DNA of 64,000 bases. Source: Nocardioides astragali (lineage in GTDB: Bacteria; Actinomycetota; Actinomycetes; Propionibacteriales; Nocardioidaceae). The notes beneath the pieces were generated by a model. The model was not told where the DNA came from, made no database searches, and saw only the letters and a list, made by a program, of their open reading frames with translations. Made by a program: the position numbers and the translations under genes. Shown here in pieces: positions 1 through 64,000 of the stretch. Numbering within the stretch: the first letter of the stretch is position 1; each line of letters opens with the position of its first letter. The stretch is from the NCBI RefSeq assembly GCF_024436375.1, contig NZ_JAFMZM010000001.1, positions 976,536-1,040,535 of the forward strand. Reading direction: 5' to 3'.

Positions 1-816
1 CTTGAGGAACGCCCACGCGTAGGCCCGGCTCATCAGCACCCCGTCGAGCGAGTCGAACAGGACCATGCCGGCGGCGAACAGCACGGGCAGCGTCAGCACG
101 GCGTACCAAGGGAGCGCGAACGCCGCGGTGCCACCGGCGAGCACGAGCAGCGCGATCTGCGTGGCCGTGTCGAAGCCCAGGCCCATCAGCAGCCCGACGG
201 GGTAGAGGTGCCGGGCCCTGGTCACCCGCTTCATGGTGCGCTTGAAGATGCGGGCGAGGAAACCGCGGTTGTGCAGGTGGTGCTCCAGGTGCTCCTCGTC
301 GAACGTGCCGGCTCGCAGGTGTCGGTAGGCGTGCACGATGCCGAGCAGGGCGCTGAGGTTCATCAGCCCGATGACGATCAGGAAGGTCCCGGCCGTGACG
401 GTGCCCACGGTGCCCAGGCTGCCCTGGAGCAGGGAGCCCTCGTCGCGCACCGGGTCGGCGAGCGCGCGTACGCCGACGGCGAGCAGGAGGCTGAGCCCGA
501 AGACGACGCTCGAGTGCCCGAGGCCGAACCAGAAGCCCGTCGTGGTGGCAGGGCGCCCCTCGCCGACGAGCTTGCGGGTGGTGTTGTCGATCGCGGCGAT
601 GTGGTCGGCGTCGAAGGCGTGCCGCGCCCCCAGCAGAAAGGCCGCCACGCCCAGGCCGACCCCGAAGACGCCGGCGCTGCCGACCTCGAAGCGCTGGGGG
701 ACCACGACCGCCAGGAGCACGCCCCAGCCCACGAGGTTGAGGGCGACGACGACCGCCGCCATCGCGGTCAGGTGTCGCCGGTCGGTAGGGGACCAGGCGC
801 GGCGGGTCTTGTTCAC
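1..816 (-). CDS. NiCoT-family nickel/cobalt transporter (3' end cut by window edge)
   Basis: Integral membrane permease that takes up Ni2+ and/or Co2+. Translating the minus strand from a GTG at 816 gives hydrophobic segments and the family signature HAFDADHIAAIDNTTRKL near residue 55, which holds the HX4DH metal-binding motif. It is followed by a GFWFGLGHSSVVF segment and, near the window edge, LGFDTATQIALLV. These are the conserved blocks of the HoxN/NixA/NicT family. About 270 residues are visible; family members are usually 330-370, so the C-terminus lies beyond base 1. Ni versus Co specificity cannot be read from sequence, but the operator just upstream argues for nickel. The neighbours read the other way, so it is a single transcription unit here. 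Confidence 0.88.
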   Translation of the reverse strand, partial: MNKTRRAWSPTDRRHLTAMAAVVVALNLVGWGVLLAVVVPQRFEVGSAGVFGVGLGVAAFLLGARHAFDADHIAAIDNTTRKLVGEGRPATTTGFWFGLGHSSVVFGLSLLLAVGVRALADPVRDEGSLLQGSLGTVGTVTAGTFLIVIGLMNLSALLGIVHAYRHLRAGTFDEEHLEHHLHNRGFLARIFKRTMKRVTRARHLYPVGLLMGLGFDTATQIALLVLAGGTAAFALPWYAVLTLPVLFAAGMVLFDSLDGVLMSRAYAWAFLK

Positions 817-828
817 GCGGCGATGCTA

Positions 829-845
829 TTGCATGTCATTTGCAA
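829..845 (-). promoter_or_regulatory. Nur-box-like operator upstream of the nickel transporter
   Basis: Read on the minus strand the site is TTGCAA-N5-ATGCAA, an almost perfect dyad. It lies 12 bp before the GTG start of the NiCoT gene. The published Nur (nickel-responsive Fur family) consensus of Streptomyces is TTGCAA-N5-TTGCAA, so this is one base from consensus. The position suggests repression of transporter synthesis when nickel is replete. No nur gene is in the window. Confidence 0.6.
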
Positions 846-908
846 CAAGCACCGCCGCCTGCACGAGCGCGTTGCCCGGGGGCACCGACGCGTTGGTAGC
901 CTGCCCGG

Positions 909-1157
909 GTGACCCAGGACATGAGCGCGCTCGAGCGCGAGATCGAGGAGACGCGACAGCGACTCGCTTCGACCATCGACCAGCTCGCCCACCGCGCCCA
1001 CCCCAAGACGATCGTCGGGCGGCAGGTGACGACGGTGAAGTCCCGCTTCGTCGACCTCGACACCGGTGCTCCGCGCACCGACAACATCCTCAAGGTGGCC
1101 GGCACCGTCGTCGGCGTCGTCGTCCTGCTGGCCGTCGTGCGCCGGGTCGTCCGCTGA
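909..1157 (+). CDS. DUF3618 family small membrane protein
   Basis: An 82-residue protein with a GTG start. It has an acidic/basic helical N-terminus (ALEREIEETRQRLASTIDQL, residues 6-25) and a single C-terminal transmembrane segment (about residues 59-77) ending in arginines. This matches DUF3618 proteins, which are common in actinobacteria beside phage-shock- or membrane-stress-type genes. Function is unknown. It lies 17 bp before the GroES-like gene on the same strand, so the two are probably co-transcribed. Confidence 0.75.
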   Translation: MTQDMSALEREIEETRQRLASTIDQLAHRAHPKTIVGRQVTTVKSRFVDLDTGAPRTDNILKVAGTVVGVVVLLAVVRRVVR

Positions 1158-1174
1158 CCGCCCCCTCGACCGGC

Positions 1175-1507
1175 ATGGTGGCCAACGGGGGCAGTGCCCC
1201 GATCAAGATGCTCCACGACCGCGTGCTCGTGGAGGTCGACAAGGACGCGGGCGAGCGCCGCTCGACAGGCGGCATCGTCATCCCCGCCACCGCGGCGATG
1301 GGTGCGAGGCGCCTGGCCTGGTCGCGGGTGATCGCGGTCGGCCCGCACGCGCGTGCGGTCGAGGTCGGCGACCGGGTGCTCTTCGATCCCGAGGACAAGG
1401 CGGAGGTCGAGGTCCACGGCGAGGTCTACGTCGTGATGCGCGAGCGTGACGTCCACGCGGTCGCGGCCGAGCGGCTCGACGGCGGCTCGACGGGGCTCTA
1501 TCTCTAG
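1175..1507 (+). CDS. GroES-like (Cpn10 fold) protein
   Basis: A 110-residue protein. The MLHDRVLVEVDKD block near residue 11, TGGIVIPATA near residue 28, VIAVGPHARAVEVGDRVLFDP in the middle and the closing EVYVVMRERDVHAV are the Cpn10 pattern. The classic mobile-loop sequence is altered and it carries extra residues (MGARRLAWSR) between the conserved blocks. It may therefore be a divergent paralogue rather than the main GroES, and no groEL is adjacent. ATG at 1175 starts just before the Cpn10 domain. A frame open far upstream on this strand is a high-G+C artefact. Confidence 0.7.
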   Translation: MVANGGSAPIKMLHDRVLVEVDKDAGERRSTGGIVIPATAAMGARRLAWSRVIAVGPHARAVEVGDRVLFDPEDKAEVEVHGEVYVVMRERDVHAVAAERLDGGSTGLYL

Positions 1508-1516
1508 GCTCTGCCC

Positions 1517-3505
1517 ATGGCCTACCTCGTCAAGCAGTCCGACCGCGCCCCCGCGGTCACCGCGCCGGTCCCCGTCGACGAGTCGCTGCCCCGCGCGTGC
1601 GTGATCGGCGCCGGCTCGTCGGGCATCACCGCTGCCAAGCACCTCTACCTCGCAGGCATCCCCTTCGACTGCTACGAGTTGGGCAGCGACATCGGGGGGA
1701 CGTGGGTGTTCGACAACTCCAACGGCCAGTCGGCCTGCTACGACAGCCTCGAGATCAACACGTCCTGCGCACGGATGGCCTACTCCGACTTCCCGATGCC
1801 GGAGGACTACCCGCCCTACGCCCGGCACGACCAGGTCCGCGACTACTTCGAGCACTACGTCGACCACTTCGGGTTCCGGCACACCATCACCTTCGACACC
1901 ACGGTCGAGGACGTCTCGCGCACCGCCGACGGTCGCTGGGAGGTGCGGATCACCGGCCCGGGCGGCACCGAGACCCGGACGTACGACGCGGTGCTGGTCG
2001 CCAACGGCCACCACTGGGACCCCCGCTGGCCCGAGCCGGCCTACCCGGGGGACTTCGCCGGCGAGCAGATCCACGCCCACGACTACCGCTCCGGCGACCA
2101 GTTGCAGGGTCGTGACGTGGTCGTGGTCGGTGCCGGCAACTCCGCGATGGACATCGCCGTCGAGGCGTCCTTCACAGCGCGTACGACGACGTGGTCGGTG
2201 CGCCGGACCGAGTGGGTGCTGCGCAAGTTCTTCCTCGGCAGGCCCAGCGACCAGGTGGCGCTGCCGGGCTGGCTGCCGTGGTGGGTCACCGCCGCGCGGC
2301 TGCGGCTCGGCGCGACGGTGGCCGGCAGCATGACGAAGTACGGCCTGCCGGCCCCGACGCACAAGCCCGGTCAGTCCCACCCCGTGCAGTCGGACCAGAT
2401 CCGAGCGCGCCTCGACGCCGGAGCGGTGACCGCGCGACCGGGGATCGAGCGTCTCGACGGCGACCGGGTGGTCTTCGTCGACGGCACCTCGGCCCCGGCC
2501 GACCTCATCGTGTGGGCCACCGGCTACCACGTGAGCTTCCCGTTCTTCAAGCCCGAGCTCGTCTCCGCGCAGGACAACGAGCTCCCGCTCTGGAAGCGCG
2601 CCGTCCACCCCGACCTGCCGGGTCTCTACTTCCTGGGCCTCGTGCAGGCGATCGGTGCGGTGATGCCGATCGCGGAGGCACAGTCGGCCTGGATCGCCGA
2701 GACGCTCGCCGGCCACTACGTGCCCCCCTCCGACGCCGTCATCCGCCGCCAGATGCTCGCCGACCACGAGCGCGACAAGCGGCAGTTCTACGCCTCGCCC
2801 CGGCACACGATGGAGGTCGACTTCGACCACTACCTCTGGGACCTGGAGCGCGAGCGCAAGGCGGGGCGCGCGCGCGCCACCTCGTCACGCATGTCCCGCG
2901 TCGCGCCCACCGCCACGACGCCGGTGCCCGGGGGCGGCGGCGCGCGGGTGCGGCGTACGGTCGCGCGTGGCCTGCTGCGGGCCGTCCGCTGGAAGACGGT
3001 CGGTGAGGTCCCCCAGCGCGGCGTCCTCGTCGGCGCGCCGCACACGTCCAACTGGGACTGGGTGCTGACGCTGCTCCTGGCCTGGCGCTACGGCATCACG
3101 ATCAAGCTGCTGGTCAAGCAGGAGCTCTTCGTCGGCCCGCTCGGGTGGCTGCTGCGCCGCACCGGCGCCGTGAAGCTGGACCGCAAGAACCCAGCGGCCA
3201 CCATCAAGCAGCTGCTGGCGGAGGCCGAGGGCGACGATCCGTGGTTGATCGGGATCGCCGCCGAGGGCACGCGCTCGCGCGGGGACTACTGGAAGTCCGG
3301 CTTCTACCGCATCGCCCGGCAGACCGGCCTGCCGATCACGCTCGCGTTCCTCGACGCGCCCTCGCGCACCGTCGGCTGGGGACCGACGTTCCACCCGACG
3401 GGCGACGTGAGCGCCGACATGGACGTGCTGCGCGAGTTCTACGCGGACAAGACCGGCTTCCGGCCGGAGGGCTTCACGCCTCCGCGGCTGCGCGAGGAGG
3501 GGTGA
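1517..3505 (+). CDS. Fusion of flavin-containing monooxygenase and PlsC-type acyltransferase
   Basis: A 662-residue two-domain protein. Residues 1 to about 445 are a class B flavoprotein monooxygenase. They show an FAD-binding GAGSSG (31-36), an NADPH-binding GAGNSAMD (from 205) and the C-terminal ATGY signature (334-337). After an Ala/Thr/Pro/Gly linker (about 450-475), residues 480-662 form a glycerolipid acyltransferase-like domain with the HX4D catalytic box HTSNWDW (from 509) and EGTRSR (from 583). The FMO part would oxygenate a soft nucleophile or ketone using NADPH and O2. The acyltransferase part would move an acyl group to a lysophospholipid-like acceptor. The single frame is open throughout, so the fusion looks genuine. 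Substrates are unknown; one lipid could be handled by both domains. Confidence 0.85.
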   Translation: MAYLVKQSDRAPAVTAPVPVDESLPRACVIGAGSSGITAAKHLYLAGIPFDCYELGSDIGGTWVFDNSNGQSACYDSLEINTSCARMAYSDFPMPEDYPPYARHDQVRDYFEHYVDHFGFRHTITFDTTVEDVSRTADGRWEVRITGPGGTETRTYDAVLVANGHHWDPRWPEPAYPGDFAGEQIHAHDYRSGDQLQGRDVVVVGAGNSAMDIAVEASFTARTTTWSVRRTEWVLRKFFLGRPSDQVALPGWLPWWVTAARLRLGATVAGSMTKYGLPAPTHKPGQSHPVQSDQIRARLDAGAVTARPGIERLDGDRVVFVDGTSAPADLIVWATGYHVSFPFFKPELVSAQDNELPLWKRAVHPDLPGLYFLGLVQAIGAVMPIAEAQSAWIAETLAGHYVPPSDAVIRRQMLADHERDKRQFYASPRHTMEVDFDHYLWDLERERKAGRARATSSRMSRVAPTATTPVPGGGGARVRRTVARGLLRAVRWKTVGEVPQRGVLVGAPHTSNWDWVLTLLLAWRYGITIKLLVKQELFVGPLGWLLRRTGAVKLDRKNPAATIKQLLAEAEGDDPWLIGIAAEGTRSRGDYWKSGFYRIARQTGLPITLAFLDAPSRTVGWGPTFHPTGDVSADMDVLREFYADKTGFRPEGFTPPRLREEG

Positions 3506-3590
3506 GTCCCGCCCTCCGAAAGGGTGTGACCGACTTTCCTGCCGGACCTCGCGGTGGCTAGGTTGAAGGGACAAACGAAGGGAGCATGAC

Positions 3591-3737
3591 ATGGCTCTGT
3601 TGCTGTGGATCCTCGCCGTCATCCTTGTGGTGTCCGGCATCGTCTCGCTGGTCAGGGGCCAGGTGCTGATGGGCATCGTTCTCATCATCGTCGGCCTGCT
3701 GGTCGGCCCGGGTGGGGTCAGCCTCTTCACCAAGTAG
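3591..3737 (+). CDS. GPGG-motif small membrane protein
   Basis: A 48-residue protein starting MALLLWILAVILVVSG and ending LLVGPGGVSLFTK. It has two short hydrophobic helices and the GPGG motif of a widespread actinobacterial small membrane protein family of unknown role. AAGGGAG is correctly spaced before the ATG. A strong hairpin follows 41 bp after the stop, so it is monocistronic. Confidence 0.8.
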   Translation: MALLLWILAVILVVSGIVSLVRGQVLMGIVLIIVGLLVGPGGVSLFTK

Positions 3738-3778
3738 GCCGTCCTGGATCCGTCCAGGCCCGTCTGCACGCGTACACA

Positions 3779-3810
3779 CCGAGAGCCGGTCCGTGAGGAC
3801 CGGCTCTCGG
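3779..3810. terminator. Bidirectional hairpin terminator
   Basis: A perfect 14-bp stem (CCGAGAGCCGGTCC / GGACCGGCTCTCGG) with a GTGA loop lies between the convergent small membrane protein gene and the first GAF-ANTAR gene. It has no long U tract, as is usual for high-G+C actinobacteria. Confidence 0.8.
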
Positions 3811-3834
3811 CTTGTGCGCCACAGGGAGTGGGGG

Positions 3835-4527
3835 CTACTCCGGGCGCACGGGCGGGAGCCGGCGCGTGTGCACGAGTTCCTCGGAGACTTGGGTGAGCGT
3901 CCGCTGCTGCTGCCGCGCGACGCTCCGCAGGTAGTCCGACGCCCGGTCGGCGTCGTCATGGAGCCACGCCATCACCAGGCCGATGGCCTGCCCGAGGACG
4001 GCGCGTTCGGCCAGCTCGTCGTGCAGGTGCTCGATCTCGCGCAAGGCGGCCAGAGCGCTGACGACCTGGGCTGCCATCACCTCGGCGACCACGGGGGCCG
4101 CGAAGGCGACCTGGGAGTGGGTGGTCGAATAGATGTTCAGCACGCCCAGGGGCTTGTCGTCGTGCCACCGCAGAGGTGTCGCGACCTGGGACCTCAAGCC
4201 GAGCTCCGACGCCGCCGGGACGTAGCGTTGCCAACGGTCGTCTCGCTGGATGTCGGCGGCCACGACGGGGTAGGCGTTCCGAGCGCTGTCGATGCCGGGG
4301 CCCTCGCCCAAGCCGTACTGGAGCTGGTCGAGGTCGGCCACGAGGTCGCCCTCCTGCGCCAGGGTCGAGATCTCCCCGGCGTCGCCCACGACGGTGATGC
4401 TCACCTGGTCGAAATCAGGGAGCAGGCACAGCAACATCCGCGCGTTGACGGTCATCGACCGTCGTGCGTCCCTGGCCGCCACCTCGAAGCGGGGATACGA
4501 CGCCACCCCGTGCGTGCCAATGATCAC
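3835..4527 (-). CDS. GAF-ANTAR domain regulator 1
   Basis: A 230-residue protein with a GTG start. Residues of about 25-160 form a GAF sensor domain (YGLGEGPGIDSARNAYPVVAADIQ, then TPLRWHDDKPLGVLNIYS). Residues of about 170-222 form an ANTAR RNA-binding domain (ERAVLGQAIGLVMAWLHDDADRASDYLRSVA). ANTAR proteins bind tandem-hexaloop RNA and prevent transcription termination, usually after a signal. The GAF ligand is unknown. It is the most downstream of three like-oriented GAF-ANTAR genes; gaps of about 100 bp leave it open whether they share a transcript. Confidence 0.85.
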   Translation of the reverse strand: MIIGTHGVASYPRFEVAARDARRSMTVNARMLLCLLPDFDQVSITVVGDAGEISTLAQEGDLVADLDQLQYGLGEGPGIDSARNAYPVVAADIQRDDRWQRYVPAASELGLRSQVATPLRWHDDKPLGVLNIYSTTHSQVAFAAPVVAEVMAAQVVSALAALREIEHLHDELAERAVLGQAIGLVMAWLHDDADRASDYLRSVARQQQRTLTQVSEELVHTRRLPPVRPE

Positions 4528-4631
4528 TGCTGGAAACCCCCGGTTGCGCGTTTCGGATATGTCGCTACCGGGTCTGGGGCGGCACCATCCAGTGAACCAG
4601 AGAAGCGCGACCAGGAGAAGAGCGGAGCGGG

Positions 4632-5369
4632 TCAGCTGTGCGCGGGACGCGTCAGGTCGGGCAGGCTGAGCGGGTCGGTGGTGACCGTGTAGGCCACCTT
4701 GCCCAGCCCGAGCCCACGGCTGCGGCAGTAGGCGCGCAGCCTGGCGAAGGCCTCGTCCGGGCTCTCGCCGTGGAGCTGCGCGAGCACTCCCTTGGCCTGC
4801 TCGATCACGATGCGGCTGTTCAAGGCCGCCTGCAGCTGCTCGGTCAGCAGCTCCGCACGGGTGATGGCGCGTTCCTGCAGCAGGCCGATGGTCGCGATGT
4901 CGGCCAGCGCCTGGACGACACGGACGTCAGCATCTTCCATCTGTCCCGCGTCGCTGCCGAACATGTTCAGCGCGCCGATCACCTGTCCTCGCAGGCGCAT
5001 GGGGAACGCGTGGACCGACCGGAAACCGGCTGCGACGGCGTGCGGCGCGAACTGCGGCCACCGGTCCTGCGTGGTCCGGAGGTCGGTCACGATCACCGGC
5101 TCGCCGTCGCGGAAGCAGTCCTGGCACGGGCCTTCGTCGGCCTGCACCTGGAACAGCTCGAGCATCTCGGCTCTCTCCTCCGAGGCGGCCATCAGCTGGA
5201 GCCGGCCCCGGTGGTCGGCGAGCATCAAGCCGCAGATCCTGGCAGCAACCAGGTCGGAGGCGTGCGTGGTCACGCGTTGGAGGAAGTCGATCAGGTCGAA
5301 CTCGTCGACGAGGGTGTCCGCGACTTCGACGAGGACCTCCGCCAACCGGTCAGACGCAATGGTTGTCAT
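4632..5369 (-). CDS. GAF-ANTAR domain regulator 2
   Basis: A 245-residue protein. The GAF domain spans about residues 20-160, with LFQVQADEGPCQDCFRDGEP and FPMRLRGQVIGALNMFGS. An ANTAR domain follows (QLQAALNSRIVIEQAKGVLA through AFARLRAYCRSRG). The ATG at 5369 was chosen because AAGGGA lies 9 bp before it; an in-frame ATG at 5387 is also possible. The paired cysteines in EGPCQDC are typical of this subgroup. It is a likely antiterminator with a small-molecule or redox input. Confidence 0.85.
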   Translation of the reverse strand: MTTIASDRLAEVLVEVADTLVDEFDLIDFLQRVTTHASDLVAARICGLMLADHRGRLQLMAASEERAEMLELFQVQADEGPCQDCFRDGEPVIVTDLRTTQDRWPQFAPHAVAAGFRSVHAFPMRLRGQVIGALNMFGSDAGQMEDADVRVVQALADIATIGLLQERAITRAELLTEQLQAALNSRIVIEQAKGVLAQLHGESPDEAFARLRAYCRSRGLGLGKVAYTVTTDPLSLPDLTRPAHS

Positions 5370-5450
5370 GCTTGTCGTTCCCTTCATTCGGGAAGCTGAG
5401 CCAGACCGGACGGTCTGCGGGTGCTGGTCGCGAACATGCCCAGTCCGTCA

Positions 5451-6197
5451 TCACGCGTCCGACTCCAGGGTGAGTTTACGCGCGATGACCTCTCGGGCAA
5501 CGTCGATCGCGCGCCGTTCGCGGGCGTAGGCATATGCGCGGAGTCGCATGAGTGCCTCTTCGGCGCTGATGTCGAGCTGCGCCATGATCATCCCCTGCGC
5601 CTGGTAGACCTCGAACCGGTTGCCTTGCATGTCGTCGAACAGGTCGGCGCCGCCGGACGAGGTCGCCCTGCCGCCGTCGAGCAGACCCTGCATCGCCACC
5701 TCGGCGAAGGTCAGGGCGCGCGAGAGCGCGTCGGGCGACAGGTTGCCCGTGTGCTCGCGATAGACGTCCAGCGCCCCCAGTCGGGCAGCGCCGATCTGCA
5801 GGGGGAACGCGAAGACCGCGCGTACGCCGTGGAGGTGGGCAGCGGGGGCGTACCCCGGCCACGTCGTGGCGGCGGTGGCTTCGAGATCGGGCACTAGGAC
5901 CGGGCTGCGCGACGCGTAGGCGTCGATGCAGGGCCCCTCACCCATCACGAACTGGAGCTCTTCCACGAGCACGCTCATCTCGTTCGAGGCGGCGACCGGC
6001 AGGGGGTCTGTCCCCTTCGAGAGCAGGCTGATGCCCACTCCCATGGCGGGCAGGTCACGCCCGGCCGCCCGACACACGCGCTGCAGCCATCCGGCCACGG
6101 CGGGCTTGTCCTCCTCGGTCGGGGTCTCCTGCGAGATCAGCTCCCGCACACGGACCGCCTCTTCGAAGGACGTCATGGCGCGGTCCCCGAGTGGCAC
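5451..6197 (-). CDS. GAF-ANTAR domain regulator 3
   Basis: A 248-residue protein from a GTG at 6197; an ATG at 6176 (MTSFEEAVRV) is an equally good start. The GAF domain carries FVMGEGPCIDAYASRSPVLVPDL and FAFPLQIGAARLGALDVYRE. The ANTAR domain at about 185-240 carries YQAQGMIMAQLDISAEEALMRLRAYAYARE. The first of three tandem paralogues. Low mutual identity outside the core motifs suggests old duplicates with different inputs. Confidence 0.85.
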   Translation of the reverse strand: MPLGDRAMTSFEEAVRVRELISQETPTEEDKPAVAGWLQRVCRAAGRDLPAMGVGISLLSKGTDPLPVAASNEMSVLVEELQFVMGEGPCIDAYASRSPVLVPDLEATAATTWPGYAPAAHLHGVRAVFAFPLQIGAARLGALDVYREHTGNLSPDALSRALTFAEVAMQGLLDGGRATSSGGADLFDDMQGNRFEVYQAQGMIMAQLDISAEEALMRLRAYAYARERRAIDVAREVIARKLTLESDA

Positions 6198-6297
6198 ACC
6201 ATGCTCATCTGGCCTCCCGCTCTCGGCATCTCCCCTACAGGGTCGCCGGGTCCAGGACGACAGGCATCCAACCTACAAGGGTTGGGCTGCAACAGAG

Positions 6298-6332
6298 AAG
6301 CCCCTCTCGCTGTCTCCAGTCGAGAGGGGCTT
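6298..6332 (-). terminator. Terminator behind the tRNA-Lys fragment
   Basis: AAGCCCCTCTCG and CGAGAGGGGCTT form a perfect 12-bp stem around an 11-nt loop. It lies directly 3' of the tRNA fragment on the minus strand, as expected for the original tRNA transcript terminator. Confidence 0.75.
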
Positions 6333-6336
6333 GCAG

Positions 6337-6373
6337 TACGCCATCAGGGACTCGAACCCCGAACCCGCTGAGA
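6337..6373 (-). pseudogene. 3' fragment of a tRNA-Lys gene (probable integration scar)
   Basis: Read on the minus strand this begins TCAGCGGG (3' anticodon-stem side and variable loop). It continues with the T-arm CGGGGTTCGAGTCCCTG and an acceptor strand ATGGCGT plus A. This corresponds to the 3' half of actinobacterial tRNA-Lys. The 5' half is absent: upstream sequence no longer resembles the D-arm or anticodon loop. No CCA-ready, functional tRNA remains. Integrases of mobile islands commonly recombine at exactly this tRNA 3' half, so the fragment marks the left edge of the accessory region. Confidence 0.65.
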
Positions 6374-7012
6374 ACTCTCTGCAGCAGTGACCGACGACGA
6401 ACAGTCGCGATGATTGGCCTTCTGACCTGCAGTTTCGTCGTTTTCCGGCGTTTGTCACTCGTCGTCGTGCAAGCCCGTACCGCTGGACTTTCCGGGCACT
6501 TTGTGGGCAGTCCGGAGGATCAGACGGGCGGTCTCAGAGCCCGCTATCGCCCGCAACGTGTCGCTACTGCTCCGCCCTCGCCAAAGCGGTCCCATGGCTG
6601 AGGCTCTGGCGAGCCGCCTCGACCTGCCCGTCGTGAGCATCCCTCCCGACGAGCTGGTTCTGGCCGGCTACCTACGGGGTTCTCGCGAACACTGTCACGA
6701 AGAGCTGCCCGCCTCCAACGAGATCGCTCGCCAGCCTGGGCTACCACCGGCTAAGTCCCCAGGACTTCCGCGTCGGCAAGACCTCCGCTGGGGCCACGAC
6801 GGTCATCACTTGGATCTGGGCTGGAAGGGCAACGGTAGAGACCCAATCGACTCCGCCCCGTCACGGGCATGCCGCCCAGAATGCTGCGGGAGTCGAGCGC
6901 GGTTGCATGCGAGGCGCCCTACAACTCGGCGTGCCCGTGAGCAACCAAAGTCTTGTTGTGGTGGCACAGCTCGCAAGTGGGCACCCTTGCCGCGCATCCC
7001 GCGACGGCGTGT
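6374..7012. other. Degraded accessory DNA without an intact gene
   Basis: I see no convincing intact gene. Open frames on both strands lack family resemblance and a ribosome binding site. The recognisable content is an excisionase-like remnant at about 6720-6850. Confidence 0.5.
6720..6850 (+). pseudogene. Decayed excisionase-like HTH gene, 3' part
   Basis: One frame reads LGYHRLSPQDFRVGK and then, after a short frame slip that contains DLRW, GATTVITWI. This tracks the C-terminal half of the two intact excisionase-like proteins of this island (GYGPAGFRVGKHLRW...STVIAWTLEL). The N-terminal helix-turn-helix is not recognisable and the frame is broken. Its position about 350 bp from the tRNA fragment is where a recombination module would be expected. 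Confidence 0.4.
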
Positions 7013-7489
7013 TCAGCGATGAGGCAAGCGTTGCTTCGGCGGTAAGTGCTGAAGAACCATGGAAGCCACGTCGAGGGCCTCGGCGTAAGACATGTAGGCA
7101 TCCGGATGGGTCGCGGAGCTCCCGTTCCAGAGCTTGGCGAGTGTCTCGACGCCCGGATCAGGACCCAATCGATGCAACTTTTCGGCACCCACGGCAAATC
7201 CTCTACCTGTGCTGACAGGAGCGCCGCGCATCTGGAGCGGTCCGCAGGTCGTCGACCGTCGCCCCAAGGCCCTGAGGGTCCACTCGAGCATCCGCATCCA
7301 CGGGGGGCGCTCGCGGGTTTCCACCAACAGGATCATCGCAAGCTTTTCGCGGTGCATCGCTACGAGTTCGCTTGAGTCGCAAGCCCGATCGAGCGTACGG
7401 AGGCCACGCCTCGCATCTCTAGAACGGGCGTGATCAGACAGGTGCCAGAAGTACGCGTTCCGAATGGTATTAGCGGTCGTCGAATTCAT
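7013..7489 (-). CDS. Hypothetical protein
   Basis: A 158-residue protein of no recognised family. GGAGG stands 6 bp before the ATG, which supports it as a real gene. It has no signal peptide or membrane segment. The N-terminal half is basic and helical (RSRDARRGLRTLDRACDSSE). Its start lies inside the last 20 bp of the upstream membrane-protein gene, so the two are translationally coupled. Confidence 0.5.
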   Translation of the reverse strand: MNSTTANTIRNAYFWHLSDHARSRDARRGLRTLDRACDSSELVAMHREKLAMILLVETRERPPWMRMLEWTLRALGRRSTTCGPLQMRGAPVSTGRGFAVGAEKLHRLGPDPGVETLAKLWNGSSATHPDAYMSYAEALDVASMVLQHLPPKQRLPHR

Positions 7490-8063
7490 CCGGAACCTCC
7501 GAACCGGCTGCTTCCCTGTTCCGGGTCACGGCCGTCGTGCTTGCGAAAGCCGCTCGAAAGACCGCTACCGAAACGGCAGCGACCACGGAGAAGATCAAGG
7601 TGAAAACGAGTTGCTCTGCGAGCCAGCCAGCGACGTTGCCATCGGCGAAGTCGACTACTAGACGCTGGACCGCTAGTCCGATGCCACACGAGGCACCGTA
7701 AGCAACGACGAACGACGCGTAGAGCGTTGGAAGGTGCCACGAGTGTCGCGGTACGTACCAAGGAAGTCCTACAAAGACCATCGGCCACAAGAGAAGGCCC
7801 GCGGCCAATGGACCAACAGCGATGACGTCAACTTTCGAAAGATGTGTCCACCCCAAGACAAACCCGGCGATCCCGGGATACAGGAATCTCCGAACGAATG
7901 CACGACGCAGCGGCCCCTCTTCGTACCAGTACCTCGCTGATATGCCCTCCGTCCCGCTGATGACGCTGGACAGCGCGAAGTAGGGACCCACGAATCGCGC
8001 GTCCCCGCGAACAATCAGAGCCAGCACAACGGCTGGCAAAAGGACCCACAACCAGGTCATCAT
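7470..8063 (-). CDS. Hypothetical integral membrane protein
   Basis: A 197-residue protein with four or five hydrophobic segments: residues 3-18 (WLWVLLPAVVLALIV), about 63-82, 85-105, 115-132 and 152-175. It ends in a charged cytoplasmic-type tail. No family is recognised. It is the first gene of a two-gene unit with the overlapping soluble protein. Confidence 0.6.
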   Translation of the reverse strand: MMTWLWVLLPAVVLALIVRGDARFVGPYFALSSVISGTEGISARYWYEEGPLRRAFVRRFLYPGIAGFVLGWTHLSKVDVIAVGPLAAGLLLWPMVFVGLPWYVPRHSWHLPTLYASFVVAYGASCGIGLAVQRLVVDFADGNVAGWLAEQLVFTLIFSVVAAVSVAVFRAAFASTTAVTRNREAAGSEVPDEFDDR

Positions 8064-8374
8064 TCCCCCAAGACTCAGTCGACATATCGGACACGACTAT
8101 TCACCCGAGCTGGCGTTCTGCCGGCTCCCGCCCCGAGTCCTCCGCTCCAACGTACGAGCAATCGGCGCAGTGCGCTGGACTTTGCGGAGTCATCCTGACT
8201 GACTGACAGCGCGGCTTGGTAGCTGGCCGGACCATGAGTGGCAGGCGTGGGACTGCACCGTTCCGATGCACGGCCCCTCGGACGTAGCGCCCCACCCCTG
8301 GCCCTGCGCAAGTGTTATAGCGAAGTCATGCATCGCTAGGTCGAAAACGCACGTGCACGGGCACAATCTGCTCC
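8064..8374. other. Intergenic region between divergent genes
   Basis: It separates the minus-strand membrane protein gene from the plus-strand HNH-like gene and must contain both promoters. I could not pick out reliable -35/-10 boxes or an operator. Confidence 0.4.
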
Positions 8375-9313
8375 ATGGCGAAGCTAGTCGATTGTCCGTT
8401 CTGCGGAAAGCGCGGACCAAGGACCCGCGAGCACGTGTGGGCCCGCTGGCTACATGGCACCCACGCCGCTCGCGCCTTGCTCGAAGGCACTAACGGAGAA
8501 CGCATCCCACGCGACTATCACGCACTGACAGTTCTACCGGACGGGCGCTACGAGCGGAGTTCTGAGACGCTCGGTCCCGTCGCCAAGTGGCTGCCCAACG
8601 TCACCGTGTGGGTCTGCTCCGACTGCAACAGCGGATGGATGAGCAGACTTGAGGACAACGTCAAGAGACTGCTTGGCCCGTTCGTCGAATCCGACCTCCC
8701 AGTTCGGTTGACGGTGGAGGACCTGACGACGCTGGCAACGTGGGCCACCAAGTGCTGGATGGCGTACGCACTGACCCGGCCGCGGATCAACAACCCATTC
8801 AGAGACGAGGAGTACCGCACGATGGCCTCGGCTCCCGCGCCGCTCGCGCGCAGCCGCATCTGGCTAATGCGCTCTCACTCGCCCAGCGCGCAGGTCTCCC
8901 TGGGCTTGCAATCAACCCTCGTGCACAAGGGCGTTCCAGACCTAACCACCGCACCGGACAACACGGCCTACGGGTTCCTCGCGGCGGCCGAAGTCGTGAT
9001 CTTCATGACGCTCGTGCCTGCGGAGCTACCGGGCGAAGCGCTCGATGTGATGTCGCCCGACTTCCTGTGCCCGATGCCCGGGGTCCGCGAATGCTGGCCC
9101 CTTGCCCGGGCGCAGTATTTCCCCCTCGAGTCAGTCGACCACGCCGTGATTCACAGCCTGATTGAGCATCCCCGGCACCTTTTCGAAGCGATGGGGTTGC
9201 CGACGGGCGAGAGCACCCGCGAAACGGAGCATGTGTACAACGCATTCCTCAAGGGGGCCGACGCCGCCGAGTTGCGGGCGTCGTGGACGAGTCCGCTCCG
9301 GGGCGGTGAGTGA
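8375..9313 (+). CDS. HNH-endonuclease-like zinc-binding protein
   Basis: A 312-residue protein. The N-terminus has CPFCGKRGPRTREHVWARWL (residues 7-26) and, further on, VWVCSDCNSGWMSRLED (about residues 76-92). The CxxC...EH...CxxCNxGWM arrangement is seen in a branch of HNH-type nucleases, with EH as the metal/base motif and two zinc-binding CxxC pairs. The remaining 210 residues have no recognised domain. Such proteins are frequent cargo of mobile islands and may act in defence, but nuclease activity is not demonstrated by sequence alone. Confidence 0.6.
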   Translation: MAKLVDCPFCGKRGPRTREHVWARWLHGTHAARALLEGTNGERIPRDYHALTVLPDGRYERSSETLGPVAKWLPNVTVWVCSDCNSGWMSRLEDNVKRLLGPFVESDLPVRLTVEDLTTLATWATKCWMAYALTRPRINNPFRDEEYRTMASAPAPLARSRIWLMRSHSPSAQVSLGLQSTLVHKGVPDLTTAPDNTAYGFLAAAEVVIFMTLVPAELPGEALDVMSPDFLCPMPGVRECWPLARAQYFPLESVDHAVIHSLIEHPRHLFEAMGLPTGESTRETEHVYNAFLKGADAAELRASWTSPLRGGE

Positions 9314-9582
9314 CTCCTGGTGAGCGACTCTTGGTAACCAACCCGCCAGGTCGCCAACACCTGAGCACTCCAGGTCGCCGTCACTCACTCGCATGCAAGG
9401 ACCCCGCTACCGCGACTGATCTCTCGTAGTGGAGTTCCGAGTTGGCCGCCGGGCGCTTGGCCCGAGTCTCGCCCCTCACTCTTTTCGCGGGGAGCCCATT
9501 CCGCCGCCTCCCAGCGTCACCTGCTAACGTCCGCTCAAGTCGAGATCGCGCCGGCGGACCGTGACCACGGAAGAATAGGCTC

Positions 9583-10536
9583 ATGACTACGGCGGGACAA
9601 GAGAGCACGCCAACGGACGCGACGACGAAGCCTCGCGCGTTTCATGTCGGGCTAATGCGTCGAACCGGATCCACGTTCGAGTACAAGTCCGCTGCTGTCA
9701 TCGGGTTGTCTCCCGACGGTGGCGTCTTCATTGCGCCGATGCAGCATGGGCCGTGGCGCTACGGCCTGTTGGAGGGCAACCTTTCGGCATTGCCGAGCAG
9801 TGCGGAAACCCCGCTTAAGCCAAAATTGCACTACCACCGATCGGGATTAGTCTACGCAACGCTGGCCGGGCAGGAATTGGAGCGCAAGAGCCTTAAACTC
9901 ACACCGCTTCCGCGATTGCGCCACTCCCAGATCTTTTCTTTGCATTGCGTTCGGACATGGGAGTTGCCGACTAGGACCAAGTCGCTCAAGCTCGGGGACC
10001 AGATCACGTCGGTCACGAGATGGCCCGACGTAGCGGTCTGGACGGTGTTCGTGTTGCAGGCATCCCCGAAGTTGCGAGATCAGCTATTGATCCCGGGAGT
10101 TCCCTCCGTCGGCATGCTCGCCGGAGACAACCACACGCACGCCGTTGTTTCACTGTCTGCCTACGGGCGCGAGGCCATCTTGTTGATCACCGTGAGAAGC
10201 CATGACGGGTGGGTTGGGCTACCGGCAGTCGGCGGGACGACGGTCGCAGCACTCTCATGGCATGCCGGAGAGCCGACAAACCGCGAGGTTAGCTTCGGGT
10301 TGTGGAGTAGCCAACTGCGCAACCCGATGATCAAGTGGGAGGAATCGCTGCCAGCCAGTCTGACCCCGACGCAAACCACGAGCGTGAAGCGTCTGGAAGA
10401 TGACGTCGACCGAATGGCCGACTTCACGGTGCCAGACGGTGGGCACCGATCACGCCCCCCGGTACACGGCTATAACGACTTCGCAGACACACCCTTCGCG
10501 AGGCCGTACTCCGAACAGGAGCCACCGGAGGTCTAG
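9583..10536 (+). CDS. Hypothetical protein
   Basis: A 317-residue soluble protein, apparently rich in beta strands (VIGLSPDGGVFIAPMQH, LHYHRSGLVYATLAGQELE), with a proline-rich C-terminal tail. GGAAG-type ribosome binding bases lie a short way before the ATG. No family recognised. It follows the HNH-like gene in the same direction after 269 bp, so it is probably a separate unit. Confidence 0.5.
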   Translation: MTTAGQESTPTDATTKPRAFHVGLMRRTGSTFEYKSAAVIGLSPDGGVFIAPMQHGPWRYGLLEGNLSALPSSAETPLKPKLHYHRSGLVYATLAGQELERKSLKLTPLPRLRHSQIFSLHCVRTWELPTRTKSLKLGDQITSVTRWPDVAVWTVFVLQASPKLRDQLLIPGVPSVGMLAGDNHTHAVVSLSAYGREAILLITVRSHDGWVGLPAVGGTTVAALSWHAGEPTNREVSFGLWSSQLRNPMIKWEESLPASLTPTQTTSVKRLEDDVDRMADFTVPDGGHRSRPPVHGYNDFADTPFARPYSEQEPPEV

Positions 10537-10893
10537 CAGGGCGCGTTCTGGTCACCGGTAGTAGCCGATCGAGGCTGCGTCCTTCCGCCGCGTAGCGTCG
10601 CATCAGCCTGCTGGAAATGGGGGACCTCAACCTCCCATCGCGAACCCCCAACACCTCGATGTGCACCGTTGCCGCGTTGCCCGCAGCCGTCTCGGCACCC
10701 AAGCGAAGGCGCCAAACGGGGTGCGCGTCGCGCGAGGCGGACTGCGACCTAGCGTCGTCTCGAACCGCCTCATCTGGCGATCCTGGCTTGCTGTGCAAGT
10801 CCGGGAACCACCGTGCTTTGCCCGCGTGACCTTGCGTGGAACGATGCAGAGCCCAGTCAACATCGACGGGTGCTCACGGGAGCCGGAGGCGTG
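10537..10893. other. Intergenic region without a convincing gene
   Basis: A minus-strand frame at about 10530-10760 has protein-like stretches (VWRLRLGAETAAGNAATVHIEVL) but overlaps the neighbouring gene's end and lacks a credible start. It may be a gene remnant. Confidence 0.35.
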
Positions 10894-12330
10894 ATGGAGC
10901 GGGTCAAACACATAGTCGTCTTGATGCTGGAGAATCGTTCGTTTGACCACATGCTGGGGCACCTGGCTCATAACGGCCTGGATCCCATCGCGGAGTCTCA
11001 TCAGAATGAGCTGGTGGTTAGAGGCCACCAATTGCCGCCATTCAAGTCACATGCGCTGAAAGGCGGTGCAGACATCACGGTCGACCCGGCGCACTCGCAC
11101 CGGGAAGTCACGCGGCAACTAACTGGCAAGGTCGGAGATCTGGTCCATGACCAGATCGACATGAGCGGCTTCGTACAGAGTTACTACAAGGGCATGAAGA
11201 GCACCTATGACCGCCTGAACGTGCCGTTGTACATTGACGACGTAGCCGAGATCATGGGCTATCAGACTGCCAATACGGTTCCTGTCCTGAGTCGCATGGC
11301 CAAGCAGTTCACTACCTGCACCCGGTGGTTCTCATCCGTTCCCGGAGAGACCTTTCCTAATCGGCTGTTCGCCCACGGCGCCCAGTCCGCCGGGCGAGTA
11401 AGCAGGCTCCGGGGACGCCAGGGACTGCAGTACGAGCATTCCACGACCTTCAGCACGCTGAGTAAGCACAGAATCCCATGGGCTGTATACGCAGGCGACG
11501 TTCCCCAAGCCGCGGTGTACGCCGACCTCAACGACGCCTTCAAGAACCGCTTCAACCGACTCTCGGAGTTCTTCGACGACGTGCGACAGAACAGGTTGCC
11601 CGCTTACAGTTTCCTTGAGCCCAGGCACTTCGTCGGATGCGACAGCCAGCACCCGCCGCACGGCGTGGGACCCGGCGAACAATTGCTAGCGCGGGTGTAC
11701 ACGGCGCTCGTGAGCAACCGCCGAGTATGGGAGTCGGTGCTGTTCCTCGTCGTCTGGGACGAGCACGGCGGCTTCTTCGACCGAGAGAAGCCACCGCTAA
11801 CCACACCCCCGATTCCAGGCCAACAAGCAGCCGATGCGACGTTCGGGTTCGACATCTTGGGGGTACGTGTACCAGCCGTAGTCGTCTCCCCGTTCGTGGA
11901 GGCCGGGTCCGTGTCCCCCACTGTCTTCGACCATTCCTGCATCGTCAGAACCGTCTTCGACGCGTTCGATATCCCTGGGCACCTGACCGAGCGTGACAAG
12001 CACGCAGCAAGTCTGCTGCCACTACTCACCCGAGAGTCACCTCGAGATCCGCCTTCACCTGCCAGACGATCACTAGTTGTCCAAGGCGACGCCGATACCA
12101 TCGACGGAACTCCTCCTGTCGTCGTCTTGGACGACTTTCAGCAGTCACTTATCGAACTCGCGCATTCGTACGACGAAAGACGTTCAGCCGCCCCTACGCG
12201 GGCCCTTGCGGCGCCAGGCATGGCGCCGGGGATCGCGCTCGAGCGTTTAGTCGGCAACTTCCAGCGCGACCACCTCGGAAGCGCTGCTCGGCGCCGCGAA
12301 GAGGACGAACTCTGGGTCGCCAGTCGGTAG
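10894..12330 (+). CDS. Phosphoesterase family protein (phospholipase C / acid phosphatase-like)
   Basis: A 478-residue protein. Typical family blocks are present: HIVVLMLENRSFDHMLGHL at residues 5-23 (metal-binding E-N with the catalytic region), FSSVPGETFPNRLFAHGA, FLVVWDEHGGFFD, and VRVPAVVVSPFVE with a following DHSCIVRTV. These place it in the phosphoesterase superfamily of bacterial phospholipase C and AcpA. Unlike secreted members it has no signal peptide or Tat motif, so the product seems cytoplasmic or exported another way. ATG 10894 is preceded by GGAGG. The substrate is unknown. Confidence 0.75.
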   Translation: MERVKHIVVLMLENRSFDHMLGHLAHNGLDPIAESHQNELVVRGHQLPPFKSHALKGGADITVDPAHSHREVTRQLTGKVGDLVHDQIDMSGFVQSYYKGMKSTYDRLNVPLYIDDVAEIMGYQTANTVPVLSRMAKQFTTCTRWFSSVPGETFPNRLFAHGAQSAGRVSRLRGRQGLQYEHSTTFSTLSKHRIPWAVYAGDVPQAAVYADLNDAFKNRFNRLSEFFDDVRQNRLPAYSFLEPRHFVGCDSQHPPHGVGPGEQLLARVYTALVSNRRVWESVLFLVVWDEHGGFFDREKPPLTTPPIPGQQAADATFGFDILGVRVPAVVVSPFVEAGSVSPTVFDHSCIVRTVFDAFDIPGHLTERDKHAASLLPLLTRESPRDPPSPARRSLVVQGDADTIDGTPPVVVLDDFQQSLIELAHSYDERRSAAPTRALAAPGMAPGIALERLVGNFQRDHLGSAARRREEDELWVASR

Positions 12331-12709
12331 GGCCACGATACGTGAGCGCGTTGCCAGACAGGAAGTTCCATAGCGGGGCTTCTATAGAACTTGTGCACGC
12401 CGACCCGAATCAAGGCACGCTTCTGATAAGGCTGAAACTGCGGTGGGTGGCGAGAGCGTGGCGACCCGGGAACCAGCGAGGGTGAGGGCTGGCGGCCCTG
12501 CGAGAGTGCGGCCGACCCAGTTCTCCGCCCCATAGCGTTTGCTATGGAGTCAAACTCGCCACCCCATGCGCGACTACCAGTGCCGCACGGAAGTTGATGG
12601 CTTGCGGGGCCGTCTGTCGGCAGGCCCAAGGTGCTAGGCATCCACAATTGGTAGCCAGCACGCGTTCGGTCGTGCAATCGTGTTTACCCCAGACCCGGCG
12701 AGGTGCGCA
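12331..12709. other. Intergenic region
   Basis: No gene, repeat or clear terminator was recognised. GAGGTG just before 12710 serves the next gene. Confidence 0.4.
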
Positions 12710-13273
12710 ATGTCCCCATCTTTCGTCACAGTTGTCTACCCGCTGCTACTGGCCGGGATAACGTGGACCATGGAGGGTGGATTTCTCTTTGGTTGCCTGC
12801 TCTTGGCGTTCCTCCTGGTCCTGGCTCAAGTCATCGTGGCCACGATCGAGGCCCTAAAGGCGAAAGCGGCTGCCGCGAAGGTAGCCGTGGACGAACTCAA
12901 AGACGCCGCAGCCAAGGTCAAGTCCGCTGCCGAAGGCGTTGAGCATGCAGCGGGAAAGAATATGGAAGCGGCGAAGGTGGGCCTCGATGCGGCAACTGCC
13001 CATAGGAACCTGAACGACACTAGTGACAACGCCAGGGTCGAAGAGGAGGCCAAAGAAGCCAAGACCACGGCTGACCACGCAAGCAAGGCGGCGGCCGACG
13101 CGAAGGAGAAGGCTGACGAGGCCGCGAAGACCGCACAAGAAAAGGCCGACGCCACATTGTTCGGAGCTGTGCAGAGCGTGACGGTCAAGTTGCCGCTAGT
13201 AGGCGGCGCACTTATTTTCGTCCTGCTGGGTGGACTTGGCGCCGGTCTCATCAAGTTCGCCGTCGGTGGCTGA
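12710..13273 (+). CDS. Membrane-anchored coiled-coil protein
   Basis: A 187-residue protein. Residues of about 4-45 are strongly hydrophobic (one or two membrane passes). Residues of about 46-150 are a long Ala/Lys/Glu/Asp-rich heptad-like helix (KAKAAAAKVAVDELKDAAAK). Residues 158-185 form a second hydrophobic segment (VKLPLVGGALIFVLLGGLGA). The layout suggests a coiled-coil domain held between membrane anchors. The start at 12710 is preferred over an ATG 30 bp upstream because of the GAGGTG before it. No family is recognised. The coding of the Ala-rich repeat is low complexity. Confidence 0.55.
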   Translation: MSPSFVTVVYPLLLAGITWTMEGGFLFGCLLLAFLLVLAQVIVATIEALKAKAAAAKVAVDELKDAAAKVKSAAEGVEHAAGKNMEAAKVGLDAATAHRNLNDTSDNARVEEEAKEAKTTADHASKAAADAKEKADEAAKTAQEKADATLFGAVQSVTVKLPLVGGALIFVLLGGLGAGLIKFAVGG

Positions 13274-13331
13274 CAGACCAACGACCCTCACCGGTTAGGG
13301 CATACCGCCGCTATAGCCCGTCCCCTCGGCA

Positions 13332-13943
13332 CTAACGGGGCAGTACCGGCAATGCTCTCGCTCGCGCTCGTTGCTCTGCACGGCGGAAACTCAGCTCCTG
13401 CCGGAAGGGCGAGCGCGCGTTCTGGTCAAGGTTCAGCGGAAGGATCAACGACTCGATGAGCCGAGTCTCGAGAAGCCACGGTGTGGGTGTCGTGACCCAG
13501 CAAACGCGTGCGTGTCTCCCCATCCACTCGGAAAGCGTTGCTTCTCCGTCCGCGAATGTCAGTCTTTGGCCCGACCCAACACGCCGCAGCGCGATGCCGA
13601 TCTCGTCGGCCAAGAGTGAACCCAACGTCAGGCGCAAGGTCGAACCGGCCGCATTTCCCCGGTAGTGATACCTGATCCGGTTCCGAATGCTCTGCCGACT
13701 CGGTCTGACTCCATTCTGGCTCGGCGCCTTCGGCGAAATACCGACGTACAACAGCACCCCATCATTGGTGGTGTGACACCCCTGCAAGGGAACACCCGGC
13801 GGCGGTTCGTCGAAGTACCAGGCGTAGACGCCGGGCTCCGCGGGGACTGGTGAAGGGCGTGTGAGGACTTCTCCACGCGTCCACACAGTAACGGGGCTCA
13901 GCAGGCGACTGTTGCTGTCTACGAGGTCGAAAGGTTCCACCAC
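13332..13943 (-). CDS. GIY-YIG-like nuclease domain protein
   Basis: A 203-residue protein with a GTG start. GVYAWYFDEPP (about residues 38-48) and VLLYVGISPK (about 63-72) are the GIY and YIG strands. RNRIRYHYRGNAAGSTLR (from about 87) supplies the conserved arginine region, and LETRLIESLILPLN holds the catalytic glutamate candidate. Members nick or cut DNA in repair, mobile elements or restriction. Here it is a single-domain protein that faces away from the small HTH gene. The partner and target are unknown. Confidence 0.6.
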   Translation of the reverse strand: MVEPFDLVDSNSRLLSPVTVWTRGEVLTRPSPVPAEPGVYAWYFDEPPPGVPLQGCHTTNDGVLLYVGISPKAPSQNGVRPSRQSIRNRIRYHYRGNAAGSTLRLTLGSLLADEIGIALRRVGSGQRLTFADGEATLSEWMGRHARVCWVTTPTPWLLETRLIESLILPLNLDQNARSPFRQELSFRRAEQRARARALPVLPR

Positions 13944-14016
13944 GCAAACAGTCTGTCAGCCGAGGTTTGCGGTGTGCAGGTGCATGGTCGCGCCCATTGG
14001 GGTTAGCGTCAGCTGT

Positions 14017-14181
14017 ATGCCAAACACGGTGACCCCAAGCGAACTGAGCAGGGAACTCGGCGTCGCCGCTCGCGCGATCCGGCAGTGGATGCGGGAGCAG
14101 GGATGGCAAAGCGTCCCTTACAGCCGCTGGCACCTGACGCCTGAGCAAGCTGCCGCGGTTCGTTCGCGCTTTCAGTCCTGA
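14017..14181 (+). CDS. Small HTH-like protein
   Basis: A 54-residue protein. Residues 7-30 (PSELSRELGVAARAIRQWMR) form a clear helix-turn-helix of the terminase-small-subunit/MerR-like type, followed by WHLTPEQAAAVRSRF. It could be a tiny DNA-binding protein or a domain left from a larger gene. It reads toward the DUF429 gene with a 29-bp gap. Confidence 0.45.
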   Translation: MPNTVTPSELSRELGVAARAIRQWMREQGWQSVPYSRWHLTPEQAAAVRSRFQS

Positions 14182-14210
14182 GATGCCTGTGCACGAAGAG
14201 GCTAAAGCCT

Positions 14211-14967
14211 ATGCATGACGTGACCTGGGGCCTCGACGTCTCAACGAATCGAGTCAAGACGGCTGCTGTCGCCCTCGACTGGTCGACTCCCGGCGAGGCA
14301 CGTGTCGTCGACGTGCTTCGTCCACCGTGCAGCCGAGATTGCACCGCTGATCTCAGTCAACAGGGAGAGCAGGTGGGCCGTCGACGTCCCCTTCGGGTGG
14401 CCGGACCTGTTCGTTGCCTTGATGAGGGACCGCCACGACGGACCTCTGCCGGCCGAGGCCGTGCCCGCAGCAGCAGCGGGTTGGGAGAATTGGCGGACTC
14501 GGCAGATCGCACAACGACTCACAGACCGGTTTCTTACCGACGACCCGCGGATCAAGACCCGCCCACTACCTGCGTCATTTCAGATGCTCGGCGCGACGGC
14601 CGCGATGTGGGTGTTGGTCGAAGCACAGCTGGTCTCTCTCGGGGTCCAGATCGACCGCGCGGGTCTCCAGGGCACGGTATGCGAAACCTATCCGTCGGCG
14701 GCTCTATCGGCTTGGGGCTTCGGGCGGGCGAAGCAGACGTGGCCTCAGTTGCAAACCAACTTTCCGTTCCTCACCGCCGACGACCACCTGTACAGCCAGT
14801 TCGTCAGCGACGACGTTTGCGACGCCCTCGTATGTGCACTTGTTGCCCGGGCCCGCGACCTCGAACTCACCATCGGTCCGCCTGAGGACGAGCTCGCAGC
14901 CGGCCGGCGAGTGGGTTGGATCCACGTAAGCTGCGAACCAAGTTCGGCGCTGGCCGCCATAGTCTGA
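14211..14967 (+). pseudogene. DUF429-family gene with a frameshift
   Basis: The first frame from ATG 14211 gives VTWGLDVSTNRVKTAAVALDW, the typical DUF429 (RNase H-like fold) opening. From about 14320 the homology continues in the next frame with AAEIAPLISVNRESRWAVDV and PFGWPDLFVALMRDRH, running to a stop at 14967 (PSAALSAWGF and DALVCALVARA also fit). A single one-base indel near 14300-14330 explains it. It could be a true inactivating mutation or a sequencing error. Function of the family is unclear. Confidence 0.6.
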
Positions 14968-15285
14968 CTCGTCATCCGCGGTCCGGTCTCCCGGGACGGG
15001 TCTAGCCCTCCGCGCCTTGGCGAGGTGCGTCTATCCGCCGCTTGTGGGACGTCCGCAATGCCGAGTTCAGCGCGCCTCCGGATTTCCGGACCCAGGCGCC
15101 CGGATCCAGGCGTTCTTTCGGTTGCTCGATGATCGCTCGATCCGCATTGGCCAGCACAGAAGGTCGGGCGACCAACTCGAGCGAACGGCCTGTTCGTGTT
15201 CACCTGCTCCGCGATCCATGCCGGAATGTCGCGCACTCGGCGTCTCCGCGCCGGCTTGCCCGGCCATAGACCCAGTCGAACCAGC
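14968..15285. other. Intergenic region, possible HTH remnant
   Basis: On the minus strand a short stretch reads RRRRVRDIPAWIAEQVN, resembling the end of an excisionase or AlpA-type regulator. The rest has no coding pattern. The two flanking genes converge here. Confidence 0.25.
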
Positions 15286-15897
15286 TCACCCGGGTTGACC
15301 GTCGAGGTGCTTCTCGGCCAGCGAGCTGACAGCCGCAGCAAGGTCAGCGACGGCGGCACCCACATCTTTGGTGCCATCGGTGTCGCCGAGGGGCAGATCC
15401 AGGCGCAACCCGACGAAGGCGGCGTCGAGCAGGATCGAGATCCTGAGCGCCGCGGGGCCATCGAGACCCGATCTCGTGAGGTGGTCGACGACGGCCGAGC
15501 GCCACTCGTTGTTCATCTCACGAACGACGCTCGCATAGGGCTCCTGGCCGAACAGGCGCAGCGCTGCTGCCTCCACGTACAAGCGATGGCATCCGTCGAC
15601 TGCCGGATGCGAGACCGCAGCCCAGAGATCACGAACGGCCGCCCGCGGGTCCTCGGACCCAGGAAGGCGCGAGACATAGTCCGTTGCCCTGGCATTGGAC
15701 GTCCGCAGAACCTCGGCAACGAGCGAGTCCTTGTTCCCGAATCGGTAGATGAGCATTCGGTCGCTAGTGCCCAGTGCGGCCGCCAGCGGCCTGAGGCTCA
15801 GGCCAATCAGGCCGTGCCTAATCACGTAGTCGGTGGCTGCGTCGGCCCACTCCTGGGGGGAACCCGGCGCATTCGCGGCTGCATTGGCTGACGGCAT
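15286..15897 (-). CDS. TetR-family repressor of the adjacent SMR efflux gene
   Basis: A 203-residue regulator. The N-terminal HTH is at about residues 15-60 (DYVIRHGLIGLSLRPLAAALGTSDRMLIYRFGNKDSLVAEVL); the rest is a TetR ligand-binding domain. ATG 15897 is preferred, because a longer reading would place the operators inside the coding sequence. It diverges from the efflux gene, with two near-identical dyads in the 62-bp gap. The classic arrangement is drug-induced release of repression of both genes. Confidence 0.85.
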   Translation of the reverse strand: MPSANAAANAPGSPQEWADAATDYVIRHGLIGLSLRPLAAALGTSDRMLIYRFGNKDSLVAEVLRTSNARATDYVSRLPGSEDPRAAVRDLWAAVSHPAVDGCHRLYVEAAALRLFGQEPYASVVREMNNEWRSAVVDHLTRSGLDGPAALRISILLDAAFVGLRLDLPLGDTDGTKDVGAAVADLAAAVSSLAEKHLDGQPG

Positions 15898-15906
15898 GAC
15901 AACGAC

Positions 15907-15922
15907 TGTAGCAGTCGCTACA
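15907..15922. promoter_or_regulatory. TetR operator copy 1
   Basis: TGTAGC-AGTC-GCTACA, a perfect 6-bp-arm dyad in the gap between the tetR and SMR genes. Its centre lies 22 bp (two helical turns) from copy 2. Confidence 0.7.
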
Positions 15923-15927
15923 CTGCG

Positions 15928-15945
15928 TTGTAGCAAGTGCTACAA
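15928..15945. promoter_or_regulatory. TetR operator copy 2
   Basis: TTGTAGC-AAGT-GCTACAA, a perfect 7-bp-arm dyad sharing the TGTAGC/GCTACA arms of copy 1. It lies 14 bp before the SMR start codon and would overlap its promoter or ribosome binding region. Confidence 0.7.
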
Positions 15946-15959
15946 CGCGACAGGAAGGC

Positions 15960-16292
15960 ATGACAATGTGGGGCGCAATGGGATTGCTGGCGCTAGCCAT
16001 CGGAACCGAAGTGGCTGCAACCGCAAGCCTTCCTCGCACTGAGGGTTTCCGCAGTCCGGGTTGGAGCGTCCTTGTGGTCTTGGGCTACGCCTCCTCGATC
16101 TGGCTCCTATCGCTCGTCGTGCGCGACATCCCCGTGTCCACGGCGTACGCCGTGTGGGCGGGGGCGGGTACCGCGCTGGTGGCCGTCGTGGGGGTGGTCT
16201 GGTTGGGCGAAGACTGGAACTGGGTCACGGTGACCTCCTTGGCGATGATCGTCATCGGGGTCGTGGCTCTCAACATGAGCGGCGCTCACTGA
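15960..16292 (+). CDS. Small multidrug resistance (SMR) family transporter
   Basis: A 110-residue inner-membrane protein with four transmembrane helices. The conserved membrane-embedded glutamate is in LLALAIGTEVAATASL (about residue 16). SMR signatures are present (SIWLLSLVVRDIPVSTAYAVWAGAGTA and a closing VIGVVALNMSG). Dimeric SMR proteins export cationic drugs or guanidinium-type compounds in exchange for protons. AGGAAGG precedes the ATG. It is controlled by the divergent TetR protein. Confidence 0.88.
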   Translation: MTMWGAMGLLALAIGTEVAATASLPRTEGFRSPGWSVLVVLGYASSIWLLSLVVRDIPVSTAYAVWAGAGTALVAVVGVVWLGEDWNWVTVTSLAMIVIGVVALNMSGAH

Positions 16293-16810
16293 CGCCCACG
16301 GCACCCGTGGGTCACCGGCTCACGAGAACTCGATCTCGCCCACCGATCACGGCCCGTAACGCGGACCATCGCCTCGGGGATCACACCTCGGCAGGCTTCT
16401 CAACAGGCGAGAAGCTGTACGCGTAGCGAATCCCCTTACGCGGTGATCGGCCGGGTGGTCCGAGCTACTTCAATGCTCACAGCGCGGCGATTGCTGCGTA
16501 ATCGCCAGCGACGGTCCGAGGCCGCCTCGGCGTAGCGCTCCTCGTGGAACTGCCCGGAACTCGACGAAACTTCAAGCATCGCTGCGGTTTGGGCGAGGGT
16601 CCGTTACACCTGCTTCTACGAGGCGCTTGGGAGCTTTCGCTCACGCAGCCCGAGTGTTCCTGGGCGCCTCGACCAACTCAGACGCGTGCTTCTCGTGGCG
16701 GACGATCGAGGCGGAGGTCCGCAAGCAGCTCACCCGCGCTGATGTGCGTATGTTCTCGGTGTGCGTCACTTCGCCGCTTGTCGGCGCGTATCCGAGTTAC
16801 CGGATCTGGC
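16293..16810. other. Non-coding or decayed stretch before IS110 copy 1
   Basis: It contains a 7-bp-stem hairpin (GGCGATT / AATCGCC, 16486-16506). An open frame from about 16627 (VFLGASTNSDACFSWRTIEA) runs into the IS element and may be a gene cut by insertion. No family was recognised. Confidence 0.35.
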
Positions 16811-18107
16811 ACCCCTCTGTGTCAAGGAGCGGTTGGAGCGAGGGTCTTCCGGGCGGCTGGTGGTCGGCGTAGCGTCGGCTGTGCGGGTCCGGGAAGTGGC
16901 TGATCCGAAGTGTCGATGAGCGGGTGTGAGTCGACCGCGCTGGATTGAAGTGTCGCCCCGCAGTGCCCTCCCGGACCCGCGTCATGGGGCTGTTGAGTGC
17001 GTTCGGCGTCGGCGACGAGTTGGCGGTAGACGACGTCGGACAGGCGTCGTTTGAGGCACCGCAACGCCTCCATCGGGGTCTTGCCGGCGGCGAGCTTGCG
17101 TCGGTAGTAGGCGCGGCCTTCGGTGTCGTGGCGGATCTGCACGATCGCTGCGACGTGAACGACGTGGTTCATCCTCCGGTTGCCCGCGCGTGAGAGTCGG
17201 TGGCGGGTCTGCTCGCCTGATGAGGCGTCGAGTGGTGCGGTGCCTGTCCAGGACGCGAACCGGTTGCGGTCGGTGAACCGGGCCACGTCGCCGACGTCGG
17301 CCAGGATCCGTGCGGCCCCGGCCGGTCCGACGCCGTAGATGTCCATCAACGTGGACCCGCGCTCGAGGACCGCGGCCTTGAGTTCGGTCTTGATCTTCTT
17401 CAGCTTGGGGTCGACCGCGAGCAGGTCGGCGATCTCCTCGGCGGCCATCCGGCGGCGGTTCTTGCCGGCGATGTCGCGGGGCCGCACGGTGGCCAGCATG
17501 GCCTTGGCCTGGGCGGCGGACAGGTCGCGTTTGCGCTGGCCAGGGAGCAGTTCGCTGAGTAGACGCTGCAGTCGGTTCACGGTCTGGACCCGTTGCCGGG
17601 CGAGCTCGTCGCGGCGGTCGGTGAGCATCCGCAGAGCCTCGAGTTCACCGTCCTCAGCCACCACCCGCAACCCCGCTGTGCGGACCGCGACGACGGCGAT
17701 GGAGTGCGCGTCCAGGGCGTCGGTCTTGCGGTTGTGACCGGTGTCGAAGAGCCGCACCCGGGCCGCGAGCTTCGCCGGCACATCGACCACGCGGTCACCG
17801 GCGGCGACCAATCGCTGGGCCAGCGGACGCCCGGCACCGTTGGCTCCCTCGACCGCCCCGAGCCGGTCGGGCCACCGCTTCACATAACGCTGCATCGCGG
17901 CATACCCGGCGTTGGTGGTGTCGAACCGGCCACCGCCGAGCAGCTGCTCGTGGGTGTGGACGACCTCGATCGTCACCGACATCTTGTGGGGATCGACCCC
18001 GATGATCACGCCCTTCGTGTTGCTCATCTGCTCACCTCGTCTTCGCCTAGGAAACCGCAAGAGTCGACGAGGCGGGCAGTGCTACTACGAGCTGGGCAGA
18101 CCCCTCT
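16811..18107 (-). mobile_element. IS110-family insertion sequence, copy 1
   Basis: The transposase gene is bracketed by direct copies of ACCCCTCT (16811-16818 and 18100-18107), giving an element of about 1.3 kb, within the IS110 size range. IS110 elements lack long terminal inverted repeats, so these short repeats are a provisional boundary call. Confidence 0.5.
16822..18027 (-). CDS. IS110-family transposase
   Basis: A 401-residue transposase. The N-terminal RuvC-like DEDD domain carries VIIGVDPHKMSVTIEV (first Asp), AVEGANGAGRPLAQRL (Glu) and NRKTDALDAHSIAV (Asp pair). The C-terminal Transposase_20 domain carries LMDIYGVGPAGAARILADVG and the FASWTGTAPLDASSGEQTRH block with the conserved serine. 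ATG 18027 follows GAGGTGA; an upstream in-frame ATG adds a non-conserved tail. It appears intact. Confidence 0.92.
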   Translation of the reverse strand: MSNTKGVIIGVDPHKMSVTIEVVHTHEQLLGGGRFDTTNAGYAAMQRYVKRWPDRLGAVEGANGAGRPLAQRLVAAGDRVVDVPAKLAARVRLFDTGHNRKTDALDAHSIAVVAVRTAGLRVVAEDGELEALRMLTDRRDELARQRVQTVNRLQRLLSELLPGQRKRDLSAAQAKAMLATVRPRDIAGKNRRRMAAEEIADLLAVDPKLKKIKTELKAAVLERGSTLMDIYGVGPAGAARILADVGDVARFTDRNRFASWTGTAPLDASSGEQTRHRLSRAGNRRMNHVVHVAAIVQIRHDTEGRAYYRRKLAAGKTPMEALRCLKRRLSDVVYRQLVADAERTQQPHDAGPGGHCGATLQSSAVDSHPLIDTSDQPLPGPAQPTLRRPPAARKTLAPTAP

Positions 18108-18276
18108 TGAGCCACTCCTCGTCACGGTGACCGGCGAGTCGCAGTCCAGATGAGAGCCACACCCAAGACGAAGGTGGGCAGCCGATGCGAGAGCGTCCCG
18201 CCGGACACCTGGATCGAAGTCTGGCCAGACACCGATCCTGCGGGAAGTCTCCTAGTAGCCGATGAGCGGGCAACAG

Positions 18277-19089
18277 CTATCGAGCCTCGACGGGTCCCGA
18301 GGGGATCGCGGACTGGGCCGCCGGCTGATGGGCCTGAACGTCCGTGTACCCCAGGTCACGGTGTGGTTCAAGGAGTCGACGCACTGCCGTCACGTCTGCG
18401 GCATCGACCCAAAGCGTCATCAAGTGCGGGTACCCGAGATTCACGGCATGCAGCTTGAATCGTTCCTTCATCTGTCGGATGAAGTCGATGCGCGCCGCGG
18501 TGAGCTCTGCATCCCAGACAGTGTCATCGACCATCAGCACGAAGCGGCCATGCTTGACCGCCACGAGATGGACGCCTTCGATCCGCCGATACCGCTCGGC
18601 AGCCGCAAGGGCGTCGTTGAGCCCACCACTCGCAAGTGTGAGGTCCACTCGGCGCCCAAGGTTGGTCTCCTGCACTCGGTACCGTGTGACAGCCGTGCCA
18701 TCAGCCGTGCCGCCGCGAGTCACCACGAGGTCGTCCACCATCTCCTCCGAGACCCCGCCGCCCGTCTCTAAGGTCACTCGGGCGGCTCCCCGAAGGGAGA
18801 GTTCGAGACGCTCGACGACGCCGTCCTCGAGGGCGCCTTCATACGCCTCGACCACATCAAGGATGTTGTCCCTGGACGCGTGCGCATCCATGACGACCTT
18901 GAGGTGCATGGGGACTTGAAAGATGAACGGAAGGCCGTCACCCGGCTCCGACCACGCGTTCACCTTGGCAACACCCGGCATGTCGCCAACCCGAGCCTCC
19001 AAGGTCCCCGCGGACGTCGTCCCGCACCCGACCGCCACCACCTGGACAGCAAGCAGTGCCGCGATCAGACCCGCGCCACGAGCAGCCAT
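18277..19089 (-). CDS. Hypothetical lipoprotein
   Basis: A 270-residue protein. The signal peptide (AARGAGLIAALLAVQVVAV) ends in the lipobox VAVGCG, giving a lipid-modified cysteine at about residue 22. The mature part alternates alpha and beta segments (ARVGDMPGVAKVNAWSEPGD, MHLKVVMDAHASRDNILDVV) and resembles actinobacterial lipoproteins of unknown function. The start was moved to 19089 so that the signal peptide is at the N-terminus. A longer frame exists upstream. It is surface-exposed on the outer face of the membrane. Confidence 0.65.
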   Translation of the reverse strand: MAARGAGLIAALLAVQVVAVGCGTTSAGTLEARVGDMPGVAKVNAWSEPGDGLPFIFQVPMHLKVVMDAHASRDNILDVVEAYEGALEDGVVERLELSLRGAARVTLETGGGVSEEMVDDLVVTRGGTADGTAVTRYRVQETNLGRRVDLTLASGGLNDALAAAERYRRIEGVHLVAVKHGRFVLMVDDTVWDAELTAARIDFIRQMKERFKLHAVNLGYPHLMTLWVDAADVTAVRRLLEPHRDLGYTDVQAHQPAAQSAIPSGPVEAR

Positions 19090-19260
19090 GACCACATCAT
19101 GGTGTTTGACCGCGCTGCAGACCGCGTTCGTGGCCGAACCGAGACCAGGTTGTGGCGCCCGCATCCATCAGACAGCGGGACGGCGTACGAGGGACCATCC
19201 GGACATGCCGCGATGAGTGCACGCATTCTCTCGTTCGGCGATCCGCACTAGCCTCAGTTC

Positions 19261-19581
19261 GTGTCCCAGAAGTCAGATCGTCAGCAAGCTCGCGAGGCGG
19301 TGGCGACCTACCACTAGGCGGAGCTCGCCGAACTCGTCGCGCACGTAGCCGTGGCGATTGACCGGTTCCGCAGCGGCGAACTCAAGGCCGTCGACGTCGA
19401 CGAGGTCTTGTTCCAGTACTCACGCGCCGCGAAAGAACTCTGGAAGTTCTGCAACATCGGCAACGTCCAAGTGACCGCGGGCCAGCTGCACGGAGCTCCG
19501 CCGATCGACTGGTGGGAACGCGGGACACCGAGACGCGCAAGACGTCCCGTCGACGAAGTACCGACCAGCGAATTTGAGTGA
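19261..19581 (+). pseudogene. Small hypothetical gene interrupted by an in-frame stop
   Basis: From GTG 19261 the frame reads VSQKSDRQQAREAVATYH, then TAG at 19315, then AELAELVAHVAVAIDRFRSG and on to EFE with a stop at 19581. The amino-acid pattern (helical, SRAAKELWKFCNIGNV) continues smoothly across the stop, so this is most likely one 106-residue protein disabled by a nonsense mutation. A reinitiated product from GTG 19351 is possible. Confidence 0.5.
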
Positions 19582-19866
19582 CCGCCACGCGGCCGAAGTG
19601 CGACATTCCGCCGCCAATGCACCTCACAGTGAGAAACCCTTGAGGTACGGGACGCCACCTGCGGTAGCCCGGAGTCCGGTGCGACGCGGATGTCAGATAC
19701 GCCGTGCACCGTCCGAGCATCGGACCACCCTCGAGTCGTCAGCTCGACGCCGGACGGCTGCAGGCGTCTCCACCGGCGCGCTCACTCACCGCGTGCCGCC
19801 CAAGCGTTGAAAACGAAGTGCCACACACCTGGTGCATTCTCGGTTGCGTTTCGTCCGGCGTAATCG

Positions 19867-20211
19867 TCAGCGACGCCTCCGGGTCGGGAGGCTGGACCGA
19901 CGCAGCCGAGCCAGTTCGTCGGCAACACTGCTCCACTTCGCGTCGCCCAATGCTCCTCGGGTGTCGCGATCGGACAGTTCGCGCAGGATCCGGCGGCAGG
20001 CGCTGGGGGAGTCCAGGACGGCGCGGACCTGATCGTCGAGACGTGCCGCTTCCTTGATGAACGTGACGGCGGTGTGGCCGGCTTCTGCAGCTCGTCGCTC
20101 CTCGGATGCCAGTCGGCGGCACGCGCTACTGCACCACCGTCGCGGCCGGCCCGCCCTGGGGCGGTCGGAGACCTGGAACGGCTTTCCGCACCGGGCGCAG
20201 GCCTTGATCAT
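19867..20211 (-). CDS. Small zinc-finger protein paired with excisionase-like HTH (module A)
   Basis: A 114-residue protein. CARCGKPF (from residue 5) and RPRRWCSSACRR (from about residue 23) form a four-cysteine zinc-binding pair, followed by SEERRAAEAGHTAV and a helical C-terminal half (QVRAVLDSPSACRRILREL). ATG 20211 overlaps the stop of the HTH gene (ATGA), so translation is coupled. It is paralogous to the product of 22512-22889. No family name is known to me. A DNA- or protein-binding accessory role for the HTH partner is inferred from the conserved pairing. Confidence 0.6.
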   Translation of the reverse strand: MIKACARCGKPFQVSDRPRAGRPRRWCSSACRRLASEERRAAEAGHTAVTFIKEAARLDDQVRAVLDSPSACRRILRELSDRDTRGALGDAKWSSVADELARLRRSSLPTRRRR

Positions 20212-20576
20212 TGGTCGCGCTCCAGAGCGAGTGTCCACTCGACGACGGTGTGGGGATGCCAGCGCAGGTGCTTGCCGACACGGAAGGCCTTCGGACCGTT
20301 GCCGGTGTGTCGCCAGGCGTAGAGAGTCTGCTTGGGTACGCCGAGGTAGGCGGCGACGCGAGCGGCGTCCCAGAGGTCCTGAATGTCGAGCTCTGGGTGC
20401 ATCGCTTGCGGTGCTGGCGGGGTCGTGGTCGACGGTTGCGCCTCACTTGCCGAACTTCGCTTGGCCGCCTTGCTGGCCCCAGACTGGTGCGGCTGGTCAG
20501 GCTCCGGGTTGTCCGTGGATGGAGTTTCCTCGTCCCAGAGGCCCGGTTGCTCTCGCCCGTTTCTGTCGCCGTTCAT
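20208..20576 (-). CDS. Excisionase-like helix-turn-helix protein (module A)
   Basis: A 122-residue protein. A low-complexity N-terminal half begins MNGDRNGREQPGLWDEE. The C-terminal half is a MerR/Xis-type winged HTH: LWDAARVAAYLGVPKQTLYAW, then GNGPKAFRVGKHLRWHP and a closing VEWTLALE. Proteins of this type regulate recombination direction or act as small repressors in actinobacterial integrative elements. No integrase gene accompanies it. The matching LW.E motif near the N-terminus of its paralogue supports ATG 20576. Confidence 0.7.
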   Translation of the reverse strand: MNGDRNGREQPGLWDEETPSTDNPEPDQPHQSGASKAAKRSSASEAQPSTTTPPAPQAMHPELDIQDLWDAARVAAYLGVPKQTLYAWRHTGNGPKAFRVGKHLRWHPHTVVEWTLALERDQ

Positions 20577-20712
20577 CCTCTTCGGTCTCCCTGCGCTGTC
20601 GTCCAACGTTCGTCGTCAGTCACCAAAGGCGCAGTGGAGGGGCGCAGCGATCAATCTGTCCGATTACAACGTCGAACCGGCGAGGAGCGCGCCGCTGTCT
20701 GAGCAGGGGACG

Positions 20713-20733
20713 CGATTTCGCCGGACGAAATCG
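20713..20733. promoter_or_regulatory. Palindrome upstream of HTH module A
   Basis: CGATTTCG-CCGGA-CGAAATCG, a perfect 8-bp-arm dyad 137 bp before the HTH start. The core TTTCGTCCGGCGAAA recurs before module B (23332-23346), and a half-like copy (TTTCGTCCGGCG) lies at 19849-19860 just past the zinc-finger gene. Likely an operator or recombination-directionality-factor site. Confidence 0.5.
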
Positions 20734-20868
20734 GACCGAGAATGGGCCTCTATGTCCAGCGTCCTCGGACGCGGGTTCGGGAGTAGCCTCAAGCGCAGGT
20801 GGATGCGGTGCGAACGCTTCAGTGAAGAGCAGGATCGGGGCTGGAAGTTCTGCCACGCCGCTGGCCGT

Positions 20869-22065
20869 TCAGGCCGTCAGTCGTGCCTCCTTTGCGTCGC
20901 CCGCATCCACCGCCAGCGTCTCCCGACGATGCTCGTTGGTGCTCGTCAGTTTTGGTAGGTCGGTGACGTTGAAGGCGCGGGCGTCGACACGCATGCGGCG
21001 GTAGACGACGTCGGAGAGTCGTCGCTTCAGGCAGCGCAGGGCTTCGCGTCGGGTCTTGCCCTGGGCTCGTTTGGCTTCGTAGTAGCGGCGGCCTTCTGTG
21101 TCGGCGCGGATCTGGGTGATCGCGACCGTGTAGAGCGCGCGGTTGAGCTGGCGGTTCCCGCCGGGGTTGAAGCGGTGCCGCACCGTGCGCCCTGACGATG
21201 CGGGGATGGGCGCGGTGCCGTTGGCTGCGGCGAACGTGTCGCGGGTGGGATAGCGGCGTACGTCGACGACCTCGGCGATGAACCGAGCGGCGATCAGCGG
21301 GCCGATGCCGTACTCCTCGGTCAACGTGGTGCCGGTGTCCTCGACCAGTCCGGCGATGGTTTTGCGCAGCTCTTGAGCTTCGGTGTCGATGGTCAGGATC
21401 CGCTCGAGCCGGCGGCGGGAGAGGTCGGCACGGACCGCGCCGGCGCCGGTGATCTGGGCCAGTAGGTCGATGGCCTGGCGGATCCGGACCTTGGTGGTCA
21501 GCGAGCCGATCTGGTGCTGGTAGCCCGGGAGCAGGCCGGCGAGTTCGGCGTGGACGCGGTTGGCCAGGGCGGTGCGTTCAGCGATCAGCTCGTCGCGGTA
21601 GTCCAGCAGCGCCCGCATGTCCGCGGCCGGCCCGACCGTCAGCCGGACGGGTGGGAGTCCGGGTTCGCGGGCGGTGATCCGGGCGATCGCGAGCGCGTCG
21701 ACAGGGTCGGTCTTGCCCTGGCCGGGCTTGCCGCGCCGCTCGCGTGAGGTCATCAACGTGGGCACCTCGACCACGGCAAGGTCCTGGTCAGGGTGCTCCA
21801 ATGCGAGGTGAACGGCCACGGAGCGGCCGTAGGCGCCGGAGCCCTCGATGCCGACTCGCTGCACCTGATGGTCGGCAAGCAGAGCGGTGAGCTCGGCGAA
21901 TCCAGTGTTGGTGTTCGGGAGCTCGAGGGAAGCGAGCGCGCGGCCGGCGTGGTCGATGACCGCGACCGCGAGCGTGTCCTTGTGAGTGTCGATGCCGGCG
22001 TACAAGAGGCGGTGCCTTTCGCTAACGGATGCCTGAGGTCCGCGGGGTCGGCGACGCGCAAGCAT
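20869..22065 (-). CDS. IS110-family transposase, copy 2
   Basis: A 398-residue transposase with an intact frame. The DEDD domain carries YAGIDTHKDTLAVAVID, RVGIEGSGAYGRSVAV and GKTDPVDALAIARIT. The Transposase_20 domain carries EEYGIGPLIAARFIAEVV and FAAANGTAPIPASSGRTVRH. It is only distantly similar to copy 1, so it is a different element. It separates the two HTH/zinc-finger modules. I could not define its ends. Confidence 0.92.
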   Translation of the reverse strand: MLARRRPRGPQASVSERHRLLYAGIDTHKDTLAVAVIDHAGRALASLELPNTNTGFAELTALLADHQVQRVGIEGSGAYGRSVAVHLALEHPDQDLAVVEVPTLMTSRERRGKPGQGKTDPVDALAIARITAREPGLPPVRLTVGPAADMRALLDYRDELIAERTALANRVHAELAGLLPGYQHQIGSLTTKVRIRQAIDLLAQITGAGAVRADLSRRRLERILTIDTEAQELRKTIAGLVEDTGTTLTEEYGIGPLIAARFIAEVVDVRRYPTRDTFAAANGTAPIPASSGRTVRHRFNPGGNRQLNRALYTVAITQIRADTEGRRYYEAKRAQGKTRREALRCLKRRLSDVVYRRMRVDARAFNVTDLPKLTSTNEHRRETLAVDAGDAKEARLTA

Positions 22066-22511
22066 CTGCAGAACAACCGGTGGTTCTGGTGGTTCTCATG
22101 CCTCTATCGGGCGTCACCGCCGACCGGGGGGACGCCGCCGGGAGGCAACCATTCTGAGAGCCACCACCCCCGCGTAGAACGGGGGAGGGGCAGCAAGAGG
22201 TGAGCCTTCCCGGCGGCGCTGCGGCCCCGCAGGGGGTTTATGACGGACGAAACTCTGCCGCAGATGCAAGAGGTGTGTGGCACTTGGTCTGTCGCGAAAA
22301 TCTGGGGGGACGCTGAGGGGGCGTGGCGGAAGGCTGGGGCGTTCGATTCGGATCGGATGCGTGAACGCTCCGGTAGCGGGTTGACCGCTTTCCGCGGTTA
22401 GGCGATCGTCCGCAGTCCGGGGAATGTAGATGAATGCTGGCCGCGCGGATTCCGAGACCTGACTCGCTAGCTGCCGGGGCGGACAAACGGTGCGCTGCTC
22501 GCTCGTGTGCG
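22066..22511. other. Non-coding stretch between IS110 copy 2 and module B
   Basis: No gene recognised. A G/C hairpin (CCCCCG / CGGGGG, 22167-22185) may belong to the IS left end or act as a terminator. Confidence 0.35.
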
Positions 22512-22889
22512 TCACCGCGCACCCCAGCGAACGGTGGGGCGGGGTTGCGGACGGGTGCGTTGGAGCTCGTCGGCCACGGGGCTCCACCGCGCGTCGCCGA
22601 GCTCCCCGGCGTCATACCGCTCGCGCAGGTCCCGCAGGACGCGCCGGCACGCGGCCGGCGACACCAGCACCGCCTGCACGTGGTCGTCGAGGGAGAGGTC
22701 GACCTGGACGTACTGCGTGGCGATCGCCCCGGCCGCCGCGGCTCGTCGTTCCTCCGATGCTGCTCGGCGGCACTTCGCCGAGCACCACCGCCGCGGTCGT
22801 CCCGGCAGTCTGGGAAGGACGTCGACGATGGGCTCCCCGCATCGCGGACAGGACCGCTTGGGCTCGTTCTGCTCGTTCGCCTCGGTCAC
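22512..22889 (-). CDS. Small zinc-finger protein paired with excisionase-like HTH (module B)
   Basis: A 125-residue protein starting at GTG 22889, which overlaps the HTH stop (GTGA). CPRCGEPI and GRPRRWCSAKCRR form the zinc-binding cysteines, followed by SEERRAAAAGAIAT, VQAVLVSPAACRRVLRDLRE and LGDARWSPVADEL. It aligns throughout with the module A protein (LDSPSACRRILREL; LGDAKWSSVADEL). The same order and coupling in both copies indicates the pair duplicated, or arrived twice, as a unit. Confidence 0.6.
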   Translation of the reverse strand: MTEANEQNEPKRSCPRCGEPIVDVLPRLPGRPRRWCSAKCRRAASEERRAAAAGAIATQYVQVDLSLDDHVQAVLVSPAACRRVLRDLRERYDAGELGDARWSPVADELQRTRPQPRPTVRWGAR

Positions 22890-23179
22890 CGTTGACGCTC
22901 GAGCTCGAGCGTCCACGCGATCACCGTCGACGCCCGCCACCGCAGGTGCTTGCCGACGCGGAAGCCGGCCGGCCCGTAACCGCTCGTGCGCCAGCAGTAG
23001 ACGGTCTGCTTCGGGACGCCGAGGTAGTCGGCGACCTCGTCGATCGTCCACAGCTCGCCAGCCTCAGCAGCTGCTCGGTGCTGACGTGCGGCAACCCGTG
23101 AGCGGGCGTTGGTCACCCGGGGCTCGGGTGCCTCTCCCCAGAGCGTGGGCTGCAGTGAACTGTCGGTGTCGTCCTTCAT
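22886..23179 (-). CDS. Excisionase-like helix-turn-helix protein (module B)
   Basis: A 97-residue protein. N-terminal LQPTLWGEAPEP, then ELWTIDEVADYLGVPKQTVY, GYGPAGFRVGKHLRWRAS and a closing IAWTLELERQR. The DNA-binding half is close to module A but the linker is shorter. AGGAGA lies 9 bp before ATG 23179. It probably binds the palindrome 150 bp upstream. It is likely a remnant recombination or regulatory module of an integrative element. Confidence 0.7.
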   Translation of the reverse strand: MKDDTDSSLQPTLWGEAPEPRVTNARSRVAARQHRAAAEAGELWTIDEVADYLGVPKQTVYCWRTSGYGPAGFRVGKHLRWRASTVIAWTLELERQR

Positions 23180-23331
23180 GGCGGATTCTCCTGCGGTGTG
23201 TCTCGGCGCTAGCCGTCGTCGCTTGTCGACGGTGGGGAGAAGCAACGAAGGCTCGTGCCGATCGGACAGCTTCGGCGCCTCGAGCGTTCGACGGCGCCGG
23301 TCATCAGGACCACGAGCGAGGCCTCACCAGG

Positions 23332-23346
23332 TTTCGTCCGCCGAAA
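23332..23346. promoter_or_regulatory. Palindrome upstream of HTH module B
   Basis: TTTCG-TCCGC-CGAAA, the counterpart of the module A dyad, at a similar distance from the HTH start (153 bp against 137 bp). Confidence 0.5.
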
Positions 23347-23604
23347 TTCAATCCGACAGTGCATAGGGTGCGAGGGACTTGGTGAGGTCAAACGTGTGGC
23401 ATTGGTCGGGTGTGTATCGGAATCGTCCGAAGTCAGTCGACCGAGGCTGCTTCTCGCTCGTGATGGGTCGGGTGCGCTGCCGTGACATTCGTGATCAGGA
23501 AAGAGGTAGCCCAGACGCAACCCACCCCCGCGACATCGGGGCCTGTGGTGCGTTGCGTCACATTGACGGGCGGCCACGCGCAGTCGCTACTACGGTTCGA
23601 GCAG

Positions 23605-23636
23605 AACCGCCCACGGACCCGAGACCGTGGGCGGTT
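23605..23636. terminator. Strong hairpin, probable terminator
   Basis: AACCGCCCACGG and CCGTGGGCGGTT form a perfect 12-bp stem with an 8-nt loop. It lies in the 790-bp gene-poor stretch 23180-23968, in which I found no intact gene. Confidence 0.65.
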
Positions 23637-23736
23637 CAATCCACCGGAAGTCCGGCGCCACTGCCTATGCAGGCGTAGTCATGATTGAGACCGGAGCGTT
23701 GAGGGCGAGCGCGGCATTCCTGGTAGGGCTTACCCG

Positions 23737-23836
23737 CCTAGCCAGCCTGGGCTTGCCCAGGTGGGCGCAGCGCACGTCGGCGGCTGCGCCTGGACGCAAG
23801 GCCGTTAGCTAAGTCCCCACCGGGGGTCTCTCTCTT
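23737..23836 (+). ncRNA. Candidate structured RNA resembling a c-di-GMP-I (GEMM) riboswitch
   Basis: Plus-strand CCTAGC (23737-23742) can pair with GCTAAG (23808-23813) as a closing stem. Inside is a long helix GGCGCAGC/GCTGCGCC and then GGACGCAAGGCC, close to the conserved GGACGCAAAGCC of GEMM. The 5' half (CTGGGCTTGCC) fits the canonical CAGGGCAAACC poorly. A short C/G hairpin followed by a TCTCTCTCTT run comes next, like an expression platform. No plus-strand gene follows, so it may be an orphan or a chance resemblance. Confidence 0.3.
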
Positions 23837-23968
23837 ACTACACGGGGGTTCGTCTCCCGACGTTGCCTCGGCCTCGTCTGGCCACGCAACTGGCTCAACA
23901 AGATCAGACGGAGAATCGTCGGCACGTTGTGACGACCAGAGGATCATGACGGTTTCCGAGGCTCGTCG

Positions 23969-24460
23969 CTACGGGAGGTGGCGCTCACGCTGATCTCCAG
24001 AATCGGGCGTGAACTCGGCGATGAGGTCGGTGAGGTGTTGCCGCCGGAATGGCTTGGTCAGGATATCCGTAACCCCAAGCTCCTGCAGGGTTCCGCGTCT
24101 CTCGCCGGCCCAGGCACTCACGACTACAGTGCGCATGCCCTCAGCGCGATCGGGATGAGAGTGGAGCCACCGCACGACATCCTCACCATTCATGCGCGGC
24201 ATCGAAAGATCGAGCAGCATCACGTCGTACCGGTTCGCAGACAGCGCGACCGTTGCCTCGACGCCGTCCGCGGCCTCATCAGCCATGTGGCCAGACCGCT
24301 CGACCAATCGCACCATCAGTTCGCGCATGTCCTCGGTGTCGTCAACGATCAGGAAGTGCAGCTGCCTCTTCACTTCGCCGCACTTATCGCTGGAGTGCTC
24401 ACCGCAGTCAGCAATGGCAAGCAGCTCGATCGGATCTGATTCGGATGTCTCGACCACCAA
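23969..24460 (-). CDS. Stand-alone response-regulator receiver protein
   Basis: A 163-residue protein. After a 33-residue N-terminal extension a CheY-like receiver domain runs from FLIVDDTEDMREL (acidic pair) through MLLDLSMPRMNGEDVV (phospho-acceptor Asp in LLDLS), VVVSAWAGE (Ser of the switch) and ILTKPFRRQHL (conserved Lys). No output domain is attached and no histidine kinase is adjacent. It could act as a phospho-relay shuttle or by protein-protein contact. Its start lies 1.1 kb from the sugar-acid operon end and it seems independent of it. Confidence 0.85.
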   Translation of the reverse strand: MVVETSESDPIELLAIADCGEHSSDKCGEVKRQLHFLIVDDTEDMRELMVRLVERSGHMADEAADGVEATVALSANRYDVMLLDLSMPRMNGEDVVRWLHSHPDRAEGMRTVVVSAWAGERRGTLQELGVTDILTKPFRRQHLTDLIAEFTPDSGDQRERHLP

Positions 24461-24496
24461 GGCGACCTCCGCTTCCTCATGTTCGTTCCTAACGTC

Positions 24497-25489
24497 TCAA
24501 CGTGCGACGTCGACGCCGCCGAGCGAATTCAGGTCGCGGCGTCGGGGAAGGTTCTCGCAGTCGCCCGGCACTGAGACGGCGAGGCCGCCGACCTGGACGG
24601 CGGTGCGTAGGCGTGCGTAGAGGGAGCGGCCCGCGAGCCGATCAGCGAGGTAGCCGGCGACGAACGCGTCGCCAGCACCGACCGGATCTACCACCGGAAC
24701 GTTGACCGCAGGGACGGCGTGGCTTTCCTGTCCGTCGTCGGCGAAGCAACCACGGGCGCCATCCTTGATGACGACCTCGACCACGCCGGCGTCGCGCATA
24801 CCCTGGGCGGCTTCACGACTGGACCGGAACTCGGTGCCCAGTACGAGTCCGGCTTCGTCCGGGCCGGCGAACACGATGTCGGAGAGATTGAGCAGATCGC
24901 GTAGGACGGCGGCTGCATCGACGGTGCTGCTTGTCCAGAGCTTGTTGCGGAAGTTCACGTCAAAGGAGACAGTCACGCCTGCTGCCCGCGCGGTGTCGAT
25001 GGTGGCGTAGGTCGCTGCCCTCGCCGACTCGCTGAGGGCGGGGGTGATGCCGGTGAAGTGCAAGATGCTTGCTGCGCGCACGGCGTCCTCGGGGATGTCA
25101 TCGGGGCTAAGTCGGGAGCCAGCGCTGCCGGCGCGGTGGTAGTCGACGTGGCTGGAGCCTGCGAAGCGTTCGTGTTTGACCATGAGTCCGGTGAACGCGT
25201 TGTCACGGGTGACGTGCGTCTCGACGCCCTCGTTGCGGAGGATGGTCTCGATGAGGCTGCCGGTGGAGTCGTCCCCGAGGCGACCGAACCACGCCGCGGT
25301 CGCGTCGAGTCGTGCCGCTCCGATGGCTACGTTTGATTCGGCGCCGCCGATGCCGAGGACGAAGTTCCGTTCCAGGCCGAATCGGCCAAGCCGAGAGGCG
25401 CCGAAGAGTCCCATGGTCTCGCCAAAGGTGATGAGGGTGCCTCTCGCTTCGTTCAGAGGGATTCCCGACGTGCACGTCGACGACGTCAT
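24497..25489 (-). CDS. kdgK: 2-keto-3-deoxygluconate kinase (PfkB family)
   Basis: A 330-residue sugar kinase that would phosphorylate 2-keto-3-deoxygluconate (KDG) to KDPG. PfkB signatures are present: GGAESNVAIGAARL (about 41-54), NFRNKLW, and the catalytic VDPVGAGDAFVAGYL with the Asp base in GAGD. It starts one base after the stop of the KDPG aldolase gene, the natural next enzyme, which supports KDG over other PfkB substrates. It is the last gene of the ten-gene minus-strand operon. Confidence 0.82.
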   Translation of the reverse strand: MTSSTCTSGIPLNEARGTLITFGETMGLFGASRLGRFGLERNFVLGIGGAESNVAIGAARLDATAAWFGRLGDDSTGSLIETILRNEGVETHVTRDNAFTGLMVKHERFAGSSHVDYHRAGSAGSRLSPDDIPEDAVRAASILHFTGITPALSESARAATYATIDTARAAGVTVSFDVNFRNKLWTSSTVDAAAVLRDLLNLSDIVFAGPDEAGLVLGTEFRSSREAAQGMRDAGVVEVVIKDGARGCFADDGQESHAVPAVNVPVVDPVGAGDAFVAGYLADRLAGRSLYARLRTAVQVGGLAVSVPGDCENLPRRRDLNSLGGVDVAR

Positions 25490-25490
25490 G

Positions 25491-26204
25491 TCACTGATCT
25501 CCTGCTCGGGTTTCTCGCACGGCGGCGACAGCCTTCTGAGCTCGATAGGCGAGGGCGTCGAGGTCTCCGCCGTTGAGGGCGTCACCCATGAGGGGTCCGC
25601 CGAGACCGACGGTGACGGCGCCGGCCGCGAGCCAGGTCGCGATGCTGTCGAGGCTGATGCCGCCGGTGGGCATGATGTCTAGGTGCGGCATGGGGCCGTG
25701 GAGGTCCTTTAGGTACGAGGGCCCCATGGCGTTGGCGGGGAACAGCTTGACGAGATCGGCACCGAGGCGGTCGGCGGTCTCGAACTCGGTCGGGGTGAGG
25801 GCGCCGGGGTAGACGGGGATGGAGCTCGCGTGTCCGGTCCGGATGACGCCTTCGTTGACGACGGGCGACACCAGGAACTCCGCTCCGTGGCGGATGCAGT
25901 CGATCGCTTGGGCGTGGGTGAGGACGGTTCCGGCGCCGACGACAACGTGGCCGCCAAACTCCTGCCGGATGGCCGACAGGGCGTCGAGGGCGCCATCAGC
26001 GGTCAGGGTGATTTCGAGGGCGTGGACTCCGGCGTCGGTGAGGACGCGAGCGGCGGGAATGAAGTGCTCCGCGGTGGAGGCGCGGAGCACGGCGACCACG
26101 CCTGAGCCGCGCAGCTGCTCCTTCACGGCGGCGGCACGGCTGGCGAGGGTGACGCCGCTGCGGTGGAGGCGGTCGGCGGTGAGATGGACTCGAGCCGGCA
26201 TCAT
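25491..26204 (-). CDS. eda: 2-keto-3-deoxy-6-phosphogluconate aldolase
   Basis: A 237-residue class I aldolase that splits KDPG to pyruvate and glyceraldehyde-3-phosphate. VVAVLRAST, LEITLTADGAL (catalytic Glu), VVVGAGTVLT, FLVSPVVNEGVI and the Schiff-base lysine in DLVKLFPANAMGP are present, then IMPTGGIS. AGGAGG precedes ATG 26204, which overlaps the GH88 stop (ATGA). With the kinase it would form a lower Entner-Doudoroff branch for sugar acids. Some homologues act on the galactonate analogue. Confidence 0.88.
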   Translation of the reverse strand: MMPARVHLTADRLHRSGVTLASRAAAVKEQLRGSGVVAVLRASTAEHFIPAARVLTDAGVHALEITLTADGALDALSAIRQEFGGHVVVGAGTVLTHAQAIDCIRHGAEFLVSPVVNEGVIRTGHASSIPVYPGALTPTEFETADRLGADLVKLFPANAMGPSYLKDLHGPMPHLDIMPTGGISLDSIATWLAAGAVTVGLGGPLMGDALNGGDLDALAYRAQKAVAAVRETRAGDQ

Positions 26205-27367
26205 CGACCGCCCTCCTGGTTCTGGGCCTGGTCGGCACGGCGGATGCCGTCGAGGGCTTCGACGAGGAAGTGGTCGCCCCACATGACGCTCTCGTCGATG
26301 CCGAGTCCGTTGCGGTAGTGGTACGTCGCGTGCCGCAGGACTCCCTCGTACTCGGGGAGGTCGGCGGAGATGTATTCGGTTGAGGACAGCGTGTTCACGA
26401 GGCGGCGGGCCTGCTGGCCGTAGGGCCCGTCGACGCTGGGGCCTTCGATGGTGCGGCTGAGCAGCAGCAGACCGGCGGCGGCGATGGCACCAGCGGAGGC
26501 TTCGCGCTTGTTGTCACCGTCGGCGTCGCGGAAATCGTTCGGCGGGACTCCGTCCTCAAGGGTGTGGGCGAGGAAGTAGTCGGCTGTGCGGCGGGCGGCG
26601 TCGAGGAAGTCCTCATCGCCGGTGTGGCGGTACATGGTGGTGAACCCGTATATGGCCCATGACTGGCCGCGGGCCCAGGACGAGTCGGCGCGGGAGCCTT
26701 GGTGGGTGGCGGCTCGGAGGAACTCGCCTGTGGTGGTGTCGAACCAGCCCTCGTGAACGGTGCTGCCGTCGCCACGAACGAGGTAGCGCAGGGAGGTGCG
26801 GGTGTGGGTGACGGCAATGTCGCGGAGCTTCTGGTCGCCGGAGAGCTCGGCGGCACGCATGATGATGCCGACGTTCATCATGACGTCGATGAAGGTGCTG
26901 CCGGGGTCGACCCAGGTGCACAGGTAGCCGCCGTGCTCGCGGTACCGGCTGGCCATGCTGCGGCCGGCGGTGATGAGTACGGCCGCTGCGTGGCTGGACG
27001 GCTCGAGGTCGTACCAGCGACCCCAGCTATGGTCGAAGAGGAACCCGATGTCGTGGGTGGTGAGGTCGTGTTGGCGGGGCTCGAGGAGGAGGGAGTACTT
27101 CTCCGCTTGCTCGCGCCACCACGGGTCGCCGGTGCGCTGCGCGTGGACCCACAGTTGGCCGGTGAGGAATCCGCCGCTCCATGTGGGGGCCCACGGGTCG
27201 GCGTCGAAGACCCAGCGGCCGTTTTTGGTGTAGGTGGGCCACTCGCCGGGGTGGGTGGTGATGAGGTTGCGGACCTTCTTCGCTGCCGCGTCGAGTGCCT
27301 CGTCGATCGACAGGTGCCTGGCCGGGGGTGCGGTGGTGGCGGGTGGCGTCGAGTCGGCGGCGTTCAT
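26201..27367 (-). CDS. GH88-family unsaturated glucuronyl/rhamnogalacturonyl hydrolase
   Basis: A 388-residue cytoplasmic (alpha/alpha)6-barrel hydrolase without a signal peptide. Diagnostic blocks: YTKNGRWVFDADPWAPTWSGG, HDIGFLFDHSWGRWY, FIDVMMNVGIIMRAA (the catalytic Asp region) and DSSWARGQSWAIYGFTT. The family hydrates the 4,5-double bond of unsaturated uronic residues released by polysaccharide lyases. Its place ahead of KDPG aldolase and KDG kinase suggests entry of a uronic-type sugar into the KDG route. The isomerase and dehydrogenase steps (KduI, KduD type) are not encoded in this window. Confidence 0.82.
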   Translation of the reverse strand: MNAADSTPPATTAPPARHLSIDEALDAAAKKVRNLITTHPGEWPTYTKNGRWVFDADPWAPTWSGGFLTGQLWVHAQRTGDPWWREQAEKYSLLLEPRQHDLTTHDIGFLFDHSWGRWYDLEPSSHAAAVLITAGRSMASRYREHGGYLCTWVDPGSTFIDVMMNVGIIMRAAELSGDQKLRDIAVTHTRTSLRYLVRGDGSTVHEGWFDTTTGEFLRAATHQGSRADSSWARGQSWAIYGFTTMYRHTGDEDFLDAARRTADYFLAHTLEDGVPPNDFRDADGDNKREASAGAIAAAGLLLLSRTIEGPSVDGPYGQQARRLVNTLSSTEYISADLPEYEGVLRHATYHYRNGLGIDESVMWGDHFLVEALDGIRRADQAQNQEGGR

Positions 27368-27533
27368 CGGGTGCTCCTCTGACAGTTCATGGGTCTCGGC
27401 GGGTCTTTGTCTGGTCAGTCGTCTGGGCCGTGCGGGCATGGCAGGTAGAGCGCACGTCGGTGTCGGCGCGCGTTCAGCTGGAACCCGACGCCGTGGCGTC
27501 GAGCTGGATGAGGTGCTGGGTGAGGGCTCTGGG

Positions 27534-28307
27534 CTAAGAGCGGCGGCTCCTGCGGTCGAGGAAGGCGCGTACGGCCGCCTTCTGGACGTCGGTGTCGCAG
27601 CAGTCGGCGACTGCGTCGGCCTCGACGACGAGTCCTTGGGCCATGCCGGCTTCGAGGCCGGTGCGGATTGCGACCTTGGCGCCGGAGACGGCGACGGGGT
27701 TGTTCTGGGCGATGCGCTGGGCCTTGTCGGTGGCCCATTCGAGTGGGTCGTCGTTGACGGCGTTGACCAAGCCGATCTCGTAGGCGCGCTGGGCGGTGAT
27801 GAGGTCGCCGGTCAAGATCATCTCGGTCGCCAGGCCGCGGCCGACGAGGGCGGGGAGGCGCTGGGTTCCGCCCCAGCCCGGGATGTTGCCGAGGCTGATC
27901 TCCGGCTGCCCGACGCGTGCGCTCGGGTGGGCGACGCGGAAGTCGGTGGACATCGCGAGCTCGAGGCCGCCGCCGAGGGCGAACCCGTTGATGGCGCCGA
28001 TGACGGCGACGGGGAGGCGCTCGAGGCGGTCGAAGACCTGCTGCCCGCGCAGCATCTGGGCTCGTGCTTGGTCGGCGGAGATCCCATCGAGCTCGGTGAC
28101 ATCGGCGCCGGCGCAGAAGGCCTTCTCTCCGGCTCCGGTGAGGACGATGGTGCGCGGCTCCCCGGCGGCGGCGCGTGCCTCGACCTCGGCGCAGAAGTCG
28201 TCGATGGCGTCGATGAGGGGCTGGTTGAGGGCGTTTCCCTTGTTGGGCCGGTTCAGGGTGGCGAGGAGGACGCCGCGGTCCTCCTCCACGGTGAGCAGAT
28301 CATTCAT
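27534..28307 (-). CDS. Enoyl-CoA hydratase
   Basis: A 257-residue crotonase. The oxyanion hole and first catalytic glutamate lie in FALGGGLELAMSTD, and the second glutamate in QPEISLGNIPGWGGTQRLP, so it has both residues of a true hydratase. TLNRPNKGNALN and LTGAGEKAFCAGADV are also typical. ATG 28307 overlaps the CoA-transferase stop by 8 bp. It would hydrate a 2-enoyl-CoA derived from an acid activated by that transferase. Its presence in a sugar operon is unusual. Confidence 0.88.
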   Translation of the reverse strand: MNDLLTVEEDRGVLLATLNRPNKGNALNQPLIDAIDDFCAEVEARAAAGEPRTIVLTGAGEKAFCAGADVTELDGISADQARAQMLRGQQVFDRLERLPVAVIGAINGFALGGGLELAMSTDFRVAHPSARVGQPEISLGNIPGWGGTQRLPALVGRGLATEMILTGDLITAQRAYEIGLVNAVNDDPLEWATDKAQRIAQNNPVAVSGAKVAIRTGLEAGMAQGLVVEADAVADCCDTDVQKAAVRAFLDRRSRRS

Positions 28308-29877
28308 CGACGGCTCCCTTCTGGGTTTGCGGCGCGAGGGTGAGGCCCATCGGGGGCGTGAAGTAGGAACGGGCGTCCATCTGGCGCAGGTCGGCTGCAA
28401 CCTTGGGGCGGAAGTCCATGTGGGTGAGAACGTCGGCCTCGACGTCGATGCCTGGGGCGATCTCGGTGAGGGTGAGGCCGTCGGGTCGGAGCTCGAACAC
28501 GGCGCGCTCGGTGACATAAATGACGCTCTGCGAGGTCTCGTGGGCGCGTTCGGCGGAGAAGCTGATCTGTTCGACCTCTTCGACGAACTTGTTCGACCCT
28601 CCAGACGGGAGGCCGATGGCCTTCTCGCCGCCGAGCTCGTAGGCGTCGCGAGTGGCGACGAAGGTGCCGACGAACACGACGCGCTGTGTGCCCTGGGAGA
28701 TGTTGATGAATCCTCCGACGCCGGGTGCGCGGCCGCCGAAGCGGCCCACGTTCACGTTGCCGGCCGCGTCGACCTGTGCGAAGGACAGGACGGTGACGTC
28801 GAGTCCACCGCCGTCGTACCAGTCGAACTGGTGGCCGGCATCGATGCTCGCGGCGGGATTCACGGCCATGCCGAAGTCGCTGCCGCCGGCCGGGACGCCA
28901 CCGATGTGGCCCTGCTCGACAGTGAAGGTGACCTGGTCGCCGAGCCCTTCCTCGGCGAGCACAGAGGCAACGCCGTCGGGCATGCCGAAGCCGAGGTTGA
29001 TGACGTCCTGGGAGCGGACCTCGAGGGCAGCCCGTCGGGCGATGACCTTGCGGACGCTCAGCGGCATCGGGATGTGGCTGGTGGCTGGGGCACGCAGGGC
29101 GCCAGTCAGGTACGGGTCGTCCGCGGTGGCCGCTGACAGGCGCTGGTTCGGGTCGATGACGACGGCGTCGACGAGGATGCCGGGCACCCGGACGCGGCGG
29201 GGGTCCAGCGTGCCGGCATCGACGAGGTTGCGAACCTGGGCGATGACGATGCCGCCGCTGTTGCGAGCCGCCTGGGCGGCGGACAGGGTCTCGGCGAGCA
29301 GGCCCTCCCCGTCCATGACAAGGTTGCCGTCGGTGTCGCCAGTGGTGGCCCGGATGACGGAGACGTCGATGGGGAACGCCTTGGTGAACAGCCATTCGCG
29401 ACCGCCGAGCTCGACGACCTCGACGAGGTCATCGACGGCGGACTCGTTGAGTCGGCCACCGCCGTGGCGCGGGTCGACGAAGGTGCCGAGGCCGACGTGG
29501 CTGACGACGCCGGGGCGTCCGGCTGCGATGTCGCGCAGGAGGTGGGAGAGGGTCCCCTGTGGGAGGCAGTAGGCCTGGATCTTTTCGGCGAACGCCATCT
29601 CCTGCATCCGCGAGGACCAGCCCCAGTGGCCGCCGATGACGCGGGCGACCATGCCCTCATGGGCGAGGAGGTCGATGCCGCCTCCCTTGCCGTCGCCCAT
29701 GCCGGACACGTGGAGGACGGTCAGGCCGGTCGGTCGCTGGGTCTGCGCGAAGCACTCTTCGAGAGCCTGGAGGACCGCGGTTGGCTCGTTGACGCCTCCG
29801 CCGGAGCCGTCGATGAGGATGGTCGCGCCGCTGGGGACTAGCGCTGCGGCCTCGGAGGCTGTGAGGATCTTCGTCAT
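28300..29877 (-). CDS. Family I acyl-CoA:carboxylate CoA-transferase (YdiF/propionate CoA-transferase type)
   Basis: A 525-residue protein with fused alpha and beta domains, as in Pct/YdiF. LIDGSGGGVNEP and HVSGMGDGKGGGIDLLAHEG open the alpha half. The catalytic glutamate is in FTVEQGHIGGVPAGG of the beta half, followed by MAVNPAASIDAGHQFDWYDGGGLD. It transfers CoA from a donor such as acetyl-CoA to a carboxylate. In context that carboxylate could be the product of the GMC oxidoreductase and aldehyde dehydrogenase encoded just upstream. Confidence 0.85.
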   Translation of the reverse strand: MTKILTASEAAALVPSGATILIDGSGGGVNEPTAVLQALEECFAQTQRPTGLTVLHVSGMGDGKGGGIDLLAHEGMVARVIGGHWGWSSRMQEMAFAEKIQAYCLPQGTLSHLLRDIAAGRPGVVSHVGLGTFVDPRHGGGRLNESAVDDLVEVVELGGREWLFTKAFPIDVSVIRATTGDTDGNLVMDGEGLLAETLSAAQAARNSGGIVIAQVRNLVDAGTLDPRRVRVPGILVDAVVIDPNQRLSAATADDPYLTGALRAPATSHIPMPLSVRKVIARRAALEVRSQDVINLGFGMPDGVASVLAEEGLGDQVTFTVEQGHIGGVPAGGSDFGMAVNPAASIDAGHQFDWYDGGGLDVTVLSFAQVDAAGNVNVGRFGGRAPGVGGFINISQGTQRVVFVGTFVATRDAYELGGEKAIGLPSGGSNKFVEEVEQISFSAERAHETSQSVIYVTERAVFELRPDGLTLTEIAPGIDVEADVLTHMDFRPKVAADLRQMDARSYFTPPMGLTLAPQTQKGAVDE

Positions 29878-29881
29878 CGGG

Positions 29882-31462
29882 TCAGCTTCCGGCCTTGACG
29901 AGGTCGGCGCCCTTTTCGGCGATCATCATGGTGGGCGCCATCGTGTTGCCGGAGACGAGCCTCGGCATGATGGAGGCGTCGATGACGCGCAGGTTTTCCA
30001 GGCCGTGGACGCGGAGCTGGTCGTCGACGACGGCCATGTCGTCGCTGCCCATCTTTGCGGTGCCGACCGGGTGGTAGTCGCACGAGGCGTACTGCCGGAC
30101 GTACTTCATGATCTCTTCGTCGGTCTGGGCGTCGCCGCCAGGGAGCCGCTCGTGGGAGATGAACTCGCGTATCTCTGGCCGGGCAAGGACCTCGCGAATC
30201 GTTCGTACCTGCAGGACTGCCATTTCGCGGTCCTTCTGCTGGTCGAGGTAGTTGGGGTCGATGAGCGGTTCGGCGAGGGGGTCGGTGGATGCAAGTCGAA
30301 TCGAGCCGACACTCTGCGGGCGCAGGAAGGTGGAGTTGATGGTGAATCCGTGGCTGTCGAGCTGCGTCTGACCGCCACGCACCACCGAGGCAGGAGCGAT
30401 GTGGACCTGCATGTCGGGGCGGGTCTCGCCGGGGCTCATGAAGAAGCCGCCTCCCTCGACGATGACCGACGAGGCTGGGCCGCTGCGCAGGATCATCCAC
30501 TTCAAGCCGGGGTTGATCATGTGCGGGAACTTCTGCAGCCCGTCGTAGCCGATCGGCTCCTTGAGGGCGGGGTGAACGTTGGTGTTGAGGTGGTCCATCA
30601 GGTTCTTCCCGACGCCGGGCAGGTTGTGGACCGGCTTCACCCCGACAGCAGACAACTCGTCGGCGTCGCCAATGCCCGAGAGCATCAGTACGCGCGGGGT
30701 GTTGATGGCGCCTGCGGACAAGATGACCTCGCGACGGGCGCGGACGATCTGTGACGAGCCGCGACCGCGCAGCTCGACGCCCGTCACCTTGCCGGCCTCC
30801 ACCCGGAGGCGCATGCCGCGACTGTGGGTGCGGACCTTGAGGTTCCTACGCCTGAAGATGGGGTGTAGGAATGAGGCTGCCTGCGAGCGGCGGAGCCCCC
30901 CTCGAAATGTGACCTGGTAAAGGCCCGCGCCGTACATCGTCTCGCCGTTGAAGTCGGGGTTGTAGGGCAGGCCCCAGCCGATAGCCGCTTGGACGAACGA
31001 TTTGCTCAGAATGTGCGGGTTGGTCTGGTCCGACACGGCCTGGGGGCCGCCTTGGCCGTGGTACTCGTCGAGGAGCCGGTTGTTGTCCTCGGACTTGCGG
31101 AAGTACGGCAGGACGTCTTCGTAGCTCCAGCCCTTGTTTCCTTGGTCGGCCCAGCCGTCGTAGTCCTCCCGCTGCCCGCGGATGTAGATCATGGCGTTGA
31201 TGGAGCTGGACCCGCCCAAGGTCTTGCCTTGGGGGTACCAGATGCGACGGTGGTCCAGGTTCTTCTGCGGGACGGTGTGGAAACGCCAGTTCACGCGCGG
31301 GCCGAACAGGAACGGGATGCCGCCCGGGACGTGGATCATCGGGTTGAGGTCGCGGCTGCCGGCCTCAAGGAGGAGCACCCGGACCGAGGGGTCCTCGGTG
31401 AGCCGGTTGGCGAGGACACATCCGGCGGTGCCGGCGCCGACAATCACGTAGTCGTAGTCCAT
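29882..31462 (-). CDS. GMC-family FAD alcohol dehydrogenase (choline dehydrogenase-like)
   Basis: A 526-residue flavoprotein. The N-terminal FAD site DYVIVGAGTAGCVLANRL, the GMC signature YPQGKTLGGSSSINAMIYIRG and ILSAGAINTPRVLMLSGIG are present. The C-terminal catalytic His is in CDYHPVGTAKMG, with the second conserved position in VSGNTMAPTMMIAEKG. It would oxidise a primary alcohol to an aldehyde. Only 4 bp separate it from the CoA-transferase gene, and the aldehyde dehydrogenase lies directly upstream. It is not accompanied by a glycine betaine regulator or BCCT transporter, so choline is unlikely. Confidence 0.85.
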   Translation of the reverse strand: MDYDYVIVGAGTAGCVLANRLTEDPSVRVLLLEAGSRDLNPMIHVPGGIPFLFGPRVNWRFHTVPQKNLDHRRIWYPQGKTLGGSSSINAMIYIRGQREDYDGWADQGNKGWSYEDVLPYFRKSEDNNRLLDEYHGQGGPQAVSDQTNPHILSKSFVQAAIGWGLPYNPDFNGETMYGAGLYQVTFRGGLRRSQAASFLHPIFRRRNLKVRTHSRGMRLRVEAGKVTGVELRGRGSSQIVRARREVILSAGAINTPRVLMLSGIGDADELSAVGVKPVHNLPGVGKNLMDHLNTNVHPALKEPIGYDGLQKFPHMINPGLKWMILRSGPASSVIVEGGGFFMSPGETRPDMQVHIAPASVVRGGQTQLDSHGFTINSTFLRPQSVGSIRLASTDPLAEPLIDPNYLDQQKDREMAVLQVRTIREVLARPEIREFISHERLPGGDAQTDEEIMKYVRQYASCDYHPVGTAKMGSDDMAVVDDQLRVHGLENLRVIDASIMPRLVSGNTMAPTMMIAEKGADLVKAGS

Positions 31463-31516
31463 GGTCTTCTTCCTTGCAGGATCTTGTGGGGCTAGAGGTT
31501 GCGGGCTGGGCTGCAG

Positions 31517-33064
31517 TCAGGCCACCGGACCCCGAGTGTGCGGGTAGGCGTGGCGGCGCTTGCCTATGCGCGTCTGGATGCTCTTGATGTTCGTGAACTC
31601 CTCCAGACCGTGCTTGCCGCCCTCGCGGCCGTATCCGCTCTGCTTGTACCCCCCGAGCGGGAGTTGCGCGGAGCCGTCGATGGTCGTGTTGACCCAGACG
31701 GTGCCGCTGCGCAGGGCCCGGCTGACGCGGTGGGCGGTGTCGATGTTCTTGGTCCACACTGAGTTCGCGAGCCCGTAGATACTGTCGTTGGCCAGGGCGA
31801 TGGCCTCGTCCTCGTTGTGGAAGCGGGTGACGCTGAGGACGGGCCCGAAGATCTCCTGCTGGAAGATCGCGGCGTTCGGGTCGACGTGGTCGAACACGGT
31901 CGGGGCAACGAACTGTCCGTTGGCGTGCACGCCGTCGGTGAGCCGCTCGCCGCCGGTGAGGAGCTTCGCGCCGCCGTCGACGCCCTGCTTGATAAAGCTG
32001 AGGACCTGGTCGAGGTGCTGGGAGTGGATGAGCGCACCGACGTCGGTGGCGTCGTCCATAGGGTCACCGACGATGAGCTTCTCGGCACGTCGGACCAGCT
32101 CGGTGAGGAACTCGTCGGCGACGGTGTCGTCAATGAGCAGCCGGGTGCCTGACACGCAGCACTCGCCCTGGTTGAACGTGATGGCGAACAGGGCTGCGTC
32201 GGCTGCGTCGTCGAGGTCGGCGTCGGCGAAGACCACGGTCGCCGCCTTGCCGCCGAGTTCGAGGGCGAGGCGCTTGAGGTTGCTCTTGGACGCCTCGATG
32301 ACCTTGCGACCCGACGCGGTGGATCCGGTGAAGCTGACGTAGTCGACGCCGTGGTGCTCGGTGAGCGCCTGGCCGGCGGTGGGGCCGTAGCCGGTGACGA
32401 CGTTGAGGACTCCGGCCGGCAGTCCGGCCTCCTCGCAGATGCGGGCGATCTCGCACGCCGTGCCAGAGGTGGTCTCGGCGGGCTTCACGACTGCGGTGCA
32501 CCCGGCTGCGAGGGCGTAGGGGAGCTTTTGAGCGAGGATGAGGGCCGGGAAGTTCCACGGGATCACCAAGCCGGTGACGCCGACCGGCTCTCGGACGTTG
32601 ACCGCGGTCAGGGTGGGGCCGAGGTTCTCAAGGGATTCACCGGTGGTCTGCCATGCCAGGCCGGCGGCGTTCTTGAAGTGGCTTACCACGCCAGCGAGGT
32701 CGCCGCGCGCGACTCTGATGGTCTTGCCGGTCTCCTGCACCTCGATGTGTGCCAGCCGCTCGACCTGGGCCTCGATGCGCTCTGCGATGCGGTAGAGCAG
32801 CTCGCCGCGCTCGGCGCCCGAGGTCTGCGACCAGGGGCCGGTGTCGAACGCCTTGCGTGCGGCAGCGACGGCCCGGTGGACGTCGGCGGCGGTGCCGTCG
32901 GCGAAGCGGGCGACGAGCTCGCCAGTGGCAGGGTTGTAGCGGTCGATGAGCTCGTCGCGGGACACCCAGGTGCCGTTGATGAAGTTCCCGTAGGTGCGGG
33001 ACTCGCTCGACGCGTCCTTGCCCCTGTCGCTGCCGGCGGTCTGGGTGTCAGTGGTGCTGGTCAT
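31517..33064 (-). CDS. NAD(P)-dependent aldehyde dehydrogenase
   Basis: A 515-residue ALDH. VIPWNFPALILAQKL, KPAETTS (cofactor lysine), FTGSTASGRKV, LELGGKAATVVFADADLD (general-base Glu) and FNQGECCVSGTRL (catalytic Cys) are all in place. ATG 33064 starts ahead of the serine/threonine-rich N-terminus. It would oxidise the aldehyde made by the GMC enzyme to the acid that the CoA-transferase can activate. Homologues act on betaine, phenylacetaldehyde and sugar aldehydes. Confidence 0.9.
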   Translation of the reverse strand: MTSTTDTQTAGSDRGKDASSESRTYGNFINGTWVSRDELIDRYNPATGELVARFADGTAADVHRAVAAARKAFDTGPWSQTSGAERGELLYRIAERIEAQVERLAHIEVQETGKTIRVARGDLAGVVSHFKNAAGLAWQTTGESLENLGPTLTAVNVREPVGVTGLVIPWNFPALILAQKLPYALAAGCTAVVKPAETTSGTACEIARICEEAGLPAGVLNVVTGYGPTAGQALTEHHGVDYVSFTGSTASGRKVIEASKSNLKRLALELGGKAATVVFADADLDDAADAALFAITFNQGECCVSGTRLLIDDTVADEFLTELVRRAEKLIVGDPMDDATDVGALIHSQHLDQVLSFIKQGVDGGAKLLTGGERLTDGVHANGQFVAPTVFDHVDPNAAIFQQEIFGPVLSVTRFHNEDEAIALANDSIYGLANSVWTKNIDTAHRVSRALRSGTVWVNTTIDGSAQLPLGGYKQSGYGREGGKHGLEEFTNIKSIQTRIGKRRHAYPHTRGPVA

Positions 33065-33108
33065 GAGGGCTTCTCCTGTGTGGGTTGGGTCTGCCGTAAA
33101 GACGGGGG

Positions 33109-34353
33109 TCAGGCTCGGCCGTGGGCCTCGCGGGACCTGCGAGCGATGGAGTCCACGATCACAGCCAGCATGAGCACTCCACCAGTGATGATGAACCGGA
33201 TGTCCGAGGACAGGCTCAAGAGGGTGAGCCCGCTGGAGATCGCCGAGATGGTGAGGATGCCGAGCAGGGCCGACCAGACGTTGCCGCGTCCGCCGAAGAG
33301 GCTCGTGCCGCCGATGACGGCTGCGGCGATGGCATTGAGGTTGGTGTCGCCAGTTCCACTGCTGATGGAGGCGGTTGCGAGCCGTCCGGCGGCCAGGAGT
33401 CCGCCGAGGGCAGCGAGGGCGGAGCACGCGATGAACACGGACATGTAGACGGCCGTGACTTTCAGGCCGGCCCGTCGGGCGGCCTCGACGGAGCCACCGA
33501 CGGCGTAGACCGAGCGGCCCCAGCGGGTGCGCTGAAGGAGGAAATCGAAGATGACGACGAGGGCGAGGAACAGCACGAAGGAGGCACCGACACCGCGGGT
33601 GTCGTTGAGGTACCACAGTGCGGCTTCGGCGGCGACGAGAAGCCCGGCGGCGGTGATGAGGGTGCCGGTCATGGAGCCGGTCGAGAGGTGGGCGGCGGCA
33701 CGACGGCGCGCACGGGCGAAGCGAGATGCGACCCACCCGGCGACCGCGACCGCTGCCAGCACATAAGAGGCGACTGGCGGGAGAAAAGTGGCCTGAGTGA
33801 ATTTCACGATGCCGGACTCGAAGGGGATGTTGATTGACCCATTCGTACCGAGGATGCGCAGCTGCAGTCCGAGCAGGGCAAGAAGGCCCGCGAGGGTGAT
33901 GACGAAGCTGGGAACCGAGAACTTCACGAAGATAAAGCCGTAGAGCGCACCGACGGCGATACCGGCGATGAGGGCGACGGCCATGGCGACCGGCACGGAC
34001 CAGCCGTGCTGGGTGAGCCCGACGCCGAGGATGGCACTAGCCAGCCCGCTCATGGAGCCGACCGAGAGGTCGATCTGGGCGACGAGGAGGACAAGCACGA
34101 TGCCGATGGCGATGGTGCCTACGGCCGCGGACTCGAGCAGCAGGTTGGTGAGGTTGGCGCTGGAGAGGAAGAACGGGTTCAACGCCTGGAAGACGACGCA
34201 GATGATGACCAGGCCGATGATGACCGGCAGGGAGCCAACATCGCCGGAGCGGATGCGGTTCCAGGTGACGCTGAGCCAGCCTCGGACACCGCTGTGCATG
34301 ATCAGCCGCTCATCTGCGAGGTCCAGCGAGGTCGGGGTCTGCGTGTCGGTCAT
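33109..34353 (-). CDS. Sugar ABC transporter permease (CUT2, XylH/RbsC type)
   Basis: A 414-residue membrane protein with about 10-12 helices. AQIDLSVGSMSGLASAILGVG and the EAA-like loop AVGGSVEAARRAGLKVTAVY are typical, together with AAAVIGGTSLFGGRGNVWSALLG. Length and sequence place it with xylose/ribose CUT2 permeases. Its ATG at 34353 overlaps the ATPase stop (ATGA). It would form the channel for the sugar delivered by the lipoprotein encoded upstream. Confidence 0.9.
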   Translation of the reverse strand: MTDTQTPTSLDLADERLIMHSGVRGWLSVTWNRIRSGDVGSLPVIIGLVIICVVFQALNPFFLSSANLTNLLLESAAVGTIAIGIVLVLLVAQIDLSVGSMSGLASAILGVGLTQHGWSVPVAMAVALIAGIAVGALYGFIFVKFSVPSFVITLAGLLALLGLQLRILGTNGSINIPFESGIVKFTQATFLPPVASYVLAAVAVAGWVASRFARARRRAAAHLSTGSMTGTLITAAGLLVAAEAALWYLNDTRGVGASFVLFLALVVIFDFLLQRTRWGRSVYAVGGSVEAARRAGLKVTAVYMSVFIACSALAALGGLLAAGRLATASISSGTGDTNLNAIAAAVIGGTSLFGGRGNVWSALLGILTISAISSGLTLLSLSSDIRFIITGGVLMLAVIVDSIARRSREAHGRA

Positions 34354-35183
34354 GACTGGGTCTCCATCTTGGCTCGTTCGGCTACCGCGGCCGCGCGGCG
34401 GGTGACGGCGCTGTCGGTGGCGCCGGTGATCGCGGCAACGATGTCTTCCTGGGTGGTCTCCCTGACCTTGAAGTCGCCGTTGTTGTGGCCCAGGCGGAGC
34501 ACGACGACCCGGTCGGCGACGGCTCGTACGTCGGCGAGGTTGTGAGTAATGAGCAGAACGGCATGGCCGCGGTCCCGCAGGCGCTCGATGAGATTGAGTA
34601 CCTCAGCGGTTTGGGCGACACCCAGGGCGGCGGTGGGCTCATCGAGCATCACAAGTGCGGGCTCGCCGATGAGGGACCGGGCGATGGCTACGGTCTGACG
34701 CTGGCCGCCGGAGAGTGCGGCGACTTGGATGCGGACCGAGGGAATCTTGGCGGCGAGCTGCTTGAGGAGGTCCCAAGCGCGCTGCTCCATCTCCTCCTCG
34801 GCAAGTAGGGGACGACCGCGCTCGCAGCCAAGGAAGAGGTTGGCGACGACGTCGAGGTTGTCGCACAGGGCGAGGTCTTGGTAGACGGTGGCGATGCCGA
34901 GGGCGCGGGAAGCGGCCGGGGTGGAGATGTCGGCGGCCTGGCCGTCGAACTCCACGACGCCTTCGTCGTGAGGGTGGACGCCGGCGAGAACCTTGACGAG
35001 TGTCGACTTGCCTGCGCCGTTGTCGCCGAGGAGGGCGACGACCTCACCGCGGTTGACCGTCAGGTCGATGTCGGAGAGGGCCCGGATGGCGCCGAAGTCC
35101 TTGCAGATGCCCTTCATTTGCAGAAGAGGGGCGGCTGTGGCGCCGTTCGTGCTCGGGGTCTCACTCTTGAGGAAGTCATTCAC
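34350..35183 (-). CDS. Sugar ABC transporter ATP-binding protein (single-domain CUT2)
   Basis: A 277-residue ATPase. Walker A GDNGAGKST (about residues 55-63), signature LSGGQRQTVAIARSL, Walker B ALVMLDEPTAALG and the switch His in LLITHNL. Many CUT2 ATPases are about 500 residues with two fused domains; this one has one domain, as in FrcA-type transporters. The gene lies between the binding-protein and permease genes. Confidence 0.9.
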   Translation of the reverse strand: MNDFLKSETPSTNGATAAPLLQMKGICKDFGAIRALSDIDLTVNRGEVVALLGDNGAGKSTLVKVLAGVHPHDEGVVEFDGQAADISTPAASRALGIATVYQDLALCDNLDVVANLFLGCERGRPLLAEEEMEQRAWDLLKQLAAKIPSVRIQVAALSGGQRQTVAIARSLIGEPALVMLDEPTAALGVAQTAEVLNLIERLRDRGHAVLLITHNLADVRAVADRVVVLRLGHNNGDFKVRETTQEDIVAAITGATDSAVTRRAAAVAERAKMETQS

Positions 35184-35272
35184 GTCAGGAGTCCTTTCAT
35201 TTCCGTCGGCTCAGTCCTGCGGGTTCCGCCGGCCGGCCTGCGAACCCACACGTGGCCGGCCGGCGGAGGTCG

Positions 35273-36349
35273 TCAGGAGATGCCGGCCTTAGAGCAGGCG
35301 TCGGCGTACTTGCCCGTGCAGATCTCGTCGACGGTGTAGAAGTCATCGGCAAAGACGGTGTCGGCCATGTTGTCGAGAGTCACGGCGACGGGCTCATTGA
35401 GCGTGGCGGGGATGCCCTCGACGTCGGCCGGGGCGTCGGGAGTCTCGCCCTTCGCGAGTTGCAGGGCGACCTCGGCGGCGCTCTCGGCCTCGGCCTTGAA
35501 CGAGTTGTAGGTCGTCATGTACAGGTCGCCGACGAGGATGGACTGCAAGCCGGCCACGGAAGCGTCGAGTCCGGTCATCGGCGGGATCGACGCGACCCCG
35601 TCAGCCTTGAGCGCAGCGATGGCGCCTCCGGCGTTGCCGTCGTTGGCGGAGTAGATGCCGACGATTTCGTCACCGAACTGGGTGATCTGGCCCGACACCC
35701 ACTCCTGGGCCTCGGCAGGGTCCCAGGTGTCGATGTCAGCGAGGACCTCGTAGCCGCTGCCCTCGATAACGCTCATTGCGCCCGCCTTGATGTTCCCGGC
35801 GTTGTTGTCCGTGGTCGCGCCGTTCATCATCAGGATGCCGCCATCACCCGGCTTCACACCGTCGGCCTCAAGCTTGTCAACTAGCGACTGCGCCTGCAGC
35901 TCGCCGACCTTGAGGTAGTCGTTGGAGATGACGTAATCGAGATCGGGGCTGTCGATGAGTCGGTCATAGGCAACGACGGGCACGTCGACCTGCTCGGCCG
36001 AGTTGACGATGCTGGCGGCGGCCTTGCCGTCGAACGGGTCAACGACCAGGACGTCGACGCCCTGGCTCAGAAACGAGTTGGCCTGGTCGTTCTGCTCGCC
36101 GGCGTCGGAGTTGGCGTTCGCGTAAAGGAACTCGCAGTCGGGGCACAGTTCCTTGAGCTTGGCCTCGAAGTAGGGCTTGTCCTTGCCGTCGTAACGGGCA
36201 ACCGCGGTCTCCGGGAGGAGGAGGCCGATCTTGTACGAATCGTCGGCGCCGTTGCCGGAACTGGCGTCCGAGTCGGAGCCGCACGCGGTCAGGGAGAGAC
36301 TCGCCGCGAGGGCCACCAGGGTGAGGGATGCTGCCGCGCGAATGCGCAT
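35273..36349 (-). CDS. Sugar-binding lipoprotein of the CUT2 ABC transporter
   Basis: A 358-residue protein. The signal peptide RAAASLTLVALAASLSL ends in lipobox LTACGS. The mature part is a periplasmic-binding-protein type I fold (YKIGLLLPETAVARYDGKDK, VDVLVVDPFDGKAAASIV, VGIYSANDGNAGGAIAALKA, PPMTGLDASVAGLQSILVGD). It resembles XylF/ChvE-type binders of xylose, glucose or arabinose. It is the first gene of the operon and faces the IclR gene across a 209-bp gap that holds a dyad operator. Confidence 0.9.
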   Translation of the reverse strand: MRIRAAASLTLVALAASLSLTACGSDSDASSGNGADDSYKIGLLLPETAVARYDGKDKPYFEAKLKELCPDCEFLYANANSDAGEQNDQANSFLSQGVDVLVVDPFDGKAAASIVNSAEQVDVPVVAYDRLIDSPDLDYVISNDYLKVGELQAQSLVDKLEADGVKPGDGGILMMNGATTDNNAGNIKAGAMSVIEGSGYEVLADIDTWDPAEAQEWVSGQITQFGDEIVGIYSANDGNAGGAIAALKADGVASIPPMTGLDASVAGLQSILVGDLYMTTYNSFKAEAESAAEVALQLAKGETPDAPADVEGIPATLNEPVAVTLDNMADTVFADDFYTVDEICTGKYADACSKAGIS

Positions 36350-36459
36350 GATGTGTCTGCCTTTCACAGAAGGGTCAGCGTGTGGCCTCCCGATCGGGCC
36401 GGTCGCTGTGACGGTGTTCACCGGAAAGGTAGGAGCCGGCTCAGTCGCTTTCGAACAGC

Positions 36460-36476
36460 GTTTGCACTACGCAAAC
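36460..36476. promoter_or_regulatory. Dyad operator between the sugar operon and iclR-type gene
   Basis: GTTTGC-ACTAC-GCAAAC, a perfect 6-bp-arm dyad in the divergent promoter region, followed closely by a further half-like TTTGCG. The location suggests binding by the divergently encoded IclR protein, or by a LacI/CRP-type global regulator. Confidence 0.55.
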
Positions 36477-36558
36477 ACTATTTGCGATGCACGTCACATC
36501 TGGTGTGATGACTCCACGGCGAACACTGGCGTTCGCCAACAACGGTGGGAGATCACGG

Positions 36559-37413
36559 ATGTCTGCAACGCCGGACACGACCGAAAAGGCATCCCCGACG
36601 AGCGCTCAGAACGGATCGCGACGCGTGCAGGCGGTGGACCGGGCGCTGGACGTGCTGGATTGCCTGGGCGCCGCCGGCCGTCCCCTTGGGGTGAGCGATG
36701 TCGCTCGTCGCACCGGTCACTCCAAGGCAACCGTGCATCACGTCCTCACGACCCTGATGACTCGCCGGTACGTCATGCAGGACCCCTACACGTCTCTGTA
36801 CCGACTGGGTTGGGCGCTCTACGAGCTTGGCTCGAGCGTCGTCCGCGACGTTGAGTTCACCCGCGCTGCGCGCCCGTTCCTCGATGGTCTCGCAGCTAAG
36901 ACCGGCGAGTCCGTCCTGCTCGGCATCCTGGACGACGACGCCGTTCTCTACCTCGACCGCGGTGAGGCGCCGGCCGGGCTGCGGATGGTCGCCAATGCCG
37001 GCCGCCGTGGCCCCCTGCACGCCACCGCATCGGGGAAGGTGCTGCTCGCGTTCACTAGCGACGCTGGCTTGGTGGAGCGCATCCTGAACAACCCCCTCCA
37101 GAAGCTGACCCCGGCCACCATTACCGACCCCGCAATCCTCCGGCGACAGCTCGTGACGGTCCGCACCCAGGGGTACGCCATCTGCAAGCAGGAGCGCGAG
37201 GTCGGACTGTGCTCAATCGCCGTGCCGCTCCGCAACTACACCGGCATGGTGGTCGGCTCCCTGGCCTTGGCCGGGACGGTGCAGCAGATGAACAAGGCGT
37301 CTATCCCCTCGTACCTCGCCGACCTGCTGGAAGCCGCCCACCAGATCGAGGTCCACATCGGCGGCATCCGTCCGTCGGCCGACACCGGCTTCGAGACCAT
37401 CCCGGACGCCTGA
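36559..37413 (+). CDS. IclR-family regulator of the sugar/sugar-acid operon
   Basis: A 284-residue regulator. The winged HTH at about residues 22-75 reads RALDVLDCLGAAGRPLGVSD, then RTGHSKATVHHVLTTLMTRR. The IclR effector domain follows (ESVLLGILDDDAVLYLDRG, HATASGKVLLAF, EVGLCSIAVPLRNYTGMVVG). Start 36559 is chosen because GGGAG precedes it; an ATG at 36487 would lengthen it by 24 residues. It is followed two bases later by the HAD gene. Confidence 0.85.
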   Translation: MSATPDTTEKASPTSAQNGSRRVQAVDRALDVLDCLGAAGRPLGVSDVARRTGHSKATVHHVLTTLMTRRYVMQDPYTSLYRLGWALYELGSSVVRDVEFTRAARPFLDGLAAKTGESVLLGILDDDAVLYLDRGEAPAGLRMVANAGRRGPLHATASGKVLLAFTSDAGLVERILNNPLQKLTPATITDPAILRRQLVTVRTQGYAICKQEREVGLCSIAVPLRNYTGMVVGSLALAGTVQQMNKASIPSYLADLLEAAHQIEVHIGGIRPSADTGFETIPDA

Positions 37414-37414
37414 A

Positions 37415-38413
37415 GTGCCAACCCCGCTCGACGAGCTCACGCCCGGTCTGTACGGCCAGCTCGCCGACATCCGTCTGGTGGTGTGCGACGTCGACGGGAC
37501 GCTCCTGACCAGCGACCACCGGGTCACCGCCCGGACTCTCGAAGCCGTCGCCGCGGCCCAGGCCTTGGGAGTCGAGGTCATGCTTGCCTCCTCAAGGGCC
37601 CCCGGAGCGCTGCGCCCCGTCGTCGAGGCGCTCGACGACGGTCCTTCTGCGGTCGGCGGCGCTGTCGTGGGAGCCTCGCCGCCGTTCATCTCCTCCCAGG
37701 GCGCGCTCCTCGGGTGCTACGTCAACGGCGAACTCGAGGTACTTGGCCATCGCCCAGCGCCCCTCGATGCAGCGCACGCCATGATTGCGGCGGCCTATGC
37801 CAACCAGGTCAGCATCGGCTGGTATCGCCTGGATGACTGGCTCGTCCCGGAGTTGAATGACGCCATCGAACGTGAGGCGACCATCACCCACACGCAGCCC
37901 ACCGTTATCGCATTGCGCGACCTCATCGAGCAGACCCGCCGGTCCGGCGGCCCAGACAAGCTCATGTTCATCTCCGACCTCGACGCCATCGACCGGCTCG
38001 AGGCCCTCGCCGCCGGCATGCCGGCCGGGTTGCAGGCCCAGTTCTCGAACCCGAACTACCTCGAGATCACCGCCGCTGGCGTCGACAAAGGCTCCACCCT
38101 CCGGGCTCACCTCACGACGCAGGGCCTGACCAGGAGCGAGGTGCTGTGCGTCGGAGATGGGCCCAACGACCTGGGCATGTTCGCCATCGCCGGCCTCACC
38201 GCTGCACCCGCCAACGCCCGCCCCCAGGTCCTCGCAGCCGCCGACCTCGCGGTGACAGCCAATGACGAGGACGGCATCGCACGACTGCTTGAACTCCTTA
38301 TCCAGATCCACACAGCCAGCACCTTGGCCCAACGGCCCGCAGGAGACGACCATGACCGACGACACTCGCAGCATGCGCGAGCGAATGATGGCCGGCGACC
38401 TCTACCTCGCTGA
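37415..38413 (+). CDS. HAD-superfamily (Cof-type) sugar phosphatase
   Basis: A 332-residue protein with a GTG start. Motif I VVCDVDGTLLTSDH (residues 22-35) carries the nucleophile Asp, ASSRAPGAL is motif II-like, and the C-terminal GVDKGSTLRAHL and VGDGPNDLGMFAIAG are motif III/IV with a Cof-type C2 cap between. It probably removes phosphate from a sugar phosphate, balancing pools when the operon is active. It is co-transcribed with the IclR and acetyltransferase genes. The last 20 residues overlap the next gene. Confidence 0.82.
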   Translation: MPTPLDELTPGLYGQLADIRLVVCDVDGTLLTSDHRVTARTLEAVAAAQALGVEVMLASSRAPGALRPVVEALDDGPSAVGGAVVGASPPFISSQGALLGCYVNGELEVLGHRPAPLDAAHAMIAAAYANQVSIGWYRLDDWLVPELNDAIEREATITHTQPTVIALRDLIEQTRRSGGPDKLMFISDLDAIDRLEALAAGMPAGLQAQFSNPNYLEITAAGVDKGSTLRAHLTTQGLTRSEVLCVGDGPNDLGMFAIAGLTAAPANARPQVLAAADLAVTANDEDGIARLLELLIQIHTASTLAQRPAGDDHDRRHSQHARANDGRRPLPR

Positions 38414-38951
38414 CGATCCGGACCTCGCAGCCGCGAATGTGGCCGCACAGGCGGCGACCTGGACCTACAACACGTCCTCGCCGAAAGAAGTTGACGCTCG
38501 GCGCAACCTCCTTAGGGGCCTACTCGGCACGATCGGAGACGGCACTGAGATAAGACCGCCGCTCGAAGTCGACTACGGATTCAACCTCCATGTTGGAGCG
38601 AACTCGTTCTTCAACTTCGGGCTCGTGGCACTGGACGTTGCCACGATCCGGATCGGTGACGACTGCCAGGTAGGTCCGAACGTGCAGCTTCTCACCGCCA
38701 CTCACCCAATCGATCCCGAGCCACGGCGCGCGAAGTGGGAAGCAGCTCTACCCATCACGATTGGCGACAATGTCTGGCTTGGCGGCGGCGTCATCGTTTG
38801 CCCCGGTGTCACCATCGGCGCAAACACGGTCATAGGTGCGGGCTCCATAGTCACCAAAGATCTGCCGGCAAACGTCATCGCAGTTGGGAACCCCGCGCGC
38901 CTCGTCCGCCCGATCGATCCGCTATCCGACGACGTCGCCCCGGATGTATGA
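38352..38951 (+). CDS. Sugar O-acetyltransferase (maltose/galactoside acetyltransferase type)
   Basis: A 199-residue left-handed beta-helix protein. The N-terminal MAT/GAT domain has SMRERMMAGDLYLADDPDL. Hexapeptide repeats are present (IRIGDDCQVGPNVQL, IGDNVWLGGGVIVCPGVTIG, NTVIGAGSIVTKDLPANVIA) with the catalytic His in LLTATHPIDP. It acetylates sugars with acetyl-CoA, perhaps as a detoxification overflow. AGGAG precedes ATG 38352, which lies inside the end of the HAD gene. Confidence 0.88.
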   Translation: MTDDTRSMRERMMAGDLYLADDPDLAAANVAAQAATWTYNTSSPKEVDARRNLLRGLLGTIGDGTEIRPPLEVDYGFNLHVGANSFFNFGLVALDVATIRIGDDCQVGPNVQLLTATHPIDPEPRRAKWEAALPITIGDNVWLGGGVIVCPGVTIGANTVIGAGSIVTKDLPANVIAVGNPARLVRPIDPLSDDVAPDV

Positions 38952-39101
38952 GTTGTCAGCGCTAGGCATCAACGCACGCCAGGATGCAAACCAAGCCTGG
39001 AGAGTTGAATCACACGCGCATCGCGGCTATCGGCATACGGTCCTGCGGGGCAAACACACGGCTACGTGTCTTGATCGGGAGTCGTGCAGGAATCCCGCGT
39101 C

Positions 39102-39893
39102 TTAGCGATCGAAACCGAAGCTACCGGCTGCCTCTCGGAGCCACTGCTCCTGCGAGACGATCGGACGATCCAGGCGAGCCTCTCGGCTCATGCGCGCCTC
39201 GAACGCCTCGAGGTGGCGGGTCATTGTCTTGGTCGCTCGCGCTGCATCGCCTGCCACGATGGCGCGGGCGATCGCGAGGTGCGCCTCGTTCGCCTCGTCA
39301 ACGTCATGCGCGTCTATCGACTCACCCTTGAGGTGCTCGCGGAGCAGATCGTTAGGCACCACCACAAGAGCGCGCAGCAGTTCGTTTCCGGAAAGAACAG
39401 CCACGCGCTCGTGAAAGCGAACCTCGTTCACGAAGCCGGGCCCCGGCCCGTGCTCAGCCAACTTGAGAAGATCCGCTCGATCGGACTCGGAAGCGTTGGA
39501 CGCTGCGAGACCGGCCGCAGGAGGCTCGACCATCAGGCGGTAGGTCGTCAGATCGCGCAGCGGCGCCTTCGACAGCGTGAGCACGGGAGCAAGGGTGTGG
39601 CTCAAACTGGAGAGATCTGGCTGCGCCACGAACATCCCGCCCCGCGAGCCCCGCTTGATCATGATCAGGCCTTGACCTTCGAGAATGCGGATGGCCTCAC
39701 GAACGGTCGCACGCCCTAATCCGCTCTGCGCGATCAACTCCGGCTCGCTGGGCAGTTGGCTGCCGGGCTCCAGCCCTTGACCAAGAATCTGCGCACGAAT
39801 CTGCTCGGCGAGCACGGCTGCGGCCTTCGGCAGGGAGGCATTTCGGACGGACACAGTGCTGCTGGGCTTTGTGAGATCCGGCACCTGTGTCAC
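39102..39893 (-). CDS. FadR-subfamily GntR regulator, likely controller of the 39-62 kb regulon
   Basis: A 263-residue protein. The winged HTH spans about residues 25-90 (GSQLPSEPELIAQSGLGRAT, VREAIRILEGQGLIMIKRGS). An all-helical FCD effector domain follows (LMVEPPAAGLAASNASESDR ... FHERVAVLSGNELL). The GTG at 39893 is preferred because AGAGAGG lies 6 bp before it. The operator-like dyad at 39942-39964 lies 50-70 bp upstream, fitting autoregulation. It is the only regulator gene within the catabolic region. FCD domains usually bind carboxylic acids or acyl-CoA thioesters. Confidence 0.82.
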   Translation of the reverse strand: MTQVPDLTKPSSTVSVRNASLPKAAAVLAEQIRAQILGQGLEPGSQLPSEPELIAQSGLGRATVREAIRILEGQGLIMIKRGSRGGMFVAQPDLSSLSHTLAPVLTLSKAPLRDLTTYRLMVEPPAAGLAASNASESDRADLLKLAEHGPGPGFVNEVRFHERVAVLSGNELLRALVVVPNDLLREHLKGESIDAHDVDEANEAHLAIARAIVAGDAARATKTMTRHLEAFEARMSREARLDRPIVSQEQWLREAAGSFGFDR

Positions 39894-39941
39894 GGAGAAC
39901 CTCTCTACACGCTGTTCATAGGCCGGGACGGAGCGCGGCAA

Positions 39942-39964
39942 CAAAGGTCAATGATGCGCCACAA
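39942..39964. promoter_or_regulatory. Regulon dyad, copy 1 (before the GntR gene)
   Basis: On the minus strand TTGTGGCG-CATCATT-GACCTTTG. The left arm matches the consensus ATGTGGCG well; the right arm is degenerate. It is the weakest of the five copies. Confidence 0.4.
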
Positions 39965-39968
39965 TGTA

Positions 39969-40274
39969 TCACTCGACTCGCTCGGCGACTCCGGCCTGCG
40001 TCGACGGGTCGGCTGTAGAGCCGACAGGTCCTTCGGTGATGCCGACACACTCTGGGCAGCGAGGCCCTCGTGCGGAGTGGAACGGGGTTTCCCAAGACTT
40101 GAACCATGTGCTCGCGTCCCGGCCGCACGCGGTGAAGAGGGTGCCCATCGTCTTGGCGTGGAGTACGGACAGTAGGCGACTCTCGTCGTCGAACCCGCCC
40201 GGGCCGCGCCTGAAGAATTGCGTCGTCGTGAACCACTCGGTCGGTCGAGGCACCTTTGAGGTCCGGCCGCTCAT
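39969..40274 (-). CDS. Hypothetical protein, last gene of the minus-strand beta-oxidation operon
   Basis: A 101-residue protein of no recognised family. Aromatic-rich segments (PTEWFTTTQFF; DASTWFKSWETPFHSARGP) and cysteines at CGRD and RCPECV hint at a small metal-binding or accessory protein. ATG 40274 overlaps the SDR stop codon (ATGA), so it is translationally coupled and probably part of the pathway rather than a chance frame. Confidence 0.5.
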   Translation of the reverse strand: MSGRTSKVPRPTEWFTTTQFFRRGPGGFDDESRLLSVLHAKTMGTLFTACGRDASTWFKSWETPFHSARGPRCPECVGITEGPVGSTADPSTQAGVAERVE

Positions 40275-41029
40275 CGCGGCGGCATCCGGATCGCACCGTC
40301 AAGCCGAATGGTCTCGCCGTTCAGCATGGGGTTGGAGATGATGTGGGCGGCAAGCGCGGCGAACTCCGATGGCTTCCCGAGCCGGCTCGGGTGTGGGATC
40401 TGAGCTCCGAGCGAGTCTTGAGCTGCCTGCGGAAGCCCCAGCAGCATGGGAGTCTCGAAGATCCCGGGCGCGATCGAGCATACCCGGATGTGGTGTTCGG
40501 CCAGGTCGCGCGCGGCGGTCAAGGTCAGGCCGTGCACGGCGGCTTTCGACGAGGAGTAAGCGGCTTGGCCGATCTGGCCGTCGAACGCAGCGATCGATGC
40601 GGTCATGATGACGACGCCGCGATCACCGTCGACGGGCTCGTTGGACGCCATGCGCTGCGCTGCGAGCCGCAACACGTTGAACGTGCCGATGAGGTTGACG
40701 TCGATGACGGCGCGGAATCTCTCCAGGTCGAGAACTCCGGACCGCCCGAGGATACGTCCGGGCGGAGCGATGCCAGCACAGTGGACCACGGCGTAGAGGG
40801 GAGTCTCGTTGGCCACGTCCAGCGCTTTGCTGACGTCGTCCTCGGTTGTGACGTCAGCTGGTGCGAAGTGAGCTCGTTCGCCCAGGCTCGCTGCGACTTC
40901 GGAGCCAGCCGAGGTGGGGAGGTCGACCAGGACGATCTCGCCGCCTAGGGCGTGCAACGCCTCTGCCGTTGACTTGCCGAGTCCTGATGCGGCGCCGGTC
41001 ACCATGACCCGCTTGCCTGCGATGTCCAT
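40271..41029 (-). CDS. SDR-family 3-hydroxyacyl-CoA dehydrogenase-like
   Basis: A 252-residue oxidoreductase. Cofactor site TGAASGLGKSTAEAL (residues 11-25), NAG-equivalent HCAGIAPPGR, and active-site Ser in IMTASIAAF with YSSSK as the Tyr-Lys pair. The opening MDIAGKRVMVTG resembles type II 3-hydroxyacyl-CoA dehydrogenase (17beta-HSD10 type). It would oxidise a hydroxyacyl-CoA with NAD+. It is in an operon with two acyl-CoA dehydrogenase genes and a crotonase gene. Confidence 0.85.
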   Translation of the reverse strand: MDIAGKRVMVTGAASGLGKSTAEALHALGGEIVLVDLPTSAGSEVAASLGERAHFAPADVTTEDDVSKALDVANETPLYAVVHCAGIAPPGRILGRSGVLDLERFRAVIDVNLIGTFNVLRLAAQRMASNEPVDGDRGVVIMTASIAAFDGQIGQAAYSSSKAAVHGLTLTAARDLAEHHIRVCSIAPGIFETPMLLGLPQAAQDSLGAQIPHPSRLGKPSEFAALAAHIISNPMLNGETIRLDGAIRMPPR

Positions 41030-41077
41030 CTTGTTCCTTTCGAGCGGCCGGTCTGAGCCGGAGCGGTTTGGTTGAGA

Positions 41078-41896
41078 TCAGAATTGGTGTTGCGCGCAGA
41101 GCGCTGCCCACAGGTCGGCCTGGCCGGGTGAATGCACAAGGTCGTAGACCCTCTGGCTCCACAGCTCAGGCCCACCTGCTTCGCGCGGAAGGGTCCACAG
41201 TTGAGTCGTGAAGTAGTGAAGGGGGTGCTCGGCGGTCATGCCGATTGCTCCGTGCACTTGATGGGCCGTGCGCGCGACTCGCGTACTGCTGCGGGCGGTC
41301 TGGATCTTCGCGCTGGCAATGGCCAGCGCGACAGACTCGGTGTTCGCTCGACTGCTCCCGGCTTGGGCCAAGGCATGCGAGACCGCCGCCTCACAGGCGC
41401 AAAGCTCCGACACGATGGACGCGATCTGGTGACGAACCACTTGGTGGCTGGCCAGGGGACGACCGAATTGGTGGCGAATGGCGACGTAGGAGGTGGCCTG
41501 GTCGACCGCGCCGCGAATGGCTCCCAGCGAATGCGCGGCGACACCAAGTGCGTGCCACAAGCGCACGGCCTGGCGGTGAGCAGGACTCAGGTCTTTGACC
41601 TGGTAGTCGTCCAGGGCGATCACGCCCTCGGGAATGGCGTGGTCGCGCAGTTCAGCCAGCTTGGCGACGGGGAAGAGTGTCTCGCGCAGGGGGCTGATTA
41701 GACCGGCCTGGGCGGTGCGGATGACGATGTCTCCGGCGTCGACCAGGTCACCGCCCACTCCGCCGAGGTGTTCAGGTATGCCAACCCGATCCAGCCCTGA
41801 CTCGGTGAGATGTCTCCAAGCCCGGCTGTCGAGACCGTCACCGGGGGCACAGGAGCGACCCAATATCTGGTCGAGCAGTTCGTCGAGGTCGCTCAT
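41078..41896 (-). CDS. Short acyl-CoA dehydrogenase subunit lacking the middle domain
   Basis: A 272-residue ACAD-family protein, against about 380 for a full enzyme. The N-terminal helices (LTESGLDRVGIPEHLGGVGG) pass through a brief linker (LDDYQVKDLSPAHRQAVRLW) straight into the C-terminal helical domain (YVAIRHQFGRPLASHQVVRH, TAHQVHGAIGMTAEHPLHYF). The central beta domain is essentially missing. Such reduced subunits pair with a full ACAD in heteromeric steroid/terpenoid-type enzymes. ATG 41896 overlaps the stop of the full-length partner (ATGA), which supports a complex. Confidence 0.8.
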   Translation of the reverse strand: MSDLDELLDQILGRSCAPGDGLDSRAWRHLTESGLDRVGIPEHLGGVGGDLVDAGDIVIRTAQAGLISPLRETLFPVAKLAELRDHAIPEGVIALDDYQVKDLSPAHRQAVRLWHALGVAAHSLGAIRGAVDQATSYVAIRHQFGRPLASHQVVRHQIASIVSELCACEAAVSHALAQAGSSRANTESVALAIASAKIQTARSSTRVARTAHQVHGAIGMTAEHPLHYFTTQLWTLPREAGGPELWSQRVYDLVHSPGQADLWAALCAQHQF

Positions 41897-43050
41897 CGGG
41901 TCGGCTCCCATCCCCGCGCGATGATGTCGCGCATGACTTCGGTCGCGCCGCCGCGCAGCGTGAAGGCTGGAGAGTGAGCCTGCGCCTCGCGGTAGAGGCG
42001 ACCCAGGTCCTCGTTGTGTTCGGCTTCGTCGAGCCAGACGGCTGCCAGATCCAAGGAGTCGAGCTCCCATGCCGTGCCGAGATCCTTCACGACCGCGGCC
42101 GCGACGCCCGGTGCGGCCGCATCGCCAAGGCGAGTGTTCACGCGGGCCGTCATTGCACGCAAGACGACCAGACGCGCGATGAGCTCGCCAGCGTTGGTGC
42201 GGAGGTAGTCCGAGCTCGCCCCGGAGGCGGAGAGCCCGGCGACGAGGGGGAACGTCGAGAGGAACCGCTCCGGCCCGCTGCGTTCGAACCCGAGCTCGCC
42301 GAGGACTTGTGCCCAACCCGAGCCCGGTCGTCCCAGCACTCGGGTGTCCGGGACGAAGATGTCGTCGAAGAATACTTCGCAGAAGTGCTCACGTCCGTCC
42401 AGCATCCTGATGGGCCGCACGGTGACGCCCGGCGAGGACATGTCGATGATGACCTGAGTGAGCGCTTCCTTATGCGCCTGGCCAGGTTGACCGGTTCGCA
42501 CCAGGGCCAACATGTGGTGGGCCCGGTCACCGTGGCTAGTCCAAGTCTTACTCCCGTTGACTCGCCATCCACCGTCCACCTGGATCGCACTCGTCCGGAC
42601 GGACCCGAGGTCTGATCCCGAGTCCGGCTCGCTCATCCCGATGCAGAAGTAGAGCTCTCCTCGAGCCATCGAGGGAAGAAACGCCTGGCGTTGCTCCTCG
42701 GTGCCATGCCGAAGCAGGCTCGGGCCAATCTGCCGGTCGGCGAACCAGTGCGCGGCGACCGGTGCACCTGCTACGAGTAACTCCTCGATGACAGCAAGGC
42801 GCTGTGACACGGACGCGTTACGACCGCCGTACGTTACCGGCCACGTCATTCCGATGAATCCCGCTGCGCCGAGGGCCCGAGTGAAGTCTGGGCTGTGGCA
42901 GGACAGCCAGGTGTCGACCTCGGGCCGGAACAATCCGCTTTCCGAGGCCCGGGCGAGGAAAGCGCGGATGCTACGGCGCTCAGCGAGGACGTCGTCTCCT
43001 TCGGCTGGGGGAGTCTCGCTGAACAGCGAGAGCTCGGCACGGGTGCTCAT
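41893..43050 (-). CDS. Acyl-CoA dehydrogenase (full-length partner)
   Basis: A 385-residue FAD enzyme introducing a 2,3-double bond into an acyl-CoA. FCIGMSEPDSGSDLGSVRTSA (flavin site), WRVNGSKTWTSHGDRAHHML, and the C-terminal LRGGATEVMRDIIARGW are typical. The usual catalytic Glu position is not obvious in the C-terminal half, as in several steroid-type FadE subunits. ATG 43050 overlaps the crotonase stop. Electrons would go to ETF, which is not encoded here. Confidence 0.88.
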   Translation of the reverse strand: MSTRAELSLFSETPPAEGDDVLAERRSIRAFLARASESGLFRPEVDTWLSCHSPDFTRALGAAGFIGMTWPVTYGGRNASVSQRLAVIEELLVAGAPVAAHWFADRQIGPSLLRHGTEEQRQAFLPSMARGELYFCIGMSEPDSGSDLGSVRTSAIQVDGGWRVNGSKTWTSHGDRAHHMLALVRTGQPGQAHKEALTQVIIDMSSPGVTVRPIRMLDGREHFCEVFFDDIFVPDTRVLGRPGSGWAQVLGELGFERSGPERFLSTFPLVAGLSASGASSDYLRTNAGELIARLVVLRAMTARVNTRLGDAAAPGVAAAVVKDLGTAWELDSLDLAAVWLDEAEHNEDLGRLYREAQAHSPAFTLRGGATEVMRDIIARGWEPTR

Positions 43051-43778
43051 CGTGCGGCCGCAATGCCGTGACGGTAGGCGTCGGTGTCGATGCTCGCCAA
43101 CTGGCGGGCAAGCTCGACCTCGGTCGCCTCGCTGTGGGTGGACAGCTCGGGCACGTCTCGCGTTGTTCTCTTGATCGAGGTCAGCAGCGAGCGCGGCACG
43201 TTCGCTACACGGCGGGCCATCGACGTGGCCGTGCCAAGCAGTTCCGCGTCGTCCACGCACTGCCATGCGAGTCCGACCCGCACCGCTTCTTCAGCGTCCA
43301 GCGGAGTGCCAAACATGACGGTCGCTGCTACCACCTGGGCGTCGGTGGCGCGGTGCAACATCCAGGTGTGCCCGCCGCCTGGGTGGATAGGGATGTGGAC
43401 GAAGCGCGAGTCGAACACGGCAGAGGCTCCTGCTATGCGCACATCGCAGGCGAGGGCGAGGTTCAGACCCGCCCCTACTGCGGGTCCGTTCACGGCCGCG
43501 ATCGTGGGCAGCGGAAAGTCCCGTACCAGCACAAACGCGTCGTAGATGGCACGCAGGCTTCTCTCGTCGGCTTCGCGTAGGACGCCACGGTCGGCGCCTG
43601 AGCAGAAGGTGTCTCCTCGGCCCGTCACCACCAGGGCACGTACGTCCGGCTCGTCGGCGACCGATGCCAGAACCCGCTTGAGATCGCTGACCATCTCGAG
43701 GGAGATGGCGTTGCGCCGGTCTGGGTCGTTCAGTTGGACGACCGCGACGGGCCCTTCTGAGCGTCGTATGACTTTCAA
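43047..43778 (-). CDS. Crotonase-family protein lacking both hydratase glutamates
   Basis: A 243-residue protein, first gene of the minus-strand operon. The TTG at 43778 is chosen as start because AAGGAG lies 7 bp before it. The fold is clear (VVQLNDPDRRNAISLEMVSD, VTGRGDTFCSGADRG), but the first glutamate position is Asn (GAGLNLALACDV) and the second is within VHIPIHPGGGHTW. A simple hydratase role is therefore unlikely; isomerase, hydrolase or C-C cleavage are open. It is preceded by dyad copy 2. Confidence 0.75.
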   Translation of the reverse strand: MKVIRRSEGPVAVVQLNDPDRRNAISLEMVSDLKRVLASVADEPDVRALVVTGRGDTFCSGADRGVLREADERSLRAIYDAFVLVRDFPLPTIAAVNGPAVGAGLNLALACDVRIAGASAVFDSRFVHIPIHPGGGHTWMLHRATDAQVVAATVMFGTPLDAEEAVRVGLAWQCVDDAELLGTATSMARRVANVPRSLLTSIKRTTRDVPELSTHSEATEVELARQLASIDTDAYRHGIAAAR

Positions 43779-43818
43779 CTCAACTCTCCTTCGCCTCCGT
43801 GCTTGCGTTATTAGTCGA

Positions 43819-43841
43819 ATGTGGCGCAACATTAGCCCAAT
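43819..43841. promoter_or_regulatory. Regulon dyad, copy 2 (between divergent beta-oxidation operons)
   Basis: ATGTGGCG-CAACATT-AGCCCAAT. The left arm matches the consensus exactly and the right arm differs at two bases. It sits about 40 bp from the crotonase start and 50 bp from the SDR start, so it can control both directions. Confidence 0.6.
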
Positions 43842-43842
43842 G

Positions 43843-43855
43843 GCACGTAACGTGC
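43843..43855. promoter_or_regulatory. Second palindrome in the same divergent promoter
   Basis: GCACGT-A-ACGTGC, a perfect 6-bp-arm palindrome one base away from dyad copy 2. It may be a site for a second regulator; a related ACGTGC-rich stretch precedes dyad copy 3. Confidence 0.4.
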
Positions 43856-43890
43856 ATCACAAGACGGTCAAGTGAGCAGAAGGAGTCCTC

Positions 43891-44793
43891 ATGACGGAGC
43901 GGGTCGCCCTGGTAACAGGGGCCGGTCGTGGCATCGGCCGCGCTATCGCCCTTTCCCTGGCGAAGTCCGGTTGGTCCATCGTGGTCAACGACCTCGGCGC
44001 GGCCCCAGATGGCCTCGGTGCCGACTCAGGACCAGCCGCAACTGTCGCTGCTGAGATCGAGGCCGCAGGCGGTCGCGCGATGGCAAGCACCGCCGACGTC
44101 AGCGACTGGGAGGCGACCCGCGAGATGGTGGCGGCCGCTACAGAGACCTTCGGTCGGTTGGACGGCGTCGTGAACTGCGCCGGAATCCTGCGCGACACCA
44201 TCTTCCACAAGATGTCTGAGTCCGAATGGGACGCCGTCGTGCAGGTCAACCTCAAGGGTGCCTTCTGTGTGAGCCGCGCAGCCGCCGAGGTCTTTCGCGA
44301 GCAGGGTGGCGGTGCGTACGTCCACATGGCCTCCACAGCTGGCCTCATCGGCAACTTGGCGCAGGCAAACTACTCTGCGGCCAAGCTTGGCATCGTCGCC
44401 CTCTCGCGGTCGATCGCCGTGGACATGGCGCGCTACAACGTGCGCTCCAACGCGATCGCACCCTTCGCATGGAGTCGCCTGATTGGCACCCTCCCGGAGG
44501 AGACCGAGGCCGAGAAGGCGAGGGTCGCCCGCATGAAGCGGATGACCCCCGAACAGATCGCGCCCTTGGTCGAGTTCCTCCTCAGCGACTCGGCCAGCGA
44601 CATCACCGGCCAGGTCTTTGTGGTACGCGGCAACGAGCTCATGCTGATGAGCCAGCCCCGTCCGGTGCGGACCATGGCACGGCTCGAGGGATGGACTGCC
44701 GACACGGTTGCGACGCACTTTGCCCCCGCGATCAGGTCGAGCCTGGTTCCGCTGGAGACCTCGCCGCAGCTCTTCTCCTACGACCCGGTCTGA
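43891..44793 (+). CDS. SDR-family dehydrogenase (MFE-2-type 3-hydroxyacyl-CoA dehydrogenase-like)
   Basis: A 300-residue oxidoreductase. TGAGRGIGRAIALSLAKSG (cofactor site), VNCAGILRDTIFHKMSESEW, catalytic Ser in VHMASTAGLIGNLAQ and YSAAK. The long VVNDLGAAPDGLGADSGPA insert and the C-terminal extension to 300 residues match the dehydrogenase domain of multifunctional enzyme type 2. The MaoC hydratase encoded 8 bp downstream completes the MFE-2-like pair as separate proteins. It is the first gene of the plus-strand operon. Confidence 0.87.
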   Translation: MTERVALVTGAGRGIGRAIALSLAKSGWSIVVNDLGAAPDGLGADSGPAATVAAEIEAAGGRAMASTADVSDWEATREMVAAATETFGRLDGVVNCAGILRDTIFHKMSESEWDAVVQVNLKGAFCVSRAAAEVFREQGGGAYVHMASTAGLIGNLAQANYSAAKLGIVALSRSIAVDMARYNVRSNAIAPFAWSRLIGTLPEETEAEKARVARMKRMTPEQIAPLVEFLLSDSASDITGQVFVVRGNELMLMSQPRPVRTMARLEGWTADTVATHFAPAIRSSLVPLETSPQLFSYDPV

Positions 44794-44800
44794 GGCACGC

Positions 44801-45667
44801 ATGACGATCAACGCAGAGAAGCTGCTTGCCTGGGAGTTCCCGGTAGTCGATCTCGCGTTCTCCCAGAAGGACGCGATGCTGTACGCCCTGGGAGTCGGAC
44901 TCGGCACAGACCCCACGGACGAGCGCGAACTGCCCTTCGTCTACGAGGAGCGTCTCGCCGTGCTGCCTTCCATGGCCGTGGTCCTTGGCCACCCTGGTCC
45001 GTGGTTCCGCGACCCTGCCACCGGCATCGACTGGATCCAGGTCCTCCACGGCGAGCAGACCTTGGCCGTGCACGGACCTCTCGTCCCCGATGTTCCGCTG
45101 AGGTGCACGACGCGCGTCGTCGACGTCGAGGACAAGGGCGAGGGTCGCGGTGCATTGGTGCGCTGGGCACGTGACATTCGGGATGTCTCCACCGGCAAGC
45201 TCGTGGCCACGCTCGAGAGCACCCTATTCTGTCGTAACGACGGTGGGTTCGGGGGCGAGCAGCGACCCAGGCCCGCGGTGGAGGAGTGGCCCTCCACGCA
45301 GCCGACCGATTCGTGCCTTCGAGTCATTTCGCCTAGGGCGGCACTCCTTTACCGCCTCAATGGGGACATGAACCCCGTACATGCTGATCCGAAGGTCGCA
45401 GCGGATGCCGGCTTCGAGAGACCGATCCTCCACGGACTGTGCACCTTCGCGGTGGCAATCTGGAGCATTCTGAGCACGCTCGCAGACGACGGCGTCAAGG
45501 TCGACGACCTCTCATCGGTCGCCGTACGGTTCAAGGCGCCGGTCCTGCCTGGGCAAGCCCTGCTAACAGACATGTGGCGAGAGGGCGACAGGGTTCGGTT
45601 CCGTAGCACCACCGGGGACGGCCGCGTCGTTCTAGACATGGGCGACCTTCGCCTTCAGGGCGGATGA
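44801..45667 (+). CDS. MaoC-family enoyl-CoA hydratase 2
   Basis: A 288-residue double hot-dog protein. The hydratase 2 signature YRLNGDMNPVHADPKVAADA (about residues 184-203) holds the catalytic Asp and His, followed by FERPILHGLCTFAVA. The N-terminal half is the usual degenerate copy. It hydrates trans-2-enoyl-CoA to (R)-3-hydroxyacyl-CoA, which the adjacent SDR could oxidise. Large substrates are typical of this two-domain form. Confidence 0.87.
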   Translation: MTINAEKLLAWEFPVVDLAFSQKDAMLYALGVGLGTDPTDERELPFVYEERLAVLPSMAVVLGHPGPWFRDPATGIDWIQVLHGEQTLAVHGPLVPDVPLRCTTRVVDVEDKGEGRGALVRWARDIRDVSTGKLVATLESTLFCRNDGGFGGEQRPRPAVEEWPSTQPTDSCLRVISPRAALLYRLNGDMNPVHADPKVAADAGFERPILHGLCTFAVAIWSILSTLADDGVKVDDLSSVAVRFKAPVLPGQALLTDMWREGDRVRFRSTTGDGRVVLDMGDLRLQGG

Positions 45668-45674
45668 TCGCGGT

Positions 45675-46475
45675 ATGAGCGACCACTCCCACCCCGAGAT
45701 CAGGTACGAGCTGAGCGAGGCCGGCGTTGCAGTTATCACGTTGACCCGGCCGGAAGCGCTCAACGCCCTCACCACGGAGATGGCCACGCGACGACTACCC
45801 GCGCTCTGCGCCGAGGTCACCGAGGACGACCGCGTCAAGGTCGTCGTCCTCACCGGGGAGGGCCGGGCCTTCTGCTCGGGCGCCGACGTGAACGAGCGCA
45901 TCCCGATGGTGGTCAGTGGCTCCAGTGCCGCAACCAAGGAGAGATTGGTAGGTGCATTCATCCTCCCGGTCTGGCGAATCCCCAAGCCGGTCGTCGCGGC
46001 CGTCAACGGAGTAGCCGCCGGTGGCGGCATGTCGTTGGCTTGCGCTGCCGATTTCCGCATCGTGGCGCAGGAAGCAAGCTTCGTCGCCGCGTTCGTCCGT
46101 CGTGGGCTGATGCCTGACAGCGGCATCACCTTCCTGCTCCCACGGCTGGTGTCGCAGTCAGTCGCGACCCGGCTCCTGATGACCGGAGGGAGTCTCACCG
46201 CCGCCGAGGCGCAGGCTGTTGGCTTGGCCGACGAGGTCGTTCCCGCGCACGAGCTACTCGAGCGCGCGACCGACTTTGCAGAGCAGCTCGCAGCCGGTCC
46301 GGCTGTGGCGCTCAGCTTCACAAAACGTGCCCTGCAGTGCGCCAGCGGACGTGCGCTCGCCGACCAGCTTGCGTTCGAGAGCTGGGGTCAAACCGTCTGC
46401 TTCAAGACCGACGACTTCGCCGAGGGGATGGCGGCATTCCATGACAAGCGCTCCCCGGTTTTCCAAGGCCGATGA
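45675..46475 (+). CDS. Crotonase-family isomerase/hydratase (PaaG-like)
   Basis: A 266-residue crotonase. TLTRPEALNALTTEMATRRL, LTGEGRAFCSGADVN and GVAAGGGMSLACAADFRIVA are present. The first hydratase glutamate is Ser, and the second region reads RRGLMPDSGITFLLPRLV, with an acidic residue in the place used by enoyl-CoA isomerases of the PaaG type. Double-bond isomerisation is therefore more likely than hydration. It follows the MaoC gene by 7 bp and overlaps the next gene region. Confidence 0.8.
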   Translation: MSDHSHPEIRYELSEAGVAVITLTRPEALNALTTEMATRRLPALCAEVTEDDRVKVVVLTGEGRAFCSGADVNERIPMVVSGSSAATKERLVGAFILPVWRIPKPVVAAVNGVAAGGGMSLACAADFRIVAQEASFVAAFVRRGLMPDSGITFLLPRLVSQSVATRLLMTGGSLTAAEAQAVGLADEVVPAHELLERATDFAEQLAAGPAVALSFTKRALQCASGRALADQLAFESWGQTVCFKTDDFAEGMAAFHDKRSPVFQGR

Positions 46476-46486
46476 AAGGACAGCAA

Positions 46487-47278
46487 GTGACCTACTCCGA
46501 CATCCTTTACACGGCGACCGACGGGGTCGCCACGATCACCATCAACAGACCCGAGTCCCTCAACGCGCTGCGTCGCACGACCGTGCTCGAACTGACCCAG
46601 GCCTTCCTCCGGGCCGATGACGACCCGGCAGTCGGTGTGGTCGTCCTCACCGGCGCCGGCGACCGTGCGTTCAGCGTGGGAGGCGATCAGAAGGAGCTTG
46701 TCTCTCAGCTCGACGCCACCGGCTGGCGTGTCTTCGCCCGCGAGATGAGGGACCTCTTCGCCACGATGCGAAACATCGGCGTGCCGATCATCGCGTCCGT
46801 CCGCGGCTACTGCATCGGCGGAGGGCACGAGCTCCACTGCTTCGCAGACCTCACGGTCGCGGACGAAGGCGCCCGCTTCGGGCAGGTGGGCGCAAAGGTG
46901 GGTGGCGCGCCGATCTACATCACGAGGCTCCTACCCAAGCTCGTCGGTGAGAAGAAGGCGCGCGAGATCGTCATGCTTTGCGAGCAGTACTCCGCAGAAG
47001 AAGCACTCGCCATGGGCCTGATCAACAAGGTCGCTCCGAACGGCACCCTCGACAAGGTCGTCGAGCAGATGTGTGCCGACCTGCTCGCCAAGAGTCCCAC
47101 CATCCTTCGTCACATGAAGACAGCAATCGGGGCCGAGAACGTCCTGGGTGACGACGTCATCCCGATGCTCGTCGAGAGCCTCGCCTCCTTCTTCGGTTCG
47201 GCCGAGCAGCGCGAGGCGACCACCGCATTCGCCGAGAAGCGGGCACCCGACTTCAACAAGTTCCGGAGCAACGTATGA
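46487..47278 (+). CDS. BadI/MenB-like crotonase (candidate ring-opening beta-ketoacyl-CoA hydrolase)
   Basis: A 263-residue protein from GTG 46487 (AAAGGA 6 bp before); an ATG at 46472 overlapping the previous stop is the alternative. Distinctive blocks: TGAGDRAFSVGGDQ, GYCIGGGHELHCFADLTVAD, RFGQVGAKVGGAPIYITRLL and GEKKAREIVMLCEQYSAEEA. These are characteristic of the BadI (2-ketocyclohexanecarboxyl-CoA hydrolase), MenB and EchA20-like branch. The activity implied is Claisen-type hydrolytic opening of an alicyclic beta-keto thioester. It is the strongest hint that the pathway substrate contains a carbocycle. Confidence 0.72.
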   Translation: MTYSDILYTATDGVATITINRPESLNALRRTTVLELTQAFLRADDDPAVGVVVLTGAGDRAFSVGGDQKELVSQLDATGWRVFAREMRDLFATMRNIGVPIIASVRGYCIGGGHELHCFADLTVADEGARFGQVGAKVGGAPIYITRLLPKLVGEKKAREIVMLCEQYSAEEALAMGLINKVAPNGTLDKVVEQMCADLLAKSPTILRHMKTAIGAENVLGDDVIPMLVESLASFFGSAEQREATTAFAEKRAPDFNKFRSNV

Positions 47279-48495
47279 CTGAGTCCACATATCCGATCGT
47301 CGGCCCACTCAACGGAGTGAAGGTCATCGCCTTCGAACACGCCTGGGCAGCGCCGTACGGCACCATGATGCTCGCCGACATGGGCGCTGATGTGGTCAAG
47401 GTCGAACCGCCAGGCTTGGGCGATCACGTCCGGGCGTGGACGCGCAACGATCTCGACGGCCTCAGCCCGCACTTCCTGGCCGTCAACCGCAACAAGCGCT
47501 CGATCGTCCTCGATCTCAAGACAGAGGATGGGCTGCGCCTGGCCAAGGAACTCATCGGCCAGGCCGACGCCGTGGTCGAGAACTTCTCGCCAGGGGTGAT
47601 GAAGAAGCTCGGCCTGGACTACGACCGACTTTCCGTCGACCACCCCGAGCTCGTGTACTGCTCAGTGAGCGGCTTCGGCGAGACCGGCACGTACAGCCAC
47701 CGCCGCGCCTACGACTTGCTGATCCAGGCCGAGGGCGGCCTGCTCTCCGTCACGGGAACAGACGAGAAGTCGCTCGCCAAGGTTGGGACCGCTGTCGTCG
47801 ACATCATGGCCGCCATGGTGGCTGCATTCTCGACAGCGTCGGCCGTCCGCGGCGCTGAGCAGACGGGGCAGGGTCGCTACATCGACGTCTCGATGCTGGA
47901 CGTCGCCGCATCGGTGATGAGCTTCAACGTCTTCAGCTACGGCATTTCAGGCCTTATGCCCACTCCGATCGGCACCGCTCACCCGCTGCTGGCGCCTTAC
48001 GAGGTCTACGACACTGCTACCCGCCCCGTTGCGATCGCGATCCTGACCGAAGCGCACTGGGCGACGTTCAACGAGGTGACCGGCCGGCAGGACCTCACAA
48101 ACCAGGCGGAGTTCGCTACCGCTCCTATGCGTGTGGCTAATCGCGAGCTGCTCAACCACCAGCTACGCCCGGTCCTCAAGCAGTGGGACGCCAACGAGCT
48201 GGTCGAGGCACTGGCTGCGGCAGGACTGGCCTGCGCAAACGTCAATGATGTCGACGCCGTCATGAACCACCCGCAACTACACGAACGCGGCTTTTACACG
48301 CAATGGAACGTCAAGGGTCACAACCTGACCGCGCCCGGCGCTCCTTGGCGGATGATGGGCGATTCGCCCCAGCCCGCCGAAGACCGACTCCCCGCCACCA
48401 CCCCGGGCGAGCATTCGGCATCTGTCCTCCGCGACTGGATAGGAGCCGGTGCCGCTGACATCGACGCCCTCCACTCCAGCGGCGCGCTGGGCTGA
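47275..48495 (+). CDS. Family III CoA-transferase (CaiB/BaiF)
   Basis: A 406-residue protein. LNGVKVIAFEHAWAAPYGTM, LADMGADVVKVEPPGLGDHV, FLAVNRNKRSIVLDLKTEDG (catalytic Asp of family III) and VSGFGETGTYSHRRAYDLLI are typical. It moves CoA from a donor such as succinyl-CoA or a pathway thioester to the incoming acid, activating it without ATP. No acyl-CoA ligase gene is present in the regulon, so this is the probable activation step. Confidence 0.88.
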   Translation: MTESTYPIVGPLNGVKVIAFEHAWAAPYGTMMLADMGADVVKVEPPGLGDHVRAWTRNDLDGLSPHFLAVNRNKRSIVLDLKTEDGLRLAKELIGQADAVVENFSPGVMKKLGLDYDRLSVDHPELVYCSVSGFGETGTYSHRRAYDLLIQAEGGLLSVTGTDEKSLAKVGTAVVDIMAAMVAAFSTASAVRGAEQTGQGRYIDVSMLDVAASVMSFNVFSYGISGLMPTPIGTAHPLLAPYEVYDTATRPVAIAILTEAHWATFNEVTGRQDLTNQAEFATAPMRVANRELLNHQLRPVLKQWDANELVEALAAAGLACANVNDVDAVMNHPQLHERGFYTQWNVKGHNLTAPGAPWRMMGDSPQPAEDRLPATTPGEHSASVLRDWIGAGAADIDALHSSGALG

Positions 48496-48621
48496 CCTGA
48501 CGCTGTACCGCGAGACGGCCCGAGCGGCGACTGCCGTCGCCATCGACCGATCCCGCTGCGAAACCCGGCTGGGAACCGACACGGTCCCGTCGTATCCGAA
48601 CCGAGAGGAAACTCATCAATC

Positions 48622-49590
48622 ATGCCCATCCTCACCGCTGCCGACCTCACTCAGGACCTCGAAGGCACGTACTACAGCCCCAAGATGCAATGGTGGTGCG
48701 CTCACGCCGACCTCGTGGACGACGACGGAAATGACACGTCGCTCTACTTCTGGCCTGCACTGGGCTCGCTCGACGAGGCCTGGATCTGCTCGCTCCACAC
48801 CAAGGACGAGATGATCGACCTGACGACGCTGTACCAGCCCCTCGGGACGTTCAAGACGTCGCGCTCCGGCGTCGACGTCCAGTTCGGGAACCAGTACATC
48901 CGCGGTACCTACCCCAATTACGAGATCTACGTCGAGGGGGAGAAGGACGGGGAGCATGTTTCGCTGCTGGTGAAGATGACCGCGGAGACCCCGGCGTTCG
49001 AAGCCCTACCCAACCTGCGCGGCATCACTTGGCACTACGTTCCGCGCTTCGCCGTCGAGGGCGCCCTGACTCGCGGCGGCGAGTCCAAGCAGGTCAAGGG
49101 TGCCGGCTACCTCGAGCGCCGCCGCGGCCGGTTCTGGACGCCTGGTATCGAACGCGGCCTGTGGGAGAGCATCCCGGGTGCGGGTGCTTCTCCGTTTAGC
49201 ATCCCTTTGTTCTACAAGGTCTGGAAGAACGACGGCACGATCCAGCTGCAGACCCTCACATTCACAGTCGACGGCAAGACCATGGTCGACTTCGAGGACG
49301 TCGAGGTGGACATCCTTGAGACCGCGAAGCTGCCCGGCTTCGAGGACATTGACCACCCGATGCGCTACCGACTCACGGCAAACGGAGATGGTGGCAGCGC
49401 CGAGATCGAGGTCGTCCGCAATCCGAACCGTCTCGGCCTTCGCGACTACTTCGATGACCCCGACCCGCGCGCCAAGTGGACCGGCATCTATGGAGCCGGT
49501 CACGCGGAGGGCGTCGTGACGTACCAGGGCACCGAACACCGCGTCTCTGCTCCCACCTACGGCAGCGCGCTCTTCTTCTCCGAGAAGTGA
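48622..49590 (+). CDS. Lipocalin-like AttH/CrtC-type protein
   Basis: A 322-residue soluble protein rich in beta strands. WWCAHADLVDDDGNDTSLYF near the N-terminus, WHYVPRFAVEGALTRGG in the middle, the aromatic pocket-like segment RRGRFWTPGIERGLWESI and a closing GHAEGVVTYQGTEHRVSAPT resemble the double-lipocalin fold of AttH/CrtC (carotenoid hydratase-like) proteins. Such proteins bind or convert isoprenoids and other hydrophobic molecules. A role in holding, hydrating or isomerising a hydrophobic intermediate is plausible but unproven. Confidence 0.5.
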   Translation: MPILTAADLTQDLEGTYYSPKMQWWCAHADLVDDDGNDTSLYFWPALGSLDEAWICSLHTKDEMIDLTTLYQPLGTFKTSRSGVDVQFGNQYIRGTYPNYEIYVEGEKDGEHVSLLVKMTAETPAFEALPNLRGITWHYVPRFAVEGALTRGGESKQVKGAGYLERRRGRFWTPGIERGLWESIPGAGASPFSIPLFYKVWKNDGTIQLQTLTFTVDGKTMVDFEDVEVDILETAKLPGFEDIDHPMRYRLTANGDGGSAEIEVVRNPNRLGLRDYFDDPDPRAKWTGIYGAGHAEGVVTYQGTEHRVSAPTYGSALFFSEK

Positions 49591-49705
49591 GCGGCACGGT
49601 CCGGCCGCCGAGTCCCGCCCGGCGGCCGGGCCGGCCACCCTGTCGAGACATGGCCACGAGCCAGACCGTCCCCGAACACCAGTACCAACGAGGAGCAAAG
49701 ATCCC

Positions 49706-51043
49706 GTGCCCCGCCTCCGCATCGCAGCAACCGGCGACTCGATCGTGACGCGACGCCTCTCTGGACTCCGCCACGACGGATTCGCCGACCTGGTCGACCT
49801 CGTGCGTAGTGCCGACGTCGCATACACGAACGTCGAGTTCGTCTTCCCCGGCCGGGGGAGACATCCGTCCACCACCTTCCACGGCACCCACCTAGGTGTG
49901 TCCCCGGATCTGCTGAACGAGTTCCAGTGGCTGGGGTTCGATGTCTTCGGCATGGCCAACAACCACGCAACCGACTACGGCACCGACGGTCTCCTGTCCT
50001 CGATGGAGGAGCTCGAGAGGCGACAGATGCCCTACGCCGGTGTGGGGCGCACCCTGCGGGAGGCGCGACTGCCGGTCTATGTCGAGACAGCACAGGGACG
50101 GGTGGCGCTCATCAGCGCCGGTTCCAGCAACGCTCGACTCTCGGTAGCGGCCGATCCGGGGATCAACGACGCCGGCCGACCGGGGATGGCGCCGGTGCGA
50201 GTGAGGAAGACGCACTACGTCGCAGAGGAGAAGTTCGACGACTTCCGCTCCACTCTTTCCGAGAGTGGAGTAAACGTGGCAGCTGCCGGCACCACTGCCC
50301 CGGGCATCTTCTTTCCCTATCCGGACATGAACGTGTACGACGGCCCTCCTCCCGGCGGGTTCGCTGTCGAGGGTGTCTTCTTCGCGCCCTCGGACCGGCC
50401 CAGGGTGGAGACGACCGCACTGGAGCGAGACGTCGAGGCGCTCGCTGCCGTCGTCCGAGAGGCTCGCACCCAAGCCGACGTGGTCCTAGTGGCATTGCAC
50501 TGCCACGAGGGGATCCAAGGTCGATGGAACAACGAGATCCCGGCAGAGTTCCTTCAGCCGCTCGCTCATACTTTGATCGAGGCAGGCGCCGACGCGATCC
50601 TAGGCACCGGACCGCACATGCTACGTGGCATTGAGATCCATAAGGGACGCCCGATCCTCTACTCCTTGGGCAACTTCATCTTCTCGCTAGAGACGATCGA
50701 CTCCTTCCCCGTCGAGGTCTACGAACAGCAGTCGATGGACCTGAGCTCGACCAGCGCGGACCTGTACGACAAGGTCACCGGGTACAAGGATGAACCGCGG
50801 TTCTGGGAGACGGTGCTCGCACAGCTCGTCTTCGAGGACGGTGAATGCACCGAGGTCGAGCTGGTGCCCGTGGTTCTTGGCCGGGAACTGCCCCGGTCGC
50901 GACGCGGAGACCCTGCCCTCGCCGACGCTGAACACGGGCGGCGGATCCTGGAGCGATTGCAAGGCCTTTCCGACCCGTTCGAAACCAAGCTCCAGATCGA
51001 GGAGAGGGACGGTCGTGTCGTCGGCCGGATCACCACGAGCTGA
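49706..51043 (+). CDS. CapA-family metallophosphoesterase-like protein
   Basis: A 445-residue protein with a GTG start preceded by GAGGAGC. PGA_cap-domain motifs: RIAATGDSIVTRRL, ADVAYTNVEFVFPGRG, FGMANNHATDYG, VVLVALHCHEGIQGRWN and ILGTGPHMLRGIEIHKGRPI, with YSLGNFIF. No signal peptide or membrane anchor, unlike capsule CapA proteins. The metal ligands are intact, so a hydrolase acting on a small molecule inside the cell is likely. Its last 29 bp overlap the alpha/beta hydrolase gene. Confidence 0.8.
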   Translation: MPRLRIAATGDSIVTRRLSGLRHDGFADLVDLVRSADVAYTNVEFVFPGRGRHPSTTFHGTHLGVSPDLLNEFQWLGFDVFGMANNHATDYGTDGLLSSMEELERRQMPYAGVGRTLREARLPVYVETAQGRVALISAGSSNARLSVAADPGINDAGRPGMAPVRVRKTHYVAEEKFDDFRSTLSESGVNVAAAGTTAPGIFFPYPDMNVYDGPPPGGFAVEGVFFAPSDRPRVETTALERDVEALAAVVREARTQADVVLVALHCHEGIQGRWNNEIPAEFLQPLAHTLIEAGADAILGTGPHMLRGIEIHKGRPILYSLGNFIFSLETIDSFPVEVYEQQSMDLSSTSADLYDKVTGYKDEPRFWETVLAQLVFEDGECTEVELVPVVLGRELPRSRRGDPALADAEHGRRILERLQGLSDPFETKLQIEERDGRVVGRITTS

Positions 51044-51977
51044 TACGTGGACCGCCCCGTCGAGCGAGTTCGCCTGGCTCGCCGAGATGGCTGGCGAGCT
51101 GGCGGTCGATCCCCCTCGCGTACAGCGGCGCGCCCACGGCAACCTCTCCGTCCTGCATTGGGGCGACGCACGGCCGCGAGTGGCGCTGTTCCACGGACGC
51201 GGCCAGAACGCGCACACGTTCGACTCCGTGCTCCTGAGGCTCGGCGAGCCCGCAATATCCGTCGACCTCCCCGGCCATGGCCACTCCCAATGGCGCCCCG
51301 ATCACGACTACTCGCCTGATGGAAACGCTGTAGCGCTTGCGGACCTCCTCGATGCACACCGGGACGTCGAAGTGTGCGTCGGCATGTCACTCGGCGGACT
51401 TACGCTGATCCGGCTCGCCGCAACGCGGCCTGAGCTGGTGCCCCGGTGCGTCCTCATTGACATCACCCCACGTGATGAACGGGCGCGGGAGGTGCCGCAA
51501 CGATCCAGCGAGATCGCCCTAATGCGCAACCAGGACACGTTCGAGTCCTTTGAGCACCTGTGCGCCTGGGCTTTCAACGTTCTGGGCACCGCCGACGCCC
51601 CCGCGCTGCGTCGCGGCCTCTGGCACAACTCCCGGCCCGTCGAAGGTGGCGGGAGGACCTGGCGATCGGATCGTTCACCCGCGGCGCGTAACGCGACCAG
51701 CAGTGGCGAGCTCTGGCGCGACGCGACAGCTCTCCCAGCGGGGACGCGATTGCTGGCTGCGTCCGGTGCCGGTGTGGTCACGCCACTCGATGCTGCACGG
51801 CTGGTCGCGGTTAACCCGGGCATCGAAGTGAGATGGATCGACACGGAGACCCACTCGATCCACAGTGCCGAGCCTGATGTGGTCGCTGACGAGATCCGTT
51901 CCCAGCTGGCCCAGGGCTCACCAGAGGCGAAGTTTTTGATTTCCGATCGGTTGAAATCGGCAAACAATCGCTCGTAG
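51015..51977 (+). CDS. Alpha/beta hydrolase
   Basis: A 320-residue protein from GTG 51015 (GGAGAGGG 6 bp before). VALFHGRGQNAHTFDSVLLR is the oxyanion strand, VCVGMSLGGLTLIRLA gives the nucleophile Ser in GMSLGG, and the C-terminal TETHSIHSAEP provides a candidate His. Probably an ester or thioester hydrolase, or a C-C hydrolase of the pathway. It is the last gene of the plus-strand operon starting at 43891. Confidence 0.8.
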   Translation: MSSAGSPRADTWTAPSSEFAWLAEMAGELAVDPPRVQRRAHGNLSVLHWGDARPRVALFHGRGQNAHTFDSVLLRLGEPAISVDLPGHGHSQWRPDHDYSPDGNAVALADLLDAHRDVEVCVGMSLGGLTLIRLAATRPELVPRCVLIDITPRDERAREVPQRSSEIALMRNQDTFESFEHLCAWAFNVLGTADAPALRRGLWHNSRPVEGGGRTWRSDRSPAARNATSSGELWRDATALPAGTRLLAASGAGVVTPLDAARLVAVNPGIEVRWIDTETHSIHSAEPDVVADEIRSQLAQGSPEAKFLISDRLKSANNRS

Positions 51978-52007
51978 TGGTTGACGTGACGTGCGTTACA
52001 TGTTTGC

Positions 52008-52030
52008 ATGTGGCGAATAAGGCGCCTAAT
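52008..52030. promoter_or_regulatory. Regulon dyad, copy 3 (before the ABC-transporter operon)
   Basis: ATGTGGCG-AATAAGG-CGCCTAAT, equal to the consensus. It lies 46 bp before the first ATPase start. A TTGACG stands upstream at 51981-51986, a possible -35 box. Confidence 0.65.
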
Positions 52031-52075
52031 GAACCACATGCGAGGTAGTTCGACGTGAAGCAGGGAGTGCAACTC

Positions 52076-53080
52076 ATGGACGAGACCCAGAGCGGCGAGT
52101 TCGCGCCGACGTCGGTCCCGAGAACCGAGGTGCTGCTTCAGGTGGACCACCTGGAGGTCTCGTTCGAGCAGCCTGCGGGACGCCCCGCGGTGCGCGGAGT
52201 CAAGGACGTGTCGTTCTCGATCGCGGCCGGAGAGACACTCGGTCTGGTGGGCGAGTCGGGATGCGGCAAGACCATGTCGGCGCTAGCGGTTATGGGGCTA
52301 CTGCCCGCCGGAGCGGCTGTGACCGGCGGAGCCATTATGTGGCGCGGAACCGCTGTGGACGCACGGCAGATCCGTCGGCTTCGCGGGCGTTCTATCGCCA
52401 TGATCCCGCAGGACGCCATGACGGCCCTCAACCCTCTGCTCTCCGTGCAACGTCAGCTCACGGAGGTCATGAAGATCCACCATGGCATGGGCCGGGCGGC
52501 GGCGCGGGCTCGAGCGATCGAGCTCCTTGAGCTAGTCCGGATCGACGAGCCGCGCCGAGTCGCCGTCCAGCACCCGTGGCAGCTCTCGGGCGGAATGGCC
52601 CAGCGCGTCGTCATTGCCATGGCGCTGGCTGCAGAGCCAGACCTCTTGGTAGCCGATGAACCGACCACGGCGCTCGATGTCACGGTCCAGTCAGAGATCC
52701 TTGCCCTGCTTCAAATGCTGCAGGCCGATCTCGGACTCTCGCTGATCATGATCACGCATGACCTCGGTGTGGTCGCTCACCTGGCACACCGCACCGCGGT
52801 GATGTACGCAGGACGCATCGTCGAGACGGGTCCTACCAAGCGTCTCTTCCACGAGCCGGCGCACCCATACACCCGCGGTCTCATCGCATCGACACCCCAC
52901 CCGTTTCGAGTTGAGGCCACCAAAGGTATCCCCGGTCAAGCGCCGCTCGCCCTTCTCGACGACCCCGCGTGCAGCTTCCGCAGCCGTTGCGAAAAGCGCA
53001 CCGAAGTGTGCGAGACGCGTCCCGAATTGAAGTCCTACCGACACATCGACCACGAGGCGGCGTGCCACCATGCAGGTTGA
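52076..53080 (+). CDS. Peptide-type ABC transporter ATPase (OppD/DppD family)
   Basis: A 334-residue ATPase. Walker A GESGCGKT (about residue 59), LSGGMAQRVVIAMALAAEPD, Walker B LLVADEPTTALDV and the C-terminal oligopeptide extension with cysteines (CSFRSRCEKRTEVC) that may hold an iron-sulfur cluster. ATG 52076 is favoured by the GGGAG 8 bp upstream; a GTG at 52055 is also open. First gene of a five-gene transporter unit. Confidence 0.9.
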   Translation: MDETQSGEFAPTSVPRTEVLLQVDHLEVSFEQPAGRPAVRGVKDVSFSIAAGETLGLVGESGCGKTMSALAVMGLLPAGAAVTGGAIMWRGTAVDARQIRRLRGRSIAMIPQDAMTALNPLLSVQRQLTEVMKIHHGMGRAAARARAIELLELVRIDEPRRVAVQHPWQLSGGMAQRVVIAMALAAEPDLLVADEPTTALDVTVQSEILALLQMLQADLGLSLIMITHDLGVVAHLAHRTAVMYAGRIVETGPTKRLFHEPAHPYTRGLIASTPHPFRVEATKGIPGQAPLALLDDPACSFRSRCEKRTEVCETRPELKSYRHIDHEAACHHAG

Positions 53081-54137
53081 GCAGATGTCCAGCGCCACAC
53101 CGTCTGTCGCGCCCGCGAAGGACGTCCTACTCAGCGTCGACGGCCTGGGCGTCGAGTTCCGCACGAGCCACCGATCTGGCTCGTCCCGCATGCTCCGCGC
53201 GGTCGACTCGGCCACCTTCGATGTTCACCACGCACAGACTGTCGCCCTCGTTGGTGAATCTGGCTCCGGCAAGACCACGCTTGGGCTCGCCGTGATGCGC
53301 CACTACATCGCCAGACAGGGGACGATCCGCTTCCAGGGCGACGACATAGCCAAGTTTAAGGGTGATCGCCTCAAGGCGTACCGCCGTCAGGTCCAGATGA
53401 TCAACCAGGACCCGTACGCCTCACTAAGCCCGCGGATGCGTATTCGTGACATCGTCGGTGAGCCACTCGACGCTCACCGCATTCACCAATCGAAGGACGC
53501 GCGCGACGACGCCATCGAACTGCTGGCGGTGCAGTGTGGCCTGCCCACCGGCCTGCTGGGACGCTTCCCCGATGCACTGAGCGGCGGTCAGAGACAGCGA
53601 GTCGCGATCGCGCGGGCCCTGGCGCTCAAGCCTCAACTGGTGGTGGCTGACGAGCCGACTAGCGCCCTGGACGTGTCGGTGCAGGCGCAAGTCCTCGACC
53701 TCCTCCGCAATCTCAAGGACGACCTGGGCGTGTCGTACCTCTTCGTGTCTCACAACCTGGCCGTGGTACGCCAGGTTGCCGACGAGGTGATCGTGCTTCT
53801 GTCCGGTCGCGTGATGGAACGCGGACGCACCGAGGACCTCTACGCGCACCCCATACATCCGTACACGCGCTCACTGCTCGACGCGATTCCAGTGCCGGAG
53901 CCCGATGCTCCGTTCACTTTCTCGGTCGGTACTGCCAGGACGTCTCGTCGCGACCTCGACAAAGCGTGCCCATTCAGCGATCGCTGCCCGCTGGCAACTG
54001 AAATTTGCCGCACGCAACAACCTCCTCTGGAGCAGAAGGAGCCGGGACGTTGGGCTGCGTGCTGGCACTCGGACTCGGGTGATACCCCACCTGCTGCACT
54101 CATTTCGAAAGGAACCAATGACCATGAACTCACCTGA
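53070..54137 (+). CDS. Peptide-type ABC transporter ATPase (OppF/DppF family)
   Basis: A 355-residue ATPase. GESGSGKTTLGLAVMRHY (Walker A), NQDPYASLSPRMRIRDIVGE, LSGGQRQRVAIARAL and VVADEPTSALDVSVQAQVLD are typical, with the OppF-type C-terminal CPFSDRCPLATEIC cluster. It starts inside the end of the previous gene, so the two are coupled. It forms the nucleotide-binding heterodimer with the OppD-type subunit. Confidence 0.9.
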   Translation: MQVEQMSSATPSVAPAKDVLLSVDGLGVEFRTSHRSGSSRMLRAVDSATFDVHHAQTVALVGESGSGKTTLGLAVMRHYIARQGTIRFQGDDIAKFKGDRLKAYRRQVQMINQDPYASLSPRMRIRDIVGEPLDAHRIHQSKDARDDAIELLAVQCGLPTGLLGRFPDALSGGQRQRVAIARALALKPQLVVADEPTSALDVSVQAQVLDLLRNLKDDLGVSYLFVSHNLAVVRQVADEVIVLLSGRVMERGRTEDLYAHPIHPYTRSLLDAIPVPEPDAPFTFSVGTARTSRRDLDKACPFSDRCPLATEICRTQQPPLEQKEPGRWAACWHSDSGDTPPAALISKGTNDHELT

Positions 54138-55737
54138 CAAGAGGCTGCGCCGCCGAGGCGCGGGCCGGCGCGGCACGCATCACGCGGTCCTCGCTGCCTC
54201 GTGCGCCGTCGCCCTCTTGATGGCCGGAACTGCCTGTTCGACCGGGGGCGAGGAGACCGGAGGGAGCGGCAGCGGCGGCGGCGGTGACAACACGCTGGTC
54301 ATTGGTAGCGCCATCGAGCCCGGCAGCCTGCACATCCTGCGTGACGGCGATGACGGCAACGAGCTCATCAACTGGAGCATCACCCAGCCTCTTGTGGAGC
54401 GGACATCCGACGGCTTCGAGCCGGTCCTGGCCGTAGAGCTGCCTGTGCAGGACGAGACGGACCCGAAGCGCTGGCACGTGAAGCTCCGCGAAGGCGTCAC
54501 CTTCACCAACGGCGAGGCCTTCAACGCAGACTCCGTTAAGGAGAACGTCGACCTCGTGGCTGATCCTGACTTCGCCTCGACCATCAACGGTGTCGAGGTC
54601 TTTGCGACCGCCGAGGTGATCGACGAGTACTCGGTCGACCTCATCACCAAGGAGCCCGACCCCTACCTGCTCTACCGGCTCTCGACCCTTCGGTTCATCC
54701 CGCCCAAGGCCTCTGCCGACGCCGACGCGTATGCCGAGAAGCCGATCGGTACCGGGCCATACGAGTTTGTTAAGTGGGACAAGGGTCAGCGCATCGTCTT
54801 GAAGAAGAATGAGGACTACTGGGGAGGAGATGACGCCCAGCTCGACGAAGTCGAGTTCCGTTTCATTCCTGAAGCCGGAGCGCGGCTCGCAGCCCTCGAT
54901 GCTGGCGAGATCGACATGGCGACGTCGATCACCCCCGAGGACGCCACCCGCGTACCGCAGGTCATTGAATCCGACGGTTACGCCAAGACCTCTCTCATCC
55001 GGATTAACCTCGACATGCCGCCTTATGACGACCCGTCGTTCCGGCTGGCGCTCGCGCACGCCATCAACCTGGACTCGATCAACGAGAACCTCATGAACGG
55101 CCAGTTCGTCCCTGCCCAGTGCCAGGTCGTCCCGCCGGGCGAGTTCGGCTCCGACGACTCGCTGGAGACCTACGCGTACGACCCGGACGAGGCGAAGAGG
55201 CTCCTCTCGGAGGTGGACCTCCCGGCCGACTTCTCGGTCAAGATGGTCTCGACGACCGGAATCCAACTCAAGGATCGCGAGATCGGGCAGGCGATCGCGG
55301 CCGACTGGGAAGCGATCGGGCTCGATGTCGATGTCGACTTCCTGGCTTCGGACCCATGGCTCGACGACGTGCTGGCCGGCGGCCCCAAGACGTCGGCGAA
55401 GGGCCCCGGCCCCCTCACCTACATCGACTTCGACCACCACAGCAACTACGCCCAGCGCTACACCAGCCGAGTCCTCGATCGAACCAACCCGCTCGCCACC
55501 ATCGGCAGCGCATATCCCGAGATCGACTCCACGCTGAAGACGGCGCTCACGTCAGAGGACGAGGCCGAGGCCGAGGGAGCCTTCCAAGAGCTCAACCAAC
55601 TGTCGTGCGACGACGCACTTGTGCTCCCCCTTCTTTACATGCCGGACCAGTGGGGTGCCGCCACCGCGGTCGAGTACACGCCGGGGCCTGGTCTCGTGAA
55701 CCGGATTCACCTCGAGGATGTTCGTGTCAACTCGTAA
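54118..55737 (+). CDS. Solute-binding lipoprotein, family 5 (peptide/nickel/opine type)
   Basis: A 539-residue protein. A basic N-terminus and hydrophobic segment (LAASCAVALLMAG) end in lipobox GTACS, then a Gly/Ser linker. The SBP_bac_5 fold is evident from WHVKLREGVTFTNGEAFNAD, GTGPYEFVKWDKGQRIVLKK and LALAHAINLDSINENLMNGQ. Family 5 proteins bind peptides but also sugars, heme, opines and conjugates, so the ligand here may be the catabolic substrate or a conjugate of it. It overlaps the upstream ATPase gene by 20 bp. Confidence 0.9.
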   Translation: MTMNSPDKRLRRRGAGRRGTHHAVLAASCAVALLMAGTACSTGGEETGGSGSGGGGDNTLVIGSAIEPGSLHILRDGDDGNELINWSITQPLVERTSDGFEPVLAVELPVQDETDPKRWHVKLREGVTFTNGEAFNADSVKENVDLVADPDFASTINGVEVFATAEVIDEYSVDLITKEPDPYLLYRLSTLRFIPPKASADADAYAEKPIGTGPYEFVKWDKGQRIVLKKNEDYWGGDDAQLDEVEFRFIPEAGARLAALDAGEIDMATSITPEDATRVPQVIESDGYAKTSLIRINLDMPPYDDPSFRLALAHAINLDSINENLMNGQFVPAQCQVVPPGEFGSDDSLETYAYDPDEAKRLLSEVDLPADFSVKMVSTTGIQLKDREIGQAIAADWEAIGLDVDVDFLASDPWLDDVLAGGPKTSAKGPGPLTYIDFDHHSNYAQRYTSRVLDRTNPLATIGSAYPEIDSTLKTALTSEDEAEAEGAFQELNQLSCDDALVLPLLYMPDQWGAATAVEYTPGPGLVNRIHLEDVRVNS

Positions 55738-56764
55738 CGAGACCATCTTGAATGCGGAGTCGGGGCCGACGCAGTCGGCCCCGACTCCGGGGGCACGCCG
55801 CTCGGCGGCGGCGGCCCGCGCCTCCGGGTGGGTTGACCTGTCGACTGTCCGCTGGGCCCTTGGTCGGATCGTCTTCGGATTCGCCGCGGTGATCATCGTG
55901 ATGTCGGCGGTCTTCTTCGTGACCCGCTCGACGTCGGACCCGGCGCGGAAGATGCTGCCACTCGGTTCGTCACAAGAGCAGATCGACGCTCTGAACGCAC
56001 GGCTCGGGCTCGACGACCCGTTGTGGATGCAGTACGAGCACTTCCTCTCCGACATGTTCCACCTGGACTTCGGGCGGTCGATCTGGGAGGGGCGTCCCGC
56101 GCTCGAGGTCGTCGTCGACCGTCTCCCGGTGACCTTCACGCTGGTCGGCTTGGCGTTGCTCATCAGCATCGTCGTCTTCGTGCCCCTCGGCGTGATCGCA
56201 AGCCTGCGGCCCGGCAGTCTCACCGACAGGCTCGTGACCGCGCTGTCGCTCGCCGGGCTGTCCGCCCCGCAGTTCTGGCTCGGCGCGATGCTCGTGCTGG
56301 TGTTCGCAGTCGAGCTGGACTGGTTTCCGACCTCTGGATCAGGGTCGATGATCTACGCCGTCCTTCCCGCCGTCACGCTCGCGTTCACGATGGGTGGGCG
56401 CCTCGCGCAGGTCACCCGGACATCCTTCCTCGACCAGGCTGGTTCGCCATACGTCACGATGGCGCGAGCCAAGGGGCTGTCCACGTTTTACATCCTGCGC
56501 AGGCACGTGCTTCGCAACGCGCTCCTCCCGATCCTGACGATCGCCTCGTGGGACACAGCGCGTGCCATCACCGGTCACGCCGTGGTCGTCGAGGTTGTGT
56601 TCGCGTGGCCTGGCTTCGGACGGCTGGTCATCGAGTCTGTACAGCGTCAAGACTTCCCCGTCATCCAAGCCTGTGTGTTCATCGGAGCCGTTCTGATCGT
56701 CGTGATCAACGTCGTCACGGACGTGCTCAACCGCATTATCGAGCCGCGAATGGAGTCGCGATGA
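55718..56764 (+). CDS. Peptide-type ABC transporter permease (OppB/DppB family)
   Basis: A 348-residue membrane protein. It has an extended 40-residue cytoplasmic N-terminus, then six helices. FFVTRSTSDPARKMLPLGSS and the cytoplasmic EAA loop YVTMARAKGLSTFYILRRHV are family hallmarks. The ATG lies within the last 20 bp of the binding-protein gene. Confidence 0.9.
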   Translation: MFVSTRNETILNAESGPTQSAPTPGARRSAAAARASGWVDLSTVRWALGRIVFGFAAVIIVMSAVFFVTRSTSDPARKMLPLGSSQEQIDALNARLGLDDPLWMQYEHFLSDMFHLDFGRSIWEGRPALEVVVDRLPVTFTLVGLALLISIVVFVPLGVIASLRPGSLTDRLVTALSLAGLSAPQFWLGAMLVLVFAVELDWFPTSGSGSMIYAVLPAVTLAFTMGGRLAQVTRTSFLDQAGSPYVTMARAKGLSTFYILRRHVLRNALLPILTIASWDTARAITGHAVVVEVVFAWPGFGRLVIESVQRQDFPVIQACVFIGAVLIVVINVVTDVLNRIIEPRMESR

Positions 56765-57684
56765 CCGATCAAGCAAACGCGCCTGCGCCTACGCGTCCGG
56801 CCTCGTGGCGCCGCATCATGGAGCGTGTGTGGCACGACAAGGTAGTGCTGCTGGCGATGCTCTACGTCGCTCTCATGGTGTGTGCGGCTGTCGCCTCGCT
56901 GTTCCTGCCCCTCGACAGCGCGCGGACTCCCGCCATCGAGCAGAGGCTTGTGGCTCCCTCCCTCGAGCACCCGCTCGGCACTGACGGGCTAGGCCGCGAC
57001 GTGCTTGCCCGCACGCTCGTGGGTTCGCGCATCTCCTTGCTCGTGGGCGTGTCAGTGGTGCTGTTCGCCGGCGTGTTCGGAACAGCCATGGGGGTCCTCG
57101 CCGGCTACTTCGGCGGCTTCTGGGACACCGTCGTGATGCGCGTCGTCGACATCCAGTTGGCATTCCCCAACCTCCTGCTCATGGTTGCGGTCATCTACTT
57201 CTTCGGCGCGAACGTGGGGGTCCTCATCGCGGCGCTGTCGGTGGTCAGCTGGATGGTGTTCGCGCGCGTCGTACGCACGACTGTCATGTCCGTCAGGTCA
57301 AGCTTGTACGTCCGCGCGGCACATTTCGCTGGCTGCTCGCGTCTGAGCATCGTTCGACGTCACTTGCTACCGGCTGTTGCGCCGATCCTCCTGACCCAGG
57401 CCATGCTCGAGTTCGCGGCGATCATCCTGGCCGAGTCGTCGCTGTCCTTCCTTGGGCTCGGAGTACAGCCTCCCGACGCGTCGTGGGGCCTCATGATCGC
57501 GGAAAACAGGCCATACCTCGAGGTTGCCTGGTGGACGGTGTTCTTCCCCGGTCTCGCGATCGTCATGACCGTGCTGGCCGCCAACCTGATCGGTAGCGCT
57601 TTCCGCGTCTGGCTCGACCCCCGCCAGGACGACGGCCCGCGCGCTCGTGCAGACGCCGCCGCCCAGAACGAAGCGCCCTACTGA
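56761..57684 (+). CDS. Peptide-type ABC transporter permease (OppC/DppC family)
   Basis: A 307-residue membrane protein. HPLGTDGLGRDVLARTLVGS is the OppC signature after the first helix. LYVRAAHFAGCSRLSIVRRH is the EAA loop, and GLGVQPPDASWGLMIAE closes the core. ATGA overlap with the previous gene. Confidence 0.9.
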   Translation: MTDQANAPAPTRPASWRRIMERVWHDKVVLLAMLYVALMVCAAVASLFLPLDSARTPAIEQRLVAPSLEHPLGTDGLGRDVLARTLVGSRISLLVGVSVVLFAGVFGTAMGVLAGYFGGFWDTVVMRVVDIQLAFPNLLLMVAVIYFFGANVGVLIAALSVVSWMVFARVVRTTVMSVRSSLYVRAAHFAGCSRLSIVRRHLLPAVAPILLTQAMLEFAAIILAESSLSFLGLGVQPPDASWGLMIAENRPYLEVAWWTVFFPGLAIVMTVLAANLIGSAFRVWLDPRQDDGPRARADAAAQNEAPY

Positions 57685-57728
57685 GGGCTGAACGCACGCT
57701 GACACCTCGACGCCATGAAGGACAACCC

Positions 57729-58736
57729 ATGCGGACCGCGCCCAACAGCCCAGCCGTCCCATCGCGCAGCGATGTGGTCGTGTCCGAGGTCAGACTTCCC
57801 GTGGGCACGCACGATGGCGAGACGCACGTAGCGGCGACCGTCTATGCGCCAGCTGATCTGGCGGGACCGGCAACGGTCGTTTGCGCTTTTCCCGGTGGCG
57901 GCTACGGGCGCCGCTACTACGAGATCGACCACGTCGACGTTCACGGCCCGGGTCAGGCGTCGTGGCACGCTGCTCGAGGGATCGTGTTCGTCGCCTTCGA
58001 CCCGTACGGCGACGGGGACGGGACGCACCTGCCCGAGGAGTCCCGCGGGCTCCGGGAAACCTGCGCCGCGATGCACCAAGCGACTACGTCGATCAAGTCA
58101 ATGCTCGAGGGCGGAACCTTATGGCCGCAGTCGGCGCCGGTCACGGTCGATCGGCTCGTGGGCGTCGGTCACTCGTTAGGTGGCATGCAGCTGGTGGCCC
58201 AGCAGGCCTGGCACTCGACCTTTGACGCGGTCGCGGTGCTCGGCTGGAGTTGTGTGCAGACAGTGGTGCCTACAGCCGACGGCAAGGACTTCCTCTCGCC
58301 TCACCATGACCCGAGCGCGGCTGCTCTCGATGCGGCGTGGGCGGGGCCGCTCGTGGATGAGCGATCGCACCTGCGATTTGCCTACTACTGGGATGACGTC
58401 TCGCCGGGGTTGGTCGAGGAGGAGATGGGGGTCGGTTTTCCGGTCCGGACCGCCGATCCCCTCCCCGCGTGGATCACGCCCCGGTTTCCACCATTTGCGG
58501 CGGTATGCCTAGAGCCAGGGATTGTCGGGGAGGAAGCGGCGAGCATCACCGTGCCCGTCTTCATCAGCGCTGGTGAACGAGACGTCCTGAAAGACCTCGG
58601 GCAGGAGGTGCCCGCCTACAGCGCCTCCCGCGACATCACGATGTTCAAAGTGCCGCGCTGCGCTCACATGCACAATCTTTCTCCCCAACGGGAGTTGCTG
58701 TGGGACCGCCTGCACCGCTGGGTGGTCTCGCTCTAG
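57729..58736 (+). CDS. Alpha/beta hydrolase (dienelactone-hydrolase/acyl-esterase type)
   Basis: A 335-residue protein. VVCAFPGGGYGRRYYE is the oxyanion-hole strand, DRLVGVGHSLGGMQLVAQQA holds the nucleophile Ser, VFISAGERDVLKDLG the acid, and KVPRCAHMHNLS the likely catalytic His. It follows the transporter genes by 44 bp in the same direction, so it may release the imported substrate from an ester or conjugate. Confidence 0.8.
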   Translation: MRTAPNSPAVPSRSDVVVSEVRLPVGTHDGETHVAATVYAPADLAGPATVVCAFPGGGYGRRYYEIDHVDVHGPGQASWHAARGIVFVAFDPYGDGDGTHLPEESRGLRETCAAMHQATTSIKSMLEGGTLWPQSAPVTVDRLVGVGHSLGGMQLVAQQAWHSTFDAVAVLGWSCVQTVVPTADGKDFLSPHHDPSAAALDAAWAGPLVDERSHLRFAYYWDDVSPGLVEEEMGVGFPVRTADPLPAWITPRFPPFAAVCLEPGIVGEEAASITVPVFISAGERDVLKDLGQEVPAYSASRDITMFKVPRCAHMHNLSPQRELLWDRLHRWVVSL

Positions 58737-58771
58737 CCCGAGAAAGGTCTCGGCCCGACACGATCTGCCTA

Positions 58772-58794
58772 TATAGGCGCCTCATTCGCCTATA
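58772..58794. promoter_or_regulatory. Regulon dyad, copy 4 (before the thiolase gene)
   Basis: TATAGGCG-CCTCATT-CGCCTATA, a perfect 8-bp-arm dyad. The right arm overlaps TATACT (58791-58796), an excellent -10 box, so bound protein would block RNA polymerase. The thiolase start is 30 bp further on. Confidence 0.7.
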
Positions 58795-58823
58795 CTGTCC
58801 CCGTCATCTTTTCAGGAGGAAAT

Positions 58824-60011
58824 ATGAGCCGCAAGGTCATCGTCGCGGGTGTCGGAATGATCCCGTTCAGCAAGCCCGGGCAGAGTCCGACATACGTTGA
58901 CATGGGCGCTGAGGCACTCCGCGCGGCGCTCTCGGATGCTGGTGTGGACTACTCCGCTGTCCAGATCGCATACGCGGGCTACGTCTACGGTGACTCGACG
59001 TCGGGTCAGTCCGCCATCTACGAGGTGGGGCAGAGTGGAATCCCGATCTTCAACGTCAACAACAACTGCTCATCGGGGTCCTCGGCTCTCTATCTTGCCC
59101 GCATGGCGATCGAGACAGGTCAGGCCGACGTGGCGCTTGCCCTCGGTTTCGAGCAGATGCAGGCGGGCGCACTGAAGTCTTTCTGGGACGATCGGCCCGT
59201 CACCCGGTCTAGATACAGGCACGTGTTGGAAGACCTGACGGTGGATGTCGCTGACCTTCCCCAGGCGATCAGGACATTCGGTGGCGCGGGCCGCGAGCAC
59301 ATGGAGAAGTACGGGACTAGCCTCGAGGCCTTCGCGGCGATCCGAGCCAAAGCAAGCCGGCACGCGTCGAACAACCCGTTCGCGGTGTTCCGCAAGGTGG
59401 TCACGACCGAGGATGTCCTCAATGACAAGGTGCTCTGGCCTGGAGTGATGACGCGTCTGATGGCGTGTCCGCCGACGTGCGGGGCCGCCGCGGCGATCCT
59501 GGTCTCGGAGGAGTACGCCGCCCGACACGGTCTACGCACCGACGTACGCATCGTCGAGCAGGTTCTGACTACCGACGAAGCGATCTCCTTCGACCCGCCT
59601 TCGATGATCAGCTACGCCGGTGCCCACATGACCGCGGCGGCAGCCAGCGCACTCTACGAAGCGTCCGGCTACGGACCGGAGGACATCAAGGTGGCCGAGT
59701 TGCACGACTGCTTTGCCCACAACGAGCTGATCTCCTACGAAGGGCTCGGGTTCTGTCCGGAGGGGGGAGGCGAGAAGTTCGTCATGGATGGTGACAACAC
59801 CTATGGCGGCCAGGTCGTCACCAACCCCTCGGGCGGCCTGTTGTCCAAGGGCCACCCGCTCGGTGCCACGGGACTGGCTCAGTGCTTCGAGTTGACTCAG
59901 CAGCTGCGCGGGACGGCTGGCGCTCGGCAGGTGGACGACGTCGACCTCGCCTTGCAGCACAACATCGGCCTCGGCGGCGCTTGTGTCGTGACGCTGTATG
60001 GACGCAACTGA
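58824..60011 (+). CDS. SCP-x-type acetyl-CoA acyltransferase (thiolase)
   Basis: A 395-residue thiolase. The nucleophilic Cys is in NNNCSSGSSALYLARMAIET (about residue 76). HDCFAHNELISYEGLGF has the catalytic His of the SCP-x class, and GGLLSKGHPLGATGLAQ is the conserved C-terminal loop. GGLGGACVV provides the last segment. It would cleave the beta-ketoacyl-CoA formed by the SDR enzymes. AGGAGG lies 6 bp before the ATG. Steroid and branched-chain degraders commonly use this class. Confidence 0.9.
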   Translation: MSRKVIVAGVGMIPFSKPGQSPTYVDMGAEALRAALSDAGVDYSAVQIAYAGYVYGDSTSGQSAIYEVGQSGIPIFNVNNNCSSGSSALYLARMAIETGQADVALALGFEQMQAGALKSFWDDRPVTRSRYRHVLEDLTVDVADLPQAIRTFGGAGREHMEKYGTSLEAFAAIRAKASRHASNNPFAVFRKVVTTEDVLNDKVLWPGVMTRLMACPPTCGAAAAILVSEEYAARHGLRTDVRIVEQVLTTDEAISFDPPSMISYAGAHMTAAAASALYEASGYGPEDIKVAELHDCFAHNELISYEGLGFCPEGGGEKFVMDGDNTYGGQVVTNPSGGLLSKGHPLGATGLAQCFELTQQLRGTAGARQVDDVDLALQHNIGLGGACVVTLYGRN

Positions 60012-60077
60012 TAGGTGGTCACGCGTCGCGATGGCGACTGACGGAACTGCTTGGAGCTCGGGTTCCGGACCACTTGA

Positions 60078-61547
60078 TCAAGGGATGAGCCCCGGCGCTG
60101 CGAGTGAGGAGGGAAGCGGCATGACGGTGCCTTCCTGACGGCTGGGGCCGGGCCCGCCTCCCTTGTTGTCAAGGCAGAGAAGCAGTCCTGTGACGACCCA
60201 CACGCCGCCGAGCGCGGCGGCGGTAAGGACGAGGGCGTGCCCCTCGCCGCCGAGCAGGACGAACAAGGTGATGCCCAGCGCGCTTCCCGCGGACGAGCCG
60301 ACGCAGCGCAGGACCTGGCTGAAGGCGAGCATGTTCGCCGTGCCCTCCTGTGGAACGTGCGGGATAATCAGGAGCGGGACGCAGGCAAGCGTGAATCCGC
60401 CTCCGATGCCGCCAATCGCCATGCAAACGGCAATCGCGAGCAGATCGCTGTGCCACATGGCTAGTCCGAACGCTTGTAGCGCGAAGACGCCGCAACCCAC
60501 CGGCAGGACCCAGTGCATACCGATGCGCCTGCCCGTAGCCAACGCGACTCGGCTCCCGATGACACTCGTGATGGAGTACGGGAGCTGGAGGAATCCGGCC
60601 AGCGCGATCGATTCACCCAGTCCCCAATCCGGGTCCTGGGTGACCAAGGTCGCCAGCGAGACCATTGCGAAGACGCCCAACGCGGCAAGGAAGGCCACGG
60701 CGTGAGGCTCAAGTAGGCCCCGCTGCCATGCGAGGCGTAGGTCCACAAGATTGCCGCGTCCGGACCATGACCGCCATGTCCACGTGGCTATGGCGACGAC
60801 CCCAGTGCCGAGAAGGCCGAGCGTTGGCCATGATGACCATCCCCACCTGGGCGCGCTAGTGAATCCAACGAGGCACGTAGCGACTCCGGTGCCCATCAGG
60901 GTGACCCCGAGGAGGTCGAGCGCTCCGTTCCGACGACGGCGAGAGCCAGGGAACCACGTGATGGTTACGAGCAGCAGAAGGCCGTTGACGACGCTCGCCA
61001 CGAGAAAAGTGCTTCTGAGACCCCAACCGGCCGCCATCAGGGAGGCAGCGGGATGCGCGATGCCAGCTCCAGCCACCGTGGCGACAGAGAGCACGGAGAT
61101 GAGCGATTCTTGTCGCCGTCCCTCAAAGTGCTCTCGCGCCGCGGCAATCGCGAGCGGGGTAAGCGCGAGCCCGAAGCCTTGGAGGCAACGACCCGCTAGA
61201 AATGGTCCGAACTCGTGACTGAACGTCGTCAGCACACTACCTATGGTGATGACGAAGAGGCCTGCCAGAACGGCAGGCTTCCGGGCGCGACCTCCTCCGA
61301 ATGCACCGAAGATGGGCATGGCCACAGCTCCTACCAGCAGCGGGCCCGTCAGGTTCCACTGAGCACCGGCGTAGGAGACGTCGAACTCCCGCGCGACCGC
61401 AGGAACCAATGGGGCGCCGAGGCTGGCAACCATTGCTGTGGAGCCGGCAACAAGGATGAGGGCAGTTTTTGCGGCGAAGCCTGAAGGCGTCTCATCGCGT
61501 TCAGACGCCGAGCTTCGCCCCGCTCGAACCCGCCGTCTTAGTTTCAC
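60078..61547 (-). CDS. MFS transporter (DHA2-type, about 14 helices)
   Basis: A 489-residue membrane protein with a GTG start. ALILVAGSTAMVASLGAPLVPAV opens the first helix, GGGRARKPAVLAGLF is the loop 2-3 motif, and AGRCLQGFGLALTPLA follows. Length and helix count suggest the 14-helix DHA2 drug:H+ antiporter group, which includes exporters and some substrate importers. The dyad at 61641-61663 in front of it ties it to the catabolic regulon, either as a second uptake route or to expel toxic intermediates. Confidence 0.85.
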   Translation of the reverse strand: MKLRRRVRAGRSSASERDETPSGFAAKTALILVAGSTAMVASLGAPLVPAVAREFDVSYAGAQWNLTGPLLVGAVAMPIFGAFGGGRARKPAVLAGLFVITIGSVLTTFSHEFGPFLAGRCLQGFGLALTPLAIAAAREHFEGRRQESLISVLSVATVAGAGIAHPAASLMAAGWGLRSTFLVASVVNGLLLLVTITWFPGSRRRRNGALDLLGVTLMGTGVATCLVGFTSAPRWGWSSWPTLGLLGTGVVAIATWTWRSWSGRGNLVDLRLAWQRGLLEPHAVAFLAALGVFAMVSLATLVTQDPDWGLGESIALAGFLQLPYSITSVIGSRVALATGRRIGMHWVLPVGCGVFALQAFGLAMWHSDLLAIAVCMAIGGIGGGFTLACVPLLIIPHVPQEGTANMLAFSQVLRCVGSSAGSALGITLFVLLGGEGHALVLTAAALGGVWVVTGLLLCLDNKGGGPGPSRQEGTVMPLPSSLAAPGLIP

Positions 61548-61640
61548 GTCAGGCCATTGATGACGGAACCAGTCGCCCCGGCATCAGTCGGTGCTCGCCT
61601 CCAAGTCGACAAGAGAATCAAAGGCATCGGCACGGTACAA

Positions 61641-61663
61641 ATGTGGCATATTATGCGCCTAAT
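61641..61663. promoter_or_regulatory. Regulon dyad, copy 5 (before the MFS gene)
   Basis: ATGTGGCA-TATTATG-CGCCTAAT, one base from consensus in the arms. On the minus strand the spacer gives CATAATA, a possible -10 region for the MFS gene, whose start is 94 bp away. Confidence 0.6.
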
Positions 61664-61748
61664 GGCAACATAGAGCGTCGAGGCCGAATGTCTGTGTGGA
61701 CGATCGGAGTAGACGCCTAGGGGTTCAGATCGGGTTCGGCGCAGGCGC

Positions 61749-63560
61749 CTATTCCTTGATCTCGCAGATCACGGCGCCGTTGGTGACGGTGGCGCCGACC
61801 TCGGCCTGGAGGCTGGTGACCGAGCCGGCCTTGTGGGCCTTGAGGGGCTGCTCCATCTTCATGGCCTCCATGACGACGATGACGTCGCCCTCGGCGACCT
61901 CCTGGCCGTCGGTCACGGCGACCTTGACGATGGTGCCCTGCATGGGCGAGGTGACCGCGTCGCCGGACGCGGCGCCGCCGGCCTTCTTGGCGGACCGCTT
62001 GGCCTTCCCCTTGCCGGCGGTGCCGCCGCCGGCACCGCCGAGGGACAGCCCGCCGAGCCCGGCGGGGAGGACGACCTCGAGGCGGCGTCCGCCGACCTCG
62101 ACGGTGACCTTCTGCCGCTCGCCCGGCCCCCATCCAGACTCAGGCGCCTCAGCCGAGTCGCCGGCGTAGGGCTCGATCTGGTTGTCGAACTCGGTCTCGA
62201 TCCACTGGGTGTAGACGGTGAACTCGCCAGTCCCATCAGGGCTGTCGGACGGCGTGGAGGTCGAGCTTCCGATGAAGGCGGGGTCACGGACGACGGCGCG
62301 GTGGAACGGGATGACGGTGGGCATGCCGTCGACGACGAACTCGTCGAGGGCACGACGTGAGCGCTCGAGGGCCTGGGTGCGGTCACGGCCGGTGACGATG
62401 AGCTTGGCGATGAGGGAGTCGAAGGAGCCGGGGATGGTCTCGCCCTGGTCGTAGCCGCCGTCGAGGCGTACGCCGGGCCCGGCGGGGGCGTGCCAGCGGG
62501 TCAGGGTGCCGGGGGCGGGCATGAAGTTGCGGCCGCCGTCCTCGGCGTTGATGCGGTACTCGATGGAGTGGCCGCGGATCTCCGGGTCGCCGTAGCCGAG
62601 CTCCTCGCCGGCGGCGATGCGGAACATCTCGCGGACCAGGTCGATCCCGGTGACCTCCTCGGAGACGCAGTGCTCGACCTGGAGGCGGGTGTTGACCTCG
62701 AGGAAGGAGATGGTGCCGTCCTGGGCGACGAGGAACTCACACGTGCCGGCGCCGTAGTAGCCGGCCTCGGTGAGGATCCGCTTGGAGGACTCGTAGAGCT
62801 CGCTGACCTGCTCGTCGGAGAGGAACGGCGCCGGGGCCTCCTCGACCAGCTTCTGGTTGCGGCGCTGCAGCGAGCAGTCGCGGGTGGAGACGACCACGAC
62901 ATTGCCGTGCTGGTCGGCCAGGCACTGGGTCTCGACGTGGCGGGGCTTGTCGAGGAACTTCTCGACCAGGCACTCGCCGCGACCGAACGCCGAGATGGCC
63001 TCGCGCACCGCGGACTCGTAGGCATCCGGGATCTCCGCGAGGGTGCGGGCGACCTTCAGGCCGCGCCCGCCCCCGCCGAAGACCGCCTTGATCGCGACCG
63101 GCAGGCCGTTGGCCTCGGCGAACGCGACGACCTCGTCAGCGTCCTTGACCGGGTCCTTCGTGCCCGGCGCCAGCGGGGCGTTGGCGCGGTCGGCGATGTG
63201 CTTGGCCCTGGCCTTGTCGCCCAGCGCCTCGATGGCGGCCGGCGGCGGGCCGATCCAGATCAGCCCGGCGTCGATGACCGCCTGTGCGAACTCGGCGTTC
63301 TCGGCGAGGAAGCCGTAGCCGGGGTGCACGGAGTCGGCACCGGACTCGGCGGCGACCTTCAGGATCTTGGCGATGTCGAGGTAGGACTCGGCGGGCGTCG
63401 CGCCGCCCAGGGAGTAGGCCTCGTCGGCGAGGCGGACGAAGAGGGCGTCGCGGTCCGGGTCGGCGTAGACCGCGACCGAGCCGATGCCGGCGTCCTTGCA
63501 GGCGCGGATCACGCGGACGGCGATCTCGCCCCGGTTGGCGATGAGGACCTTCTTCAACAT
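61749..63560 (-). CDS. Acyl-CoA carboxylase alpha subunit (biotin carboxylase plus biotin carboxyl carrier)
   Basis: A 603-residue protein. The biotin carboxylase domain opens [20 protein letters not shown] and has the ATP loop [13 protein letters not shown] and [20 protein letters not shown]. The C-terminal carrier domain has the biotinyl lysine in [15 protein letters not shown], followed by [21 protein letters not shown] Gly/Ala/Lys-rich linker joins the two. It serves acetyl-/propionyl-CoA carboxylation together with the downstream-strand neighbours AccE and AccD. The ATG at 63560 begins exactly at the domain. Confidence 0.92.
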
Positions 63561-63599
63561 GGTGCTCCTGTGTCGGCTCATGAGTTGCTCAATCCGTTC

Positions 63600-63818
63600 T
63601 CAGTGCGCGTGGGCGGTTGCCCGCCACGAGCAGGGCCGCAACAGGTCTGAACGGCGCAGCCGGTTGGGAACCGGCCACTCCGAGGAGGGCGCTTGACTCG
63701 GAGTGGCCGGTGTCTGGAGGGCGGAGAAGACCGCGACCAGGGCCGCGACCTCCTCCGGAGTGGCGTCCGGGTTCACGACCCGCAGGATCGGCGTCCGGTC
63801 GTCGTGGTCGGCGGTCAC
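63600..63818 (-). CDS. accE: Acyl-CoA carboxylase epsilon subunit
   Basis: A 72-residue protein with a GTG start that overlaps the AccD stop (GTGA). [24 protein letters not shown] is the conserved N-terminal block of actinobacterial AccE, which stabilises the alpha-beta complex. The tail is basic and Trp-containing ([15 protein letters not shown]), as usual. Confidence 0.85.
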
Positions 63819-64000
63819 AGGGGGATGTTCCCGTGCTTCTTGGGCGGCAGGCTGGCGCGCTTGGAGCGCAGCAGCCGCAGCGAGCGGATGACCTCGATGC
63901 GGGTCTCGTGGGGGGTGATGACGGCGTCGACGTAGCCCCGCTCGGCGGCGATGTAGGGGTTGGCCAGCGTGGTCTCGTACTCGTCGATCAGCTCGGCCCG
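63815..64000 (-). CDS. Acyl-CoA carboxylase beta subunit, C-terminal part (continues beyond window)
   Basis: The last 61 residues of AccD/PccB. On the minus strand they read [20 protein letters not shown], then [20 protein letters not shown], and end [19 protein letters not shown]. This is the conserved carboxyltransferase C-terminus of actinobacterial propionyl-/acetyl-CoA carboxylases. Order beta, epsilon, alpha in one direction indicates one operon. Confidence 0.9.

What the first reader, a model, noticed from the sequence alone, without database searches (positions are those of the whole stretch)
39942..61663. Five copies of one 23-bp dyad mark every promoter of a 22-kb catabolic region
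Copies at 39942, 43819, 52008, 58772 and 61641 share the layout 8-bp arm, 7-bp spacer, 8-bp arm, with consensus ATGTGGCG-N7-CGCCTAAT. Copy 4 is a perfect dyad overlapping a TATACT -10 box. Each copy precedes a different transcription unit: the GntR gene, divergent beta-oxidation operons, transporter operon, thiolase and MFS gene. None was noticed elsewhere in the window. The layout defines a single-regulator regulon, most simply controlled by the FadR-type GntR protein at 39102-39893. The motif differs from KstR, KstR2 and PaaR operators known to me.
Basis: partly seen in the sequence, partly recalled or inferred. Interest (0 to 1): 0.8.

Follow-up and report, generated by a model that had tools for sequence, protein, structure and literature searches.

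The report
Four-box switch controlling a catabolic cluster
A 22-kb bacterial gene cluster, probably for breaking down an unidentified ring-shaped acid, carries the same unusual multi-part DNA site in front of each of its gene groups; such sites recur around the same regulator gene in two other bacteria, so that regulator likely switches the whole cluster.

Summary
All five sites exist. Their best common unit is a 14-bp core dyad (ATNNKGCGCMNNAT) with a weaker half-box 9 bp further out on one or both sides: up to four boxes in 32 bp. Orthologous clusters lie in two other genomes (gntR 74% and 68% identical). A matrix trained on the window alone put its top 4 places of a 309-kb contig and its top 3 of a 76-kb contig at promoters of those clusters. 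The gntR sites are the weakest and rest on position and alignment. Short consensus patterns are not specific genome-wide; the 32-bp array is. GntR is the only regulator gene found in all three clusters. Its sensor is an FCD domain with conserved histidines, not E. coli FadR's acyl-CoA domain, so a metal-bound carboxylate is a likelier ligand. The operator does not follow the published FadR-subfamily consensus. Binding, repression and cooperative assembly are inferred. Verdict: a real, locally conserved, probably horizontally acquired regulon with a non-canonical GntR operator.

The parts
39942..39973 (-). O1, operator of gntR; core dyad 39951-39964, outer boxes weak
   Evidence: weakest of the five; aligns with the gntR-promoter sites of G814 and G1075
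43810..43841 (.). O2, four-box operator shared by the divergent ech and SDR operons; core dyad 43819-43832
   Evidence: orthologous site in G814 (241866) and G1075 (24321)
52008..52039 (+). O3, four-box operator of the ABC-transporter operon; core dyad 52017-52030
58763..58794 (+). O4, four-box operator of the thiolase gene; core dyad 58772-58785; overlaps TATACT at 58791-58796
61641..61672 (-). O5, operator of the MFS gene; core dyad 61650-61663; one outer box clear, one weak
39102..39893 (-). gntR: GntR HTH plus FCD sensor, the predicted regulator
   Evidence: Pfam PF00392 and PF07729 above cut-off; orthologs in both other clusters
40271..43779 (-). unit: enoyl-CoA hydratase, two acyl-CoA dehydrogenases, SDR (start of the first gene presumed at about 43779)
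43891..51977 (+). unit: SDR, MaoC-type hydratase, crotonase, MenB/BadI-like crotonase, type III CoA-transferase, orphan AttH-fold protein, CapA/MslH-like protein, alpha/beta hydrolase
52055..58736 (+). unit: Opp/Nik-type ABC transporter (two ATPases, SBP_bac_5, two permeases) and a protein of unknown family
58824..60011 (+). thiolase / lipid-transfer-type gene
   Evidence: NF006102, 644.5 bits against cut-off 436
60078..61547 (-). MFS transporter gene

Best explanation
The five sites are operators of one local regulon, likely bound by the FCD-type GntR protein encoded at 39102-39893, which is predicted to repress the whole catabolic cluster and its own gene until a pathway acid releases it. 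Each operator is built on two core half-boxes (ATNNKGCGC) that face each other and share a central GCGC, with a weaker half-box 9 bp outside on one or both sides, so that the full form is a palindromic four-box array; at gntR the array is incomplete. Shown: the sites, this anatomy, confinement of the strong arrays to the locus, and recurrence at orthologous promoters around orthologous gntR genes in two other genomes. Inferred: that GntR binds them; that two or more dimers sit side by side on the boxes; that binding covers the promoter and represses; that the ligand is a metal-coordinated carboxylate of the pathway; that the pathway breaks down an alicyclic or terpenoid-like acid through CoA thioesters, the MenB/BadI-like crotonase opening a ring.
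For: Matrix trained only on the window: its top 4 distinct places on G814's 308,680-base contig all lie in the orthologous cluster; its top 3 on G1075's 76,302-base contig are the ABC, divergent ech/SDR and gntR promoters. Symmetric column permutations put all top places in the cluster in 0 of 300 and 1 of 300 trials. Reverse test: a matrix from five G814 sites ranks O3, O2, O4, O5 as its four best distinct places on the 1.04-Mb home contig. Outer boxes tested on places ranked by the core alone: in G814's top 20, 9 of 10 outer boxes of the 5 promoter sites exceed the 95th background percentile against 0 of 30 elsewhere; in G1075's top 20, 4 of 4 at two promoter sites against 1 of 34 at 17 other places, the gntR site appearing in an overlapping frame with 1 of 2. 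Whole genomes: a 32-bp pattern has 6 places at up to 2 mismatches in 3 genomes, all in the clusters. gntR is the only regulator gene found in all three clusters. The transporter differs in type (Opp/Nik against NMT1) but keeps the operator.
Against: No binding data. The gntR sites are weak: O1 is only 23rd in the reverse test, and G814's gntR site (10.2-10.8) does not stand out from unrelated places such as one at 15.3. The core departs from the FadR-subfamily consensus. The 32-bp pattern was made from the sites, finds only 6 of the 14, has one place outside the clusters at 3 mismatches, and its reversed control also has matches at up to 3 mismatches (0+1, 2+2 and 1+1 on the two strands of the three genomes). 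Looser patterns are noise: the 23-bp pattern at 2 mismatches has 252 matches in the home genome against 327 for the control, and that has 17 places against 39. The offset test also shows raised scores at +9 and +12, which overlap the palindrome itself. The thiolase and MFS proteins under O4 and O5 have only distant relatives (27-31%) in the other clusters. Substrate and ligand are unknown.
Confidence: 0.75

Rival explanations
1. A regulator encoded elsewhere (for example of TetR, LacI or IclR type) binds the sites, and gntR is only one of its targets.
For: The core is not the FadR-subfamily consensus (PMC4494728, section 10); a 14-bp palindrome with a central CG would also suit other families (recalled). 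The gntR sites are the weakest.
Against: No second regulator was found among the annotated genes of the cluster, and every ORF of 170 aa or more listed in G1075's cluster (19228-37199) matches a window or G814 gene. The IclR gene at 36487-37413 was in the query set and has no match in the G814 or G1075 stretches. The sites go with gntR across three genomes with different neighbours.
Confidence: 0.1
2. GntR is the regulator but acts as an activator at some or all of the operators.
For: An FCD regulator that induces with citrate is known (CitO, PMC4746285; search listing and start of abstract). O5 lies 93 bp from the presumed MFS start. The promoter scan of 43000-62000 found one sigma-70-like site, on the + strand over O5, where 1.8 are expected by chance, so promoter positions are not settled.
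Against: O2-O4 lie 15-49 bp from presumed starts and O4 overlaps a TATACT box, a repressor-like position.
Confidence: 0.12
3. One GntR dimer binds one simple dyad; the other boxes are without function.
For: FCD regulators can bind short single palindromes (Atu1419, 10 bp; PMC7797058, passages). The gntR and MFS sites work, if they work, without a full array.
Against: Outer boxes are conserved at a fixed 9-bp step in genomes not used for training and are what separates promoter sites from chance cores.
Confidence: 0.2

Closest known systems
E. coli NanR on its (GGTATA)3 operator
   Same: FCD-type GntR protein, the best profile match in the PDB (6on4); several closely spaced boxes, bound by three cooperating dimers in NanR (PMC8012715, passages).
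   Different: NanR boxes are direct repeats of another sequence; here boxes are tandem on each strand but mirrored about a shared GCGC. NanR family model 90.3 bits against cut-off 260. Cooperativity here is untested.
FadR-subfamily operators (TKGT-N2/3-ACMA) with additional half-boxes
   Same: Palindromic core; weaker adjacent boxes 7-12 nt from the centre are described for the family (PMC4494728, section 17); here the outer box centre is 11.5 bp from the array centre.
   Different: Core is KGC-GCM with no spacer, not TKGT-N2/3-ACMA (PMC4494728, section 10).
Atu1419 (VanR-type FCD repressor of hydroxycinnamate catabolism)
   Same: FCD regulator of a catabolic cluster with operators over -10 boxes and at its own promoter region (PMC7797058, passages).
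   Different: Single 10-bp palindromes ATGTATACAT; tetramer with looping between distant sites.
KstR, KstR2, PaaR
   Same: Local palindromic operators in front of CoA-dependent catabolic genes (recalled).
   Different: KstR and KstR2 are TetR-type (PMC3068626, search listing); motifs recalled, not compared here; no TetR gene was found in this cluster.

Membership tests
FadR subfamily of GntR regulators (protein) | GntR winged HTH followed by an all-helical FCD domain | tested here: met
   PF00392 54.3 bits (cut-off 27) and PF07729 59.4 bits (cut-off 24.3); AlphaFold model mean pLDDT 89.9, Foldseek matches to NanR, CGL2915 and others
FCD sensors with a metal site | conserved histidines (with an acidic residue) at the metal-site positions | tested here: met
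   H161, H205 and H227 invariant and E157 at least 90% in 22 sequences; in 42 sequences H161 and H205 invariant, H227 at least 90%, E157 not listed. Metal binding itself not testable here
FadR subfamily operator | TKGT-N2/3-ACMA | tested here: not met
   core KGC-GCM without spacer at 14 aligned sites; consensus from PMC4494728 section 10
Acyl-CoA-responsive FadR | FadR equivalog score above cut-off and an acyl-CoA-binding C-terminal domain | tested here: not met
   TIGR02812 21.4 bits against cut-off 249.2; Pfam reports FCD as the C-terminal domain
NanR | NCBIfam NanR model above cut-off; (GGTATA)n direct repeats | tested here: not met
   90.3 bits against 260; box sequence differs
NanR-like mode of action | cooperative assembly of several dimers on adjacent boxes | not testable with these tools
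   suggested by box spacing only
Single-regulator local regulon | strong sites confined to the locus | tested here: met
   for the 32-bp array; short patterns are not confined
Single-regulator local regulon | sites conserved beside orthologous regulator genes | tested here: met
   two further genomes, G814 and G1075
Single-regulator local regulon | regulator binds the sites | not testable with these tools
   needs gel shift or footprint
BadI (2-ketocyclohexanecarboxyl-CoA hydrolase) | NCBIfam equivalog score above cut-off | tested here: not met
   46472-47278: badI 229.8 against 467.6, menB 212.5 against 342.7; ring opening is an analogy only

The most novel reading that the evidence does not exclude
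An FCD-type GntR ortholog group, spread sporadically across actinobacteria with its catabolic cluster, reads a mirror-image four-box array (two 9-bp tandem boxes per strand sharing a GCGC centre) as a cooperative multi-dimer switch: a symmetric counterpart of NanR's direct-repeat operator, and a GntR operator code outside the published FadR-subfamily consensus.
Probability: 0.5. Interest if true: 0.62.

Novelty: new variant of a known kind. Interest (0 to 1): 0.52.

Why it matters
It ties a small, apparently mobile catabolic cluster that includes an orphan AttH-fold protein family to one predicted regulator and a readable operator code, so the regulon can be recognised in other genomes and its inducer (hence the unknown substrate) can be sought with a simple reporter. 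It also adds an operator layout that motif surveys built on TKGT-N-ACMA would miss.

Tried and rejected
Rejected: a plain 8-7-8 dyad as the unit. An acyl-CoA-binding FadR domain. NanR or BadI equivalence (scores below cut-off). The nearby IclR gene as regulator (no match to it in the G814 and G1075 stretches). Short consensus patterns as a genome-wide test: hits did not exceed controls.

Led nowhere: a genome-contig scan with the window protein found no relative; with a 22-protein alignment it gave 80 loci, none above 48% identity. Of those 80 and of the loci, 13 were scanned for the array: no place reached 20; the best was 17.7 in L043, 8 kb from its gntR. More distant gntR relatives (10 loci) sit near other beta-oxidation genes without the whole cluster. 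Plasmids hold gntR relatives under 60% identity only (885 records). No GntR at E <= 1e-60 in 80 genomes of the genus of G562 (L083's title says Amycolatopsis), although an Amycolatopsis protein at 76% exists in the protein search (P0004); the tool warns that such an empty answer shows nothing. Pfam and PDB sequence searches with the orphan protein 48622-49590 and with 57729-58736 were empty.

Papers: no paper describing this regulon or operator appeared in searches (0 papers), 101 and 102 of the held library. I saw search listings only, except PMC4494728 (passages, sections 10 and 17) and PMC7797058, PMC8012715, PMC7674646 (passages).

Full report
WHAT IS THERE. The window is the end of contig C8 (bases 976536-1040535) of a 5.17-Mb genome. 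Between a sugar-transporter and IclR gene region on the left and a biotin carboxylase gene on the right sits a catabolic cluster, 39102-61672. I count 21 genes in six transcription units inferred from strand and spacing: gntR; ech, two acyl-CoA dehydrogenases and an SDR; SDR, MaoC-type hydratase, two crotonases (one MenB/BadI-like), type III CoA-transferase, an orphan protein, a CapA/MslH-like protein and an alpha/beta hydrolase; an Opp/Nik-type ABC transporter (five genes) and a protein of unknown family; a thiolase; an MFS transporter.

THE SITES. The five 23-mers are real and stand out in the window. The same matrix also found second copies shifted by 9 bp, which led to the re-reading. The element common to all five is a 14-bp dyad whose ten half-boxes read [AT][TA]NN[GT]GCGC. 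Nine bp outside it lies a weaker half-box on one or both sides, giving 32-bp frames at 39942 (O1), 43810 (O2), 52008 (O3), 58763 (O4) and 61641 (O5). Seven of the ten outer boxes match 4 or more of 7 consensus positions; both at O1 and one at O5 do not.

TESTS AGAINST CHANCE. On the whole home contig (1,040,535 bases) the five best distinct places of the 32-bp matrix are the five sites (26.1-40.3); the next unrelated place scores 17.6. That matrix was trained on the sites, so other genomes matter more. Close gntR relatives are rare. Besides the window's own, the family sample (198 genomes) had nothing above 43% identity and the class sample (394) nothing at E <= 1e-40. At E <= 1e-60 there was one in 401 genomes of the family of G558, one in 396 of its genus, one in 28 of the genus of G814, G814 itself, and none in 80 of the genus of G562. 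The first look scored a capped number of candidates per genome. The two found are G814 (74% identical) and G1075 (68%).

Both carry ech and two dehydrogenases divergent from MaoC, the MenB/BadI-like crotonase, the CoA-transferase, the orphan protein (86% and 84%) and gntR, plus the CapA-like protein (64-65%). The SDR next to the operator is clear in G814 (76%) and not listed separately in G1075; the crotonase 45675-46475 has a 65% match in G1075 only. The thiolase and MFS have only distant relatives there (27-31%). The window-trained matrix put its top 4 distinct places of G814's 308,680-base contig inside that cluster (29.1, 27.5, 27.3, 22.1); then come 257115 (15.7) and an unrelated place (15.3), and the gntR site only at 10.2-10.8. 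In G1075's 76,302-base contig the top 3 are the ABC, divergent ech/SDR and gntR promoters (27.6, 26.9, 17.8), the next unrelated place 12.5. Symmetric column permutations put all top places in the cluster in 0 of 300 (G814) and 1 of 300 (G1075) trials. The reverse test, a matrix from five G814 sites on the home contig, returned O3, O2, O4 and O5 as its four best distinct places, but O1 only 23rd.

ANATOMY ACROSS 14 SITES (five here, six G814, three G1075). Core half-boxes (28): T at position 2 in 27, G or T at 5 in 28, G at 6 in 26, C at 7 in 25, G at 8 in 25, C at 9 in 26. Outer half-boxes (28): G at 5 in 23, A at 9 in 20. The gntR sites of G814 and G1075 have one clear outer box and lack the other; at O1 both are weak. 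The offset test has its second peak at -9 in both the own and the foreign sites; +9 and +12 are raised too, overlapping the palindrome itself. To avoid choosing sites by their outer boxes I ranked places by the 14-bp core alone. In G814's top 20, the 5 promoter sites had 9 of 10 outer boxes above the 95th background percentile; the other 15 places (one inside the cluster) had 0 of 30. In G1075 the core is less selective: unrelated places come first, 32705 appears in an overlapping frame (1 of 2), the divergent site is 20th. There two promoter sites have 4 of 4 outer boxes above the threshold and the 17 other places 1 of 34. The sixth G814 site (257115) is not among the top 20 and is the least certain.

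Whole genomes: a 32-bp pattern drawn from these sites has 6 places at up to 2 mismatches in the three genomes, all in the clusters, and one at 3 mismatches outside (G1075:C18:42348). The reversed control also has a few matches at up to 3 mismatches (0+1, 2+2, 1+1 on the two strands), so the location rather than the number of hits is the evidence; the pattern finds 6 of the 14 sites. Shorter patterns do not beat their controls.

WHO BINDS. gntR is the only regulator gene found in all three clusters, and its own promoter carries a site each time. G814's transporter is of NMT1 type while the window's is of Opp/Nik type, and G1075's transporter genes match G814's; all have an operator. The protein has a GntR HTH and an FCD domain. 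H161, H205, H227 and E157 are conserved in 22 close relatives; in a wider set of 42, H161 and H205 stay invariant and H227 at least 90%. Such residues hold a metal in FCD sensors (PMC7674646, passages), and E. coli FadR lacks them according to the same paper. Hence a carboxylate ligand is likelier than an acyl-CoA. The best profile match in the PDB is NanR, which binds its repeats as three cooperating dimers (PMC8012715, passages). The published FadR-subfamily consensus is TKGT-N2/3-ACMA, and extra boxes 7-12 nt from the centre occur in the family (PMC4494728, sections 10 and 17). The core here does not fit the former; the outer boxes fit the latter.

HOW IT PROBABLY WORKS (inferred). GntR dimers assemble side by side over the array, 15-93 bp from the presumed starts and at O4 over a TATACT box, and block transcription until a pathway acid releases them. 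The weaker, incomplete operator at gntR would let the regulator be made while the rest is shut. The enzymes suggest CoA-dependent breakdown of a ring-containing acid; G814 adds two P450s, SDRs and an isochorismatase-like protein downstream. The substrate is not identified, and the MenB/BadI-like protein is not a BadI by model score.

ORIGIN. The cluster's G+C is 65.1% against 70.5% for the contig outside the window; the left 39 kb of the window is also low (66.5%). The orphan protein occurs at E <= 1e-60 in 1 of 215 genomes of the genus, its own. This suggests horizontal acquisition.

VERDICT. A real local regulon with a non-canonical GntR operator: a new variant of a known kind.

Noticed in passing
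window 48622-49590 (+): Orphan protein family: no Pfam or NCBIfam match, 54 relatives found, 84-86% conserved in all three clusters; AlphaFold model (pLDDT 93.7) has the fold of AttH, kievitone hydratase, fungal [4+2] pericyclases and 25-phosphosteroid lyase, so perhaps a hydratase, lyase or isomerase of the pathway.
   Followed up: partly
window 49706-51043 (+): CapA-like protein whose NCBIfam match is the lasso-peptide Trp epimerase MslH (288 bits, cut-off 700) and whose only PDB relatives are that group (8gq9); conserved in a catabolic cluster in three genomes, role unknown.
   Followed up: partly
window 57729-58736 (+): Protein without Pfam, NCBIfam or PDB match; a 48% relative lies 10 kb beyond the G814 cluster at C1:270398-271402.
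   Followed up: no
window 36420-36486: Just before the IclR gene at 36487 the sequence repeats TTTGC and GCAAA, possibly that regulator's own operator.
   Followed up: no
window 4001-61700: G+C is 62-68% here against 70.5% for the contig outside the window, so the low-G+C stretch is wider than the cluster and may be an island.
   Followed up: no
G1075:C18:42348-42379: One 32-bp array match with 3 mismatches outside the clusters; neighbourhood not examined.
   Followed up: no
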